Positions 1 through 54,147 of a DNA stretch of 54,147 nt are shown one piece after another (within the stretch, counting starts at the first letter, position 1; each line of letters opens with the position of its first letter). Under the pieces are notes generated by a model, which ran no database searches, had not been told where the DNA came from, and saw only the letters and a list, made by a program, of their open reading frames with translations. The position numbers and the translations under genes are program-made. The stretch comes from Crocinitomicaceae bacterium (GTDB lineage Bacteria > Bacteroidota > Bacteroidia > Flavobacteriales_D > Crocinitomicaceae): the NCBI GenBank assembly GCA_021738405.1, contig JAIPCC010000007.1, forward strand, positions 1 to 54,147, written 5' to 3'.

Positions 1-455
1 GGGCTGAGTAACGGCGCACTTTGTTTGGGGTCTGCTGAACGCAGGCTGAACCCAAGACCAGCACCTAAATAAGGGTCAATTGCGCCACGGCCGAGTTGCT
101 TGTAAAAAGAATACTTGAGTGCGGCATCAAAATAACCGATGAAACCATTGACACCGATGGAGTCGTTGACTTTTCTTTCTGGTTTGTAGGTTTGTGCGCC
201 GAGCACTGCTTCTGCACTCCAACCGTTGTAAATGTAGCGGTCTACGTACAATCTTGAAGGGAAAGGCAAGCCGTGAAGCTGATCAAAGGGCATGGGGTTG
301 AGTTCTTGGCCGTCGTCGTCGGTGGTGGTCCAGGCGAGTCCGAATTGCCAAAAATAGTTGTCTCGGTTGGTGATCATTTTGTCTGGTTGTGCAAGTGCGG
401 TTGCTTGGATCAAGACAAATAAGAGACTGAAAAATAAGGTAAGTTGTTGGCGCAT
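1..455 (-). CDS. Outer-membrane beta-barrel protein, N-terminal fragment (cut by window edge)
   Basis: The reading frame starts at an ATG at 455 (MRQQLTLFFSLLF...) and stays open to base 1, giving 151 codons; the rest lies left of the window. Residues 1-23 form a typical signal peptide ending ...ATALAQ. The mature part alternates aromatic and polar residues, and ends with a GAGLGFSL stretch preceded by DAALKYSFY, as in transmembrane beta strands of small Bacteroidota porin-like barrels. No specific family is recognised. It is divergent from the IPExxxVDY gene, with a TAAATTTG -7-like element just upstream at 473-480. Confidence 0.7.
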   Translation of the reverse strand, partial: MRQQLTLFFSLLFVLIQATALAQPDKMITNRDNYFWQFGLAWTTTDDDGQELNPMPFDQLHGLPFPSRLYVDRYIYNGWSAEAVLGAQTYKPERKVNDSIGVNGFIGYFDAALKYSFYKQLGRGAIDPYLGAGLGFSLRSADPKQSAPLLS

Positions 456-472
456 GCGTTTGTTTCTATGTA

Positions 473-480
473 CAAATTTA
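473..480 (-). promoter_or_regulatory. -7-like promoter element for the barrel gene
   Basis: Read on the minus strand this is TAAATTTG, an exact match to the Bacteroidota TAnnTTTG element, 17 bases before the ATG at 455. No TTG is seen at the expected 19-21 base distance, so the promoter is only half supported. Confidence 0.4.
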
Positions 481-562
481 ATCAATATCAGAACGGTAGC
501 ACTTTATTCAGAATAAATGATTTGACAATCAATTGTTGATGTGCCGTTTGCTATTAAATGAG

Positions 563-570
563 TAAATTTG
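563..570 (+). promoter_or_regulatory. -7-like promoter element before the IPExxxVDY gene
   Basis: TAAATTTG matches TAnnTTTG exactly and lies six bases before the ATG at 577. The element includes the TTG at 568 that could otherwise be read as an in-frame start, which argues for ATG 577. A TTG lies at 536-538, 24 bases upstream, longer than the usual spacer. A very short or leaderless mRNA would follow. Confidence 0.4.
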
Positions 571-576
571 AGTCGA

Positions 577-1005
577 ATGGGAAAAGTTAAAAAATACGAC
601 CTCACCCTCGACGACGAACAGCCCTTCGAAGTTTACGGAATTTCTACTGCATTTGCCGATTACCGACTCACCTGGGAACTCAACCAAATGCTCGGAATCC
701 ACCTAGAAAAAGAACAACAGCGCTTTGAGCTCTTTATGCCCAAAATCAAGGCCCAGCATGCGTTTAGTTATTTTTCTTACGAAGATCAAGAGCTCCTGAC
801 GCGTTTCTTTTTGATTAAAAACAAACAAGATCAGCAACTTTTGCAAGCAGACCGCCCCATGATCGATTATTTTTTGGTCCTCAAGGATAATTTTTCACAC
901 AAGTCAGAGGTCTTGCTTGAGCAGCTCAGAAAAATAAACGGCATTGTAGCCGTCTTTAGTTTCAATTACGAAGAATTTGACATATTAGATTACCTTACAA
1001 GTTAA
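577..1005 (+). CDS. IPExxxVDY family protein
   Basis: A 142-residue soluble protein with no signal peptide or membrane segment. The stretch around residues 90-105 (ADRPMIDYFLVLKDN) corresponds to the signature that names the IPExxxVDY family, small proteins of unknown function found in Bacteroidota, commonly beside pyruvate kinase as here. Only one base separates its stop codon from pyk, so the two are surely co-transcribed and may be translationally coupled. An upstream TTG at 568 is in frame but falls inside the predicted -7 element, so ATG 577 is preferred. Confidence 0.75.
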   Translation: MGKVKKYDLTLDDEQPFEVYGISTAFADYRLTWELNQMLGIHLEKEQQRFELFMPKIKAQHAFSYFSYEDQELLTRFFLIKNKQDQQLLQADRPMIDYFLVLKDNFSHKSEVLLEQLRKINGIVAVFSFNYEEFDILDYLTS

Positions 1006-1006
1006 C

Positions 1007-2425
1007 ATGAAAAGAACCAAAATAGTGGCCACAATGGGCCCGGCATCGTTAAAAAAAGAAACATTAGCCGACATGATGCGCGCAGGCCTCAATGTTTGCC
1101 GCCTCAATTTTTCGCACGGTAGCCACCAAGACCACGCCGGTGCCGTAACCCTGATCCGCGAACTCAACGAGGAGTTGGGTTTGAATGTGGCTATTCTAGC
1201 CGACCTCCAAGGTCCAAAAATTCGCACCCATGAAATGGAAAACAATGGCGTGCTGATCGAAGTAGGTCAGCAAATCGATGTTGTTGTTGAGAAAGTCTTG
1301 GGCAACAACCAGCGCTTTTCGATCAATTACAACTTACTACCGCGCGATGTCAATCCGGGCGAGCAAATTTTACTAGACGACGGCAAGTTGGTTTTAACTG
1401 TTTTAGAAACCGACGGAAAGGAAAGGATCCGCTGCGAAGTCATTCAAGGTGGCTTGTTGTGTTCCAAAAAGGGCGTCAATTTCCCAAACACCAAAATCTC
1501 GATGCCTTCACTTACTGAGAAAGACATCGAAGACCTCAACTACGCACTTAAATTGGGCGTAGACTGGATTGGCCTCTCTTTTGTGCGCTCGGCCAATTGC
1601 ATCATCGACCTCAAAGAAAGAATTGCCAAAAAACGCAGTATTGCCAAGGTTGTTGCCAAAATAGAAAAACCAGAAGCCTTAGACAACATAGATGCCATTA
1701 TCGAAGAAAGCGATGCGCTGATGGTAGCCCGTGGAGACCTCGGCGTCGAGATTCCATATCAAAATGTGCCCCTCATCCAAAAGATGATCATCAGCAAATC
1801 CATTTCGAAGGCCAAACCAGTCATTGTAGCTACCCAAATGATGGAATCCATGCTCAATAGCCTCACGCCAAGTAGGGCCGAGGTGAATGACGTTGCCAAC
1901 GCAGTGCTAGATGGCGCCGATGCAGTCATGCTTTCGGGCGAAACTTCTGTAGGCCAGTATCCTGTTCAGGTGGTTCAAACGATGGCGAATATCATCAAAG
2001 AAATGGAGCAGCATCCGAGCATGTATCACAAAGAAGAACTGCCGCCAAAAGGCAATCCGCGCTTCATCTCCGACTCCATTTGTTTCAACGCTTGCCGTTT
2101 GGCGCAGCGCGTAGAAGCAAATGCGATCATCACCATGACTTTTTCGGGCTATACCGCCTACAAAATTGCATCTCAACGACCAGCGTCCGAGATTTTTGTC
2201 TTTACCAGTAACCGCAAAATCCTGACCCAGCTCAATTTAGTTTGGGGTGTGCGCGCATTTTACTACAACAAACGCATTTCTACCGACCACACCATCGCCG
2301 ACATCAAGTACATCATGAAAGAAGGCGGTCATCTTCAGACCGGAGATGTCGTGATCAACGTGGCCTCTATTCCGCTAGAAGACCTCGGTGGTTCCAATAT
2401 GTTGAAGCTCTCTTACGTAGATTAA
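1007..2425 (+). CDS. pyk: Pyruvate kinase
   Basis: Converts phosphoenolpyruvate and ADP to pyruvate and ATP in the last step of glycolysis. The 472-residue protein begins with the family-typical MKRTKIVATMGPAS, carries the substrate-binding NFSHG region, the metal-binding MVARGDLGVEIP motif and the MMESM segment, and ends in the normal C-terminal alpha/beta domain, so it is full length. It follows the IPExxxVDY gene with one base between them. recJ starts 38 bases downstream. Identification rests on direct recognition of conserved motifs throughout. Confidence 0.97.
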   Translation: MKRTKIVATMGPASLKKETLADMMRAGLNVCRLNFSHGSHQDHAGAVTLIRELNEELGLNVAILADLQGPKIRTHEMENNGVLIEVGQQIDVVVEKVLGNNQRFSINYNLLPRDVNPGEQILLDDGKLVLTVLETDGKERIRCEVIQGGLLCSKKGVNFPNTKISMPSLTEKDIEDLNYALKLGVDWIGLSFVRSANCIIDLKERIAKKRSIAKVVAKIEKPEALDNIDAIIEESDALMVARGDLGVEIPYQNVPLIQKMIISKSISKAKPVIVATQMMESMLNSLTPSRAEVNDVANAVLDGADAVMLSGETSVGQYPVQVVQTMANIIKEMEQHPSMYHKEELPPKGNPRFISDSICFNACRLAQRVEANAIITMTFSGYTAYKIASQRPASEIFVFTSNRKILTQLNLVWGVRAFYYNKRISTDHTIADIKYIMKEGGHLQTGDVVINVASIPLEDLGGSNMLKLSYVD

Positions 2426-2463
2426 CGGAAGGCGCGCATGCCTGAACCGTGTAATTTTACCAA

Positions 2464-4185
2464 ATGAACCCATCCTGGAAACTCCGGGCTCAAGAGCCTT
2501 TGTCTGCTGTTACTGACCTTTCACAAGAACTCAAAATCCCAAATTTTGCAGCACAATTGCTCGTGCAACGCGGTATCGCCAACAGACAAAGCGCAGTAGC
2601 CTTCTTCAAGCCACAGCAAAATACCTTGCACGATCCTTTTCTATTGCTCAACATGCAGGCTGCCGTGCACAGGCTCCAGTGGGCAATTGCCAAGCAAGAA
2701 AAGGTGCTTTTATACGGCGATTACGACGTCGATGGCACCACTGCCGTAGCGCTCATGGCAGAACAGCTCGCTTTACTCGGTTTGCAGTGCGCTTTTTACA
2801 TCCCTGACCGCTATAAAGAAGGTTATGGCGTGAGCGAAGCAGGTATCGACTACGCAATCGCCGAGCGCTTTCATTTACTCATTACACTAGATTGCGGCAT
2901 CAAAGCGCAAGGAGTACTCGGGCGCGCCAAAGCCGCCGGTATTGACGTCATTGTCTGTGACCACCACCAACCCGACGACAACCTTCCAGATGCGCTCATT
3001 TTGAATCCAAAGCAAAACGACTGCACTTATCCGTTCAAAGAACTTTCTGGTTGTGGTGTCGCCTTTAAATTGTTACAAGGACTTTATCAATATTTAAATA
3101 TCGACCAAAGCGCTTTGTTTCAAAGTTTAGATCTTGTAGCGCTGTCAATTGGCGCTGATATTGTCGAAATGACCGATGAAAATCGGGTGTTATGTGCCAA
3201 AGGCTTAGCCCAACTCAATAGTGCACCTAGGCCAGCATTTTTAGCCATTTTAGCCCTGGCCAAAAAGGCGCTTCCACTTTCATTACGCGACGTCGTTTTT
3301 GTTTTGGCACCGCGCATCAATGCTGCGGGCCGTATTGCCTCTGGCAAGCGCGCCGTCGACTGGATGCTCAGCACCAATGCCGCCGAAATCGCGGATCTCG
3401 CCCAAGACATCAATACAGACAACACCACGCGCCGCGCCTTGGATCAAGAAATGACTGCCCAAGCATTGGCGCAAATTGAGGCAGATCCTCTGTTCCAAGA
3501 TCAGTTTACCACTATTGTACACGACCCCACTTGGCACAAAGGCGTAGTTGGTATTGTGGCCTCTCGGCTCATCGAAACCCATTACCGGCCAACAATCGTG
3601 CTCACGGAGTCTAACGGAGTGCTCACCGGATCTGCGCGCTGCATGCAGCCTCTCAATTTGTATGACCTACTCGAGCGCTGCCAAAACCATTTGTTGCAAT
3701 TTGGCGGGCATCAATTTGCAGCTGGCCTCACGCTAGTGCCTGAGCAGCTTCCTGCCTTCAAAGCGGCATTTGAAAATGCTGTTTCCAGTGCGCTGTCAAC
3801 ACAAAAATTAAAAAGGCAAATCGACATCGATACGGAACTTGACTTCAAAGAGTTGGGCTCCAATCCTCAGGTTCACTTTTTGCGCATCCTCCAAATCCTC
3901 GAGGCTTTTGAACCTTGCGGGCCCGGCAATATGCATCCGGTCTTTTTGGCCAAAAATTGCATGGTATTGGAATACAAAGTACTCAAAGGCGCACACCTCA
4001 AACTCAAAGTGATACAAGAGGGTTCACAGGTACCAATCGACGCCATCGGATTTCAACTTGCGGCTTTCGAAAAAGAGCTGGCTGTTGGCGTCTTCATCGA
4101 TATCGTTTTTCAGATCAGCTCCAATACGTATATGAACCGCACAACGCTGCAACTCGTGCTCCAAGATTTGTGTACGAGCGCTTAG
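2464..4185 (+). CDS. recJ: Single-stranded-DNA-specific exonuclease RecJ
   Basis: 5'-3' exonuclease acting on single-stranded DNA in recombination and mismatch repair. The 573-residue protein has the DHH phosphoesterase core: GDYDVDGTTA near residue 85 and VCDHHQPDD near residue 162 are the metal-binding motifs, followed by the DHHA1 domain with the GGHQFAAGLT signature near residue 418 and the C-terminal OB-like domain. Length fits bacterial RecJ. It begins 38 bases after pyk and ends 18 bases before ribE, suggesting one transcription unit with possible internal promoters. Confidence 0.96.
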   Translation: MNPSWKLRAQEPLSAVTDLSQELKIPNFAAQLLVQRGIANRQSAVAFFKPQQNTLHDPFLLLNMQAAVHRLQWAIAKQEKVLLYGDYDVDGTTAVALMAEQLALLGLQCAFYIPDRYKEGYGVSEAGIDYAIAERFHLLITLDCGIKAQGVLGRAKAAGIDVIVCDHHQPDDNLPDALILNPKQNDCTYPFKELSGCGVAFKLLQGLYQYLNIDQSALFQSLDLVALSIGADIVEMTDENRVLCAKGLAQLNSAPRPAFLAILALAKKALPLSLRDVVFVLAPRINAAGRIASGKRAVDWMLSTNAAEIADLAQDINTDNTTRRALDQEMTAQALAQIEADPLFQDQFTTIVHDPTWHKGVVGIVASRLIETHYRPTIVLTESNGVLTGSARCMQPLNLYDLLERCQNHLLQFGGHQFAAGLTLVPEQLPAFKAAFENAVSSALSTQKLKRQIDIDTELDFKELGSNPQVHFLRILQILEAFEPCGPGNMHPVFLAKNCMVLEYKVLKGAHLKLKVIQEGSQVPIDAIGFQLAAFEKELAVGVFIDIVFQISSNTYMNRTTLQLVLQDLCTSA

Positions 4186-4199
4186 TTTGCGTAAGTTTG
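4167..4199 (+). promoter_or_regulatory. Candidate Bacteroidota-type promoter for ribE
   Basis: TTTG at 4167-4170, a 21-base spacer and TAAGTTTG at 4192-4199 fit the -33/-7 consensus. It overlaps the end of recJ, and the -7 element ends only four bases before the ribE ATG, so a transcript from here would be leaderless or nearly so. Confidence 0.45.
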
Positions 4200-4203
4200 C
4201 AAC

Positions 4204-4788
4204 ATGTTTACAGGAATCATCGAAGAAGTGGGCCAAGTAATGGCCATAGAAAAAGAAGCAGGTAACATCCATTTTACCATTGCTTCAGGTTTGTCGGCGG
4301 GCTTTAAAATTGACCAAAGTGTGGCACACAACGGCTGTTGCCTCACGGTCGTGGCTCAGAACGATCAACAGCATGTTGTTACGGCCATCCACGAAACACT
4401 ATTGAAAACCAATTTAGGTACTTGGCAAATCGGCACCAAAGTGAATATCGAGCGCTGCATGCAATTGGGCGGCAGGCTAGATGGCCATATGGTGCAGGGT
4501 CATGTAGATTGTGTCGGGACTTGCACAGAAGTCTTAGATGAAAACGGCTCATGGCGTTTTACTTTTCAGCACCCAGACGCTTTTGTTACGGTAGAAAAGG
4601 GGTCTATTACTGTAAACGGTACAAGCCTTACTGTTGTGGATGCGCAGAAAGGGCAATTCTCGGTCTGCATCATTCCATATACTTATGAGCATACAAACTT
4701 CAAGGAAATCAAAGAAGGAACTATTGTGAATCTAGAATTTGATATTATTGGCAAATACGTAGCGCGCTACTTGAGTTTGCAACAATAA
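4204..4788 (+). CDS. ribE: Riboflavin synthase, alpha subunit
   Basis: Dismutates two 6,7-dimethyl-8-ribityllumazine molecules to riboflavin, the last step of the pathway. The 194-residue protein shows the two lumazine-binding barrels of the family: the first opens with MFTGIIEEVGQV and carries the NGCCLTV segment, the second opens near residue 98 with HMVQGHVDCVGTC and carries the NGTSLTVVD repeat of that segment. The conserved MFTG start fixes the initiation codon. It is the last gene of the plus-strand group before a strong terminator. Confidence 0.96.
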   Translation: MFTGIIEEVGQVMAIEKEAGNIHFTIASGLSAGFKIDQSVAHNGCCLTVVAQNDQQHVVTAIHETLLKTNLGTWQIGTKVNIERCMQLGGRLDGHMVQGHVDCVGTCTEVLDENGSWRFTFQHPDAFVTVEKGSITVNGTSLTVVDAQKGQFSVCIIPYTYEHTNFKEIKEGTIVNLEFDIIGKYVARYLSLQQ

Positions 4789-4814
4789 CTCAGTGCTTAG
4801 CAATACTTGAGAAT

Positions 4815-4845
4815 AAAAATGGTGGCCCGGAGGGCCGCCATTTTT
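4815..4845. terminator. Bidirectional intrinsic terminator
   Basis: A 13-bp inverted repeat (AAAAATGGTGGCC / GGCCGCCATTTTT, one G-T wobble) with a five-base loop and T-runs on both sides lies between the convergent stops of ribE (4788) and the TPR gene (4866). Confidence 0.9.
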
Positions 4846-4865
4846 ATTTCGAATGAACTTGTTTA

Positions 4866-6521
4866 TTAGTTGCGAACAGGCGCAGCTGGTTTTGGTGTTG
4901 CTGCTGGCACTGGATCTTTGATACCGAGTGCTTTTTTAGCCACTGCATCGTTTGGCTCCATTGCTAAGATTTCTTCAAAGTACTTTTTGGCTTTGTCGAG
5001 GTCTTTATTCGCAGACTTTGAGTAGTAATCTGCAACATAACGCAAGGATTCGAGTACGAATGCTTTCTTGGTAGGCTGCATGCGGTCTTCGGCTTTCACC
5101 ATCTCGGTAACTTTGAGGTAGAACGGGAAGGCCATCCATTTTTCATTGTTGGTGTCCATCTTGTAGTTGGAGCGTCCGCGATAGATGTGAGCAGGTATAT
5201 ATGTAGAGTCATTTTTGATCACGATTTGGAAGATACTATCTGCTGTTTTGTAGTCGTTGCGACCAAAATAGTAGGCTTTTCCAAGGTCGTACTCTTCTTG
5301 GGCCATGAGTTTACCGTTTTTCTGACGGCGAACGTCATAAGCTGAAATGACTTTGTCATACATTTTGTTTTTGTTGTAGAGCTTGATGAGTTCATTTGCA
5401 AGTTCTTTGTAAGCAATTTCGTTGATGCTTGCCGCTTGTTCAAAAGCCAGAATAGCTAGGCTATCTTGATTTTTCTTTTGATAGATGGTACCTCTTAACT
5501 TGTAGTCTTGGTAGTTGATTTTGTCTTGTGGCACCATTGTAAAGAAGCGGTCACTAGCGGCTAATGCTTTGTCAAGAAAGAGACTGTCCGCGGTGCAATT
5601 AGCATAAGCAAATGCGTAGAAACGTTGAATAAAGAAGTTATTCATATTGCTAGCTACTAGGATATCGAGTTGTGGAAGCATCACGCACCATTGTGATGCA
5701 CCATAAAGCGCGTTCACATAGCGGTAGCGAGACTCAATATTGTTATTGAGCTCGAGGTATTTCAACCAGTTCTCAATGGCTAGTTCGTTCTTGCCAAACA
5801 TCATGAAGAGCTCTGCGTTCAAACGGTAAGCTGGTGCATACGTAGGATCAATTCCTTTGGCCTCGTTGTACATTTTGTTGGCTTCAGCCTCGTTGCGTGC
5901 ACGTTGATAGATGAGTGCTTTGCGCACGATACCACGTGGAGACTTCGGATTGATAACCAAAACTTGGTTGTAGGCCTTGAGTGCCTCAGAAGCATCAGAA
6001 GAATTGCGTGCATAAAGTGCATCGCCTTTGAGCAAGTAGTTGTCTTCGTTGGTCGGATCTTTGAGAATCGCTTCTTCAATCAAAACAAGTGCTTCGTCGA
6101 GGTTTTTCTTAGGAGCTTCAACGTAGATTTCTACAATGCCACGAATGACTTCTGCTTTTTTGAGCTTGTCTTTTTTGGTCATCAAAAGGGCCTTGGTAAA
6201 CTCAGCTTTTGCTTCAGTTTCTTTGCCTTCGAGCCAAAGTACACGGCCTTGGCCAACAAGTGGCAGCGCGCGAAGTTTGTCTACCTCATAGCCTTTTTTC
6301 CACATGATTTTTGCGGAATCGAGTTCTTCCATTTCAAAATAGCAGTCACCAAAATAGAAATAGTTTTCACCGTTGATTGGATCGGCGGCCACTAATTTCT
6401 TGAAGTCGTTGATTGCTTCGCGGTAGCGTTCGTTTTCGGTTTTTGCATTTGCAACTTTAAGGGTCTGAGCGTAATGGAGCCCAGAAATAAGAAGCGTACT
6501 GAGGAGTAAGATGCGTTTCAT
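4866..6521 (-). CDS. Exported tetratricopeptide-repeat protein
   Basis: A 551-residue protein with a signal peptide (MKRILLLSTLLISGLHYAQ) followed by tandem TPR helices across most of the length, for example GENYFYFGDCYFEMEELDSA near residue 50 and DNYLLKGDALYARN near 160, and a short Pro/Ala-rich tail. TPR arrays scaffold protein contacts, here probably in the periplasm. It is the last gene of the minus-strand exbB-exbD-exbD-tonB-pstS-TPR order that recurs in Flavobacteria; 83 bases separate it from the pstS-like gene. Its exact role in that cassette is unknown. Confidence 0.85.
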   Translation of the reverse strand: MKRILLLSTLLISGLHYAQTLKVANAKTENERYREAINDFKKLVAADPINGENYFYFGDCYFEMEELDSAKIMWKKGYEVDKLRALPLVGQGRVLWLEGKETEAKAEFTKALLMTKKDKLKKAEVIRGIVEIYVEAPKKNLDEALVLIEEAILKDPTNEDNYLLKGDALYARNSSDASEALKAYNQVLVINPKSPRGIVRKALIYQRARNEAEANKMYNEAKGIDPTYAPAYRLNAELFMMFGKNELAIENWLKYLELNNNIESRYRYVNALYGASQWCVMLPQLDILVASNMNNFFIQRFYAFAYANCTADSLFLDKALAASDRFFTMVPQDKINYQDYKLRGTIYQKKNQDSLAILAFEQAASINEIAYKELANELIKLYNKNKMYDKVISAYDVRRQKNGKLMAQEEYDLGKAYYFGRNDYKTADSIFQIVIKNDSTYIPAHIYRGRSNYKMDTNNEKWMAFPFYLKVTEMVKAEDRMQPTKKAFVLESLRYVADYYSKSANKDLDKAKKYFEEILAMEPNDAVAKKALGIKDPVPAATPKPAAPVRN

Positions 6522-6604
6522 GTCTGTGTATTTAACTTATTTTCCGGCCAAAAATAGCCTAGTTTTTTGGGATACAAAAATTGTGCCTATTATTATTTTT
6601 TGAA

Positions 6605-7513
6605 TTATTGCAAAACGAGCCTAACTGGCGTGAGGGCAGGCACGAGTCCTGACTTCTGAATGAGGAGTTGTCCTTTGTCGTCTTTTTTCATGAACAGCAC
6701 AAATCCGGTGTTTAATCCAGACCTGCGACCCTTGTTGATGACCCATACGTCGCGGATGAGCGGATACTCTTTGGTGTAAATAAAACCAGCATATGGCTTG
6801 CAAGCAGTTTCGGGGTCTGTATCGTAAACAGATGCTATGCTGAGCCCATCCATGAAGGCCATTGAAGTTGGGTCTTCTTGATCGGAAATCCAGTTGAGGC
6901 CAATAATGCCCATGGTGCCCGGATGCGTTTTGACATAATTGATGACTTCCTGATTTGAATGAAGTGCCGAAACATTTTTTCCCAATTCTGCAATCTGCAG
7001 CATATTGACCATGAAGTTGAAGTTGGCAGAGCCGTTTTGATCAAATACTATTTGCTTTGGTAAAGTGTTGGAAGGAAGTTTGGTTTTATCGCCGCGCAGT
7101 AAATTTCTGATTTGATCCACGCTTAAGAGTGTATCGGTCATGGTAGGGTGCATAATGATCACTACGGCATCTGAAGCAATTTTGTCGCTGCGGTAAGAAA
7201 CATTTTTACTCTTGAGGTATTCTTTTTCTTTGTCGTTGAAATCTCTGGTAATGACAATCGTTTTGGACTTGTTATTATAAAATGCCTCGATAATGTCATT
7301 TTCAGTGCGGTATTGCGCACTTACCCGTGCTCTAGGGTACTGACTCATGAACGTTTCAATAGAGGTCTCGAACAAAGGCTGAAAGGATTGTTCGACGAGA
7401 ATTTTTGCTTTGCCGCGGCCGTGTGCATCTTTTTGATACACAAAAGGGTTGTTGTTGTGGTCACAGGCGGTGAGCGCCATGATACCAACAAGAAGGAGAA
7501 GTAGGGATTTCAT
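6605..7513 (-). CDS. PstS-like phosphate-binding lipoprotein
   Basis: 302 residues with a lipoprotein signal (MKSLLLLLVGIMALTACDHN; lipobox cysteine at 17), then a periplasmic-binding-protein fold of the PstS/PBP-like domain type: VEQSFQPLFETSIETF near residue 41, SDAVVIIMHPT near 113, and a FDQNGSANFNF segment where PstS proteins contact phosphate. Phosphate binding is inferred from the family. No pstA, pstB or pstC permease gene is adjacent, so this is an orphan binding protein in the Ton cassette. It follows the 63-residue membrane protein by seven bases and is probably co-transcribed with it. Confidence 0.82.
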   Translation of the reverse strand: MKSLLLLLVGIMALTACDHNNNPFVYQKDAHGRGKAKILVEQSFQPLFETSIETFMSQYPRARVSAQYRTENDIIEAFYNNKSKTIVITRDFNDKEKEYLKSKNVSYRSDKIASDAVVIIMHPTMTDTLLSVDQIRNLLRGDKTKLPSNTLPKQIVFDQNGSANFNFMVNMLQIAELGKNVSALHSNQEVINYVKTHPGTMGIIGLNWISDQEDPTSMAFMDGLSIASVYDTDPETACKPYAGFIYTKEYPLIRDVWVINKGRRSGLNTGFVLFMKKDDKGQLLIQKSGLVPALTPVRLVLQ

Positions 7514-7520
7514 AGGAAAC

Positions 7521-7712
7521 TTATTTTTGAATAGACTTGAACCCTTTGTAAACGCGCCACGCCCTGAATAAACCGTAGCTCATGAATACGGCGATCATGA
7601 CTTGCTTGCGCCATGGCTCCATTTCAATTAATTCGGTACTGAGCAGTACGATGGCAAAACCAAAACACAATACTACGACCAAAATGCCTAGAAAATGTTG
7701 TATGTATTTCAT
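7521..7712 (-). CDS. Small membrane protein in the Ton cassette
   Basis: A 63-residue protein starting MKYIQHFLGILVVV, with two hydrophobic stretches (residues 5-24 and 38-50) and a basic C-terminus (RAWRVYKGFKSIQK). An in-frame start exists 90 bases further upstream, but that would place the terminator of tonB inside the coding region, so the ATG at 7712 is preferred. No family is recognised. Small membrane proteins occur at this place between tonB and pstS in related genomes, but a role in Ton function is only a guess from position. Confidence 0.7.
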   Translation of the reverse strand: MKYIQHFLGILVVVLCFGFAIVLLSTELIEMEPWRKQVMIAVFMSYGLFRAWRVYKGFKSIQK

Positions 7713-7729
7713 ATTTATTTGGGAAAAAA

Positions 7730-7751
7730 AATCCCCATCGAGATGGGGATT
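7730..7751 (-). terminator. Intrinsic terminator after tonB
   Basis: A perfect 9-bp inverted repeat (AATCCCCAT / ATGGGGATT) with a CGAG-type four-base loop, followed on the minus strand by seven or more T. It lies 15 bases past the tonB stop codon and separates the exbB-tonB transcript from the small membrane protein and pstS-like genes. Confidence 0.9.
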
Positions 7752-7765
7752 AAAATTGGTTAGTG

Positions 7766-8632
7766 CTATTGGGTGTCGTAGGTGATTGGTACGCGAACCC
7801 AAAGTCGGACTGGGCGACCAGCATTTTTAGCTGGAGTCCAGGGTGGGAACTTATTGACAACTGCAAGTGCTTCTTTGTTACAAGCTGGGCACTCTACAAT
7901 TGGTCGTTCAACACTCGCATTAGAGATGCGGCCGTCTTTTTCTACAACGAAGCGAACAACTACTTTACCTTTTACACCAAGTTCGATGGCTTCGTCTGGA
8001 TAAATGAGCTTTTCGTTAATGAAACCACTCATTTTGTCGTAGCCACCAGGGAATTCGGCATCTTCTTCTGCAACATCAACTACTTCTTCGAATACAGGCT
8101 GGTTGTCGGTAAGTGCCGGACCATCTTCTTGGGTATTTGGTAAACCCCAATCGGAGTCGCCATCGTTGGTTTCTGTTGAGATGGTAACGGTTTCCAACTC
8201 TGCTTGAGATACCAATGGTTCTTCGACGAATTCGTCTTCTGCAACCGGTGCCATAAACGCTTGTGTTTGCGTCATTGGTGGTGGCGGAGGCGTTGTTGGT
8301 GGAGGTGGAGGTGGCACATCAGTTTTCGGAGGCGCAATGGTGAAGTTTTTGTCACTCACTCTTGGCTTCTTGACTTCCTCTTTGGGAAGGTTTTTGATGA
8401 TGATAGAGGCAACAAACGCCAAGGCTGCAAGTGCAACAAGACCACCCAAAATGAGTGTCATGCGTTTGTTGTAGCCACTGCGGAGAACGTAAGCGCCATA
8501 TTCGCGGTTGCGATGGGCGAAAACGGCTTCATTGCGGCTTACTGAAGTAATGGCTTCCCAGTTGCGATTGACGTAGTAATCGAATAAGGAGAAACCTGTT
8601 ACAAGTGCGACGATAACATAAATGACTGTCAT
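7766..8632 (-). CDS. tonB: Energy transducer TonB
   Basis: Links the proton-motive force harvested by ExbB/ExbD to outer-membrane TonB-dependent receptors. The 288-residue protein has an N-terminal segment MTVIYVIVALVTGFSLF, a second membrane segment near residues 59-82 (MTLILGGLVALAALAF), a proline-rich periplasm-spanning stretch (PPPPPPTTPPPPPM near 110-123), and the C-terminal TonB domain (about 200-288: IYPDEAIELGVKGKVVVRFV, then WTPAKNAGRPVRLWV). It lies four bases after exbD and ends at a clear terminator. The two-helix N-terminus is common in Bacteroidota TonB proteins. Confidence 0.93.
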   Translation of the reverse strand: MTVIYVIVALVTGFSLFDYYVNRNWEAITSVSRNEAVFAHRNREYGAYVLRSGYNKRMTLILGGLVALAALAFVASIIIKNLPKEEVKKPRVSDKNFTIAPPKTDVPPPPPPTTPPPPPMTQTQAFMAPVAEDEFVEEPLVSQAELETVTISTETNDGDSDWGLPNTQEDGPALTDNQPVFEEVVDVAEEDAEFPGGYDKMSGFINEKLIYPDEAIELGVKGKVVVRFVVEKDGRISNASVERPIVECPACNKEALAVVNKFPPWTPAKNAGRPVRLWVRVPITYDTQ

Positions 8633-8636
8633 GACC

Positions 8637-9272
8637 TTAGTTTTTAGCTTTTAACAATTCTTTCTCTCCGGCTGTCAAGTCTGTTGGTGCAATAACACCG
8701 ATACTTGCAATCTTGAGTTCGTCTACTAGATCAATAAAGCTTTTACAGAGCGCTTTGTCGTCGGTTTTGATCAAGACTTTAACAGCCTCTCTTTCAACCG
8801 TCAGATCATTGAGCTTCGCATCGTAGATGCTATCTGAAATTTGTTTTTTGTCTAGCTTCTTATCAAGTACAACCTTATTCTTAATAACGTATTCGTTCCA
8901 AGAAGCTAACAATTTTCTTACACTATTTTCTCCTGATCCAAAATTAGCCTCGGTGAGTTCGGTTGGTCCGTTGGCTCCTGGTCGAGATTTTGGATAGAAT
9001 TCACCACGGTAATAGTAAACTTTGTCACCTGCTAAAACGAAAGTAGTAACGTTGTTCGCTTTTGGTGGGACAGGGTCGGTGATTTTTGGTTTGGCGGGGT
9101 AAGCGAGAGGCATTACCTTAGGCTTGCTAAAGGTAGAGGTCAAGACGAAGAACGTGAGCAAAAGGAACGCGAGATCGACCATTGGGGTCATGTCTACGTG
9201 CGTTGATCCTTTCTTTGCTCTTTTCTTGCCTTTGCCGTGGTCGCCACCGCCGCTTTCTGCGATTTGTGCCAT
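8637..9272 (-). CDS. exbD: ExbD-type biopolymer transport protein (second copy)
   Basis: 211 residues: a charged cytoplasmic tail rich in Gly/Lys, one membrane helix (DMTPMVDLAFLLLTFFVLT, residues 27-45) whose Asp in MVDLAF is the conserved proton-carrying residue of ExbD/TolR, and a periplasmic domain ending VDELKIASIGVIAPTDLTAG. It differs from the preceding exbD copy in tail and periplasmic domain, so the two are paralogues and not a recent duplication. It sits eight bases after the first exbD and four before tonB. Confidence 0.92.
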   Translation of the reverse strand: MAQIAESGGGDHGKGKKRAKKGSTHVDMTPMVDLAFLLLTFFVLTSTFSKPKVMPLAYPAKPKITDPVPPKANNVTTFVLAGDKVYYYRGEFYPKSRPGANGPTELTEANFGSGENSVRKLLASWNEYVIKNKVVLDKKLDKKQISDSIYDAKLNDLTVEREAVKVLIKTDDKALCKSFIDLVDELKIASIGVIAPTDLTAGEKELLKAKN

Positions 9273-9280
9273 GTTGTTAG

Positions 9281-9946
9281 TTAATTAACCGGAATTGCTT
9301 CCGCAGAGGTTACAAAATTCAAATTATTCAAATTCAAGTCTCTGAATACATCGATCACAACTTGCGCGTCTTTGTACAAGGTTTTGGAGTCTACACGCAA
9401 AATGAATTTAGGCTTGAACTCTTCCATTTTGGGTTCGCCACCTTTTAGCTTCGCTTCTTCAAAAGCGGTGCGGCCGGTATTGCCAGCAGCGGTTGCTGCA
9501 AATGAAAGCCAATCTAAGAGCTCATTTTTGGTAGAATCTGAAGGAATCCCTTGTGTAGGAAAACTTGCACGTTTTGCGGCTTCGGTGTTCATGTATGCAG
9601 GAAGTTCTTGCATGGTACAACCAAAGGTTGACATAAAAGAAAACTCTTCTATTTTCTCCTCACTAAGACCAATCTTATATTTTTGGAGCATGTTGTTGAG
9701 CATTTCTTTACGGGCTTCGGCATCTGAAAGGTTAAAGAACACGCGACCGTCTTTATCTAGGGTCACCATTAGGATGTTTTCAGGGATGATTTTATCGCTG
9801 ATACTAGATGGTGTTTCTACGGTTACGGGTTCGGCATTTCGGAAAGAAGCCGTCAACATAAAGAAGGTTACAAGCAAGAACGCCAAGTCCACCATAGGCG
9901 TCATGTCTATGGAAGGAGTGCCTTTGGGCATTTTGATTTTTGGCAT
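9281..9946 (-). CDS. exbD: ExbD-type biopolymer transport protein (first copy)
   Basis: 221 residues with a short basic N-terminus, the single membrane helix DMTPMVDLAFLLVTFFMLTA (residues 14-33) with the conserved Asp, and a periplasmic domain ending DVFRDLNLNNLNFVTSAEA. Two ExbD paralogues after one ExbB is the standard Bacteroidota arrangement. Thirty bases separate it from exbB. Confidence 0.92.
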   Translation of the reverse strand: MPKIKMPKGTPSIDMTPMVDLAFLLVTFFMLTASFRNAEPVTVETPSSISDKIIPENILMVTLDKDGRVFFNLSDAEARKEMLNNMLQKYKIGLSEEKIEEFSFMSTFGCTMQELPAYMNTEAAKRASFPTQGIPSDSTKNELLDWLSFAATAAGNTGRTAFEEAKLKGGEPKMEEFKPKFILRVDSKTLYKDAQVVIDVFRDLNLNNLNFVTSAEAIPVN

Positions 9947-9976
9947 TGCTTGAGTATTTACTTAATGATGAGTCAA

Positions 9977-10780
9977 TTAGTTGTTGGCTGCAAAATCTTG
10001 AACGATCGTGAAGCTCGCTTCGTCGATACCATAGGTCATGGCGTCGATTTTAGTTGAGAAGAAGCTAAATGCGATGATCGCGATTGTAGAACCGGCAATA
10101 CCAAATGCGGTGTTGATAAGGGCCTCAGAGATACCTGTAGAAAGTTCTGCAGTATCAGGAGCACCTTGTGACATCGCGGCAAATGAACGGATCATACCGA
10201 GTACCGTACCGATCAAACCAATAAGGGTTGAGATAGAAGCGGTAGTAGAAAGTACAGGCAAGTTTTTAGAAAGCATTGGCAATTCCAAAGAAGTTGCTTC
10301 TTCTAATTCTTTTTTCAAAGCCTCTAATTTTTGTTCTTTATCCATGTGTGCGTCTTTCACCATCATTTGGTATTTAACCAAACCAGCGCGAACGACATTA
10401 GCCAATGAACCGCGTTGTGCGTCACAAGCTTCGATAGCACCATTGAAATCTTTAGCAGCCATCAATTCTTTGACTTTTTCGATGAATTGGTTGGCTTTAC
10501 CTTTGCCATTAGCAAGTAATAAAGTCACCAAACGCTCAATCGTGAAAATTAATACGATAAGGTTGATAGCAACCAAACCTGGTACGATGAAACCACCTTT
10601 GTAGATAACCCCTAATAGGTTTCCTTCTACTGGTTCTGCTTCTGGGTTTCTGTCCACAAAGTTTCCTGGGTCACCAAAAATGTATTTGTAAATCAAGATA
10701 CCTGCAATAAGTGCAAGTGCAATAGCCAAGAATGCAATGATTGCTGAAAATCCCCCGGCGGTTTTTTGTTTTTTGTCCAT
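9977..10780 (-). CDS. exbB: ExbB/TolQ/MotA-family proton channel
   Basis: First gene of the Ton operon, 267 residues from MDKKQKTAGGFSAI. A leading membrane helix (ALALIAGILIYKYIF), a second (FIVPGLVAINLIVLIFTIERLVT split over about residues 60-85), and the pair of C-terminal helices carrying TASISTLIGLIGTVLGMI and GISEALINTAFGIAGSTIAI are the family core that surrounds ExbD. An in-frame ATG 42 bases further upstream would start inside the predicted 5' leader, so the inner ATG is preferred. A well-matched promoter lies upstream. Confidence 0.93.
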   Translation of the reverse strand: MDKKQKTAGGFSAIIAFLAIALALIAGILIYKYIFGDPGNFVDRNPEAEPVEGNLLGVIYKGGFIVPGLVAINLIVLIFTIERLVTLLLANGKGKANQFIEKVKELMAAKDFNGAIEACDAQRGSLANVVRAGLVKYQMMVKDAHMDKEQKLEALKKELEEATSLELPMLSKNLPVLSTTASISTLIGLIGTVLGMIRSFAAMSQGAPDTAELSTGISEALINTAFGIAGSTIAIIAFSFFSTKIDAMTYGIDEASFTIVQDFAANN

Positions 10781-10819
10781 AATGATCGTTTTTAATTTTT
10801 CATTTTTACAATTGAACGC

Positions 10820-10852
10820 CAAATATAAAAAAACTTTAGCCCCTTTTCAAAA
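10820..10852 (-). promoter_or_regulatory. Bacteroidota-type promoter of the exbB-tonB operon
   Basis: On the minus strand TTTTG (10852-10848), a 20-base spacer and TATATTTG (10827-10820) match the TTTG-N19-21-TAnnTTTG consensus exactly. The predicted start lies about 35 bases before the exbB ATG. Confidence 0.75.
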
Positions 10853-11150
10853 CGAAAGCTCAATGTTTCTGCAAGCCTAACGTAGATTTATTGTTTTTCT
10901 AACACAAAGTCGGACAATTTGAGGGAATTAAGTCTTAAGCTGCAGATTTACCCGCTTGAAAGTTAATATAGATTTAACATACTTATTTGAGTGTTTCAGT
11001 GGACGCAATCGTGACTTGCGAAAAACAAAACTGTGTGCAGTGGTAGTTGCGAATTTCAATAACAGATAATTGTTTTCAAGCCATAGATTTGCTACGAAGG
11101 TGAGTTGCAATTGTGTTTGTAATCAAAAAAAATGTATCTTTTGCTTTGCT
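10853..11150. other. Intergenic region between the divergent Ton and ketosynthase operons
   Basis: About 300 bases without a convincing gene. It must hold the promoter of the plus-strand ketosynthase operon. The only candidate seen is a weak one: TTG at 11111-11113, 21 bases, then TATCTTTTG at 11135-11143, one base off the -7 consensus and only seven bases before the ATG at 11151. Two TTAA words 11 bases apart (10963 and 10974) are noted but are too few to call an operator. Confidence 0.4.
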
Positions 11151-11636
11151 ATGAGATTTTATTTAGTTGACAGAATCGTAGAAATTATTCCTGGGCAAAA
11201 GGCGTCAGGGATCAAATGTTGGACTTTATCAGAAGATTATTTCGCCGAACATTTCCCGGGTTTTCCTATCGTGCCAGGAGTGCTACAAATCGAAACAATG
11301 GCTCAACTCATGGGCATCCTTATTGAGCACTCACACGCCGAGGCCTTTCCGGGAGAAGGGCGTTGTTATCCGATTTTGAGCATCGTTCAAAAAGCGAAAT
11401 TCCGCGACGTGATCATTCCAGGCGATCAAAGTCATATTGAAGTGGTCCTGACTTCGCTCGACACCATGCGTGCAACAGGCAGTGCCAAATTGCTTGTGGA
11501 AGGAAAGGTGCGTGCCGAAGCCGACTTGAGCTTTACCATTTTAGAAGCGAAACAAGCGAGCAACAACCCGTTTATTAGCCAGCGCGACGAATATTATTTG
11601 TCTTTAAATGTAAAGGATATGCTTAAAAAGCGCTAA
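11151..11636 (+). CDS. 3-hydroxyacyl-ACP dehydratase, FabZ-like hotdog protein
   Basis: First gene of the thirteen-gene ketosynthase locus. The 161-residue protein has the FabZ active-site signature HFPGFPIVPGVLQIETMAQ with the catalytic pair His34 and Glu48, so it should dehydrate 3-hydroxyacyl-ACP to trans-2-enoyl-ACP. An in-frame ATG lies 81 bases upstream, but the encoded extension is Cys/Lys-rich and unlike the family, whereas MRFYLVDRIVEI is the usual FabZ opening. Its stop overlaps the next start by one base (TAATG). Since it sits with KS, KR and ACP genes, it is probably specialised to this pathway and not the housekeeping FabZ. Confidence 0.88.
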   Translation: MRFYLVDRIVEIIPGQKASGIKCWTLSEDYFAEHFPGFPIVPGVLQIETMAQLMGILIEHSHAEAFPGEGRCYPILSIVQKAKFRDVIIPGDQSHIEVVLTSLDTMRATGSAKLLVEGKVRAEADLSFTILEAKQASNNPFISQRDEYYLSLNVKDMLKKR

Positions 11637-12664
11637 TGCTCGCAAGAATCACAGCTATCGGATTTTGGGAAAGCACACTGTTTTCTGTTGACGGAAGCAT
11701 CGGGCCGCGCGCTGAACTTTTACCCAATTTGGCAAAAACTCAGCGGCAACTTCCGAATCTAGATGCCGCATTTAGACAGTTGGGGCTCGATCCAACGCAT
11801 CCAAATTACCCCAAGCCCAGCGATCTTAAAATTTTGAGAAATGATACCATCGCTGCGCTCATTTTGAGCCAGCAAATGCGGGCTTTTCATCAATGGGACG
11901 CTGCTTTTTTAGAGCAGGGGGCGCTACTTGTGGCCAATAGCAATTTTATCGACGACGACGTACTCGATTTTGAAGCAATTGCAGCTGCGGTCAATCAGTT
12001 GCAAAATGCCCAAGACCCTGCAACAGAAAATAAATTATTTGGTTCTACCATTTCACCGCTTCTTCCACTTCGCACCTTAACCAATGGCGCCCAAAGTTTT
12101 ATTGCCCAGTATTTGGGCTTTCACGGGACCGCCACCACCTATGGAAGCACCGGAATTGCCAGCGCACAAGCCTTGCGCGATGCATGTAATTTATTGCAAA
12201 TTGGCGCAAGCCCAGCGGTGTTGGTTGGCGGCTGCCATTACGCCAATTTGTTTTCTTTTCTCAATAATTGCTTGCTCTTGTCGGACACAAAAGGATATGC
12301 CGAAGCGAGCGCTGCAAGTTTTTTAATGTTGACGCCTTATGATCCAGGTCAGACGGGCCCAAATCATTTACATATTACTCAATTTTATTGCGAGCTTGCA
12401 GCGCTTGAAGGAGAACACGTAGATTGGTTGTTCTATGGTGGCGCATTTACACCACAGCAAGACGCCGAGCTGCAAGCGCGTTGCAAACATTTGTGCTATC
12501 GCGAAGCCTTTAGTTGGTTTGCACACACTGGCAACCTAGGAGCAGCCGAACTCGGAATGCTCTTGGCTGCATCAGCAAACTGGCTGCAAATTGGCCAAAC
12601 GGCAGTCATTGTTTTGCAGGACGCATATGGTGTTGTTGAACTGTTTAAAGTCCAAAAGGCATGA
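11636..12664 (+). CDS. Ketosynthase-like protein lacking the active-site cysteine (chain-length-factor type)
   Basis: 342 residues with a thiolase/ketosynthase fold: the nucleophile-elbow region reads YGSTGIASAQAL at residues 169-180, where catalytic KS enzymes have ACSSSMQA; Gly173 stands where the cysteine should be. The GASPAVLVGGCHYAN segment matches the KS strand that follows. Loss of the nucleophile and pairing with a complete KS (next gene, four-base overlap) fit a KS-beta or chain-length-factor subunit of a heterodimer, as in aryl polyene and aromatic polyketide systems. The N-terminal part is divergent, so the assignment rests on fold motifs and context. Confidence 0.75.
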   Translation: MLARITAIGFWESTLFSVDGSIGPRAELLPNLAKTQRQLPNLDAAFRQLGLDPTHPNYPKPSDLKILRNDTIAALILSQQMRAFHQWDAAFLEQGALLVANSNFIDDDVLDFEAIAAAVNQLQNAQDPATENKLFGSTISPLLPLRTLTNGAQSFIAQYLGFHGTATTYGSTGIASAQALRDACNLLQIGASPAVLVGGCHYANLFSFLNNCLLLSDTKGYAEASAASFLMLTPYDPGQTGPNHLHITQFYCELAALEGEHVDWLFYGGAFTPQQDAELQARCKHLCYREAFSWFAHTGNLGAAELGMLLAASANWLQIGQTAVIVLQDAYGVVELFKVQKA

Positions 12665-13929
12665 GCAGGGCAAAAGTATACATACTCGACACCCATACCT
12701 TGAGTCCGCTAGGACTGGGCACCGAAGCGCTGTTGGCATCTTTGCAAAACCAGCACCAAGCTACGGCTCCAATTAGCCAGTTCGATGCGGCAGGTTTGAG
12801 CCAAACCCATGCTTGCGAAGTGGCCCAGGCTCATTTAGCGCAGCTTCAAGAACTTTCAGAGGCCTGGCAAGTTGTGGCGGCCAACGATCGAAAATTTGCG
12901 CTTTGGGCCAGTGTTTTAGAAAGCAAGCGCACTGCATTACAAGCTTTATTTGGCAAAACTTCAAAAGCGAGAACAGCGCTTTTTCTTGGCTTGGGCGCCA
13001 ATGCTTTTCCGGTTCAGCGCATTGCCATGTCTGTTGCAGACTATTCCGCATTTGGGCTGAACGAAGCCATTGCCCAACTTAATTTCTACAATGGCAAAAA
13101 AGCCAATTCCATTTTCAATCATGCCGATTTATATGGCGCCTATTTTGCACAAGAAATTGCGCCCTTCGGTTTTTGCCGCAACTTAATGACCGCTTGCTCG
13201 AGCAGCATGCAGGCCATCGCTTTTGGCGCCGCTCACATCATGGCGGGGCAAGCCGATTTAGTGTTGGCTGGGGGCACGGACTCGATCATCAATCAGTTTG
13301 CCTATATTTCTTTTGGTAAGTTGGGTGTTTTGAGCCCCGACCAATGCAAGCCTTTTGATACGGGGCGCAATGGCACTATTGCAGGTGAATGCGCGGGATA
13401 TACGCTCTTGGCCTCTGAAAAATTTGTCCGCGAAAACTGTTTGCAACCCCGAGCTGCTTTAATTGGTTTTGGCAACAGCATGGATGCGTACAAAATCACT
13501 GCTCCCGACCCAAGTGGGGCAGGAGTAGAGCGCGCATTGCGCAGTGCGTTGGAAATGGCGCAATTGCCGCTAGATGCTTTAGATTACATCAATGCCCACG
13601 GCACAGGCACGCGATCCAACGACGAAGCAGAGCTGCGGGCCATTGAGCGCGTTGTTGGCGCTGCGGCACCCCACATTGCTGTAAGTTCAACCAAAGACCG
13701 TCACGGACATGCCATTGCCGCCGCAGGAATTCAAGAGTTTCACGTGCTCACGACCTGCATGGCCAATGACCTCATTCCAGCTAATCTCAGTTGCAGCCAG
13801 CCCATTCAAAGCTCACTTGCATTGCCTTTTGAAAGCAATCAGACCAAGCAAATCAGGTATGCGCTCACCAATAATTTTGCATTTGGCGGTGTCAATTGCA
13901 GTTTAGCACTAGAAAACTTAGCCCTATGA
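12661..13929 (+). CDS. Beta-ketoacyl-ACP synthase (catalytic KS)
   Basis: 422 residues with the full ketosynthase triad: Cys179 in TACSSSMQA, His313 in NAHGTGTRSNDEAE, and Lys345/His350 in STKDRHGHAIAAAG. It should perform decarboxylative condensation of malonyl-ACP onto the growing chain, probably as a dimer with the cysteine-less partner encoded just upstream. The final helices (NNFAFGGVNCSLAL) are the normal FabF-type end. Overlaps of four bases (ATGA) at both ends imply translational coupling with its neighbours. Confidence 0.93.
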   Translation: MSRAKVYILDTHTLSPLGLGTEALLASLQNQHQATAPISQFDAAGLSQTHACEVAQAHLAQLQELSEAWQVVAANDRKFALWASVLESKRTALQALFGKTSKARTALFLGLGANAFPVQRIAMSVADYSAFGLNEAIAQLNFYNGKKANSIFNHADLYGAYFAQEIAPFGFCRNLMTACSSSMQAIAFGAAHIMAGQADLVLAGGTDSIINQFAYISFGKLGVLSPDQCKPFDTGRNGTIAGECAGYTLLASEKFVRENCLQPRAALIGFGNSMDAYKITAPDPSGAGVERALRSALEMAQLPLDALDYINAHGTGTRSNDEAELRAIERVVGAAAPHIAVSSTKDRHGHAIAAAGIQEFHVLTTCMANDLIPANLSCSQPIQSSLALPFESNQTKQIRYALTNNFAFGGVNCSLALENLAL

Positions 13930-14681
13930 ATCTCGATTTAAAAGATAAAGTAGTTTGCATCACGGGCGCTTCAGGCGGCATCGGTTTGGCACTTGTGCGC
14001 GCTTTTTTGGAAGAGGGCGCCATCGTCTGTGCGATGTATCACCGCAATTTATCGGCTCTTGATGCGCTGCGCAGCGAGCTCTCGACGGCGCAGCAAAGTC
14101 AATTAAATCCTTACCGGCTCGACCTTCAAGACAACGATAGCCACAAAACCGCCATTGCCGCTATCTGCAGCGCACATCAGCGCATCGATATTCTAGTGAA
14201 TTGCGCGGGTTCAGCATTGGAAAAGCCATTTTTGCTCTTAACGCCCGAAGAAATTGCCCAGCAGGTCACGACGAATTTCAGCCAACAGGCGCTATTTACG
14301 CAACAAGTTGCCAAGATCATGCTCGCACAACGCAAAGGCAGTATTGTCAATGTATCGAGTTTGCTTGCCAAGCGCTTGGGCAGAGGGGTAGCGGTTTATG
14401 CTGCAGCAAAAGCGGCAATCGACCGATTTACGCAAACACTCGCTTTAGAGGTGGGCAAGAAAGGCATTCGGGTCAATAGCGTGAATCCTGGCCTGATCGC
14501 CACCAAAATGAGTAAAAATATTCTAGCCAATATGCCTCCAGACCTCATGAACATGAGCCCTATCTCCAGACCGGGCAGGCCAGAAGAAATAGCCAATGCA
14601 GTTTTGTTTTTGGCTTCAGACCGCGCGGCAAGTTACATCACGGGCGTTTGTTTATCTGTTGATGGCGGCCTTAGTATTTAA
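13926..14681 (+). CDS. 3-oxoacyl-ACP reductase, FabG-like SDR
   Basis: 251 residues of the classical short-chain dehydrogenase family: TGASGGIG nucleotide-binding motif near residue 17, NCAGS, catalytic Ser in NVSSLL, and Tyr158/Lys162 in YAAAK. It ends in SVDGGLSI, the usual FabG-like C-terminus. It should reduce the 3-ketoacyl-ACP made by the upstream KS using NAD(P)H. The start MNLDLKDKVVCITG gives a four-base overlap with the KS gene; an earlier in-frame ATG would overlap it by 34 bases and adds no conserved residues. Confidence 0.92.
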   Translation: MNLDLKDKVVCITGASGGIGLALVRAFLEEGAIVCAMYHRNLSALDALRSELSTAQQSQLNPYRLDLQDNDSHKTAIAAICSAHQRIDILVNCAGSALEKPFLLLTPEEIAQQVTTNFSQQALFTQQVAKIMLAQRKGSIVNVSSLLAKRLGRGVAVYAAAKAAIDRFTQTLALEVGKKGIRVNSVNPGLIATKMSKNILANMPPDLMNMSPISRPGRPEEIANAVLFLASDRAASYITGVCLSVDGGLSI

Positions 14682-14702
14682 TTTCAAATTTATAGATCAA
14701 AC

Positions 14703-15098
14703 ATGACACAAAACGAAGAAATCATCGAACAAATCAAGCGCATTATTCAGCAATCTTGTGGAATTGACCCTGAGGTCATGCAGGCTCATTCGACCATTTT
14801 TGATGAATTGAGCATTGATTCAATTGATATGGTAGATATCTTGTTTCAGCTCGAAAGACATTACGACATCGAACTTAAAATCTCAGAAATTGAGCAGCAA
14901 TCTAAGCTAGAAATGGGTGATGAGCCATTTGAAGTCAATCAGGTGATCACGGCCAAAGGACTAGACGTATTGCGCCGCCGTATGCCCGAAATTGACCCAG
15001 AGAAACTCACTGAAGGCCTCACGATGTTTGAAGTCATTAAATTGATCAATATTCAAAGTTTGGCGAATATGGTAGCGCATCAGCTTGCTAAAAAATAA
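14703..15098 (+). CDS. Acyl carrier protein, long form
   Basis: 131 residues, longer than the usual 75-80. The phosphopantetheine site is Ser40 in LSIDSIDMVDI, followed by the ACP helix LFQLERHYDIELKISE. Between this and the last helix an insertion of about 40 residues (GDEPFEVNQVITAKGLDVLRR and onward) is followed by GLTMFEVIKLINIQSL, which resembles the C-terminal end of ACPs. It is presumably the dedicated carrier for this locus. It follows the reductase by 21 bases, the largest gap in the operon. No phosphopantetheinyl transferase gene is present nearby. Confidence 0.88.
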   Translation: MTQNEEIIEQIKRIIQQSCGIDPEVMQAHSTIFDELSIDSIDMVDILFQLERHYDIELKISEIEQQSKLEMGDEPFEVNQVITAKGLDVLRRRMPEIDPEKLTEGLTMFEVIKLINIQSLANMVAHQLAKK

Positions 15099-15102
15099 TT
15101 AG

Positions 15103-16242
15103 ATGCAAGGAGTCATTTATCGCAGCGCGGCGCAAGATCAGCTTTACGGCTTTGGCGATCCTATTTTGGAGGTCCCGATCCTGAACGAAAGTTTAGGACA
15201 GTATCAAGCGCGTATATGTGCGGCTTGTGGTTTTACAATAGTAGATGTTTCGTCTGTGGCAGACTTGCCTTCATCCGATTTTCCGCTATGGTATTTTGAT
15301 GCAAAAATGCTCTTCACGCTAGACTTTTTGAAGGCAGCAATCCAAGAAGCCAACACCCAGGCACATTCTTTTTTACAATTTGGACTCAAAAAATTGCAGT
15401 CTGTTCAGCAACATGCTTTACCGATAGCACAGCAAGACCCTGAGCTCATCTTTCCATTCTACTACAAAGGCAGTGCAGCTGAAGCACAAGCCACACGCAT
15501 TGATTTAGCAGGAAAAGAGTACGAATGGCAGATCCAAATGCCAAGTCAGGTACTGCCAGGTGGCGTTTATAGTTTGAATCAAAATCCGGTCTTTGCCACT
15601 TTGTTGTTGTCGCCGTTTCATTTGCATGGCGCCAATATGGCCTTGAATTTAAACAGAGGACTCCAACTCCAAGCACTGCTCCCTGATTGGCTGCGCAAGC
15701 GCATTTCCAAACCCTTCACCAAACTGACATCAATTGGCTTGAAGGCCATGAACCAAAAAGGCAAGAATTGTCGGATCCATCCGAGTGCTGTGGTGGAAGG
15801 ATGTGTGCTCGGCGACGACGTCACAGTGGGCGCCAATGCGGTATTGCGCATGAGCGTTATTGGAAGCGGGACTTTTATCGGCGATACAGCGGTGGTCAGT
15901 TTTTCTGTACTTGGCCCAAATAATTTCGTCAGCACGGGCAATCATTTGGTGAATAGCCTCACGTATCCATCGGTTTTTACCATCCATGGGCCTTATCAGT
16001 ACAGTGTTTTTGGCCGGAATTCAGCGGTGTTTGCCACCATCAATTCGGACATCCGACTCGATGCCAAAACAATCAAGATTCCAACAGCCATCGGCGTCTG
16101 CGATTCCGGTCAAATTTTACTTGGTGTCGCTTACGGACACCGCGCTAAAATTGGCGGTTCGAATATCATCGCTGCGGGCCGCTTGGTGCCCAATGATTAT
16201 GTCTTGAACCCACCAGATTTCATTACCCTGAATTTCGACTGA
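15103..16242 (+). CDS. Hexapeptide-repeat (left-handed beta-helix) protein of unknown function
   Basis: 379 residues. The first 200 or so are not recognised. From about residue 222 the sequence shows isoleucine/valine-spaced hexapeptide repeats (CRIHPSAVVEGCVLGDDVTV, then GANAVLRMSVIGSGTFIGD), as in GlmU-like transferases and nucleotidyltransferase-associated beta-helices. The last 90 residues include a Gly/Ala-rich segment (GRNSAVFATINSDIRLDAK). No signal peptide. Four bases after the ACP gene and one-base overlap with the next, so it belongs to the pathway. It may transfer or modify an acyl or polar head group, but no catalytic residue can be named. Confidence 0.65.
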   Translation: MQGVIYRSAAQDQLYGFGDPILEVPILNESLGQYQARICAACGFTIVDVSSVADLPSSDFPLWYFDAKMLFTLDFLKAAIQEANTQAHSFLQFGLKKLQSVQQHALPIAQQDPELIFPFYYKGSAAEAQATRIDLAGKEYEWQIQMPSQVLPGGVYSLNQNPVFATLLLSPFHLHGANMALNLNRGLQLQALLPDWLRKRISKPFTKLTSIGLKAMNQKGKNCRIHPSAVVEGCVLGDDVTVGANAVLRMSVIGSGTFIGDTAVVSFSVLGPNNFVSTGNHLVNSLTYPSVFTIHGPYQYSVFGRNSAVFATINSDIRLDAKTIKIPTAIGVCDSGQILLGVAYGHRAKIGGSNIIAAGRLVPNDYVLNPPDFITLNFD

Positions 16243-17318
16243 TGACGCAACCAGCATATATAATTGGTGCTTACGGTTATACAGCACAGTTGGTCGCGGC
16301 AAAAATGGCCGAGTCAAATTTGGAATTTATAGCTGTTGGCCGGGATCAGTCCAATCTTGCGCAAGTGCAGCAGCGCTTTGCCAATTGTGTTGGCCTCATC
16401 GTTGCAGATTGTCAGCATGCTGCAGAGATAGATTTTGTGGCAAAAGGGGCGCTTGTGGTAAACTGCGCCGGGCCGTTTAATCTTTTTGCGCCCGAACTCA
16501 TTAGCCGCTGTGTGGCTGTTGGTGCTCATTATATAGATATCACCGGAGAACAAGAAATTGTGCGCCACAGTTATGAGCACCATGCCGCTCTTGCCCTGCA
16601 AAACGAAGTTTGCGTGGTCCATTCCATGGCTTTTGAGTCGGCCTTGACCGATTTATTAATAAGCAGGGCACTGCTAAAGACCGATCGTAAAGCTCTAACA
16701 GCAGTGAATTCTTACTACAAATTGGGGAGTCAGCAAATGAGCCCAGGTACCAAACTGACCATGAAACTCGCGAATTTTGCGCCCAATTACATCGTGCAAG
16801 ATCAGCGCTTGCAGCCTTTGTTGCAACAAATGGCAGAGGTCCCTCAAGATTTGCCCTTTGACGCTGCTCGAATCGTGCCTTACCCAGAGGTTATCTTTGC
16901 TTTTGAACGCCTCAAACCGCAGCGTGCTGCGTCGCATTTTGTGCTTGAACCAGACAGTAATTTAGCTTTTGCGGGCAACTTTGCCAAGATGGGTACGAAC
17001 AATTCAGCGCAACAAGAAGCAATCGTGCAGCGCTTCAAAAACGTGCAACATGTGGGCCCTGACGCTGCTGCAAGATCAGCACAAGATTTTGAACTTTATG
17101 TGTCTTTGCTTTGCGCAGATAAAAATTATGTCGAGGCCATTCGAGGTCATAATATGTATGAAATAACCGCCGCTCTGGTCGTTTTGGCCGTACAGCACTT
17201 CGCTGCGCAGCCAACACACTTTGGGGTGCTGAGTCCGGGTCAATTTCTAGGTCAAAAAGGCTTAGATTGGCTCTCCAACAACCCCTATTTTCAGTTCATT
17301 AGTCTTAAATCCAATTGA
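16242..17318 (+). CDS. Saccharopine-dehydrogenase-like protein, candidate trans-acting enoyl reductase
   Basis: 358 residues. The N-terminus (YIIGAYGYTAQLVAAKMAE) is a Rossmann nucleotide-binding fold of the saccharopine dehydrogenase NADP-binding type, followed by NCAGPFNLFAPELISRCVAV and HYIDITGEQE, a pattern shared with the mycobacterial trans-acting enoyl reductases that work with polyketide synthases. Its place between ACP, KS, KR and DH genes makes enoyl reduction the most sensible role, but substrate and activity are inferred. Overlaps the hexapeptide-repeat gene by one base (TGATG). Confidence 0.72.
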   Translation: MTQPAYIIGAYGYTAQLVAAKMAESNLEFIAVGRDQSNLAQVQQRFANCVGLIVADCQHAAEIDFVAKGALVVNCAGPFNLFAPELISRCVAVGAHYIDITGEQEIVRHSYEHHAALALQNEVCVVHSMAFESALTDLLISRALLKTDRKALTAVNSYYKLGSQQMSPGTKLTMKLANFAPNYIVQDQRLQPLLQQMAEVPQDLPFDAARIVPYPEVIFAFERLKPQRAASHFVLEPDSNLAFAGNFAKMGTNNSAQQEAIVQRFKNVQHVGPDAAARSAQDFELYVSLLCADKNYVEAIRGHNMYEITAALVVLAVQHFAAQPTHFGVLSPGQFLGQKGLDWLSNNPYFQFISLKSN

Positions 17319-17323
17319 TCGAG

Positions 17324-20053
17324 ATGCAAAAATTCAGGTTTACATTGCATTTGTTGGTTTTCCCGGTCTTGCAGCTAATGGCCATGCTGGGTTTATGGAT
17401 GCTTCCACTTGCTGGTATAGCCCACCTAGCATTGGTTTGTTTGGCGGCCTTTTTGCTGAATTGGAACTTGCATGTGAGCGTTCACCACTTGGTGCATCAT
17501 CCGCCAAAGCATAAAGGCATCCGCAATTTGTGTTACCTGTTTGCTTCCTTACTACTTGGTCTCCCGTTTCATTATTATCAGCTCATTCACCGCAATCATC
17601 ATTTCTTCAACAACGAACCTGGCGATTTTACAAGTACCTGGAAACTTCAAGATGACAAGCTCAAGCAACGTCCATTTTGGTCTTATGTCCTATTTTGGTG
17701 GGTTCCTATCGTTCCGTTGCGCAAGCAAATTGAAACAGCTAAAGCCGCTGGATGGTTGAGTCAGAAAGGTGCGCGCTTTTTACGTTTAGAGCTGCTTTTG
17801 ATTCTGCTCTTTTACGTATTGCTCTTTTTACTAGTTGGTTGGAAAGTCCTGTTGTATGCACTACTTGTTTATTTGGGCTGGGTGCTGATCAGCGCTCAAA
17901 ATTATGGCCAGCACCTACCAGCAGATCCGGAAATTCAAACGACTAGCATTCACAAGAAGTGGTATAATGACTTGACACTTAATAATGGCTTGCACCACGA
18001 ACACCATCAGAAACCACAACTCAGTTATGATCTTTTAGAGAAAGACCAAAACTTAAAAGCAATAGAACAGCCTCATTTGACTGCCGGATTTTGGCCAAAA
18101 GCTTGGAAAGGCAGTTTTGTGGTGACGGTGCTGCTCATTTTAGGTCTTTTAGCTCAGCTGCCGAGGTTGCAAATGACCGGTAGCTTAGATGGTTTTGCTG
18201 CAGGTGCTACGCCAGTTTTTAACGATGCGCGCGCTTATGATTCCATTTTTGGACAAAGTAAATACCGCTATTATTGGAGCATCACGCCGAGCCCAAATGC
18301 CAAACTAAGTTTTCTAAGCGCTTGCACCGAATTTGAGCAAGCACTAAAAGCCCAGACACCTGAGCTCGAGTTGCTCAGTTCGGCGCGTCAGTTGCGCAAA
18401 TTCTCCCAATTGCGCTTGTATCCAAAGCACATGGCTGCAAGCGATTTTATGAAAATTGCAGCCAAACATCCGCAACTTGGCAAGCTCATTTCAAAAGATG
18501 AGCGCTCGTTTTTGCTGATTGCAGATTACCACGGTGTTGCCATTCCCTTGAAAAAAGTGACGGCGCTACAAGAACAAGCGCGTCCTCAAATCGAGGAAAT
18601 AAGGGGTTTTGGCATGCAAGGGCTCGAGGCGGCCATCGCCAGCTCCATGCAAGAAGATATCGTAACCATTACAGGACTCATCTTTATTTTATTTGGCGCT
18701 TACTTATTTTGGCGTTACCGACATTGGAGTGCGATCGTTTATTTGGTGGGCAATATGCTGTTGTCTATTATCCTGACGGTTTGTTTGTTCCCGGTCTTTG
18801 GCTTTCAAATGACGGTGGTGAGTATCCTCGCCTTGCCGATTGTACTGGTGCTGTCTTTGAGCGATGCCATTCACTTACTCGGCGGACTCGCTAAAGGGCA
18901 GACGAGCAGCACAACCATTTCAAAAATATGGGTGCCATCCTTACTGAGTAGCCTCACCACGGCCATTGCCTTTTATAGTTTTTATTTCAACGACGCGCCC
19001 AACATGGTGCAGCTTGGCATGGTCACCGGAACGGCCGTATTGTTGGAATTCTTAGTTTCCATGGCTATGGCCCAGCAATTTTTACACAAGGTGCGTTTGC
19101 GCAATGCAGAAAGCCAACTCATGCGCGCAACGAGTCATTTTTTGGAGCGCCGACAAAAAGCCATTGGTTGGGCATTGTTGGGCTTGGTATTGGTTGCGGT
19201 GTTCATGCTGCCAAAGTTGCGCTTCGATGCGAGCACCGACGATTTCTTTCCAGATGGGCACCCCGTGACTAAAGAACATGCTTATTTCAGGAGCCAATTT
19301 GATGCCCAAAAAGTACTGCATCTTTGGTTTGATAAACAAGACAATGAAGCACAGCAGCGCCGGCAAGTTGAGGCTTGGCTTGGGCAACAAGAGGCACCAC
19401 AGCTCATCGGCTATGACTTCAAACCACAAACTGCCGGCCAACCCTTGGCTGCAAGTATTTATTTTTCGGACACCAAGGCAATCGGGGCCTTTTACAAAAA
19501 ACTCGAGCGGCAGGGGGAGTTGCGCAAGCAGCATTTGGGCCTGCACGCATATAGTCCGTTTGTGGTTTTTGATGTCGTGAACCAACAAGTGGCGGCATCT
19601 TTGTTTTGGAGCTTGCTCACGGCAAGTTCAGCAATAGTATTACTCATGTTATGGCTGACTCAAAATCCGCTGCAGGCGTTGCTAGGGTTTGTCCCGAATT
19701 TAGTTCCTCTTGCGGCCGTGGTGGTCTTTTTTGCTGGTTTTGACCAAGGCCTCAATATGCTCACTGCACTTACTTTGGTGGTGTGTGTGGGCCTGCTCGA
19801 CGACGACACCATCCACGTGTTGTATCAAAAGTATGTTTTGCGTGCGCCGATAGCACAAATGAATCCGGTCATTATACACGCCGCAGTGCTACTTGCATTA
19901 GGTTTTGGTTGTTTTGTCTTGAGTAATTTCAAGCCAACGCGCTTATTTGGTGGTGTAAGTGCCTTGGTTTTCGTGGTGGGTCTGCTCGGTGAACTCACGT
20001 TATTTCAATGGATTTTAAATCAATTCAAAAAGGAAAACAATGACCAACACTAA
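17324..20053 (+). CDS. Fusion of membrane fatty-acid-desaturase domain to RND/MMPL-type exporter
   Basis: 909 residues from ATG 17324 (a TTG nine bases earlier is in frame and would overlap the upstream stop). Residues 1-255 are a membrane di-iron desaturase/hydroxylase: histidine boxes at His50-59 (HVSVHHLVHH), His89-93 (HRNHH) and His224-228 (HHEHH) between hydrophobic helices. From about 264 comes a compact RND permease: one helix, a periplasmic domain (280-445), a five-helix block with LSDAIHLLGG (Asp514), a second repeat, and LLDDDTIHVL (Asp826-828) in the last block, both matching the D-x-IH proton-relay motif of HAE3/Patched-like transporters. The frame is continuous. A desaturase fused to an exporter is unusual; it would modify and export the locus product or a lipid. 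It overlaps iorA by 14 bases. Confidence 0.88.
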   Translation: MQKFRFTLHLLVFPVLQLMAMLGLWMLPLAGIAHLALVCLAAFLLNWNLHVSVHHLVHHPPKHKGIRNLCYLFASLLLGLPFHYYQLIHRNHHFFNNEPGDFTSTWKLQDDKLKQRPFWSYVLFWWVPIVPLRKQIETAKAAGWLSQKGARFLRLELLLILLFYVLLFLLVGWKVLLYALLVYLGWVLISAQNYGQHLPADPEIQTTSIHKKWYNDLTLNNGLHHEHHQKPQLSYDLLEKDQNLKAIEQPHLTAGFWPKAWKGSFVVTVLLILGLLAQLPRLQMTGSLDGFAAGATPVFNDARAYDSIFGQSKYRYYWSITPSPNAKLSFLSACTEFEQALKAQTPELELLSSARQLRKFSQLRLYPKHMAASDFMKIAAKHPQLGKLISKDERSFLLIADYHGVAIPLKKVTALQEQARPQIEEIRGFGMQGLEAAIASSMQEDIVTITGLIFILFGAYLFWRYRHWSAIVYLVGNMLLSIILTVCLFPVFGFQMTVVSILALPIVLVLSLSDAIHLLGGLAKGQTSSTTISKIWVPSLLSSLTTAIAFYSFYFNDAPNMVQLGMVTGTAVLLEFLVSMAMAQQFLHKVRLRNAESQLMRATSHFLERRQKAIGWALLGLVLVAVFMLPKLRFDASTDDFFPDGHPVTKEHAYFRSQFDAQKVLHLWFDKQDNEAQQRRQVEAWLGQQEAPQLIGYDFKPQTAGQPLAASIYFSDTKAIGAFYKKLERQGELRKQHLGLHAYSPFVVFDVVNQQVAASLFWSLLTASSAIVLLMLWLTQNPLQALLGFVPNLVPLAAVVVFFAGFDQGLNMLTALTLVVCVGLLDDDTIHVLYQKYVLRAPIAQMNPVIIHAAVLLALGFGCFVLSNFKPTRLFGGVSALVFVVGLLGELTLFQWILNQFKKENNDQH

Positions 20054-21857
20054 GCTGCAAACACAGGCCGAGAAAGTTTGGGCGCTCAATGGAAATGAGG
20101 CGCTGGCTTATGGTGCACTCCATGCTGGTGTGGCTTATTTTGCACATTATCCGGGTTCGCCCGTCAATGGGATCGAACCTGTATTGAAACAACTCAATAC
20201 ACAACATGCCGCCCAAATCACCTTTAACGACGCGCTCAATGAGCACGTTGCTGCCTGTGCTGCGATGGGCGCAAGCATGACGGGTGCGCGCACAATGCTC
20301 GTGATGAAACACGTCGGGCTCAATATTGCCGCAGACCCGCTGAATTATGTGGGATATGCAGGCATCAAAGGCGGAATGCTCATTGTGGTGGGCACCGACC
20401 CTGGGGCTAATTCGAGTACCGGAGAAGAAGACGTGCATTGGTACGCCAAACAATTTAATTTGCCATTGTTTGAACCCACGAGTCCGCAGGCGCTTTATGA
20501 TTGCTGCCGAGACGGGTTTGCGCTTTCAGAAGAACTGGGCTTACCCATTCTGATTTTCGTGACGGGCTTGATTTGTCATCAAAGTACGCGGGTACAAACG
20601 CATGAAATTACGCCAGTGAAACGCGCGTATTATTTCGAAAAAGACCGCGATCGGTATATAAATGTGGGCCAACGCGCTGTTCAAAATCACCGCTTGTTGC
20701 TCGAAAAAATGGCGGTTTATGCCCAAACTCACGCTTTTTTGAAAGTGGACGGACCTACAAACGCCCCTTTGGCCGTGATTACAAGAGGCAATACCACGCT
20801 GCACTTTGCTGAAATTCAGACTTACATTCCGCAATTAGCCAATTGTACCTGGATCCAACTCAACGGAGTATATCCGCTACCAACTGCTGCATTATTGCCC
20901 CTGCTCCAAGACAAAACGGAGATCATTGTGATGGAAGACCAAGATGGGTTTGTGGAGTACTTGCTCAAAATGGAAATGTACAATGTACTCAGCGCAAAAA
21001 TTCAGGGTAAAAATTTATTTCCTGCTTATGGAGAATTGCGCATCAATGAACTGCTAGAAATTTTATGTGCCTACTTTGGCGTAGCTTATCCGTTTGCAGG
21101 CTTGCCGAGCTTGCCTATTCCGGAGCGCTTGGGAACATTTTGTGAAGGCTGCCCACACACCGGAAGCTATTTTGCCATCGAACAAGCGCTGCCCGAACAA
21201 GAACGCATCATTGGCGGCGATATCGGCTGCTCTTCTTTGCCTCCTTTTCGGGCAGATTGGTTACTGTGCATGAATGCCGGTATTGGCCTCGCGCAGGGCA
21301 TGGCGCCGTTTGTGAGTAGTCAAAAATTAGTGTCCACAGGTGGTGACGGCAGCTTTTTTCATGGAGGTTTACTTGCGGTGCTCAATGCCGTTCAAAATAA
21401 AGTCAATTTAGTGCATTTGGTCTTTGACAACAAAAGCGTCGCCATGACCGGCCATCAAGCCTCTGCTTCTACCCAAGTAGCTTATGCAGATTTGCTGCGT
21501 TCGTTGGGCGTTGCTTCTTTTGCCGAGGCCAGTGCTTTTCATCCCAAAGAACTAGAGGCTTTGGTCAGAGAAAAGGAACAACTCGAAGGGGTACATGTCA
21601 TTTGGGTCAGTGGTGCTTGTGCGCAAATCCCAGATGCCCGTTCCAACTTTAGACGCGCCAATTATGCGCCGCAAATTGATGCCAGCAAATGCGCCTCGTG
21701 CACGCTCTGTTATGAGGCTTTGGCCTGCCCCGCAATTGATCAAAATGATTTAGGTCAGTTTCAGATCGATTTGTCTCGTTGTATGCGCTGCGGGGTTTGT
21801 CATGAAATTTGTCCGAACGATGCCATCGATTTAGGCGCCAAAAATCTGCAAGCATGA
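20040..21857 (+). CDS. iorA: Indolepyruvate:ferredoxin oxidoreductase-type alpha subunit
   Basis: 605 residues, the usual IorA length. It has the pyrimidine-binding transketolase-like domain first (GNEALAYGALHAGVAYFAHY), the thiamine-diphosphate domain with GGDIGCSSL and STGGDGSFFHGG (about 397-445), and two C-terminal [4Fe-4S] clusters: CASCTLCYEALACP and CMRCGVCHEICP. The complex oxidatively decarboxylates 2-oxo acids, classically aryl pyruvates, to acyl-CoA with reduced ferredoxin. It is mostly known from anaerobes and archaea. Here it is embedded in a ketosynthase operon, where it might provide starter acyl-CoA; that link is inference. Confidence 0.92.
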   Translation: MTNTKLQTQAEKVWALNGNEALAYGALHAGVAYFAHYPGSPVNGIEPVLKQLNTQHAAQITFNDALNEHVAACAAMGASMTGARTMLVMKHVGLNIAADPLNYVGYAGIKGGMLIVVGTDPGANSSTGEEDVHWYAKQFNLPLFEPTSPQALYDCCRDGFALSEELGLPILIFVTGLICHQSTRVQTHEITPVKRAYYFEKDRDRYINVGQRAVQNHRLLLEKMAVYAQTHAFLKVDGPTNAPLAVITRGNTTLHFAEIQTYIPQLANCTWIQLNGVYPLPTAALLPLLQDKTEIIVMEDQDGFVEYLLKMEMYNVLSAKIQGKNLFPAYGELRINELLEILCAYFGVAYPFAGLPSLPIPERLGTFCEGCPHTGSYFAIEQALPEQERIIGGDIGCSSLPPFRADWLLCMNAGIGLAQGMAPFVSSQKLVSTGGDGSFFHGGLLAVLNAVQNKVNLVHLVFDNKSVAMTGHQASASTQVAYADLLRSLGVASFAEASAFHPKELEALVREKEQLEGVHVIWVSGACAQIPDARSNFRRANYAPQIDASKCASCTLCYEALACPAIDQNDLGQFQIDLSRCMRCGVCHEICPNDAIDLGAKNLQA

Positions 21858-22378
21858 AGCAAGAATTGCGCATACTCATTGCCGGAGTCGGCGGGCAGGG
21901 CATTCACGGTTTTGTGCGCGTGCTGCAACAAGCGATGACCGAACAGGGTTATGAATTCATTAGCGCGCGTTACAAAGGCGGCGCTCAAAGCTTGGGTAGT
22001 GTGCATGCAGAATGTAAAATCTTTTTGAGCGCAGCCCAAGCAAATGCACAGCAAAGTAGCCAGTTGATCCCAGGCACGCTCGATATTTTGCTCGGCCTTG
22101 AACGCTGGGAAACACTGCGTTTTTTACCTTTTTGCCATGCCAATACACTCATTGTGGCCGACACCTTTACCGAATTTCCGCCCGGAACCAAGCGCAGTAA
22201 AGATCTTCCAAGTATCGACACCTATTTTGCCAATTTGACCAACCCGCTGATCAGTAGGGATTTCATCCAACTTGCACAAGAGAAAGGCTGGTCAAAAACA
22301 GCTGTTCCTATTTTACTTTTTAACGAGGCCATTCGTTCGCTTGGCCTCACACAATTTATTCAACCGCTTAAACCTTAA
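21854..22378 (+). CDS. iorB: Indolepyruvate:ferredoxin oxidoreductase-type beta subunit
   Basis: 174 residues, starting MKQELRILIAGVGGQGIHG: the GVGGQG motif is the signature of the gamma-type domain of pyruvate/2-oxoacid ferredoxin oxidoreductases. The segment SARYKGGAQSLGSVHAE resembles the IorB region that carries SEVHGMAQRGG-like sequences. It overlaps iorA by four bases (ATGA), so the two subunits are translationally coupled. The beta subunit is shorter than many IorB proteins (about 190-200 residues) but complete at both ends. Confidence 0.88.
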   Translation: MKQELRILIAGVGGQGIHGFVRVLQQAMTEQGYEFISARYKGGAQSLGSVHAECKIFLSAAQANAQQSSQLIPGTLDILLGLERWETLRFLPFCHANTLIVADTFTEFPPGTKRSKDLPSIDTYFANLTNPLISRDFIQLAQEKGWSKTAVPILLFNEAIRSLGLTQFIQPLKP

Positions 22379-22382
22379 TAAC

Positions 22383-23750
22383 ATGAATTGGAAAGAAAAC
22401 TCTAGAGTAGCCATGCACTGGCACACCAACGAACAAGGCAATAAAATTGTCTGTGACCTTTGCCCAAGACATTGTCAGACCCAAGCTGGCCAGATGGGAT
22501 TTTGTAAAGTCAGGGGCAACGTCGACGGTACTTTTCATACCTTCAATTTCGGTAAATCCGTGACGGCAACCCAAGAGTGTATAGAAACCGAGGCGGTCAA
22601 TCATTTTATGCCAGGGGCGCGCATCCTGAGCTTGGGCAATATCGGCTGCATGATGGCGTGTTCGTATTGTCAGAACTGGCAAACTTCTCAAATCAAGCAC
22701 CTCAACGATGCCAATGTGTTCGAATATACGCCCGAACAAGTGATTGAACTTGCCGTTTCCAACGATATCAAAGTCATTTCCTGGACTTACAATGACCCAG
22801 TGGTATGGCATGAATTTGTGTTGGAGACTTCCAAACTAGCCAAGGCAGCTGGGCTTACCACTTTATATAAATCGGCGCTTTACATCGAGCTCGAGCCACT
22901 GCGCGAACTGATCGAAGTCATCGATATCTTTTCGATCTCGCTCAAATGTATGGACGACGCCATTTACCGCAAAGAGAACAAAGGCAAACTCCAACCTGTG
23001 CTCGATGCAATCGAGCTTATTGCGGCCTCCGACCGTCATTTAGAAATTTCGCAATTAGTGGTGACCGGGCTCAATGACGACGGCACAGACGCCATCAAAA
23101 CAGCGCGCTGGATGCGCGAAAAACTCAAGCCAGAAGTGCCACTGCATTTGGTGGCTTATCATCCGAGTTTCAAATACAAAAAACCGCGCACTGAATTGGC
23201 AACGCTACTCAAACTGCGCGAGCTCGTCCTCAACGAAGGGCTGGAATACGTATATTTAGGTAACGTATATGCCGACGACATGAGCAATACGTATTGTAAA
23301 TCTTGTTCTCATTTGCTAGTGGAACGATTTGGGCTTTCGGTGCAGGTGCCAGGTCTAGATGCGCATGGGAATTGTAAAAATTGTCAAACGCCTTCCGTTA
23401 TTCGAGATGCATTAGGCGGACAACCATCCGAAAAACCGGTCCTTGCACCATTTGTTGCCGAACAAACGTATGCTTTTGAATGGAACGAAGAAATCAGATC
23501 AGTTCATATTTTCTTGGAGCGTCCGCAAAAAGATACCGTACGCATCCAATTAAAGCGGATGCCGTCTAATACGGTGCAATATCTTGAACTCAATGAAGGG
23601 CTTGAACGCATCATTTTATCCAAAAGTAGTGCAGAAGAAACACAGCTGATCATTGAAACGGCTTGCCAAACGCCACTGCATATTTTGCCAGTACTTGACC
23701 GTGCACATTTCCCCGTTATTGATGAAACCAAAGCATCTAGTTATGCATAA
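22383..23750 (+). CDS. amrS: AmmeMemoRadiSam-type radical SAM enzyme with C-terminal extension
   Basis: 455 residues from MNWKENSRVAMHWHT, four bases after iorB. The N-terminal cysteines C24, C27, C31 and C41 (CDLCPRHC ... GFCKVRG) and the radical SAM cluster C89-x3-C93-x2-C96 (CMMACSYC) followed by QNWQTSQ identify the AmrS family. A zinc-ribbon-like pair CKSC/CKNC sits near residues 302-338, where AmrS proteins usually end; about 110 further residues of unknown fold follow. Neither AMMECR1 nor Memo partner is in the window. The substrate is unknown. Its place directly after iorAB suggests a role linked to that complex. Confidence 0.85.
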   Translation: MNWKENSRVAMHWHTNEQGNKIVCDLCPRHCQTQAGQMGFCKVRGNVDGTFHTFNFGKSVTATQECIETEAVNHFMPGARILSLGNIGCMMACSYCQNWQTSQIKHLNDANVFEYTPEQVIELAVSNDIKVISWTYNDPVVWHEFVLETSKLAKAAGLTTLYKSALYIELEPLRELIEVIDIFSISLKCMDDAIYRKENKGKLQPVLDAIELIAASDRHLEISQLVVTGLNDDGTDAIKTARWMREKLKPEVPLHLVAYHPSFKYKKPRTELATLLKLRELVLNEGLEYVYLGNVYADDMSNTYCKSCSHLLVERFGLSVQVPGLDAHGNCKNCQTPSVIRDALGGQPSEKPVLAPFVAEQTYAFEWNEEIRSVHIFLERPQKDTVRIQLKRMPSNTVQYLELNEGLERIILSKSSAEETQLIIETACQTPLHILPVLDRAHFPVIDETKASSYA

Positions 23751-24864
23751 ACTGACCCAAATCTTAAAACAACGCGTAGATACGACCAACGCAGCCCCTG
23801 TTGTCACGCCTATTTATCAGAACAGTGCTTTTGAAGCGCATTCACCCTTCTTCTATACACGCAAGAACAATCCAAATGTCGAAGAGTTGGAACAGGTTTT
23901 TTGCGCATTGGAGGAGTCTGCACATGCGGTTTGTTGCTCGACTGGCATGGCTGCCATTTCCAATACGCTACTTTTGTTGAAACCAGGTGATCATTTGGTC
24001 ATCAATCAGCTCATTTATGGTTGTTCTTATGTCTTGTTTGAACGGTTTTGCGAACAATATCAAATTGCACTGACCGTACTTGATCTAAGTACCCAAGAGG
24101 GAATTTTAGCCATCCCTCAGCAGGTTACTATGGTTCTATTTGAGACACCTACCAATCCATTTGTGCGCAGCATTGACATTGCAGTCGTCGCCCAACAGGC
24201 TAAAAAGCATAATCCGTCTTGTTTGATTGTTGTAGACAACACGTGGGCAACGCCATTATTCCAACAACCACTTTTGCACGGCGCTGACCTTGCTTTGTAT
24301 TCAGCAACCAAATACTTTTCTGGTCATAGCGACGTCATGGGCGGCGTACTCACCACCAACGATGCCAATCTTGCCCAAAAATTGCGAGACGCGCGCTTTT
24401 ATCATGGCGCAGTCATGGATCCGAACAGTGCTTGGTTATTGCGCCGAAGCATGCAGACCTTCACCATCAGGATGCGTGCACATGGCCAAGCAACCACTCA
24501 AATTTGGGATTGGTTGGCCTCACAAAGTGGGGTAGAGGAAGTTTTTTATCCGGATGTCGATGGCCAACAATTAACAGGCTATGCCACTTTGTTGTTTTTT
24601 ACGCTCGATGCCAAGTTGAGCGAACGCTATGATGAATTTGTGGCGGCCCTCCAACTTTTTGACACCGGCACCGGAATGGCCTGCGTTACCTCAATGGTTG
24701 CCCGACCTTTTACAGGAAGCCATGCCTCCATGAACGAGCAGCAAAAACAGCAAATGGGCCTCACTCGTCAGTTGGTTCGCCTGAGTATTGGCTTAGAAGA
24801 AGTCGAGGACCTCATCGCCGACCTTCAACAAGCATTTGACCATATTGGTGCCCATGATGAATGA
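23743..24864 (+). CDS. Cys/Met-metabolism PLP-dependent enzyme (cystathionine gamma-lyase/synthase family)
   Basis: 373 residues with the fold-type I signature of the family: TGMAAISNTLL (residues 67-77), Asp165 in VVDNTWATPLF, and the Schiff-base Lys190 in LYSATKYFSGHSDVMGG. The family includes methionine gamma-lyase, cystathionine gamma-lyase/synthase and O-acylhomoserine sulfhydrylase, which cannot be told apart here. MHKLTQIL is taken as start, overlapping the radical SAM gene by eight bases; MKPKHLV 21 bases earlier is possible. A lyase of this family could produce 2-oxobutyrate, a plausible substrate for the IorAB-like complex. Confidence 0.82.
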   Translation: MHKLTQILKQRVDTTNAAPVVTPIYQNSAFEAHSPFFYTRKNNPNVEELEQVFCALEESAHAVCCSTGMAAISNTLLLLKPGDHLVINQLIYGCSYVLFERFCEQYQIALTVLDLSTQEGILAIPQQVTMVLFETPTNPFVRSIDIAVVAQQAKKHNPSCLIVVDNTWATPLFQQPLLHGADLALYSATKYFSGHSDVMGGVLTTNDANLAQKLRDARFYHGAVMDPNSAWLLRRSMQTFTIRMRAHGQATTQIWDWLASQSGVEEVFYPDVDGQQLTGYATLLFFTLDAKLSERYDEFVAALQLFDTGTGMACVTSMVARPFTGSHASMNEQQKQQMGLTRQLVRLSIGLEEVEDLIADLQQAFDHIGAHDE

Positions 24865-25957
24865 CACGCTAGATCGGCAAAATTCATTTTTGCGTGCCTG
24901 CGCCATGCTCTCGCTTTTGTACTTGCACCTGGCATTGAGTTTTACTTGGATACCAAATTTATATGGCATTTGGCCAATTGTGGTAACTGAGCCGAGCATC
25001 AGTCTCACGGGCTTCGCGTCATTTTTGAATCTATTTGGACTTCTCTTGTTCTTTATTATTTCTGGGTTTTCAATAAGAAATAAAGCGTTAGCCCATGAAC
25101 GTTATTTGCTGCAAAAAGTACAGCAAAACAGCTCGAGATTTTTAAAGTATTACATTTTGCTATCGCTAGTCTTTTACTTGTTGTTGTCTGTTTCTAAGTG
25201 GCGCTTTTTGGCCTTCAATGAATGCAAATTTTTAGCCTCATTTTACCATTTGTGGTTTTTAGCAGCCCTTGCGGTTTTCCAGTTGCTCCTCGCATTTGCT
25301 CGGCAATTTTATAAATCACGACTTGATAACCTGCGCATTCCGCTTGTCATTCCTTTGATCATTCACTCCGTTGGTCTATTTCTACAAGGGGGTGTTTTTT
25401 TGAAAACGCCGACACAACTCGATTCGTCAACCCTATTAAGCATCGGTGTCTACTTCTTTTGGTTTGTATATGGCTTCACCCTGAGCCAAGGTCCTTTTCG
25501 TTTGTCCAAACCGTTTTCGCTAGTTAGATTATTTTTAGGTGTAGGATTAGTTGGCCTCTATTTTTTAGCCAAGACAGCCCTTATTTTTTCTTGGCATTTT
25601 GGCTTTTTTTGGAAGCTGCTTAGCTCAGTGCTCGACCCGCTGACCTTTTTAGCCGCCCTACAATTTTGCTTTTGGCTCTTTGAAAAATTCGCCAAGCGCC
25701 AACAACCAAGGCCTGCCAATCAACTACAGACTTTCATGCAGCGTTATCAACTGCCTATTTATGTGTTCCAGATTCCGCTGATATTTATGCATTTGGCATT
25801 TTTTGAATATTTGGGTCTTTTGAATTTCGCAAGTTCAACATCAAATCATGTTGTTGTAAACTGGACAGAGTCCGTGCAAACTTGGGCGTTGTTTATCTTA
25901 CTCAGCCTACTTTCTTTGGTATACATTTATAACATTAACAAATATTTAAAGCGTTAG
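24854..25957 (+). CDS. Multi-pass membrane protein, acyltransferase-3-like
   Basis: 367 residues with about ten hydrophobic helices. The opening (RACAMLSLLYLHLALSF), the FFIISGFSIRNK turn and YHLWFLAALAVFQLLLAF fit the OafA/NodX acyltransferase-3 family, whose members transfer acyl groups to sugars or lipids at the inner membrane. The usual catalytic arginine-histidine pair is not clearly conserved, so the family call is moderate. Two successive ATGs (24854, 24857) overlap the PLP gene by 11 or 8 bases. It is the last gene of the ketosynthase operon; no clear terminator follows. Confidence 0.6.
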   Translation: MMNDTLDRQNSFLRACAMLSLLYLHLALSFTWIPNLYGIWPIVVTEPSISLTGFASFLNLFGLLLFFIISGFSIRNKALAHERYLLQKVQQNSSRFLKYYILLSLVFYLLLSVSKWRFLAFNECKFLASFYHLWFLAALAVFQLLLAFARQFYKSRLDNLRIPLVIPLIIHSVGLFLQGGVFLKTPTQLDSSTLLSIGVYFFWFVYGFTLSQGPFRLSKPFSLVRLFLGVGLVGLYFLAKTALIFSWHFGFFWKLLSSVLDPLTFLAALQFCFWLFEKFAKRQQPRPANQLQTFMQRYQLPIYVFQIPLIFMHLAFFEYLGLLNFASSTSNHVVVNWTESVQTWALFILLSLLSLVYIYNINKYLKR

Positions 25958-26037
25958 TAATTAATTAATAATAGGGAATTTACGGTTGTTTTTTCTAAAT
26001 TCGGTTAAAATAAACGTAGCACCAATACCTAATTTTT

Positions 26038-27084
26038 ATGCCTTATATCAGATCACAATTACTAATTGCTCTTGTTTTACTCGCGAGTTGTGCACAACGA
26101 GATTTACAATACAAGACAATCAGAGATGTTAAATACGTCAAAAAAGAGCGCGTTGTTGACTACCGTGACCTTTCTGTTCCAGAAGAGAGCGGTGTAAGAT
26201 TTACACAATTTTCAGGTGAAATTGATGTGCTTCGCGCCCCATATATCGAGAGTAAAGAAGGCATTATTTATTGGGAAACCGATTCAAAAATTGATGTGAG
26301 CCCGGATGGGCAAAATGTAGCATATATTGGCTATGGCAATGGCAAAAGCAATATTTACATCAAATCTTTAGTAGGTGGTAGAACTACTGTTCAAAGGACC
26401 TTTAAAGAATCTATTGTCAACGTAGCCTATTCGAGAGATGGTAAAAATTTGGTTTATTCTGACGCCAACGACACCGATAAAAACATCTATCAAATTGACG
26501 CGAGTCAGGGTGCTGCAGTTCAGCAAATCACGAACACAAATCAAATCGAAACCTCACCAATTTATTCCTCAGATAACAAACAAATCTTTTACACCAAAGG
26601 GGAATATTCAAGTACTTACTCAACATATCGCTATTACATTTGGAGCTTTGATAAATCCACCTCTATTGTCTCTCAATATTGTGAAGGGTTTTCGCCATGC
26701 ATGAGCAGTGATGGTAAAATCCTATACATTACTCGTAATAATAAAGAATCGGGTCTTGGAGAAATTTGGTCATTGAATTTGGCTTCTGGGCAAGAAACAC
26801 AAATTTTAGCAGATCCAGAAAGAGGCTTTTCTACGCCAAAGGTTTCGCCAAATGGTCAAATTTTGTTGGTGACAGGAACTTCACTTGCTACTCCTCAACG
26901 CTACGAAAACCTTGATTTATATACGATTAAAACAGACGGCACAAACCTCACCCAGCTAACGTTTCATCCTGGCCACGACCTCTCTGCAGTTTGGTCACCT
27001 TCAGGTGAAGATATTTATTTCTTGTCCCAAAGAGGTAATGAAAAAGGCAATTATGGAATTTGGTCAATTAAATACAAAAAATAA
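26038..27084 (+). CDS. PD40/TolB-like beta-propeller lipoprotein
   Basis: 348 residues starting MPYIRSQLLIALVLLASCAQ, a lipoprotein signal with LLASC lipobox. After a linker, WD40-like PD40 repeats run from about residue 85: KIDVSPDGQNVAYIGYG, VAYSRDGKNLVYSD, SPIYSSDNKQIFYTKGE, PKVSPNGQILLVTG, AVWSPSGEDIYFLSQ. Such propellers bind proteins or ligands at the cell envelope. It is followed after ten bases by a secreted protein, probably its partner. The region is visibly AT-richer than the operon to its left. Confidence 0.82.
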   Translation: MPYIRSQLLIALVLLASCAQRDLQYKTIRDVKYVKKERVVDYRDLSVPEESGVRFTQFSGEIDVLRAPYIESKEGIIYWETDSKIDVSPDGQNVAYIGYGNGKSNIYIKSLVGGRTTVQRTFKESIVNVAYSRDGKNLVYSDANDTDKNIYQIDASQGAAVQQITNTNQIETSPIYSSDNKQIFYTKGEYSSTYSTYRYYIWSFDKSTSIVSQYCEGFSPCMSSDGKILYITRNNKESGLGEIWSLNLASGQETQILADPERGFSTPKVSPNGQILLVTGTSLATPQRYENLDLYTIKTDGTNLTQLTFHPGHDLSAVWSPSGEDIYFLSQRGNEKGNYGIWSIKYKK

Positions 27085-27094
27085 CGAAACGACT

Positions 27095-28006
27095 ATGAAA
27101 ATCAATCTATATTTCAGTAGCTTCATCCTCTTTTTAGGTTTTTCAGCAACAGCCCAAATTACGAAAGGCGGCTCCATAAAAAACTACGAGCGGTATCATA
27201 TTACTTATGATTCAGTTGTAACAGAAACCAAAGTGCCTTTGAAAGGATTTACCGAACACTTATCTTTCGATATTGCATTCGTCACTCCAACAGATGAATG
27301 GAGTAAAACGCAAATGACTCAGAGTGAATATATGAATAACCCATATTGGTCATCGCCATTTTTTACAGGGCAAGTTGGTCTTACCCGCGGTTTTTCAATT
27401 GGATTTGCCGGAATTACACCTTTAAACTCTATAAATAAAAATCTCATTCCTAACGTTGATGCAGGGCTTAACATCAAATATGGCGCTACATTACTTGGGT
27501 ATAGTTGGCGTGATATTTATTCTCCTGGATACGTGATGCATGAGCTCTTTAATGAATCCCCAACTTATGGCATTTTTAGCATGTATTATTTTGGGATTGG
27601 CCCATCAATCACGCTAATACCTAAACCTCAAGACCCCAAATTTGCACTTGATTTATTCTGTAGATTCAATGCAAATCTAGTTTTGACTCCCACTTTTAGT
27701 AACATTTACTTTTTAAGTGAAGGCGGTTGGTATGATCTTGAGACTACGAGAACAGGCGTCTGCTTTGAGATCTCTCCAACTTTAGGATTTAACCTCAGGT
27801 TCAAGGGAGTCAAATTTTTTCTCGAAAATACGATCAATGTAAAAGCTCAAAATGCTTCGTATGGTGTAGAAATTAGTGAGCAAATGGAGATTTATGAAAG
27901 TAGTACAGGCAGCACAAATTATTTTAACAATTCATTCAGTCTTTCTAACTTATTAAAACTATCTAACTTACAAGTTGGAATTGGACTACCAATGATTATT
28001 AAATAA
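27095..28006 (+). CDS. Secreted or outer-membrane protein of unknown function
   Basis: 303 residues beginning MKINLYFSSFILFLGFSATAQ, a signal peptide with cleavage after ATAQ. The mature protein is rich in alternating aromatic and Gly residues (NAGLNIKYGATLLGYSW-like patterns, PTLGFNLRFKGVKFF), suggesting a beta-barrel or beta-sandwich at the outer membrane. No family is recognised. Ten bases after the PD40 lipoprotein gene and in the same AT-rich stretch; probably co-transcribed. A longer in-frame reading from 27005 would overlap the previous gene by 80 bases and lacks a signal peptide at its start. Confidence 0.65.
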   Translation: MKINLYFSSFILFLGFSATAQITKGGSIKNYERYHITYDSVVTETKVPLKGFTEHLSFDIAFVTPTDEWSKTQMTQSEYMNNPYWSSPFFTGQVGLTRGFSIGFAGITPLNSINKNLIPNVDAGLNIKYGATLLGYSWRDIYSPGYVMHELFNESPTYGIFSMYYFGIGPSITLIPKPQDPKFALDLFCRFNANLVLTPTFSNIYFLSEGGWYDLETTRTGVCFEISPTLGFNLRFKGVKFFLENTINVKAQNASYGVEISEQMEIYESSTGSTNYFNNSFSLSNLLKLSNLQVGIGLPMIIK

Positions 28007-28036
28007 ACGCTGATCATTCGGTTGGAGAAACTCGTG

Positions 28037-28696
28037 TTACTTATCTTTGATACAGCGCACGGATAGTCCGGATCCCTCTAATTCGCGTCCAAGATATAGT
28101 TTATTTTCTTTGGTAAAAATTTGTAGACAAGTTGGGTAGTATTTCTTCTCGATAGTTTGCGTCCAGAACATGGCGCACCATTCTTGCCCCGCTGGCTTCC
28201 CGGTATTTTTTATCCACCCGCACGGAAAAGCATTGAAGTTGCTGGAATTGTTACCGTTATCACTGCTCTCCCATCCTGATTTTGATTTAAGCGCATTTGA
28301 ATTTGGCCCTGCCTCAACGATGAGCATTTCAAATTCTTGTTTTGTTGGTACATGCCATCCAACTGGTGCCAATCCCCTTTTGTCATTAACTGCAAACCAA
28401 TTGTACATCAAGCCAAACTTTTCTATGGTAGTACTGTCATCGTTGTAATAGCGCCACGCTGGTGTGTGGTCTCGTTGTACTTCAAACCATTCTTTATCAG
28501 ATGAAACAAACATAATACTATCGCCATTGCGAAAAACTTTTACAGCAAGATTTTGCACCATATAAACCTGGTTTCCGATAAGACAATTTGGAATGATATC
28601 TTGCCTTTCTTGCGAAGCTTGATGCACTTGAGCAAAGCCCACAAAATGGATATTCAAGCAAATAGTAGCAAGTAGAGGGGGAAAGATCTTTTTCAT
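28037..28696 (-). CDS. FISUMP-domain secreted protein
   Basis: 219 residues with a signal peptide (MKKIFPPLLATICLNIHFVGFAQ). It carries the Fibrobacter succinogenes major paralogous domain (FISUMP, TIGR02145): FGLMYNWFAVNDKRGLAP then GWHVPTKQEFEML, NFNAFPCGWI, MFWTQT and GLSVRCIKDK. The domain is a C-type-lectin-like fold of unknown ligand, found in paralogous sets of surface proteins. It overlaps the second FISUMP gene by four bases (ATGA), so the pair is translationally coupled. Confidence 0.85.
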   Translation of the reverse strand: MKKIFPPLLATICLNIHFVGFAQVHQASQERQDIIPNCLIGNQVYMVQNLAVKVFRNGDSIMFVSSDKEWFEVQRDHTPAWRYYNDDSTTIEKFGLMYNWFAVNDKRGLAPVGWHVPTKQEFEMLIVEAGPNSNALKSKSGWESSDNGNNSSNFNAFPCGWIKNTGKPAGQEWCAMFWTQTIEKKYYPTCLQIFTKENKLYLGRELEGSGLSVRCIKDK

Positions 28697-29571
28697 TCGT
28701 CGTTTTCGTTGTTTTGTTCAGGTTCGCCTTCATAGCACCTTACGGCATAACCATTTCTGTACTCGTTGTAGTAGGTAAGGACTTCTCCATTTCGGAATTT
28801 TAATGTAAAAGCAATCCCTACATCGTCATCGAGCGAGCTCGTCCAAAAGTAAGCTGCTTGGCCTTTTTCAATGAATACAAAATCGGCATTCACAAATCCG
28901 CTAGGGAGGGCATTAAATCCGCTTTCATTCGTGTGAATGTCATCAGAGGGCCAGTATTGCGTTGATTTCAAGCGAGATGCTGCTTTACTTTTAAGTATTT
29001 CATCTGTCTTATGATAATTCCAGAGGTCATATTGGTGCTTGTAAAAGCCTTCAAAAATGGTATCCTCAAATTCCATTATGAAATAATTCAAATCAATTGA
29101 ATCTCTTGGTGGTAGAATGCTCCCCTCGTAATTATAAAAATGTTTGTAATAGGTTTGAAGCGCATATTCCCACCGGTCATATGATTCGAAGCATTCATCA
29201 TACCCTTTTATTTCGTATTCCTGCGGTATATGCCAACCGGTCGGCGCCAAGCCACGCGGGTCTTTTATTGCACTTAGATTGTATAATTTTCCAAATGCTG
29301 CGGAGTGAAGACTATCTGCATTGTAGTAAGTCCAGGCTGGAATGTTGTTTTGCTGATAATACATCCATTGGGCTTTGTTTTGTGCCTGCGCTATAGTATC
29401 CCCATTTCGAAAATGCGCGGCATTTAAATTTCGTGTGTGCAGGGTGCTACCACAAATTCTTACCGTAGGGTACACTTGCCCGTCTATTGGATCAATAAAA
29501 TCTGTTGACTTTTGTCCTAAAAGTTGGACATAAGTGAATAACAAGCAGAATAAAAGTAAATTTTTCATCAT
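28693..29571 (-). CDS. FISUMP-domain secreted protein, larger paralogue
   Basis: 293 residues from MMKNLLLFCLLFTYVQLLGQ, a signal peptide. FISUMP features are spread over a longer chain: IPAWTYYNADSLHSAAFGKL, DPRGLAPTGWHIPQEYE, an insertion of about 60 residues (the YDRWEYALQTYYKHF to KSKAASRLKSTQYWPSDD region), GFNALPSGFVNADFVF, FWTSS and GYAVRCYEGE. The insertion is absent from its downstream neighbour. The first gene of a two-gene unit in the AT-rich block; the exact ligand is unknown. Two adjacent ATGs (29571, 29568) are possible starts. Confidence 0.82.
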   Translation of the reverse strand: MMKNLLLFCLLFTYVQLLGQKSTDFIDPIDGQVYPTVRICGSTLHTRNLNAAHFRNGDTIAQAQNKAQWMYYQQNNIPAWTYYNADSLHSAAFGKLYNLSAIKDPRGLAPTGWHIPQEYEIKGYDECFESYDRWEYALQTYYKHFYNYEGSILPPRDSIDLNYFIMEFEDTIFEGFYKHQYDLWNYHKTDEILKSKAASRLKSTQYWPSDDIHTNESGFNALPSGFVNADFVFIEKGQAAYFWTSSLDDDVGIAFTLKFRNGEVLTYYNEYRNGYAVRCYEGEPEQNNENDE

Positions 29572-29587
29572 AACATTTGAATAATCA

Positions 29588-29617
29588 GAAAGATAGATAA
29601 TATTATGATAAGACAAA
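29588..29617 (-). promoter_or_regulatory. Candidate promoter of the FISUMP gene pair
   Basis: On the minus strand TTTG (29617-29614), 18 bases, then TATCTTTC (29595-29588), one mismatch from TAnnTTTG, 16 bases before the ATG at 29571. Confidence 0.35.
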
Positions 29618-29735
29618 TTGGGATTTCAATTCTTTACTTTTTATTTAAATTAGGTTTTTATTGAGTCGAAAGCCGTATTCGTTTTATATTTTATGGTCCT
29701 ATTTGTGGTCCTGTATAATAAGTGCAAACAACAAA

Positions 29736-29765
29736 AAACCCCTCATTCCAAAGAATAAGGGGTTT
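29736..29765 (-). terminator. Intrinsic terminator after tRNA-Cys
   Basis: A 13-bp stem (AAACCCCTTATTC / GAATGAGGGGTTT, one G-T wobble) with a four-base loop, followed on the minus strand by a T-run. It starts five bases past the tRNA 3' end. Confidence 0.85.
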
Positions 29766-29770
29766 AGATG

Positions 29771-29841
29771 AGGTCTCAAGCAGATTCGAACTGCTGTAGA
29801 CGGTTTTGCAGACCGGTGCCTAACCGCTCGGCCATGAGACC
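29771..29841 (-). tRNA. tRNA-Cys (anticodon GCA)
   Basis: Seven-bp acceptor stem GGTCTCA/TGAGACC, D arm GCC...GGC, anticodon loop CTGCAAA giving GCA, T arm AGCAG-TTCGAAT-CTGCT, and U as discriminator base, which is typical of tRNA-Cys. One mismatch sits at the top of the anticodon stem (27:43). CCA is not encoded. It is flanked by a consensus promoter and a terminator, so it is a single-gene transcript. Confidence 0.95.
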
Positions 29842-29851
29842 ATCAGGATTG

Positions 29852-29879
29852 CAAAGATAAGCAATTTTACACTTTCAAA
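29852..29879 (-). promoter_or_regulatory. Promoter of tRNA-Cys
   Basis: On the minus strand TATCTTTG (29859-29852) matches the TAnnTTTG element exactly, 10 bases before the mature 5' end, with TTTG at 29879-29876 after a short 16-base spacer. Confidence 0.6.
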
Positions 29880-29889
29880 AAAGTCTAGG

Positions 29890-31443
29890 TCAGAACTTGA
29901 TGAGTTTTTTTGTCAATAGCTGCCCATTCACTCTTGCCGAAACAAAGTAAACACCTTTAGGTAGGCTTAGCCATTGGTCGTTTTCTTGGCCTAATTGGAT
30001 TTGTGTGGTTCCTGCCTCAGCAACTAGTTTCATTTTGACTTGGCCACTGGCGTCATAGATAAAAATAAGATCAGAAGGTTTTAGACTCAGTGGAAAAGAC
30101 AAAGTGAGGGCATCTTGTGTTGGATTAGGATAGGCCATAATTGAACTGTTGTCGTTGAGGGGGTAGTCAGTCAAGGACGCACTAATTAGCGCTTCTAAAT
30201 CATAGGTTTCGTCTCCGGGTTGATACGGCAGGTAGTGAAAATAGGTCAAGAACATTTCATCTGTGGTGTTGAAACCGCTGTAAATGGTCTGGGGTGGTGT
30301 ATGAGGGTTATTGGGGTTGTTGATAGTGTTATCATAAGTGCCCTCACTTTTGAGCTTGTAGCCTTGTGGTACTTTTTGGATGTACTTGAAAAAATAGAAG
30401 TCTTGCCACATGAAATCCCATTTGGGAATATTGACAAACTTGATGGTGTCTGCACCGGGTTTGTAGGCGTAGGCCTTGATAGTGGTGCCGAGTAAGTGCA
30501 TATGCGGGAAAACAGATAGCACAGAAAAGTTGGAAGGGATGGTTCCTCCTCCCGGAGGGTAAAACGCATTGAGGTCTGTTGTTTGGTCGGCAGGAAGGCT
30601 GAAGTTATAATTGGCTAATAAGGGCCCAGCACTAATTTGCCGCACATTGGTGCTGCCTTCTGGATAAAAGTGTAAAATGACTTTTGTGGAGTCGTAAAGC
30701 CCGAAAGAGCCCATGGGGTAGTGCATGGCAAAATAAATAGAGGAGCCAGGGCCGATGTCTAAGCCTAATTTGAGCGGGTCAGTAGAGGGCAAGATCATGG
30801 GAGTGGCTCCGGGTGTATAGCCAGTGATCAATTTGGTAGAGCCGTTACTTGGGCTGGCGCAATTGCCGCCGATGGTGTCGGTTGCTTCTATGCTTGTTGG
30901 GTCGAGGTAAACCAAACAATGGTGCACAATTTCTCGGTTGCCAGGTACTACTTCTACTGCTTTGATGATGCGGTTTTGAGTCAGGTTGGTAGGAATATTA
31001 AAGCAAACGTAATCGTCTTGAGATGTGGCTTTGGACATGTAAGTAGGGATCTGTACTTGCAAATCGCCATTGCCCAAAAAGGTATTAGAAGTGTAGACGG
31101 GCGGCGGCGGCGTTTGACTTGCAGTTCCTTCTTGTGCACCGTTGTTGAGCCAGCTGATAATGGTAGTTTTTTCGGTGTTGGAAAGCGCGCGGTTGTGTTG
31201 GTATTGTTGGTAGTTGTTGTCGGGTGGCCAAGGCGGCATTTCACCCGTATTGACGCACTGGTATACCGCAGCAGCGAGTGGGCTCACTTCGGCGTGGGTC
31301 ATGAGCGAAAAGGGAGCGGCTCCACCGGGGTGGTGACACTGCGTACATTTGTTGTAAAATATCTGCGCGACATCGCTGCTCCAGGTCTGGGCATGGCTGC
31401 TGCTCATGACCAATAGGGAAAGAATGAATCCTAGTTTTTTCAT
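29890..31443 (-). CDS. T9SS-exported cytochrome c / copper monooxygenase-like protein
   Basis: 517 residues with signal peptide (MKKLGFILSLLVMSSSHAQ). A haem c domain follows: CTQCHHPGG near residue 33 and the distal-ligand GEMPPWPP near 68. From about 125 it resembles the PHM/DBM copper type II ascorbate-dependent monooxygenase fold: NREIVHHCLVYLD (His pair), FAMHYPMG, FPHMHLLGTTIKAYA and TTDEMFL (candidate Met ligand). The second His of the usual HxH in the FAMHYP segment is Pro. The end is a type A T9SS sorting domain (MAYPNPTQDALTLSF ... KGVYFVSARVNGQLLTKKL), so the protein is carried out and attached or released. Eight bases after the esterase gene. Confidence 0.78.
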   Translation of the reverse strand: MKKLGFILSLLVMSSSHAQTWSSDVAQIFYNKCTQCHHPGGAAPFSLMTHAEVSPLAAAVYQCVNTGEMPPWPPDNNYQQYQHNRALSNTEKTTIISWLNNGAQEGTASQTPPPPVYTSNTFLGNGDLQVQIPTYMSKATSQDDYVCFNIPTNLTQNRIIKAVEVVPGNREIVHHCLVYLDPTSIEATDTIGGNCASPSNGSTKLITGYTPGATPMILPSTDPLKLGLDIGPGSSIYFAMHYPMGSFGLYDSTKVILHFYPEGSTNVRQISAGPLLANYNFSLPADQTTDLNAFYPPGGGTIPSNFSVLSVFPHMHLLGTTIKAYAYKPGADTIKFVNIPKWDFMWQDFYFFKYIQKVPQGYKLKSEGTYDNTINNPNNPHTPPQTIYSGFNTTDEMFLTYFHYLPYQPGDETYDLEALISASLTDYPLNDNSSIMAYPNPTQDALTLSFPLSLKPSDLIFIYDASGQVKMKLVAEAGTTQIQLGQENDQWLSLPKGVYFVSARVNGQLLTKKLIKF

Positions 31444-31451
31444 AGAAGTGC

Positions 31452-32768
31452 TTAACGGAGTATTTGAATTTTAGTTCGGGTAATTTGGTGATTTTGGGCT
31501 TCCATTTCAAGGATAAAAATGCCGTTCTGTAGGTTTTCGAGGTTGATTTCTTTGTTGAACGCCGGATCGGTTGCAAAAGTTTGTAAGAGTTTCCCCTCTA
31601 AACTATAGATATTCATCCGTAGAATGGGGAAATTGGACCGAACATTCACCAAGCCTTCACTCGGATTGGGATAGACCAACACTTCCATCGCTGCTAACTG
31701 TTCAACTAAATTGTTGCTGCCACAAATTTCACTGCTCGGTGTGCCGTCGCAGTAGCTGGTGGGGTAGAGCAGCGCTTGTTCTTGCATGGCATTGGCTTCG
31801 AGCAAAGGCGTTTGATTACAACCCATCACGCCAACGAGAAAGTCGCGCACAAAGCGTTCCGTGCTGTCCATGTAGGCGGCATTGCTGATGTACGGGACGT
31901 GCTGGGCATTATTGAAGGTGTATATTTGATTGCTGACGCCAATTGCACAAGCGCGTTCGTGTAGCATGCGACTTCCGTCTAGGTACATGAGTGGCGTCCC
32001 AGGGTTCACCAAGCCGCGGTTGTAGGTAACGGTGCCATCGTTGGTGCCGTGAAACGAGCAAAGCGGCACGTCGCCCGCCTCCAGCCAGTTGTATTTGGCG
32101 AGTGCACCACAGCCGTTAATAACCGCGTGCACCTTTGTTGAATATCCGGGATTTCCTGAGGTGCCTTCCAAGCCACCCAAAGAAGCCAGTGCACTGGCGC
32201 TCATGTACTCGCTGAATTCACAGGCATTGTTGAGGTAGGCCACATGCAGCGCGGTAATGGCACCCGCAGAACTGCCGCCAATAAAAATATGGTTGGTATC
32301 GATATTGAACTGATTGGTGGTTTGGGCATCTTTGTAGAAATAACGAATGGCGGCTTTCAAGTCTTGTACGGCGCGCACAACAGCTTTAATAGCGTTGGTT
32401 GAGTCAAAAGGAAAAAATCCCAAGCGGTAATCTATACTTGCGCAGGCATAGCCCTTTAAGGCAAAGCGTTCGGAAAGCGCCTTTACATCTGGATCTGTTT
32501 TGCTGCCGCCAATGAAACTGCCGCCATGTACCCAAATAATGAGTGGTCGGGCAGCTAAGGTGTCATTCGCGGGTTCGTAAAAATCGAGTTTGAGTGTAGT
32601 GTTGCTATTGGCCCAATTGCTGTTTTGCCCGTAGGTGAGGTTGCTCGTGAGGTTGAACTGTGAAAAAACAGCTTCGGCGTAGCGCCCGCTTGAACAAGGG
32701 TCTTGAGCTTGCGCTTGTAATTGAAGTCCAAAAAGAAGCGTTATGAGGGCGAGTAGTTGTTTGGTCAT
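31452..32768 (-). CDS. Secreted alpha/beta-hydrolase (carboxylesterase-like) with T9SS sorting domain
   Basis: 438 residues with a signal peptide (MTKQLLALITLLFGLQLQAQ). The hydrolase shows the oxyanion-hole motif IWVHGGSFIGG near residue 78, nucleophile elbow GGSSAGA near 168, a likely catalytic Asp in HGTNDGTV near 248 and a His in NAQHVPYI near 290. After a Cys-containing linker the last 75 residues form a type A T9SS sorting domain (VLVYPNPSEGLVNV ... LQNGIFILEMEAQ). It likely cleaves esters outside the cell; the substrate is unknown. It forms a two-gene unit with the haem/copper protein downstream. Confidence 0.82.
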   Translation of the reverse strand: MTKQLLALITLLFGLQLQAQAQDPCSSGRYAEAVFSQFNLTSNLTYGQNSNWANSNTTLKLDFYEPANDTLAARPLIIWVHGGSFIGGSKTDPDVKALSERFALKGYACASIDYRLGFFPFDSTNAIKAVVRAVQDLKAAIRYFYKDAQTTNQFNIDTNHIFIGGSSAGAITALHVAYLNNACEFSEYMSASALASLGGLEGTSGNPGYSTKVHAVINGCGALAKYNWLEAGDVPLCSFHGTNDGTVTYNRGLVNPGTPLMYLDGSRMLHERACAIGVSNQIYTFNNAQHVPYISNAAYMDSTERFVRDFLVGVMGCNQTPLLEANAMQEQALLYPTSYCDGTPSSEICGSNNLVEQLAAMEVLVYPNPSEGLVNVRSNFPILRMNIYSLEGKLLQTFATDPAFNKEINLENLQNGIFILEMEAQNHQITRTKIQILR

Positions 32769-32846
32769 GGGTTGGAATTTGTTTCTAAATTATGAAAATT
32801 TCAGATTTAAGACCTGAAAATCACTTACTTTGCCAAAAACAAACAT

Positions 32847-33716
32847 ATGTGCAAGTACTTTTTCATACTCCTCCTCTTTGGATTTCAATATTTAAGCGCC
32901 CAAGATTTACCAGCCTATAAAATCTACAATTCAAAAGGAAAAGAAGTCTCTTTTAAGTCCATGGTAAAGTCAGCAAATGGGGCAACAACCGTGTTGTTTG
33001 GCGAATTTCACGACAACCCAATTGCGCATTGGCTGAAATTAGAATTAACGCAACAAATGTTTGCCGCACATGGCAGCAATTTACAACTCGGTTTTGAGAT
33101 GTTTGAGCAGGACCAACAAGCTATATTGTCTGCTTATTTAGCCGGGACCATTCCCTCAGATAAGCTGAAGGATACATTAAGACTTTGGCCAAATTACGAA
33201 ACAGACTATGCACCATTAGTCGAATTTGCCAAGGAAAAAGGCTTGCCTTGCGTGGCTTCAAATATCCAAAGAAAATACGCGAGTTTGTTGTTCAAAAAAG
33301 GCAGGGCTGCGCTAGATACTTTGCCTGAGACCATCAAGCAACAGATGGCGCCATTGACTTTTGGTTTCGACACAACTTTATCTCAGTACCAAGACATGAA
33401 GCAAATGGGCGCACACATGGGCCCTGGCATGGGTTGGCGCATGGTAGAAGCGCAGGCTATCAAAGATGCAACAATGGCACATTTTATCTTGAATAATCCG
33501 TGGCGCACACCAAAAACGGTTCATTTGCACTTTAATGGGGCGTATCATTCAGATTTTTATCAAGGCATCATGTGGTATTTGCAACACGAAGGAGCAGCTC
33601 GCATTTTGACCATCAGTACAGTGAGTCAAGAAAACGTACAAAAATTAGACAAGGAACATTTGGGACGGGCAGATTTTATCATCTGCGTGCCTTCCAACAT
33701 GACTTCAACGCATTAA
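32847..33716 (+). CDS. ChaN-like (Tiki/DUF399 superfamily) exported protein
   Basis: 289 residues with an N-terminal hydrophobic signal (CKYFFILLLFGFQYLSA). The core motif LFGEFHDNPIAHWLKLEL near residue 51, LGFEMFEQDQQ, and the His-containing HLHFNGAYHSDF near residue 226 fit the ChaN haem-binding lipoprotein/Tiki fold. Members bind haem or act as metalloproteases; which applies is not visible. There is no lipobox. It stands alone between divergent neighbours and its stop is four bases from the convergent histidine-kinase stop, leaving no room for a terminator. Confidence 0.78.
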   Translation: MCKYFFILLLFGFQYLSAQDLPAYKIYNSKGKEVSFKSMVKSANGATTVLFGEFHDNPIAHWLKLELTQQMFAAHGSNLQLGFEMFEQDQQAILSAYLAGTIPSDKLKDTLRLWPNYETDYAPLVEFAKEKGLPCVASNIQRKYASLLFKKGRAALDTLPETIKQQMAPLTFGFDTTLSQYQDMKQMGAHMGPGMGWRMVEAQAIKDATMAHFILNNPWRTPKTVHLHFNGAYHSDFYQGIMWYLQHEGAARILTISTVSQENVQKLDKEHLGRADFIICVPSNMTSTH

Positions 33717-33719
33717 GGC

Positions 33720-34790
33720 TTACTTGAGCGGAATACCTCTGGAGCTCACCAGGCCGGTTGCTTTGCTTTTTTGTAAGCTAAAGGTAAAGGTGGTTCCGAT
33801 GCCCACTGTACTACTCACCTGAATTTGCTGCCCATGGGACTCAATAATGTGCTTGACAATCGCCAATCCTAAGCCCGAACCGCCTTCATTTCGGTTCCTG
33901 CTTTTTTCCACGCGGTAAAAACGTTCAAATAGCCTTGGTAGGTGCTGCGGTTCTATACCAGCGCCGTCATCTTTGAACTGGATATTATAGGTGTCTTCGA
34001 TTTGCACAACACTAATGTTTAGTTGGCCACTTTCTTTACCATATGAAATGGCATTGCTCGTAAGATTGAGTAATACTTGTGAAAGTTTATTGCGATCTGC
34101 ATTGACATAACAATAGGGTTCAGAAGATTCAACCCTTAGTTTGAAATTTTTCTCTTTGGCAATGAGTTCTAAAGCCTCGTAGGTTTCTTTTACCACTTCT
34201 AGGAAGTCAAAGCTGCGGATGTCTAGCGGAATGCGTTCGAGTTCGAGTTTGGTGAGCTGATCGAGGTCTTCAAGGATGTGAGTCATGCGCTCAGTAGATT
34301 TAGAAGCGCGCTCTAAAAATGTTCTGAGAATAGCGGGGTCTTCCATGCCTCCATCGAGCAAAGAATCTATATAACCTTGAATGGAAAAGACCGGCGTCTT
34401 GAGTTCATGCGCTAAATTGCCCAGAAACTCTTTTCTGAATGCCGCTTGTTCTCTGAGTTTTTCGATTTCTTTGTTGCGTATTTGCTTCCATGCTTTGACA
34501 TCTTGTTCGCCTTGAGCTACAAGCTCATCAATAGATTGGTCTTTGCGCTGTTCGCTTTCTAAAGTTTGGATGCTGCGGTAGATCAGGCTCATGCGGTATT
34601 GCAAAAAGCGCTTGATGATGTAGTAAAAGATGGTGTAAGCAAAAATCCCGGATACGAGCGGGATTAAGAAGAGCAGTGTATTGCTCAGGGTGACGAGCTG
34701 TAAATGGACAAATAAGGTAAAGAGAAACGTCAGTATATAAAATAAAATACTGCCACTTAGAATCAGGAAACTAGGTCTAGCTTTTCTCAC
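33720..34790 (-). CDS. phoR: PhoR-type membrane sensor histidine kinase
   Basis: 356 residues: two membrane helices at the N-terminus (about 8-30 and 36-57) with almost no periplasmic loop, a linker helix, the phospho-acceptor H-box LAHELKTPVFSIQGY near residue 129, and the ATPase boxes NLTSNAISYGKESG, DDGAGIEPQHLPRLFERFYR and GGSGLGLAIVKHII. It would phosphorylate the response regulator encoded upstream, with which it overlaps by four bases (ATGA). The short sensor part and neighbours suggest a PhoR role, but other OmpR-family kinases look similar. Confidence 0.85.
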   Translation of the reverse strand: MRKARPSFLILSGSILFYILTFLFTLFVHLQLVTLSNTLLFLIPLVSGIFAYTIFYYIIKRFLQYRMSLIYRSIQTLESEQRKDQSIDELVAQGEQDVKAWKQIRNKEIEKLREQAAFRKEFLGNLAHELKTPVFSIQGYIDSLLDGGMEDPAILRTFLERASKSTERMTHILEDLDQLTKLELERIPLDIRSFDFLEVVKETYEALELIAKEKNFKLRVESSEPYCYVNADRNKLSQVLLNLTSNAISYGKESGQLNISVVQIEDTYNIQFKDDGAGIEPQHLPRLFERFYRVEKSRNRNEGGSGLGLAIVKHIIESHGQQIQVSSTVGIGTTFTFSLQKSKATGLVSSRGIPLK

Positions 34791-35467
34791 TTGTCATTGA
34801 AGGTATATCCGACGCCTTTTATGGTACGAATATACGCATCTCCAAGCTTTTCGCGCAATTTTCTGATGTGAACATCGATAGTGCGTTCCCCAACAATGGT
34901 GTCATTGCCCCAAACAACTGCAAGTATTTGGTCGCGGTTGAATACTTTACCGGGTCTGCTTGCGAGTAGTTCGAGTAATTCAAATTCTTTTTTTGGCAAT
35001 TGTAATTCTTTTCCATCGAGCTCCACAACATAACGATCGCGGTCAATGAGGATGCTTTTTGCGCCCTCTGCACCTTCTTTGCTTTTGAGTCGACGTAAAA
35101 GCGATTCAATTTTACTGATTAATAAACGCGGTCTGATGGGTTTATTGATGTAGTCATCGGCACCGGCTTCAAAACCTGCTATTTGTGCGTAATCTTCGGT
35201 GCGCGCTGTCAAGAATGCGATAACGGGCTGAACCATGTTCAAGTCTTTTCTGATGACCTGACAAGTCTCAATACCGTCCATTTTGGGCATCATGACATCG
35301 AGTAAAATGAGCGAAGGATTGATTTGCTGCACGAGGCGGAGAGCTTCTATGCCATTGCTGGCTGTAAAAACTTTGTAGCCTTCTTTGCGCACGTTGTACG
35401 ATAAAAACTCTAAGATATCTGGTTCGTCGTCAACGATCAGTATGGTATGTCCTTTTGTATTTTCCAT
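34787..35467 (-). CDS. phoB: PhoB-type response regulator
   Basis: 226 residues: receiver domain with the acidic pair in IVDDEPDILE, the phospho-acceptor Asp in LLDVMMPKMDG, and Lys in DDYINKPIRPRLL; then a winged-helix OmpR/PhoB DNA-binding domain (LPKKEFELLELLASRPGKVF ... ERTIDVHIRKLREKLGDAYI). Co-transcribed with the kinase. The nearby T9SS and TonB-receptor genes have repeated TTAA boxes that it may bind. No promoter is evident in the 58 bases upstream, which hold the terminator of the preceding gene, so read-through could contribute. Confidence 0.87.
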   Translation of the reverse strand: MENTKGHTILIVDDEPDILEFLSYNVRKEGYKVFTASNGIEALRLVQQINPSLILLDVMMPKMDGIETCQVIRKDLNMVQPVIAFLTARTEDYAQIAGFEAGADDYINKPIRPRLLISKIESLLRRLKSKEGAEGAKSILIDRDRYVVELDGKELQLPKKEFELLELLASRPGKVFNRDQILAVVWGNDTIVGERTIDVHIRKLREKLGDAYIRTIKGVGYTFNDK

Positions 35468-35486
35468 CGTTAGTTTTGTTTAAAAA

Positions 35487-35511
35487 AAGAGGGGGCTTAA
35501 AACCCCCTCTT
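35487..35511 (-). terminator. Intrinsic terminator after the T9SS beta-helix protein gene
   Basis: A 9-bp perfect stem (AAGAGGGGG / CCCCCTCTT) with a seven-base loop and a seven-base T-run on the minus strand, 14 bases beyond the stop codon at 35526 and upstream of phoB. Confidence 0.85.
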
Positions 35512-35525
35512 GAATTGTTTGTCAA

Positions 35526-38069
35526 TTATTTGCGAATCATGAGGTGTTTGATACCTACTTGATTGGCGTTGATCAGTTGAACTGTGTAGCTTCCTGATGC
35601 GAGTTCGCTTACATTCACTGGAAGTAGAACAGAACCTACTTCAGTGATTTGTGTTGAGTAAACCAAACGACCAGTTGCGTCAGTAATGTTTAATGTACCA
35701 GCAGAGTTGTTTTCAAAAGCAACCAAAACTTGCTCAGCGGCAGGGTTAGGGTATACCATGAAGTTCAAAGCTGTAGCTTCTTGCATTCCAACTTCAATTG
35801 AGATTTCGAAAGAAGTTGTACTCGTACAGTTGCCATTGATGGCAGTAAGTACTACTGTATACGTTCCGTTTGCAGCGTAAGCATGTGCAGGAGCCGTAGC
35901 AGAAGAGTTGGTGAAGTCACCGAAATCCCAAGAGTAAGATGTTGCTCCTGTAGAAGTGTTGGTAAAGGTAACCACGTTGCCAGCACTTGTGAATGAACCT
36001 GCAGCAGTTGGTGTTGCTGTAAAGGTAATGTTTGTGGTTGCAGATTGACCAACACCGTTACAAGCGTTTGCATTGGTTACAGTAACGTATACTGCAGCTG
36101 TTGCGTTCACTTGGATAGTTTGTGTTGTTTCACCTGAAGACCATAAATAAGAATCAGCTGCGGATGCGGTAACCGTTACCACATCACCAGAACACGCTTG
36201 TGTACTAGATGCGCTGATAGTTGGAGCTGGAGCGTTAGAAACGTTCACAGAAATTGGTGTAGAAGCACTTGCACAACCGTTTGCATCAGTTACAGTAACT
36301 GAATAGTTACCTGTAGTTGAAACAGTAATCGTTGAAGTTGTTGCGTTGGTAGACCAAACGTTACCTGCACTTGCACTTGAAGTAAGGTCTACTGACCCAC
36401 CTGTACAGAATGTAGTAGAACCGCTAGCTGTAATCACTGGCGTTGCAGGAAGTGCATTGACAACTACAGTAATAGCTGCACGCATACTTTCGTCGTTGCC
36501 AACATTTGCTTGAGAAACGTAGTAAGTATAAGTTCCGGCAGTTGTTGTACTTGGTACTGGAGCTGTTGTGGTGTATGTTCCACCAGTTGCTTGTGTATAC
36601 CAACGAAGTGAGTTACCTGTAAGCGCTGTTGCTGCCAATGCAGTAGCTGTTGCACCTTGGCAGTAAGTAAAGCTATTTGTAGCAACAACTGGTGTGGCAA
36701 CAGAATAGAATTTTGCATTCATGAAGTTACCGTTAGACGCAGCAACTGAACCAGCTGCTAAACGTGCGTCAGGAGTAACTCCAAGAGCTGTAAACAAATT
36801 CACCCAATTGATTTGAGCAAGTGTTGCTGTTGTGTCGTTTCCGTCTGGGCCCATAAAAGAAAGGTAGAATGCTGCTGTAGAAGCGGCACCACCAGAAGTA
36901 CCTGCATTATAAATTGTATTCGTATTCGCAATAAAGTTACTCAAAGAGTTGTGTCCAAATACAAGGGTATCACCGTTTACATTGTTCACAACTGCTGTAC
37001 CTTCGATGGATAAGCCTTTTTCCCAACCTGTTACAAGTGTGTTGAAACAAGAGGTAGCTGTATTTCTACGCAAGCGGTAAGCTTTTTCAAATTTTTCACC
37101 AACTGGAAGTGCTGTAGTACCATTTCCTTTAGGACCTACCAATGTTCCGTTTGAGAAAATTGGTGCGGTTTTAGGTTGCGCTGTAGATCCAGCTGCATCG
37201 TTGTCAGATTCAAATGAATTAGAGTCACCAGCGGCATCAAACATGTCTTTGTCGCGAATAGAAAGGAAGAATTGAATTTTTCCTCTGTAACCGAAATCGG
37301 TATCAAAATCGTCGTCTAGACCACGGTAAGCGATAAGGTGCTTACAGTTAACTGTTCCACCAAACCATTCAAATGAGTCGTCGCCAGAGAAAGCAACTTG
37401 TACGTAATCTACGATTGTACCGCTACCCACAGAACCAAAAGTGATTCCGTTGATTTCTTTGTTTGGCTCAAGTGCAATTCCAGCAAACTCAATGCGGACA
37501 TAACGCAAAGTACCAGAGTTGTCGTTGTCGAAGTTGCCACCAAACTGAGAATCTGTAGTTGGCACAATTCCTTCGATGTTCGCAACACCACCAGGTTGGT
37601 TGTTCTTTGCCAAGCCTAATAGGACCAAACCACCCCAGTCACCTTCGTTACGAGCGCCTACGGCTTCGTTAGAAGTGAATACAATTGGGTTAGCGGCTGT
37701 TCCATCCGCGATAATTTTGGCACCACGCGTAATGAGAAGAGTACCTTGTGTGAGTTTGTCACCGCGGATGATTGTTCCTGGTGCAATAGTTAAAGTTGCA
37801 TTGTTTTTGACATAAACTTTGTTCATGAGCTTAACCACACCACTCCATGTTGTGTTGGTGGTGATGTCGGCAGAAACAGTAGTTACTGTTGCTGGGTAAG
37901 CTGTGTTTTCTGGGTCAAAATTTGCCCAGCCAGAAGTCCAGTCTGTAGCAGGCGTGTTGTCAGTTACTGGAAACGCACCACGGTAATTGGTAGGTGTCCA
38001 GAATGCATCCTGAGCCATGGCTACAGAGCCAAGACAAAGGGCAGTCAAGAGGGTGTAAATTTTTTTCAT
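35526..38069 (-). CDS. T9SS-exported beta-helix/Ig-like/PKD protein, candidate Pho regulon member
   Basis: 847 residues from MKKIYTLLTALCLGSVAMAQ (signal peptide; an in-frame ATG 24 bases earlier is less likely). The first 480 residues are a right-handed-beta-helix-like domain of a family often seen beside Bacteroidota TonB receptors (GTIIRGDKLTQGTLLITRG, GDWGGLVLLG, GDDSFEWFGGTVNCKHLI, YRGLDDDFDTDFGYRG). Ig-like repeats with paired Thr/Val strands follow, then a PKD domain (SYSWDFGDFTNSSATAPAHA) and a type A T9SS sorting domain (FMVYPNPAAEQVLVAF ... GIKHLMIRK). Repeated TTAA boxes lie upstream. Function is probably ligand capture or release at the surface. Confidence 0.82.
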   Translation of the reverse strand: MKKIYTLLTALCLGSVAMAQDAFWTPTNYRGAFPVTDNTPATDWTSGWANFDPENTAYPATVTTVSADITTNTTWSGVVKLMNKVYVKNNATLTIAPGTIIRGDKLTQGTLLITRGAKIIADGTAANPIVFTSNEAVGARNEGDWGGLVLLGLAKNNQPGGVANIEGIVPTTDSQFGGNFDNDNSGTLRYVRIEFAGIALEPNKEINGITFGSVGSGTIVDYVQVAFSGDDSFEWFGGTVNCKHLIAYRGLDDDFDTDFGYRGKIQFFLSIRDKDMFDAAGDSNSFESDNDAAGSTAQPKTAPIFSNGTLVGPKGNGTTALPVGEKFEKAYRLRRNTATSCFNTLVTGWEKGLSIEGTAVVNNVNGDTLVFGHNSLSNFIANTNTIYNAGTSGGAASTAAFYLSFMGPDGNDTTATLAQINWVNLFTALGVTPDARLAAGSVAASNGNFMNAKFYSVATPVVATNSFTYCQGATATALAATALTGNSLRWYTQATGGTYTTTAPVPSTTTAGTYTYYVSQANVGNDESMRAAITVVVNALPATPVITASGSTTFCTGGSVDLTSSASAGNVWSTNATTSTITVSTTGNYSVTVTDANGCASASTPISVNVSNAPAPTISASSTQACSGDVVTVTASAADSYLWSSGETTQTIQVNATAAVYVTVTNANACNGVGQSATTNITFTATPTAAGSFTSAGNVVTFTNTSTGATSYSWDFGDFTNSSATAPAHAYAANGTYTVVLTAINGNCTSTTSFEISIEVGMQEATALNFMVYPNPAAEQVLVAFENNSAGTLNITDATGRLVYSTQITEVGSVLLPVNVSELASGSYTVQLINANQVGIKHLMIRK

Positions 38070-38090
38070 CTTTTTAAATTTTGTATGCCG

Positions 38091-38178
38091 CAAAGTTCCT
38101 GCGTTATCAGTCGGGTTAAGTTATAGCTCCCTTAAGTTTGCTTTAAATGTGTGTTAAGCATTTGAAACAATTCCTTAA
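38091..38178 (-). promoter_or_regulatory. Candidate Pho box and promoter of the T9SS beta-helix gene
   Basis: TTAA words stand at 38132, 38143 and 38154 (11-base period) and at 38175 (21 further), within CTTAAGTT, TTTAAATG, GTTAAGCA and CTTAACAT on the plus strand; another is at 38116. A -7-like GAACTTTG (minus strand, 38098-38091) lies between them and the ATG at 38069. The spacing 11, 11, 21 is the same as upstream of the TonB-receptor gene. The box resembles Pho boxes of PhoB-family regulators (CTTAAC- or TTAACA-type repeats, 11-bp period). Confidence 0.55.
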
Positions 38179-38188
38179 CATTGACAAC

Positions 38189-41038
38189 TTAGAACTTGTA
38201 TTTGAAGTTCAAGGTAATCGTTTGTCCAAAGGTGATTTCTTGCCAAGCGCTATCCACGCCTTTGTCATAGCGTTTGTTCTTGTTGATATCTTGGAAGAAA
38301 ACTAAATCCTGCGCAAGAAGGTCTGCACAATTTAGTTTGAGCTCGTATTTGTCATTCCAAGTCTTGCCAATTTGGAAGTCGAGTACGTGGCGGCCGTTTT
38401 CCCAAACACTTGGTTCTTGGATGCTGCCCGCAATAGCAATGCGCTGCCCAACATAGTTGTATGAGAAATTCACAACAAGGTCTTTTTGACTTTCGTAGAA
38501 GAGACCTACATTCAAGATGTACGGAGACTGACCCTGTAATGGTCTTGTAGACCCTGGATATTCTTCGAGGCCTGCAAATGCGCTGAGGTCAGCAGCTGAG
38601 CGGATCAAAGAGGCATTGGTATAGAATGTAGTTCTGGAGAAAATAGAATTGGAATCTGTACGATTCATCCAGCCTAAATTCATGCGGTACTCAAGTTCGG
38701 CACCGTAGCTTGTAGCCTTTGAAATGTTATTGAAATATAATTCAGGGGTTCCGGATGTTCCGGTTCTGAGCAATAATTCAATCGGATTCTCGAAGGTTTT
38801 GTAAAAACCAGAAACACTGATCACCTGACCTTTCCCTGGGAAATATTCCAAGCGGGTATCGTAGTTATTGATGGTGGCGCGCTTGAGTTGTGGATTTCCA
38901 GACGCTAAGTTGTCGTTGAGGAAGTTATAAAAAGTAAACGGTGCAAGTTCACGGAACTCCGGACGGCTTACCGTACGTGCAGCACTTGCTCTCCACTGAA
39001 AGCGCGTAGTAAATTTGTAAGTTAAGTTAAGCGAAGGCAAAAGGTCAATAACGGTGGTATCTAGATATTTATCTGCATTTGAACCAAATTCAACGTAATG
39101 AAACTTTTGTTGGTAAGCCTCTGCGCGCACACCACCTACAACACGAAGCTTGCTGAACACTTTCGTATCGATCATGGCATAAACTGCGTTGAGTAAAGAG
39201 GATGCATCGTAGCTGTCGTCAACGTTTGTACCTTCTTCTAGCTTGAAACCTCCATCTCCATTGGCCATTAAACCAAGGTTTTCACTCGAAAAAATTTGGT
39301 CTTCAGGCTGCAATAACAAATTAGAATTGAAAGAAGATGAACCTGCTGGGTCGTATTTTGAAAAGCCGAGGTTGCGCGCTGCGAAGTCACGGCCTCTGTA
39401 CTGATGGAAGCCACCAAATTTAAGGTAGTTTTTAGAGTCGTCTCCACCAACTTGCTTGCTGAGGTCATAGCGTGCACTTGCAATATTTTCACTCATGGTA
39501 GACCAGAACATATTACCTGCACCAAGGGTAGAGATGTCGTTGTTCTGAACAACTGCAAAATAAGGCAAAGTGGTATCTACTTGCTGATAAACCATACGGC
39601 GCAAAAATGGGATATCGCGCTTCACGTTACTGTAACCAACTGTCCAGTTGAATTTCCAGTCGTCTTTGAAGTCATGCTTGCCAAGTAGTTGCGTTGTGAG
39701 CAAGTTGTTTTGGGTATACCAGATGTTGGTAGAACGCTCATTGTACATCGATTCGATGTCCATGTCGCGCTTTCCTTGACGGGTGTTGACTTTGTCGTCA
39801 GAGGAAACCGAGTAAAGTGTTTTGAGTTGTATTTCGGTTCTTTTGCTCAGATCAAATTTCAAGTTGAGTAAGCCTGTATTGAGAATCGATTTGGTATAGG
39901 CAGAATCTATGAGTTCGTTTTTAGTCACAACACCTCCGACTTGTTCTTCAAATTCGCGTCGGGTTACCAAGCTAAAATTATTGGCGTTGCTGTAAGAGTA
40001 AGCAAACACATAAGACAGGCTTTTTTTGTCTTGTAGTTTGACTTTATTGCCCACACTGTATTGCAGACTACCGTTTGGCAAAGCTGTACCGCGTTGAGTG
40101 GACCAATTTGAAGGGATTAACTTAGCTAAATCAGCTTTTTGCTGCGCAGTTAAGGAGGCAAAATCAGCGGTATTTGGAAGGCCATCAGGAATTGCTCTTG
40201 CATTGGTGCCAAAGCCCGAAATATCGCTTGCTCCGCCGTTGTAGGTCTTGAAGTCCTTGAGGGTACTGATGGTATTGTAGCCCATTCCGATTTGAATATT
40301 TTGAAATTTTTCTGATCTAGGTTCAACCGTTTTGATATCGATCACACCACCCGCAAATTCTCCGGGTAATTCAGGCGTTGCACTTTTCATGATGAAAAGA
40401 TTCTCTAGCATGTTTGACGGAAAGATGTCAAAAGAGAAGGCCTTGCGGTCGCTTTCTGTACTTGGTAGCGGCGCACCATTGATGAGCGCAAAGTTATAGC
40501 GGTCAGAGAGCCCGCGAACGACTACAAATTTGTTGTCCTGAACACTCGCGCCACTGACGCGTTTGAAAACCTGAGAAACACGTGAGTCTGGCGTCTTGAT
40601 GAATGTATTTTTATTGATACCGTCGACAACGCCCGCTTGATTGATTTGCATTTTGGTCACCTCCATGTCACCTTTGTTCTTGTCTGATTTGCGCTCCACG
40701 CGGACATCACCGGTTGTTTGAGACTTTGTTTTGAGGACAGATTGGGTGTTAGCGGTTTGACCTTCAGTTACAATGATGTTTTCTGCTTTGAAAGTTTCAT
40801 AACCTGGCGCTTTGATTTCTACAGTGTATGTTCCGGCAGCGAGTGCACTGAAAAGAAAAGTACCTTTTTCGAGATCAATGGTCGCTTTATTAGCAATGTT
40901 TAAACGAACGGTAAATTCTTTAACCGGGTTGTTGTTGTCGTCTTGAACAGTGCCAGCAATGGCGCCTGTTTGTGCAGTAGCAGTACTTGAAATTAATCCA
41001 ACGAATAATAGGGTGAGGGCAAGTGTAAAATACTTCAT
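38189..41038 (-). CDS. TonB-dependent outer-membrane receptor
   Basis: 949 residues: signal peptide (MKYFTLALTLLFVGLISSTATAQ), a carboxypeptidase-regulatory-like Ig domain (GAIAGTVQDDNNNPVKEF, about 24-105), the plug domain (SRVSQVFKRVSGASVQDNKF, VVRGLSDRYNFALINGAPLP, ELPGEFAGGVIDIKT), then the 22-strand barrel ending in FGQTITLNFKYKF with terminal Phe. It imports a ligand using TonB energy. The ligand is not readable, but the adjoining PhoBR genes and shared upstream boxes suggest a phosphate-containing compound. It lies 119 bases upstream of the T9SS beta-helix gene. Confidence 0.92.
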   Translation of the reverse strand: MKYFTLALTLLFVGLISSTATAQTGAIAGTVQDDNNNPVKEFTVRLNIANKATIDLEKGTFLFSALAAGTYTVEIKAPGYETFKAENIIVTEGQTANTQSVLKTKSQTTGDVRVERKSDKNKGDMEVTKMQINQAGVVDGINKNTFIKTPDSRVSQVFKRVSGASVQDNKFVVVRGLSDRYNFALINGAPLPSTESDRKAFSFDIFPSNMLENLFIMKSATPELPGEFAGGVIDIKTVEPRSEKFQNIQIGMGYNTISTLKDFKTYNGGASDISGFGTNARAIPDGLPNTADFASLTAQQKADLAKLIPSNWSTQRGTALPNGSLQYSVGNKVKLQDKKSLSYVFAYSYSNANNFSLVTRREFEEQVGGVVTKNELIDSAYTKSILNTGLLNLKFDLSKRTEIQLKTLYSVSSDDKVNTRQGKRDMDIESMYNERSTNIWYTQNNLLTTQLLGKHDFKDDWKFNWTVGYSNVKRDIPFLRRMVYQQVDTTLPYFAVVQNNDISTLGAGNMFWSTMSENIASARYDLSKQVGGDDSKNYLKFGGFHQYRGRDFAARNLGFSKYDPAGSSSFNSNLLLQPEDQIFSSENLGLMANGDGGFKLEEGTNVDDSYDASSLLNAVYAMIDTKVFSKLRVVGGVRAEAYQQKFHYVEFGSNADKYLDTTVIDLLPSLNLTYKFTTRFQWRASAARTVSRPEFRELAPFTFYNFLNDNLASGNPQLKRATINNYDTRLEYFPGKGQVISVSGFYKTFENPIELLLRTGTSGTPELYFNNISKATSYGAELEYRMNLGWMNRTDSNSIFSRTTFYTNASLIRSAADLSAFAGLEEYPGSTRPLQGQSPYILNVGLFYESQKDLVVNFSYNYVGQRIAIAGSIQEPSVWENGRHVLDFQIGKTWNDKYELKLNCADLLAQDLVFFQDINKNKRYDKGVDSAWQEITFGQTITLNFKYKF

Positions 41039-41060
41039 TTGTTAGCTTTAAATATTAGTG

Positions 41061-41148
41061 CAAAGGTCAATTTGTATCTTGACGACTACATTAATCAAAG
41101 ATTAATAAAGCATTAATAAGCCGCGTTATTTTGTTAACATTAGCTTAA
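41061..41148 (-). promoter_or_regulatory. Candidate Pho box and promoter of the TonB-dependent receptor gene
   Basis: On the plus strand three near-identical 11-base repeats ATTAATCAAAG, ATTAATAAAGC and ATTAATAAGCC begin at 41090, 41101 and 41112; then GTTAACAT (41133) and CTTAACAC (41144). The TTAA cores are at 41091, 41102, 41113, 41134 and 41145: 11, 11, 21, 11 apart. A -7-like GACCTTTG (minus strand, 41068-41061) sits 22 bases before the ATG at 41038. The same arrangement precedes the T9SS gene. Confidence 0.6.
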
Positions 41149-41175
41149 CACAAGTGCCAAATACCTTGAAATACA

Positions 41176-41201
41176 AAAGGGAGGCTTATGGGCCTCCCTT
41201 T
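41176..41201 (-). terminator. Intrinsic terminator after the OmpA-family gene
   Basis: A perfect 10-bp stem (AAAGGGAGGC / GCCTCCCTTT) with a six-base loop and a short T-run on the minus strand, 22 bases past the OmpA stop. Confidence 0.85.
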
Positions 41202-41223
41202 CTCAGTTTTGATATTTTGTTGT

Positions 41224-43794
41224 TTATTCGATAACGATTTTCATCTCGACGCGTCGGTTTTTCTGACGGCCTTCAGGCGTATCGTTGGTAGCGATTGGCT
41301 TGGTTTCGCCGAAGTAAAGCGTTAGCAAACGCGCTTCATCTACTCCTTGACTGATCAGATACGCCTTGAGCGCCTCTGCACGTTTTTTAGAGAGTACCAA
41401 GTTGCCGTTGTCGTCGCCGACGTTATCGGTATGGCCTGCAATTTCGAGTTTCCAGGTTGTTTTTTTCTTGAGCACTTCTGCAAGTTCGTTAAGCGAAGGT
41501 TTAGAGCTCTCAAAAATGATGTCTTTGCCCGATTCAAACTCGAGGTTGTCAAAGGCTGTTTTGAGCACTTCAATGACCGCTTGCTCAATAACTGGGCAGC
41601 CCTTGTTGGATTTAGGCCCCGGTGTGTTCGGACAGTCGTCGTCTTTGTCGAGCAAACCATCGGCATCGGAGTCTTTGTAAGGGCAGCCTTTGTTGGCTTT
41701 TGGCCCGGCGAGGTTCGGACAGTCGTCGTCTTTGTCGAGTAAACCATCGGCATCGGTGTCTGGCCAAGGACAGCCTTGGTTTTCTTTCGGACCAGCTACC
41801 GTTGGGCAGTTGTCTACATAGTCAAATAGACCGTCGTTGTCTTGGTCTGGGCAGCCTTGATTTTCTTTCGGGCCCGCATTTTCTGGGCAAACATCTTCGG
41901 CATCTGTAAGGCCATCGCCATCTTTGTCCGGACAACCTTTCAAGGCCACCACGCCGGCCACAGTTGGGCAAGCGTCTTCTGAGTCGATGATTTTGTCGCC
42001 GTCGGTGTCTGGGCAACCATTGAATTCCTTGAGGCCGGCCACAGTAGGGCAGGCATCTTCTGAGTCAATGATTTTGTCGCCGTCGGTGTCTGGGCAGCCT
42101 TTGAATTCTTTGAGGCCAGCAACCGTAACGCAAGCATCTTCTGAATCTGGAATGCCATCGCCGTCGGTATCTGGGCAACCTAAGAAAGCCCAAGTGCCTG
42201 GTACATTTTTACACTCGTCCATTTTGTCGGAGACTTTGTCTTTGTCTTTGTCCTTGACGCGGTGGTATAATATAGGTAAGCGCAAGCCTGCGTAAAAATC
42301 AACGCCGCTGATTTCGCCTTTTGCACGCAGCAAATGCATGTCGTTCATGCCTAAAATTACTGGCCCGATGCGAGTTGCCAAGCCAGTGCGCAAGCCACTG
42401 TATTTATTGTAGGCGATAGGGAAGTAAAGGCCGAAGTAAGGGCTGTCAAAGCTTGGCGTCAGGGAGAGTTGGCTGGCCACGTTTACTTTGGTGTCCTTGT
42501 TTTTAGGAATCATGTTGAGCATGGCCGTTGCGTTCACATAAAAGTAGCTCCAAATGTGGTAGTCTAGTTGCAAACTCATGGCTGTCGGCGTGCGCATGAG
42601 ATATGTTTGCGAAGGATCTTGTAGCGAAACCCATTCAGTGTTGCCCGCAGCAGTAGATTCATTGATCAGGGAATCGATGACCATATCAAAAGATTCTAAA
42701 TCTGTAGAGCTATCGAAACGACGCAAATCAAAAAGCGAGCTTGAATTCACCACAAAGTTGCGGCTTAAACCACCTTTCGTAAATTTCATGCCGCCCATGT
42801 CCAGCATCGAAAAACCGACGCGCGCCTTGTATTTGTTTTCGTTGCGCATCCAGAGGTCGGTTTTGCCGTCCATGTCGTATTTATATTTGGCGTAATTCGG
42901 GCGCCATTCGTATACTGCGCCTAAATCGAGACCGAAGCCAATGGAGCCCGGTTTGAGGTAGCTCGCGATATTATTTTGATCGATTTGGCCATTGACGCCA
43001 GCCGATATGAAATCGCCAACTTCTTTGGAATACCCATAGTCAAATGTGCCGGCAAGGTACTGCGAGGTATCTTCATTGATGAGGTTGTAACTAAAATCTT
43101 TGGTATGCACATAAGCACTCGCAAAGCCGAGCAAGATTTTTGGGCTGATGCCAATTTTTAAGAAGTGTTCTTTGTTGTCGATGAGTACTTGGCTATAATT
43201 GAAGCCGATTTCGCTCCAGGTCATGTGGTTCACATTGACGAGTTCCTCATTGAGCTGCATGTTCCATAGGGCAGGATACTCCAAGCCTTCTTCAGACAAA
43301 ACGGCCAATTTAGGATCCATGTTGTCGACGTTGGTAATCGAGCGCAAATTGGCATAAATACCTAATGAACGTTTTTCACCGATATGAAAAGCCAAATTAA
43401 ATAAGTCGAGTCTGAAGTTGATATTGGCTCCTAAAACGCCATTGGAGCCTGCGTTGTAATTGCGCACTATGAGGCGATCGATAAACGTTGACGACGGATA
43501 AGCCCAAGCGTCGAGCACGGCGGTATCGGTCAGGGATTTGGCCCACCAATAGCCACCGTTTCCTTGTTCAGCGCGCATGGCATCAGCGGAGAAGTAAGCA
43601 AAATTTTGATAGGTAAATAGGTTCAAAGCGGGTAGGGCTAAGTCCATTTTGTAGCGCCCATCTACAAAAGATGCCGGATTGACTAAATTGCCCATCGCGC
43701 CTGCGTAGTTACTCGAGCTCACACCCAAATATGCCTGCGCTTGTACTTGTAAGCTGCTGATGAGCAATAAAAATGACCAGGTTAATTTTCTCAT
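41224..43794 (-). CDS. DUF5723/TSP3/OmpA outer-membrane protein
   Basis: 856 residues: signal peptide (MRKLTWSFLLLISSLQVQAQ), an N-terminal barrel-like DUF5723 region (YLGVSSSNYAGAMGNLVNPA opening, to about 510), eight thrombospondin type-3 calcium-binding repeats (DTDGDGIPDSEDAC type, about 515-730), and a C-terminal OmpA peptidoglycan-binding domain (IAGHTDNVGDDNGNLVLSKK, RAEALKAYLISQGVDEARL). It would tie the outer membrane to the cell wall. It overlaps the upstream gene by four bases and ends the rnhB operon at a clear terminator. Confidence 0.88.
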   Translation of the reverse strand: MRKLTWSFLLLISSLQVQAQAYLGVSSSNYAGAMGNLVNPASFVDGRYKMDLALPALNLFTYQNFAYFSADAMRAEQGNGGYWWAKSLTDTAVLDAWAYPSSTFIDRLIVRNYNAGSNGVLGANINFRLDLFNLAFHIGEKRSLGIYANLRSITNVDNMDPKLAVLSEEGLEYPALWNMQLNEELVNVNHMTWSEIGFNYSQVLIDNKEHFLKIGISPKILLGFASAYVHTKDFSYNLINEDTSQYLAGTFDYGYSKEVGDFISAGVNGQIDQNNIASYLKPGSIGFGLDLGAVYEWRPNYAKYKYDMDGKTDLWMRNENKYKARVGFSMLDMGGMKFTKGGLSRNFVVNSSSLFDLRRFDSSTDLESFDMVIDSLINESTAAGNTEWVSLQDPSQTYLMRTPTAMSLQLDYHIWSYFYVNATAMLNMIPKNKDTKVNVASQLSLTPSFDSPYFGLYFPIAYNKYSGLRTGLATRIGPVILGMNDMHLLRAKGEISGVDFYAGLRLPILYHRVKDKDKDKVSDKMDECKNVPGTWAFLGCPDTDGDGIPDSEDACVTVAGLKEFKGCPDTDGDKIIDSEDACPTVAGLKEFNGCPDTDGDKIIDSEDACPTVAGVVALKGCPDKDGDGLTDAEDVCPENAGPKENQGCPDQDNDGLFDYVDNCPTVAGPKENQGCPWPDTDADGLLDKDDDCPNLAGPKANKGCPYKDSDADGLLDKDDDCPNTPGPKSNKGCPVIEQAVIEVLKTAFDNLEFESGKDIIFESSKPSLNELAEVLKKKTTWKLEIAGHTDNVGDDNGNLVLSKKRAEALKAYLISQGVDEARLLTLYFGETKPIATNDTPEGRQKNRRVEMKIVIE
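41594..42250 (-). repeat. Tandem repeats coding thrombospondin type-3 units
   Basis: Eight units of about 81-87 bases, each coding an Asp-rich loop ending in GCP. Units 2-4 are nearly identical (for example ATGATTTTGTCGCCGTCGGT occurs twice, around 41990 and 42068), pointing to recent duplication or conversion; the outer units are more diverged. Confidence 0.85.
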
Positions 43795-45938
43795 TGTTTG
43801 TTGTATTGGATGATATAAGTTCCTAAAAATGTGGTGATCGAATAGGCGTTGTTCCCAAAAGAACTCAGCTGAACTTCTTGTTGACCATGACGCTTTTCGG
43901 TGTCGAGGTCTCGACCTAAGTCGTCTAGAAGGTAGATTTGGTTGCCCACGGCATCAATTGCGCTTAAAATACTTTGGTTATTGGGGCCATAGAAGCTCGA
44001 AAGCTGCGTAATTTCTACGGCATCTAGTGTTTTTTCCCAAGCGCGCTGCCCTCTTGCGTTGAAAGCAAAAAGACTACTGTTGCGTTTAAAGACAATGATT
44101 TGGTTTGCTGCTTGTATATACGATCCGACACATTCAACGCGACTCGGTACCTCAAATTGTTTTTGTCCATTTAAAGAAAGCACAGTCGCTGTGTTTTTTT
44201 CGATTTTTACGGCAAACGCAGCGCTCGTGTTTCCGACCAAAACGTAGGTTGTGTCTGCATTTTGCTTCAAGGCAACTTTGCGTTTAGTGACATCGATGAT
44301 TTGATGTTGGTTGTCCGTTAAAATACTGACAAACGCTTTTCCGCTTTGCTTGTAACTATGCAGCTGGCGCACCTTGCTGCCCAAACTAAATTGCTTGATC
44401 AAGCCTCCGGTTTCGGAATACAACTGCACACTATTTGAACTGCTCGCACACATGAATTCTTTTTTACCTTTGTTTTCGAGCACCTGTATGCGCGTACCTG
44501 CATCGTGCGTAAGGCGATACACCAAGCGCCCAGTTTTATCGAATAATTGGGCTTCGTGTTCAAATTGTACACAAACGAGTTGTGCTGAGCCACTGATTTG
44601 GTAGAGTTCAAGGACATCCTGACTCAAGTCCTTTTCCCATTTGCGCAAACCGTTGATGTAGCCAACCAATTGGTGGTTTTCTGTCATGGCAATCACGTTG
44701 CCACGTTCGGCAAAGGCTGCAAATTGCAAGACCCGGAAACCGGGGTTCATGACAAAATAATCCCTGATTTTATCTTGTTGTTCTAATGTTTGCGCATTGA
44801 GTTTTTGGTAACTCGTTTCAATAATTTGCTTACCCAGTAGCGTTACCGTTTTCTTTTGGTTGGCATCTACCCAACGTGCGCTCACTTTGCTCGGCATATT
44901 GGCGAAGAAGCGGTTGGTCTGGGATTCGTCCTGAGAAAGTGTTTGCCCAAGAGTTGCAGAGGCGAGGGCTTGATCCAAAAGCGTTTTACTAGGACTTGCA
45001 AAACCAAACTGACCATAAGTTGCTAAATGCCAAGTTGTTTTTGTGTCACTGATGATGCTTGAAAATTGCAAGTTGTTGTAAGCCGCACTTTCGGTATTGA
45101 GTTCCTCTTTTCTGAAAAATTCGTTGAGTGTTTGAATCGGATTTGAATTTTCTTGAAAATCAAAGATGACTAAACTCGAGCTGTCTTGCTTGAGGTGCAC
45201 AAAGCCGTGGTCTATACATTTGAACCATGGGCTTTTGGCAAAAGCAGGGTCAAGTTGTTGGGCATATGATTTTTCGTAGAAGTAGTATCGTTTGAAAAAA
45301 TCTGGAATGACAGCAGCAAAAAGGGCTTGATCATCTTGTTTGCGCAGTGCCGGGTTCGGATTTCTGTATTTGACATAGCGGTACTTGGCGTCTTTTTTAC
45401 AATAGGTTTCTGTCAGGCGGATTTGTTTATCCTGATCCCACTTGAGCCAAGCATAACTTGCTTTTGCACTTACATTGATGTGGAGTGGCTCGGCTGCAGG
45501 TAGTTCGCCTTCGAAGAGCAATAATTGGTTGCGGTTGTATTTGCCGTGGAGTTGGCCAAATTCAAATTGCTTGAGCTTGCCAAGTTGCAGCGGGAATAGC
45601 CCATTTTCAAACAGGTGTTTGATGTCTTTTTTGGTCCAATTACCTTTCTTTTCGATGAGTATTTTAGTGGATTTCGCACTGAAGAAAAACGTGACGGGCT
45701 CTTTCGCTTTCTTAACGATGGTGTAGTACAAGCTCTCATTGAGTTCGGTCGTGACCATTCTTTCGTTTTCCCAGTCGAGCGCTTGCGGGTCTTGTACAAT
45801 ATAGACCGCTTGATCTTTTGAGTTGAAGTAGGTTCTGAAATCAACGAGGTTTTCGTTGGAGAGGAGGTCGTAGGAGCTGAAAACAACCCAGCCGAGGGCC
45901 AAAATACCGAGAAGGAGTAGAACTAGACGTTGGCGCAT
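43791..45938 (-). CDS. Membrane-anchored periplasmic protein of unknown function, beta-propeller-like
   Basis: 715 residues from MRQRLVLLLLGILALG, with a single membrane anchor (residues 3-22) and the rest periplasmic. The first half has no recognised domain. From about residue 415 it contains short repeated blade-like units (QLVGYINGLRKWEKDLSQ, VQLYSETGGLIKQF, FAFNARGQRAWEKTL, YLLDDLGRDLDTEK) that resemble a quinoprotein-type propeller. An earlier in-frame ATG at 45971 would overlap rnhB; the inner start is preferred. It sits between rnhB and the OmpA gene in one minus-strand unit. Confidence 0.7.
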   Translation of the reverse strand: MRQRLVLLLLGILALGWVVFSSYDLLSNENLVDFRTYFNSKDQAVYIVQDPQALDWENERMVTTELNESLYYTIVKKAKEPVTFFFSAKSTKILIEKKGNWTKKDIKHLFENGLFPLQLGKLKQFEFGQLHGKYNRNQLLLFEGELPAAEPLHINVSAKASYAWLKWDQDKQIRLTETYCKKDAKYRYVKYRNPNPALRKQDDQALFAAVIPDFFKRYYFYEKSYAQQLDPAFAKSPWFKCIDHGFVHLKQDSSSLVIFDFQENSNPIQTLNEFFRKEELNTESAAYNNLQFSSIISDTKTTWHLATYGQFGFASPSKTLLDQALASATLGQTLSQDESQTNRFFANMPSKVSARWVDANQKKTVTLLGKQIIETSYQKLNAQTLEQQDKIRDYFVMNPGFRVLQFAAFAERGNVIAMTENHQLVGYINGLRKWEKDLSQDVLELYQISGSAQLVCVQFEHEAQLFDKTGRLVYRLTHDAGTRIQVLENKGKKEFMCASSSNSVQLYSETGGLIKQFSLGSKVRQLHSYKQSGKAFVSILTDNQHQIIDVTKRKVALKQNADTTYVLVGNTSAAFAVKIEKNTATVLSLNGQKQFEVPSRVECVGSYIQAANQIIVFKRNSSLFAFNARGQRAWEKTLDAVEITQLSSFYGPNNQSILSAIDAVGNQIYLLDDLGRDLDTEKRHGQQEVQLSSFGNNAYSITTFLGTYIIQYNKQ

Positions 45939-45954
45939 GCGTTTTTTCTCAAAG

Positions 45955-46566
45955 TTAGTCAAAAAGGCCAATTTGTTGGTCTCGCGCTAATAATTGAAAA
46001 GTCAGCCTGTGATGAGGTGAAGGTCCAAATTGGGCAATTGCTTTGCGGTGCGCAATTGTGGGGTAGCCTTGATTTTGCGCCCAGGCATATTGTGGATACG
46101 CTTGATGCAAATTGGTCATGAGTTCGTCTCTATGCGTTTTGGCGAGGATGCTCGCTGCGGCAATACTCGAAAAACGGGCATCGCCTTTGATCATACAGGC
46201 AAATGGAGTTTGTCCATAAGGCTTGAAGCGGTTGCCATCGACCAGAATAAAAGCAGGTTGTATTCGAAGTTGCGCTAAAGCTCTGTGCATGGCCAGGATA
46301 CTGGCATTTAAGATGTTGATTTGGTCAATTTCGAGATGATCCACGACGCCAATTCCGTAACAAAGAGCTTTCTCAAGGATTTCTTCGCGCAGCACCGTGC
46401 GTTTTTTGGCGCTGAGTTGTTTGGAATCATTGAGTGAGGCAATGGGCCTTGCCGGGTCGAGGATGACTGCTGCTGCTACAACTGGCCCTGCTAAGCAACC
46501 CCTTCCAGCTTCATCACAACCAGCTTCAGGAACAAGTTCTTGGTATTGTAAGATTAAATCTACCAC
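45955..46566 (-). CDS. rnhB: Ribonuclease HII
   Basis: Removes RNA from RNA-DNA hybrids, including single ribonucleotides in DNA. 203 residues, with the active-site opening [20 protein letters not shown] (Asp/Glu pair near residue 18), SKQLSAKKR, a third acidic residue in FILVDGNRF and [16 protein letters not shown]-type segment (here [15 protein letters not shown]). The start codon is GTG (46566), the only start upstream of the conserved region. It is the first gene of the rnhB-propeller-OmpA unit. Confidence 0.95.
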
Positions 46567-46619
46567 AGCACCAAATTATTGAAATATTTTGTAGTTTTAT
46601 GCTAATCTAAATTTACCCC

Positions 46620-46988
46620 ATGAAAAAACTAACTCTTCTCGTATTGGCTTTAGGGCTCAATTTGCTCGTTTTTGGTCAAAAAACGCTTAGTGCAACGGCT
46701 GCTAATCTAGCTGAGCTCAAAGGAGGTATCGCTACAGGCCATATCCAACTGACTTTACCTGCTGAGGTCACCGAAGAAAACGTCATTATGTACGCTAAGT
46801 ATTACACGAATATGTTCACCGTTGATTTCAATGCCAAATCACACGTTGCTACTTTCCATATGCTCACCAATGATGCCAATTCAAGACGCGTTATTTTGCG
46901 TTTCTTGGGTGCCAATCAAATCGCCAATGTTCAAGTCGCTGACCGCGCTTATGACCTCGGTGCATTTTTTGACAACTTCCTCCAATAA
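46620..46988 (+). CDS. Small exported protein of unknown function
   Basis: 122 residues with a signal peptide (MKKLTLLVLALGLNLLVFGQ). The mature 100 residues have an alternating beta/alpha pattern (IQLTLPAEVTEENVIMYAKYY, HVATFHMLTNDANSRRVILR, FLGANQIANVQVADRAY) reminiscent of a ferredoxin-like or HMA-like fold, but no CxxC metal site. No family recognised. A TAAATTTA -7-like element lies four bases before the ATG. It is followed after 22 bases by the DUF4920 gene. Confidence 0.7.
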   Translation: MKKLTLLVLALGLNLLVFGQKTLSATAANLAELKGGIATGHIQLTLPAEVTEENVIMYAKYYTNMFTVDFNAKSHVATFHMLTNDANSRRVILRFLGANQIANVQVADRAYDLGAFFDNFLQ

Positions 46989-47010
46989 TTAAAGTCACTC
47001 TTTCTTTCTC

Positions 47011-47499
47011 ATGAAAATATTTTTTGTTGCGGTAGCCGCACTTGCCCTCACCTTATCAAGTTGTAAGAACTCACAGATTGCCTACAAGCACTACGGTCCT
47101 GTTGCCGTAGATTCAACTCAGGCACTTACCCTAGACCAAATGCTTTTGGCATTTCAAGCCAATCCAAAAAATGATATGTTCACGTTTTCGGCACCATTAG
47201 TTGGTGTTTGCCAGAGCGCTGGTTGTTGGGTCAATGTACAGCCAAGCAACGGAGACCTCATTCGCGTGCGCTTCAAAGACCACTTCCTTGTACCACCAGC
47301 CACCGAAATCAACTCAGTAGCTTATTTCCATGGCAGAGCGTATTATGATACTCTTTCAATTGAGCTGCAAAAACACTTCTTAGAAGATGCCAAAGCGCCT
47401 CAATCCGAAATCGATCAGATCACTGCCCCTAAGATTGAATTGAATTTTGAAGCCGACGGCGTTTGGGTTAAGAAGTCTTCTTCAAAACCAAATAAGTAA
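47011..47499 (+). CDS. DUF4920-family lipoprotein
   Basis: 162 residues with a lipoprotein signal (MKIFFVAVAALALTLSSCKN, lipobox LSSC). The GVCQSAGCWVNVQ motif near residue 69, followed by IRVRFKDHFLVPPATEINSV, is the DUF4920 signature; the two cysteines may bind a metal or form a disulphide. Function unknown. Its last 32 bases overlap, on the opposite strand, the end of the small membrane-protein gene at 47468-47638. Confidence 0.85.
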   Translation: MKIFFVAVAALALTLSSCKNSQIAYKHYGPVAVDSTQALTLDQMLLAFQANPKNDMFTFSAPLVGVCQSAGCWVNVQPSNGDLIRVRFKDHFLVPPATEINSVAYFHGRAYYDTLSIELQKHFLEDAKAPQSEIDQITAPKIELNFEADGVWVKKSSSKPNK

Positions 47500-47638
47500 A
47501 CGCAACAGAACCCCCTATAATAGCGCCCTTTACCCACCATAAATAGGAGGGCATTAAAAAAAGTGCTACTAAATTCACTGGAATCAATAGGATAGCCAGT
47601 AAATGAAACTTCCCTTGGTTTTTATTTTCTGAAATCAT
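47468..47638 (-). CDS. Small two-helix membrane protein
   Basis: A 56-residue frame: MISENKNQGKFHLLAILLIP opens it, followed by a hydrophobic run to SYLWW, a short VKGA turn and a second helix ending TYLVLKKTS. Two membrane segments of about 19 and 16 residues with flanking lysines are typical of a real protein. It starts 17 bases inside the end of the formyl-THF cyclo-ligase gene on the same strand, as overlapping operon genes do, and fills a gap otherwise without a gene. Its 3' end overlaps the convergent DUF4920 gene by 32 bases. No family is recognised. Confidence 0.6.
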   Translation of the reverse strand: MISENKNQGKFHLLAILLIPVNLVALFLMPSYLWWVKGAIIGGSVAFTYLVLKKTS

Positions 47639-48191
47639 AAATGCCTCCTGGTGTGAAACAGAGGTGCAACGGTATGTCGTCCGGATGCAAGTCTGCTATG
47701 GATACAAACTCATCAAATAAATGGAGTCCTATGAATAAGCAATCAGGTTTGCACTGCTTGAGTAGGCGGTCGTAAAAACCTTTGCCGTAACCCACGCGCT
47801 GTCCGTCCGAATTGAGGCCGAGCAAGGGCACAAAAACGTAATCTAGTTTATTGGCGAGGAGCGTTCTACCGTGCTTGGGTTCTGGTATGCCAAACGAACT
47901 GATTTCAAGCTGGCTTGGGTGCTCGTAGTGGTAAAGTGCCAAGCTGTGGTCACTAAAATTGGCTTTAGAGAGCACCGGATGCCCGCCTTTCAAAATGATG
48001 TCTTCGAGTAAGCCATAGGTTGAAATTTCTTTTTGCCGCTCGATGGGCAAAAAGATGCTTACGTATTTAGAAGAGAAGGGGATAGAATCCAGCACAAGTG
48101 CTTGTACTTGTGCTGAGATTTTAGTGATGTCAAATGGGCTTAGCTGAGCTCGCTTGGCTTTATAAAGCTGGCGAATTTCGGCTTTTGTCAT
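47622..48191 (-). CDS. 5-formyltetrahydrofolate cyclo-ligase
   Basis: Converts 5-formyl-THF to 5,10-methenyl-THF with ATP. 189 residues: TKAEIRQLYKAKRAQL start, SKYVSIFLPIERQKEIST substrate-side segment, and the signature GQRVGYGKGFYDRLL near residue 129, followed by FIGLHLFDEF. Full length for the family. It follows the PpiD-like gene by one base and is probably translated with it. Confidence 0.94.
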   Translation of the reverse strand: MTKAEIRQLYKAKRAQLSPFDITKISAQVQALVLDSIPFSSKYVSIFLPIERQKEISTYGLLEDIILKGGHPVLSKANFSDHSLALYHYEHPSQLEISSFGIPEPKHGRTLLANKLDYVFVPLLGLNSDGQRVGYGKGFYDRLLKQCKPDCLFIGLHLFDEFVSIADLHPDDIPLHLCFTPGGIYDFRK

Positions 48192-48192
48192 G

Positions 48193-50421
48193 TTATAAGC
48201 GAACGCCGAGTTCAGAGAGCTTGCGGTTGTCTATAACGCCTGCTTTTTTGCGCAAACCACCCATAGCCTGACCTTCTACTTGGTTGGCTAAGCCTTGCAT
48301 GAGTTGGTCTTTTTCCGCTTGGAAATTGGTTGTAGCAGGTGCTTTAGTGCTCGACTTAATTTGGATCACGTAAACGCCTGTTTCACCTTTAAGTGGAAGC
48401 GTGCGCTGACCTTTCTTAAGCGCTCCTGAGAACAAATTACCGATGATGGTAGGCTCATAACCTGCGTTGGAGATTTGTGGATTGCCAAAGGTAACTTCTG
48501 CGTCGATTACCGGTGTATTGAATCTTTTTGAGATGGCTTGTAAAGACTTCCCAGCCATTTGATTCATGAAACGTTTTGCTTTCTTCTCTTGGATGAGTTC
48601 TCTCTCCATTTGAGCGCGTACGTTCTCAAAAAGTGGCTCACCTTCCGGACGAATGGCGCTGATCATAGCGATAACGTATTTTTCTTTGTCGCGAATTGGA
48701 GAAAGTGTCATGGTACCAACTGTAGCATCTTCGGCGTAAGCCATTTCTAATACGCGGTCGCGGGCCATTGTGGTAGTGAAACCAAATACTTTTGGCGCTT
48801 TATCTTCGATTTGGATGACGCGTGGTGCATAGTTCGCACGGGTAACGATGGTATCGAAAAGCGCTGCTTTTTTGAATGCGTCTTCTTCTTTAGAAATCTT
48901 GCGGTCGAGCTTCATCAGGATGCCATTGACTTCGCTTTCCATGTTGGCAACAGTTTCGTCAGAAGGCTTGAAGGTAACGCTGATAGAAGCCAATAATGGG
49001 AATTTACCCGGTGCGCGATCAAGTACTTCGATGATGTGGAATCCGAAATCGGTTTTGACAACACCTACTTTACCGATTGGTGCAGTAGCGCAATAGCCAC
49101 CGAATTCTTTGACCATGTCGCCTTCGAGGAAGTCTTCGTAAACGCCGCCTTTGTCTTTTGATCCTGGGTCTTCAGAGTATTTTTTGGCCATTGCATCCCA
49201 GTTTGTTTTATTTAAAACTTTTGCGATGCTATCTGCTGTTTTCTTTTTAGCGGCAATAACTTTTTCGTCTTTGCTGCTGTTGGTGGAAATCAGGATGTGG
49301 CGTGCTTTGAGGCTAGCTGGTGTAAAGCCAATGACTTTAGACAAGACCATTTTTTCTTTGGAAACATATGGCCCAACTAATTGACCAAGCGTAGCCGTTT
49401 TAAAGATGGTGTCTAGGCTAATTGGATAAGTTTGGTAGCGATCTGCTTTCGGATGGCCTTCAGGTACGGACGTGGAACGTTTGTCACTGAAGTAAACTGG
49501 TGTTTCGCTGTTTTTAGCTACAAATGCAGAATCGTTGGTGCTTGCTGAGAAACCTGCGCGGAGTGTATTCATTTTGTTGGTGAATACGGTGGAGTCTGCT
49601 TTGGATGGGCGGATATTGACATCAAACATTTTGACATCGCGGCTCGCGTTGCGCACGGCATATTTTTTATCGCCTTTGTGTGCTTCGTAAAAGGCTTTGA
49701 GTTCTGTTTCAGAAACTTTGATGTCGGCATCAGAGATTTCTGTGTAACGACGCACTACAAAAGAAATGGTTTTCTTTTCGTTGTTGGCGTAGTATTGGTC
49801 TTCAGCCTCGAGGTCGGTGACGTATACACCTTGTTTGAGCAAACCGAAGTATTTCTCAGTTTTGCGGCGATCGGTGTGGTAAGATTTGAAACCATTCCAT
49901 TGGTCAACGGCTTGCGCTTCTTTAGATTTTTTGAGGTTATCTAGTGTAGCTTTGAGTTTGACACGGCCGTTTTCGATAGATTGTGGTGTTTGGATTCCTG
50001 TAAGTGAATCAGTAAAAAACTGATTGAGGTCTTGTAAGACGTTGAATCCGTCTTTGGCATACCAGTATGAATCAAGCTCGCGGTCAGTAACGCCAATACC
50101 GAGTTTTTCGTATTCTTTGCTCAGAATGGTGGAGTCTACCATGAAGTTCCAAGCTTTGTCGCTAGATGCTTCCATGTCAGTTTCGGTGAATTCTTTGCTG
50201 TTCTGAGCAGCTTGGTTGCGCTCTTGTTCTTGGAACTTAGCGCTTGCGATGCTATATGATGCTGGATCAACTTTGTCTCCAAAAACGAGACCGATGCCGT
50301 ATTCACCTTCGCCAATGCCAAATAAACTTTGGTAATCATTGAGGATGAAAGCCAACAAGGCGATGCCTATCATTGCTACTAGTAAGCCAGATTTTGCGCG
50401 AATTTTACCGATTAATGCCAT
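48193..50421 (-). CDS. PpiD/SurA-like membrane-anchored peptidyl-prolyl isomerase
   Basis: 742 residues: cytoplasmic MALIGKIRAKSG, one membrane helix (LLVAMIGIALLAFILNDY), then a SurA_N/PpiD-type periplasmic chaperone domain and a parvulin domain at about residues 360-470 (KARHILISTNSSKDE, AMAKKYSEDPGSKDKGG, VVKTDFGFHIIEVLDR). A second, degenerate parvulin-like section may follow. It folds outer-membrane and secreted proteins leaving the Sec channel. A good promoter lies upstream. It heads a unit with the cyclo-ligase and the small membrane protein. Confidence 0.9.
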   Translation of the reverse strand: MALIGKIRAKSGLLVAMIGIALLAFILNDYQSLFGIGEGEYGIGLVFGDKVDPASYSIASAKFQEQERNQAAQNSKEFTETDMEASSDKAWNFMVDSTILSKEYEKLGIGVTDRELDSYWYAKDGFNVLQDLNQFFTDSLTGIQTPQSIENGRVKLKATLDNLKKSKEAQAVDQWNGFKSYHTDRRKTEKYFGLLKQGVYVTDLEAEDQYYANNEKKTISFVVRRYTEISDADIKVSETELKAFYEAHKGDKKYAVRNASRDVKMFDVNIRPSKADSTVFTNKMNTLRAGFSASTNDSAFVAKNSETPVYFSDKRSTSVPEGHPKADRYQTYPISLDTIFKTATLGQLVGPYVSKEKMVLSKVIGFTPASLKARHILISTNSSKDEKVIAAKKKTADSIAKVLNKTNWDAMAKKYSEDPGSKDKGGVYEDFLEGDMVKEFGGYCATAPIGKVGVVKTDFGFHIIEVLDRAPGKFPLLASISVTFKPSDETVANMESEVNGILMKLDRKISKEEDAFKKAALFDTIVTRANYAPRVIQIEDKAPKVFGFTTTMARDRVLEMAYAEDATVGTMTLSPIRDKEKYVIAMISAIRPEGEPLFENVRAQMERELIQEKKAKRFMNQMAGKSLQAISKRFNTPVIDAEVTFGNPQISNAGYEPTIIGNLFSGALKKGQRTLPLKGETGVYVIQIKSSTKAPATTNFQAEKDQLMQGLANQVEGQAMGGLRKKAGVIDNRKLSELGVRL

Positions 50422-50442
50422 TTGAGTTCATTTTTAAGATTG

Positions 50443-50473
50443 CGAATATATGAAGATTTGAGCAGAGCCCCAA
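50443..50473 (-). promoter_or_regulatory. Promoter of the PpiD-like gene
   Basis: On the minus strand TTG (50473-50471), a 20-base spacer and TATATTCG (50450-50443), one mismatch from TAnnTTTG, 21 bases before the ATG at 50421. Confidence 0.55.
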
Positions 50474-50490
50474 GTATTTGAACACAAAAA

Positions 50491-50510
50491 AGGAGGTCTA
50501 ACGACCTCCT
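50491..50510 (-). terminator. Intrinsic terminator containing the stop codon of the repeat-protein gene
   Basis: A perfect 8-bp stem (AGGAGGTC / GACCTCCT) with a four-base loop, then TTTTT on the minus strand. The TAG stop (50500-50498) begins in the loop, and the last codons (GGGR) are encoded in the stem. Confidence 0.85.
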
Positions 50511-53500
50511 CCTTTAGTGTTTGTATTTTGATTGGTTGGTTTTGGTTTCGGAGTCGCCTCCGGAGCGCTTGGTTTAGGCGTTGCCGGCTTGGTTGGTTTA
50601 GGCGCCGGTGTGGGTGCCGGTGTTGGTTTTGGAGCCGGGCTTGTGGTCGGTTTTGGTGCTACTGGTTTTGGAGTTGTTGGCGCTGGTGTTGGTTTTGGCG
50701 CAACAGGTTTTGGCGCAACAGGAGCCGGTGTTGGTTTCGGAGCAACTGGTTTTGGTGCAACAGGAGCCGGTGTTGGTTTTGGTGCAACTGGTTTTGGCGC
50801 TACAGGAGCAGGAGTTGGTTTTGGAGCCACCGGCTTTGGTGCGGGAGTTGGTACTGGTCTAGGTGCCACTGGCTTTGGTGCCGCTGGTGCCGGTGTATTC
50901 ACATTTGCAGGAGCGCTGAAGTTATCTTCTTTTCCTTCGGATTGCTTGTTTCCATTCGGATTGGTCATGATGCCTTCGCCACCAGTTCCGTCATAGGTCA
51001 CTAAATATGTATCCGTCAGCGTACCGCAGTCATTGGTGACGGTAATGGTGAGGTTATTGAGCCCTGGAATGAGGCTGATTTCCGCCAAAATATTGCCGAG
51101 GTTATTGCTAAAACCAGTGAGTAGCTCGCCATTCATGGAAAGCGTAACGGTCATGCTGCTGGTATAGTTTAGGATTTGCGCATTATACGTAAATATGGAT
51201 TGGTTGGTTGTGTGTCCGTTCGGATCCATATTGTAAATGACTTGTGGAATCGAGCAAGGTTGGTAGCTGATTTCTTTGGTTTTGGAATCTGTTCCACAAG
51301 TATTTGTGGCAGTTAAACTGATGATATTGTTACCTGTTTGTAGTACCAAAGGTATACTGAATTGGTTGCCAAAGAGTGTGCCGCCAGTTTGGGCAAGCCC
51401 GTTATTGAGTACCTGAATTGAAGCAACATCATTGATTTGCGTAACTGCTGCGGTCAAAATCAGATTCGGATTGCTCACATTTGAAAGGCCAGCTGCAGGG
51501 CTGGTGATCTCAAGGGTTGGCTGTACGCAAGGCGCGCTAAATGTGTAGTTGACATTTTCCGAAGCCACACCACAGTTATTTTGTGCTGCGAGTGTCACAA
51601 CATTGGTTCCGTTGCTCAGTTGCAAGGAGGCGGTGATGGCCCCGTTTTGATAACTGAATGCCTGAACGGTATTGTTGAGCATGAGGTTGATGTTTTGTGC
51701 GCTCGTCACGCCAGTCACGTTTGCGCTGAACTGCAGCGCTGGGTTGGTGAGGGCACCTGCAGCTTGTCCAAATTGAATTTGTGGTGCATTGCAAGGCACG
51801 AAGTTGATGCTGATGGTTTGGCTTGTGCGCTCGCAGTTATTTGTTCCTTGAAGTACGATAGTGTTCGGACCAGGTTGTAAATTCAGAGCTGCACTAAAAC
51901 TTTGATTTTGGAGCGTGAAAGGTAGCCCGCTTTGTCCGTTCAAGGACAAAATGATTTGTTCTGTCGTGAGCGCGCTTACTTGTGCAGTCAGTAAAAGTGC
52001 CGAATTGGCAACAGTGCTCCCGTTAAGTCCTGAGTTGGTGACCGCAATTTGAGGTGCAACACATGGCGCATAAGTGATATTCCAAGATTTCATGTCGGCA
52101 CCACAATTATTGGTCGCACTCAGTACAATATTGTTGTTGCCATTGGCCAATTGAACACTCGCGGTGATGCTGCCGTTATTGTAACTGAATGTAATTGGGG
52201 TTCCATTGACCAACAAACTGATCTGGTTGGCGTTTGTAATTTGCGAAACTTGCGCGCTGATATTGACAAGCTGAACTTGGCTTTCTAAAGTTCCTGCCGG
52301 GCTTGCATTGCTAATTAGTGGTGCTGTACACGGCTCATAGACGACCGTCCAATTTTCGATGTCGCTGCCACAAGTATTGGTGGCCACCAAATTGATCAAA
52401 TTGGCGCCGGGCTGCAAGTTGAAATTGGCAGAAAGGAGGTTGTTATTGAAGCTGTAATTTTGAGTTTGCCCGTTGACGCTCAGTTGGATTTGATTGGCAA
52501 AAGTATTGGCAAGTAACGCGGTATAAACAAAGTTGGCATTGCTAGTGCTCGCGCCATTTGGAATGGCAGCGGTGGTGGTGATTTGTGGTGCCTGACACTG
52601 CACAAAACTGATTTGAAGATTTTTGCTGTCTGCCCCGCACGCATTATTTACCTGGATGGCAATTTGATTGCTGCCAGAAATGAGCGAAAGGGTACTACTG
52701 ATTTGGTTATTGACAAAATTGAAAGGTACTGCAACGCCGTTCAACTTTACTTGGATGGCTTGGCTAGCGCTGACTCCACTGACATTAGCCAATAAGTTCA
52801 AGGTCTGAGCGTTGGTAGTAGTTCCGTTTGCACTTGGTTGGAGAAGGGTGATCAGCGGGGCCACGCAATTGTCATAACGCACAAAGATTGTTTTGTTCGC
52901 CTGACCACAGCTGCGTACGGCATTGATGACAATTTGATTGAGACCCGGTTGTAAATTTAAAAAAGAAGTGAGGGTGCTGTTGATGCTATTGAAATTCCCG
53001 TTAGAGAAATTAAAGGCGACAGGCGAACCATTGTTAGTGACGCTCAAGCCATTTTGAGTAGCCATATTTTGAATGGTTGCGGTCAATAGAATACTGTTGT
53101 TGGTCACTACCAACGGATTGCTGCTCGTGGTGTTGTTCAAATTTCCTTGTACGTTCAAAACAGGTGCTTGGCAATCGTCAAAAGTATAGGTGAAAGTCTC
53201 GACGTCTGATCCGCAGTCGTTTGTGGCGGTCATGGTGAGGGTGTTCAGGCCTACTAATAATTGTGCATTCAGATCGAGCTGACCACTCGCCGCGTTGTAA
53301 GTGAAGGCCGTTTGTTCGATGCCGTTGAAAATGACTTTGATATTGTTGCGGTTTGCAACATTACTTACCGTGGCACGCATGCGCAAAGCTGCAGAATTCA
53401 AGGTGCTATTGACGGCTGGGCTGCTAATGGCAATGACCGGTGGGATGCAATTTTGATAATTGATAGAGCTCGTGATCAAGTCTGTGCCGCAAGCGTTGGT

Positions 53501-54147
53501 GTAGCGGACCTGGAAATTGTTCAGGCCTGGCGCGAGGGTGATGTTCGCAGAGATGGTAGAGCCGATGAGCTGTGCGTTATTGACAGCAATGTTGTTGTGC
53601 AGTACGAGCACTTGGCCGTTTTGGGTAGTGCCGTTGAGTTTGGCGCTGAGCGCAAGGGTGCCCACATTGGTGGTAGTGCCCGGTGCGTTGGGTTGTAACC
53701 AACTGAGCTGAGGTGTGCGGCAGTCGTTGTAATTGATGCTGATTTGATCAAAAGCGCTTCCACAGTCATTGGTAGCGTTGATGCGAATGACGTTTGTACC
53801 GGGAGTGAGGTTGATGCTGCGCTGCACTAAGCCATTGTTCGGATTGAAATTGAAGCCGTTCACCGACATGCCGTTGTGCAAAATCTGAATTTGGTTGTTG
53901 TTCAGATGACCGCTAAGGGTGGCATTGAGCGTGTAGGTGGCTTGGTCTACCGTAGTGGCATTCGCACTGGCGTTCATGATTTGAACAGTGGGTAATTGGC
54001 AAGCAACTTGTTCAATTTGAACTACTTGTGTTTTTGTTCCGCAAGCGGTTGTGGCCGTAATGGTAAAGGTATTGAGTCCAGGTAATAAATTGACAGTTGC
54101 CTGTAAACGATTTGTTTGGGTGTTGAAATCAAACGGAAGCGCTTGAT
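50498..54147 (-). CDS. Very long secreted repeat protein with Ig-like domains and Pro-rich tail, C-terminal part
   Basis: The frame is open through the right edge, so the N-terminus is missing; at least 1215 residues are visible. Eleven full and one partial tandem domains of about 85-100 residues follow one pattern: APxI start, an LxAxVxxxxxxxxIxLxxNG middle, PGxNxIxLxATNxCG, and a closing Cys in xxYxxC. Two Cys per unit are nearly constant (the last unit lacks the closing one). A Gly/Asn/Lys-rich linker and about 120 residues of Pro-Ala-Lys repeats (APKPVAPKPTPAP) end the protein; there is no T9SS domain. Likely a surface or adhesion stalk. Confidence 0.85.
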   Translation of the reverse strand, partial: QALPFDFNTQTNRLQATVNLLPGLNTFTITATTACGTKTQVVQIEQVACQLPTVQIMNASANATTVDQATYTLNATLSGHLNNNQIQILHNGMSVNGFNFNPNNGLVQRSINLTPGTNVIRINATNDCGSAFDQISINYNDCRTPQLSWLQPNAPGTTTNVGTLALSAKLNGTTQNGQVLVLHNNIAVNNAQLIGSTISANITLAPGLNNFQVRYTNACGTDLITSSINYQNCIPPVIAISSPAVNSTLNSAALRMRATVSNVANRNNIKVIFNGIEQTAFTYNAASGQLDLNAQLLVGLNTLTMTATNDCGSDVETFTYTFDDCQAPVLNVQGNLNNTTSSNPLVVTNNSILLTATIQNMATQNGLSVTNNGSPVAFNFSNGNFNSINSTLTSFLNLQPGLNQIVINAVRSCGQANKTIFVRYDNCVAPLITLLQPSANGTTTNAQTLNLLANVSGVSASQAIQVKLNGVAVPFNFVNNQISSTLSLISGSNQIAIQVNNACGADSKNLQISFVQCQAPQITTTAAIPNGASTSNANFVYTALLANTFANQIQLSVNGQTQNYSFNNNLLSANFNLQPGANLINLVATNTCGSDIENWTVVYEPCTAPLISNASPAGTLESQVQLVNISAQVSQITNANQISLLVNGTPITFSYNNGSITASVQLANGNNNIVLSATNNCGADMKSWNITYAPCVAPQIAVTNSGLNGSTVANSALLLTAQVSALTTEQIILSLNGQSGLPFTLQNQSFSAALNLQPGPNTIVLQGTNNCERTSQTISINFVPCNAPQIQFGQAAGALTNPALQFSANVTGVTSAQNINLMLNNTVQAFSYQNGAITASLQLSNGTNVVTLAAQNNCGVASENVNYTFSAPCVQPTLEITSPAAGLSNVSNPNLILTAAVTQINDVASIQVLNNGLAQTGGTLFGNQFSIPLVLQTGNNIISLTATNTCGTDSKTKEISYQPCSIPQVIYNMDPNGHTTNQSIFTYNAQILNYTSSMTVTLSMNGELLTGFSNNLGNILAEISLIPGLNNLTITVTNDCGTLTDTYLVTYDGTGGEGIMTNPNGNKQSEGKEDNFSAPANVNTPAPAAPKPVAPRPVPTPAPKPVAPKPTPAPVAPKPVAPKPTPAPVAPKPVAPKPTPAPVAPKPVAPKPTPAPTTPKPVAPKPTTSPAPKPTPAPTPAPKPTKPATPKPSAPEATPKPKPTNQNTNTKGGGR
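50590..50890 (-). repeat. Tandem 42-base repeats coding the Pro/Ala/Lys tail
   Basis: Units begin at 50679, 50721, 50763 and 50805, exactly 42 bases apart, each coding VAPKPVAPKPTPAP; degenerate copies flank them. Base changes are mostly silent third positions. Confidence 0.9.

Follow-up and report, generated by a model that had tools for sequence, protein, structure and literature searches.

A thirteen-gene ketosynthase block in a Crocinitomicaceae bacterium as a candidate two-part acyl lipid pathway with an exchangeable donor

Comparison with aryl polyene and cispentacin loci

Aryl polyene clusters such as apeB-apeR of E. coli CFT073 combine a ketosynthase (KS) and its chain-length-factor partner with a ketoreductase (KR), a dehydratase (DH), an acyl carrier protein (ACP) and an RND exporter (PMC8253772). 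The cispentacin proteins AmcF-AmcG form a highly reducing type II polyketide synthase (PKS) with a degenerate partner that has no functional motifs (PMC10698177). A block recalling both lies at positions 11151-25957 of a 54,147-nucleotide stretch of DNA (the window) from a Crocinitomicaceae bacterium (GCA_021738405.1, contig JAIPCC010000007.1, 1 to 54,147), far from cultured strains. Text searches of the literature gave no description of the cluster. It may well be a dedicated two-part pathway whose acyl lipid is either exported or resident in the membrane; its product is probably a fatty molecule for the cell envelope, made by a rare block that is kept in distant bacteria. The layout in the original prediction is confirmed, with thirteen genes of the families named there, all on the + strand and with no gap above 21 bases. 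Gaps of 21 (KR-ACP), 4 and 4 bases are found, and the remaining nine junctions are overlaps of 1-14 bases when the most plausible starts are taken (KR 13926, IorB 21854, AmrS 22383, CGS 23743, AT3 24854). The desaturase gene is read from TTG 17315; a start at ATG 17324 would turn the junction before it into a 5-base gap.

The block begins with a FabA/FabZ-like hot-dog DH (11151..11636; PF07977), which has HFPGFP and ETMAQ stretches in its translation. The next gene encodes a KS-like partner of the KS-beta or chain-length-factor type (11636..12664; a weak PF00109 match). This protein had been described as a KS without its cysteine, and an alignment of seven KS-like proteins with three cluster KSs agrees: the column of the catalytic Cys holds Gly, Ala or Ser in 7/7, and both catalytic His are missing in all seven. 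In KS-alpha (12661..13929), assigned by family matches, alignment and the KS tree, Cys179, His313 and the His348/350 region are present. An SDR/FabG-like KR (13926..14681; PF13561), its start read from the sequence, precedes an ACP with a DSID motif and a C-terminal extension (14703..15098; PF00550). Together, KS-alpha, its Cys-less partner, KR, DH and the free ACP make up the gene set of a highly reducing type II PKS. As in the cispentacin system, a KS stands with a motif-deficient partner, an ACP and a hot-dog protein (PMC10698177). Unlike that system, the window KS scores 172.6 bits against the AmcF cut-off of 325 and its DH 32 bits against the AmcE cut-off of 140; there is no AmcH-type AMP acyltransferase, nor do the thirteen genes include an AmcC-like aminotransferase.

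A likeness to aryl polyene and flexirubin loci short of membership, for want of several of their genes, was also originally predicted, and both halves of that view stand. The window shares with aryl polyene loci a KS with a chain-length-factor-type partner, KR, DH, ACP and RND protein, whereas IorAB, the radical SAM and PLP enzymes, the desaturase, the beta-helix protein and the candidate enoyl reductase occur in the window only. Among 17 E. coli Ape proteins (ApeB to ApeR) compared with the window by BLAST (E 0.01), only ApeO, ApeR, ApeQ and ApeF gave matches, in a search that is insensitive because ApeM and the Ape dehydratases were missed despite the window's RND-type and FabZ-like proteins. 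ApeH, the acyl-ACP synthetase of aromatic-acid activation, has no match in the window. Neither have the Lol-type proteins and transferases ApeD, J, K, L and N, whose families are not among the thirteen genes. Activating ligase, LolA, glycosyltransferase, DUF3261 and thioesterase families, and the aromatic ammonia-lyase that is a feature of flexirubin DarA/DarB loci, are likewise not found among the thirteen. The cluster KS and ApeO share 36% identity, and in the KS tree, which has long branches, the cluster KSs lie on one side of a 100/100 branch and ApeO, ApeR and FabF on the other. With no activating ligase and no Lol or transferase genes among the thirteen, and KSs on a separate branch, assignment as an aryl polyene locus was rejected.

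Conserved core and proposed alternative lipid donors

Directly 3′ of the ACP gene lies HEX (15103..16242), encoding a left-handed beta-helix (hexapeptide) protein with a nucleotidyltransferase-like N-domain. It is followed by a saccharopine-dehydrogenase-like gene (SDH, 16242..17318; PF03435), a candidate trans enoyl reductase, and by a fusion (17315..20053) of a fatty acid desaturase (DES, about residues 1-260; PF00487) and an HpnN/HAE3-like RND half. Searched alone, the RND half has no Pfam match, and its NCBIfam HpnN/HAE3 matches are far below cut-offs; its homologue in G260, a divergent fourth genome of the genus, is a Pfam MMPL protein above cut-off. The fusion is shared with the window's two nearest relatives, but G260 has separate adjacent genes for the desaturase and RND parts. 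The remaining genes encode IorA (20040..21857), a TPP and 2[4Fe-4S] 2-oxoacid oxidoreductase subunit; IorB (21854..22378; PF01558, start read from the sequence); an AmrS-like, AmmeMemoRadiSam-type radical SAM enzyme (22383..23750); a Cys/Met-metabolism PLP enzyme (CGS, 23743..24864; PF01053); and a lineage-specific acyltransferase-3 membrane protein (AT3, 24854..25957; PF01757).

Two other genomes of the genus keep the order of the block at 66-95% and 49-90% identity per protein. In G260 the first twelve genes are collinear at 23-59% protein identity and the flanks are different, so the predicted unity of the operon beyond chance is borne out. Four relatives without the block have an empty site between an exbB/tolQ-like gene on its left (9977..10822, - strand; PF01618) and tRNA-Cys on its right (29770..29841, - strand): the block is gained or lost as a single unit at one site. 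A scan of species genomes based on HEX, a specific marker of the cluster family, gave 26 loci in several phyla. The system therefore extends beyond Bacteroidota, the group in which a gene-order search was originally suggested, and that frame was too narrow. AT3 is outside the wider conserved set: of the loci, L078 and L079 alone have a homologue.

The conserved core consists of IorA, IorB, the AmrS-like enzyme, CGS, the desaturase and HEX. It pairs either with a type II KS/KS-like module and RND protein, as in the window and in L078-L084 and L086-L088, or with an Lgt-like protein without a KS module (L090-L098, L100-L103, L171). A KS-beta profile matches in 5/5 genomes of the first arrangement and 0/8 genomes of loci without a KS module, a test that left out G793, the genome of L171. 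HEX is directly 3′ of the ACP gene in the window and 10/10 other KS-module loci, and follows the Lgt-like gene in 12/14 loci where that gene is seen. SDH occurs in the window and 10/10 other KS-module loci, as against 0/16 loci without the module. In Roseibacillus (L085) the core is present with neither donor. For five core genes, pairwise comparison of identity distances gave correlations of 0.70-0.94. In trees of IorA, AmrS and CGS the two arrangements are not resolved into separate groups. Within the locus surroundings searched, IorAB was not found near two of the seven long KS-module loci (L086, L088) or in L098, L102 and L103 of the Lgt-like arrangement, and AmrS was not found near L088.

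These distributions bear on the earlier proposal that IorAB supplies an acyl-CoA starter. In such a single polyketide or fatty-acid pathway, primed by an (aryl)acyl-CoA from IorAB, the radical SAM and PLP enzymes would tailor the chain. The operon does include IorA and IorB in the window and in genomes G021, G078 and G260, and they lie beside it in L087; the thirteen genes hold no starter ligase. This reading is nevertheless unlikely, as IorAB, AmrS, CGS, DES and HEX stay together where no KS module is present, in L085, L094, L095, L097, L101 and L171, the KS-beta profile is negative in the eight such genomes tested, and L086 and L088 have a KS module with no IorAB nearby. Because the core is also joined to an Lgt-like protein without a KS module, a role for IorAB in polyketide priming alone is improbable, and the two-part pathway is preferred.

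Core enzymes and the oxidation slot

IorA scores 407.7 bits with TIGR03336, below the equivalog cut-off for indolepyruvate ferredoxin oxidoreductase (650.9), and by sequence would be a relative of that enzyme. The AmrS-like protein exceeds the TIGR04337 cut-off (291 bits; cut-off 220). The AmmeMemoRadiSam system joins AmrS with Memo and AMMECR1. The window shares its radical SAM enzyme, whereas Memo is found in 0/8 genomes of the window's arrangement and in 4/16 searched genomes, all Lgt-type. Unlike AmrS of that system, most cluster AmrS-like proteins carry an extra C-terminal domain, a beta domain in the window according to alignment and model; the L087 protein is without it. The active-site motif of methionine gamma-lyase is Tyr-Gly-Cys, accompanied by a Lys240-Asp241 pair. 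CGS has YGC[ST] in 14/14 (YGCS in the window), but RF[YF] in place of the pair, and scores 261 bits with TIGR01328 (cut-off 549.7). The Lgt-like proteins exceed the PF01790 cut-off in the three tested and, as in Lgt (prolipoprotein diacylglyceryl transferase), retain GR... and RFxxExxR-type motifs. Where Lgt has HGG, 13/13 Lgt-like proteins have MGG or LGG, followed by HCC[YF]G as the next motif. They lack a residue that is essential in Lgt; the L094 protein scores 50.7 bits in the NCBIfam Lgt model (cut-off 334).

The predicted model of HEX (pLDDT 92.2) aligns with 5z0a at Z 29.4 over 296 positions (rmsd 3.0), and would combine a Rossmann-like N-domain with a left-handed beta helix, as in GlmU/ST0452-type proteins. 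Nucleotidyltransferases of that type carry the NTP-binding signature GxGTRxxP, which was not seen at the HEX N-terminus in a 26-row alignment inspected by eye. The modelled fold is common to beta-helix acyl- and sugar-transferases; since HEX is also near nucleotidyltransferases, its proposed role as a transferase is read from the fold.

In 11/11 loci with the window's arrangement, the slot held by the desaturase contains a protein of one of three kinds: the window's desaturase type, a stearoyl-CoA-desaturase type (L082, L084) or a BchE/HpnJ-like radical SAM protein. The histidine boxes of DES are invariant in 10/10. For the slot proteins of L086, L088 and L096 the best models are BchE/HpnJ, with scores far below the BchE cut-off. 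A desaturase profile has no match in the four genomes with a radical SAM filler at the locus, whereas 13/17 others are positive. An oxygen-type step thus seems to be replaced by another enzyme in some relatives. In chlorophyll synthesis, AcsF, an oxygen-dependent di-iron cyclase, and BchE, a radical SAM cyclase, are alternatives for one step. Here, too, a di-iron enzyme and a BchE-family protein alternate, although that pathway concerns tetrapyrroles and the present swap is read from gene content alone. The core might otherwise make a small-molecule product, with the KS module or the Lgt-like protein serving solely as its anchor and DES acting as a small-molecule hydroxylase with no acyl desaturation. 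The donor-free core of L085 and the presence of DES in the core of both arrangements would suit this, but the stearoyl-CoA-desaturase type in L082 and L084 points to an acyl chain as substrate, and we regard it as distinctly improbable.

Proposed pathway and its significance

On the best reading, the product is a lipid of the envelope: the core makes one group of it, the lipid donor can be exchanged, and a C-H oxidation is obligatory. From the gene sets, the exchanges of donor and slot protein, the motifs and the HEX fold, we infer the substrates, the order of steps, a head-group role for the core, export and the product. The core, with its C-H-oxidising enzyme, would make and attach a small group. 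IorAB would convert a 2-oxoacid to an acyl-CoA and reduced ferredoxin, which can drive the radical SAM step, and the PLP enzyme would eliminate or replace an amino-acid substituent. The window's donor would be a highly reducing type II polyketide or fatty-acid synthase (KS-alpha/KS-beta, KR, DH, SDH, ACP) with SDH as its trans enoyl reductase. HEX, encoded beside the donor, would take the acyl chain from ACP, making a thioesterase unnecessary; DES would desaturate or hydroxylate the chain, and the RND protein would export the product. In other bacteria the donor would be the Lgt-like protein, presumably handling diacylglyceryl from phospholipid. In line with the original proposal, a partly saturated, exported acyl product is still a good guess, given that SDH accompanies the KS module.

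A divergent pigment locus of aryl-polyene or flexirubin type would account for the KS/CLF-type pair, KR, DH, ACP and RND protein and the identity to ApeO; it is very improbable given Ape matches of only 4/17 in that insensitive test, the missing pigment-locus families, the separate KS branch and the candidate enoyl reductase. Accidental adjacency of two unrelated operons is scarcely credible: the halves do occur apart, as in L085, but stand together in 7/7 window-type loci long enough to show CGS, including the diverged, rearranged L087/L186.

With the two-part pathway, what was an anonymous type II PKS-like operon becomes part of a pathway family that is defined, can be tested and has exchangeable halves. 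More tentatively, it may represent an undescribed lipid class of several phyla, in which a group made by IorAB, a Memo-independent AmrS-like enzyme and the PLP enzyme is joined by HEX to a polyketide chain or, via the Lgt-like protein, to diacylglycerol. Lineages that use oxygen would then carry out the obligatory C-H oxidation with a di-iron desaturase, and others with a BchE-family radical SAM enzyme. The extended AmrS-like family gains a genomic context without Memo, and the Lgt-like protein is a candidate new use of the Lgt-like fold. The BchE-family slot protein is a candidate radical SAM enzyme that could stand in for an acyl desaturase without using oxygen and, if this is true, would be its oxygen-independent counterpart. 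A product of this pathway would add a lipid or polyketide marker that is new and spread across several phyla.

Gene content and genomic setting of the operon

All thirteen genes named in the original prediction are present on the + strand at 11151-25957, and they are packed as tightly as claimed, since at the most plausible starts nine of the junctions overlap and the other three leave gaps of 21, 4 and 4 bases. Several motifs are in place in the translations: TACSSS, HGTGT and RHGH in KS-alpha, DSID in the ACP, the FabZ-like HFPGFP and ETMAQ in the dehydratase (DH), GDG...N and ferredoxin motifs in IorA, CxxxCxxC in the AmmeMemoRadiSam-type radical SAM enzyme (AmrS), and SATK in the Cys/Met PLP enzyme (CGS). 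The three histidine boxes of the fatty acid desaturase (DES) are invariant in 10/10 sequences. In the KS-like protein (KS-beta), the column of the catalytic cysteine holds Gly, Ala or Ser and both histidines are absent in 7/7 orthologues. Gly170 was rejected as the site of the missing cysteine, because the alignment column sits a few residues further on.

The whole block is common to three genomes, those of the window, G021 and G078, where it lies between exbB (9977-10822 in the window) and tRNA-Cys (29770-29841), the two borders of a variable interval. In four block-less relatives (G034, G019, G012 and G008), exbB adjoins tRNA-Cys directly. As this site is empty in four relatives and filled in three, the block has been gained or lost as one unit. 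A plasmid location was rejected, since none of 72,556 plasmid records matched the desaturase-RND fusion protein. In the window, four more genes (26038-29616) separate the block from tRNA-Cys, encoding a PD40/TolB-like protein, a protein without a family and two FISUMP-domain proteins; these are not found at that place in G021 or G078, and G034 has an apparent remnant of one of the four.

A full-length match to IorA was found in 4/86 genomes of the genus, all four beside cluster KS genes, and a housekeeping role of IorAB in the genus was rejected on this basis; one further match was weak and partial. Cluster-type KSs (44% or more) occur in 5/86. In genome G260, genes one to twelve of the block recur collinearly between different flanks, with 23-59% identity. 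Its desaturase and RND parts are two genes, so the fusion is not a defining trait. In G250, the genes from DH to the ACP are followed by the saccharopine-dehydrogenase-like gene (SDH) without the gene for the hexapeptide beta-helix protein (HEX) between them, and the contig ends there. A KS-rich locus of the same genus (L076, G109 contig C14) contains three KS matches, a ketoreductase (KR) and a weak DH match, and its KSs fall outside the cluster KS branch. A different acyltransferase-3 gene lies upstream of DH in loci L073 (1794-2921) and L082 (4961-6055); the window's own is at the 3′-end.

Two arrangements around one core

Searches by tblastn with all window genes and a second probe set revealed two ARRANGEMENTS, A and B, around a core of IorA, IorB, AmrS, CGS, the desaturase and HEX. 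Arrangement A, with the order DH, KS-beta, KS-alpha, KR, ACP, HEX, SDH, desaturase, RND, IorA, IorB, AmrS and CGS, is found in the window and in loci L078-L084 and L086-L088, four of which are on contigs that stop before CGS. Arrangement B comprises IorA, IorB, AmrS, CGS, DES, an Lgt-like protein (three of these were examined and all match PF01790) and HEX, without the KS module. It is complete in L094, L095, L097, L101 and L171, while no IorAB was seen within the available locus DNA of L098, L102 and L103, and only the Lgt-HEX pair was seen in L090, L091, L093, L096 and L100. In the Roseibacillus locus L085, all six core genes stand without either donor.

The KS-beta profile matched 5/5 A genomes versus 0/8 others, and SDH is present in the window and 10/10 other A loci versus 0/16 remaining loci. 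HEX directly follows the ACP in the window and in all ten other A loci; it follows the Lgt-like gene in 12 of the 14 B loci showing that gene and lies elsewhere in L098 and L101, with the cut loci L089 and L099 outside this count. Seven A loci are long enough to reach CGS. All seven have it, AmrS is absent from L088 alone (6/7 present) and IorAB from L086 and L088 (5/7 present), and the IorAB and AmrS counts were unchanged when the neighbouring 15-20 kb were added. The linkage of IorAB is therefore strong without being universal.

The six core proteins thus act as a single system, to which the ketosynthase set supplies one of two alternative lipid donors. The original prediction took IorAB as the source of a starter acyl-CoA; a core kept with either donor speaks against its being a starter enzyme and no more. 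In FastTree trees of HEX (1.0) and DES (0.984), arrangement B is set apart on one side, which is not so in those of IorA, AmrS or CGS; these trees are unrooted, have 10-17 rows and contain no outgroups. They give a hint only that HEX and DES may be fitted to the donor whereas IorA, AmrS and CGS are not. Weak Lgt matches in four A genomes are probably ordinary Lgt.

Other genes were seen beside Lgt-type clusters. A PF10118 predicted metal-dependent hydrolase is encoded at L095 2006-2872, with homologues at L097 126-941 and L171 about 7639-8412. Beside the Lgt-HEX pair of the Geobacteraceae-labelled locus L096 (1846-8379) are genes for two radical SAM proteins, an alpha/beta hydrolase and a two-part protein that joins a FeeM-like N-acyl-amino-acid-synthase part to a PhnW-like aminotransferase part. 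The L096 neighbours are a possible hint of an amino-acid head group.

The oxidation slot and single proteins

The position held by the desaturase in the window, here called the oxidation slot, has one of three fillers in 11/11 A loci. DES fills it in the window, L078, L079, L080, L083 and L081 (the last truncated where its contig stops), a distinct desaturase with kinship to acyl-CoA desaturase 1 in L082 and L084, and a B12-binding-type radical SAM protein in L086, L087 and L088. The L082 desaturase matches 4ymk with an E-value of 8e-16, and that of L084 is 46% identical to it. The best models for the radical SAM proteins of L086, L088 and L096 are HpnJ or BchE, with scores far below the cut-offs. 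The L087 and L088 fillers are 65% identical, and the L096 protein is 52% identical to the L086 filler; the B12-binding domain is above the Pfam cut-off in L087 and L088, just short of it in L086 and not listed for L096. No homologues of these fillers were found in the other loci. The DES profile matched 13/17 genomes, a set that leaves out those behind L082 and L084, and the four without a match are those whose loci carry the radical SAM proteins, including the genome of L096 (Lgt-HEX type). DES had no match among solved structures in a profile search. The best hint that the slot's substrate is an acyl chain is the replacement by a stearoyl-CoA-desaturase-type enzyme. An origin of the radical SAM loci in low-oxygen settings would fit their record titles (sulfidic cave, two Rifle names, Geobacteraceae). 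When L087 is extended by L186, all other functions of the window's first twelve genes are on the same contig; on these loci and G260, chance grouping was rejected.

The AlphaFold model of HEX (pLDDT 92.2, pTM 0.91, from 26 sequences) has ST0452, eIF2B, GMPPA/B and GlmU as its nearest solved folds. No NTP signature was seen in the 26-row alignment and the most conserved stretch, VFxIHGPYQ, lies within the beta-helix, so we read HEX as a putative transferase of the beta-helix type whose nucleotidyltransferase-like domain is degenerate. AmrS scores above the AmmeMemoRadiSam cut-off and has an extra C-terminal beta domain, with DRAHxP invariant in 10 aligned sequences and also present in L102, L103, L171 and L098. 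The L087 AmrS is without this domain. Alignment of the cluster AmrS to three generic AmrS of the class reaches residue 336 of 455 at most. The structure model of the cluster AmrS (pLDDT 79.6) matches mostly radical SAM enzymes, best the PFL-activating enzyme, and a fold search with the model gave no named match for the C-terminal beta domain. Memo was found in 0/8 A genomes searched and in 4/7 Lgt-type genomes. CGS has YGC[ST] in 14/14 sequences, the motif of methionine gamma-lyase, and scores below the cut-off of that family. SDH had no match among solved structures.

Distribution, known relatives and a proposed pathway

The block is rare outside the genus. Full-length HEX was found in 3/199 genomes of the order, all three in the genus, in 1/395 of a phylum sample, and in 2/274 of a sample centred on a gammaproteobacterial locus, a count that includes the central genome itself; the phylum and class searches scored no more than 5-7 candidates per genome. 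Scanning a species-genome collection with the HEX alignment returned 26 loci; the scan used two short peptide patterns, so more distant loci were missed. Their labels are Bacteroidota, Bdellovibrionota-type families, Verrucomicrobia (Roseibacillus), Gammaproteobacteria and Planctomycetota, with single Aquificaceae and Geobacteraceae labels. L079 is labelled Sphingomonadales, yet its contig belongs to a genome of the window's genus, and the Lgt-like protein of the Aquificaceae-labelled L094 shares 91% identity with its counterpart in Leucothrix L093; both records are probably mislabelled or mixed MAGs. Genomes met twice (G021/L078, G078/L079, G260/L083 and G678/G783/L086) were each counted once.

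An aryl polyene locus, with which the original prediction drew a parallel, was rejected on missing genes and on the KS tree. Aryl polyene clusters (PMC8253772) have activating, Lol-type and transferase genes, and the window block is without these. The cluster KSs branch separately from ApeO, ApeR and FabF, and this split was unchanged when four rows were dropped from a first tree that had included a 45-residue fragment and further short sequences. One half of the window's block can be recognised as a type II synthase module, of the sort seen in highly reducing type II PKSs, with cispentacin AmcF-AmcG as another distant analogue (PMC10698177). No description of this gene set was found in titles or abstracts of the full-text literature, subscription journals and preprints excluded. 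To our knowledge, the core taken alone has no counterpart.

On the best-supported reading, a two-part lipid could be assembled as follows. The donor module would build a chain on the ACP, and SDH would reduce the enoyl intermediates. For the core's product, presumably a head group, the PLP enzyme may yield a 2-oxoacid or substituted amino acid, and IorAB would yield an acyl-CoA and reduced ferredoxin, whose electrons AmrS would take up. HEX would then transfer the chain onto the core's product, a C-H bond would be oxidised by the desaturase or its replacement, and the RND protein would export the product. Every step is a proposal, and we judge the model as a whole to stand evenly balanced between right and wrong.
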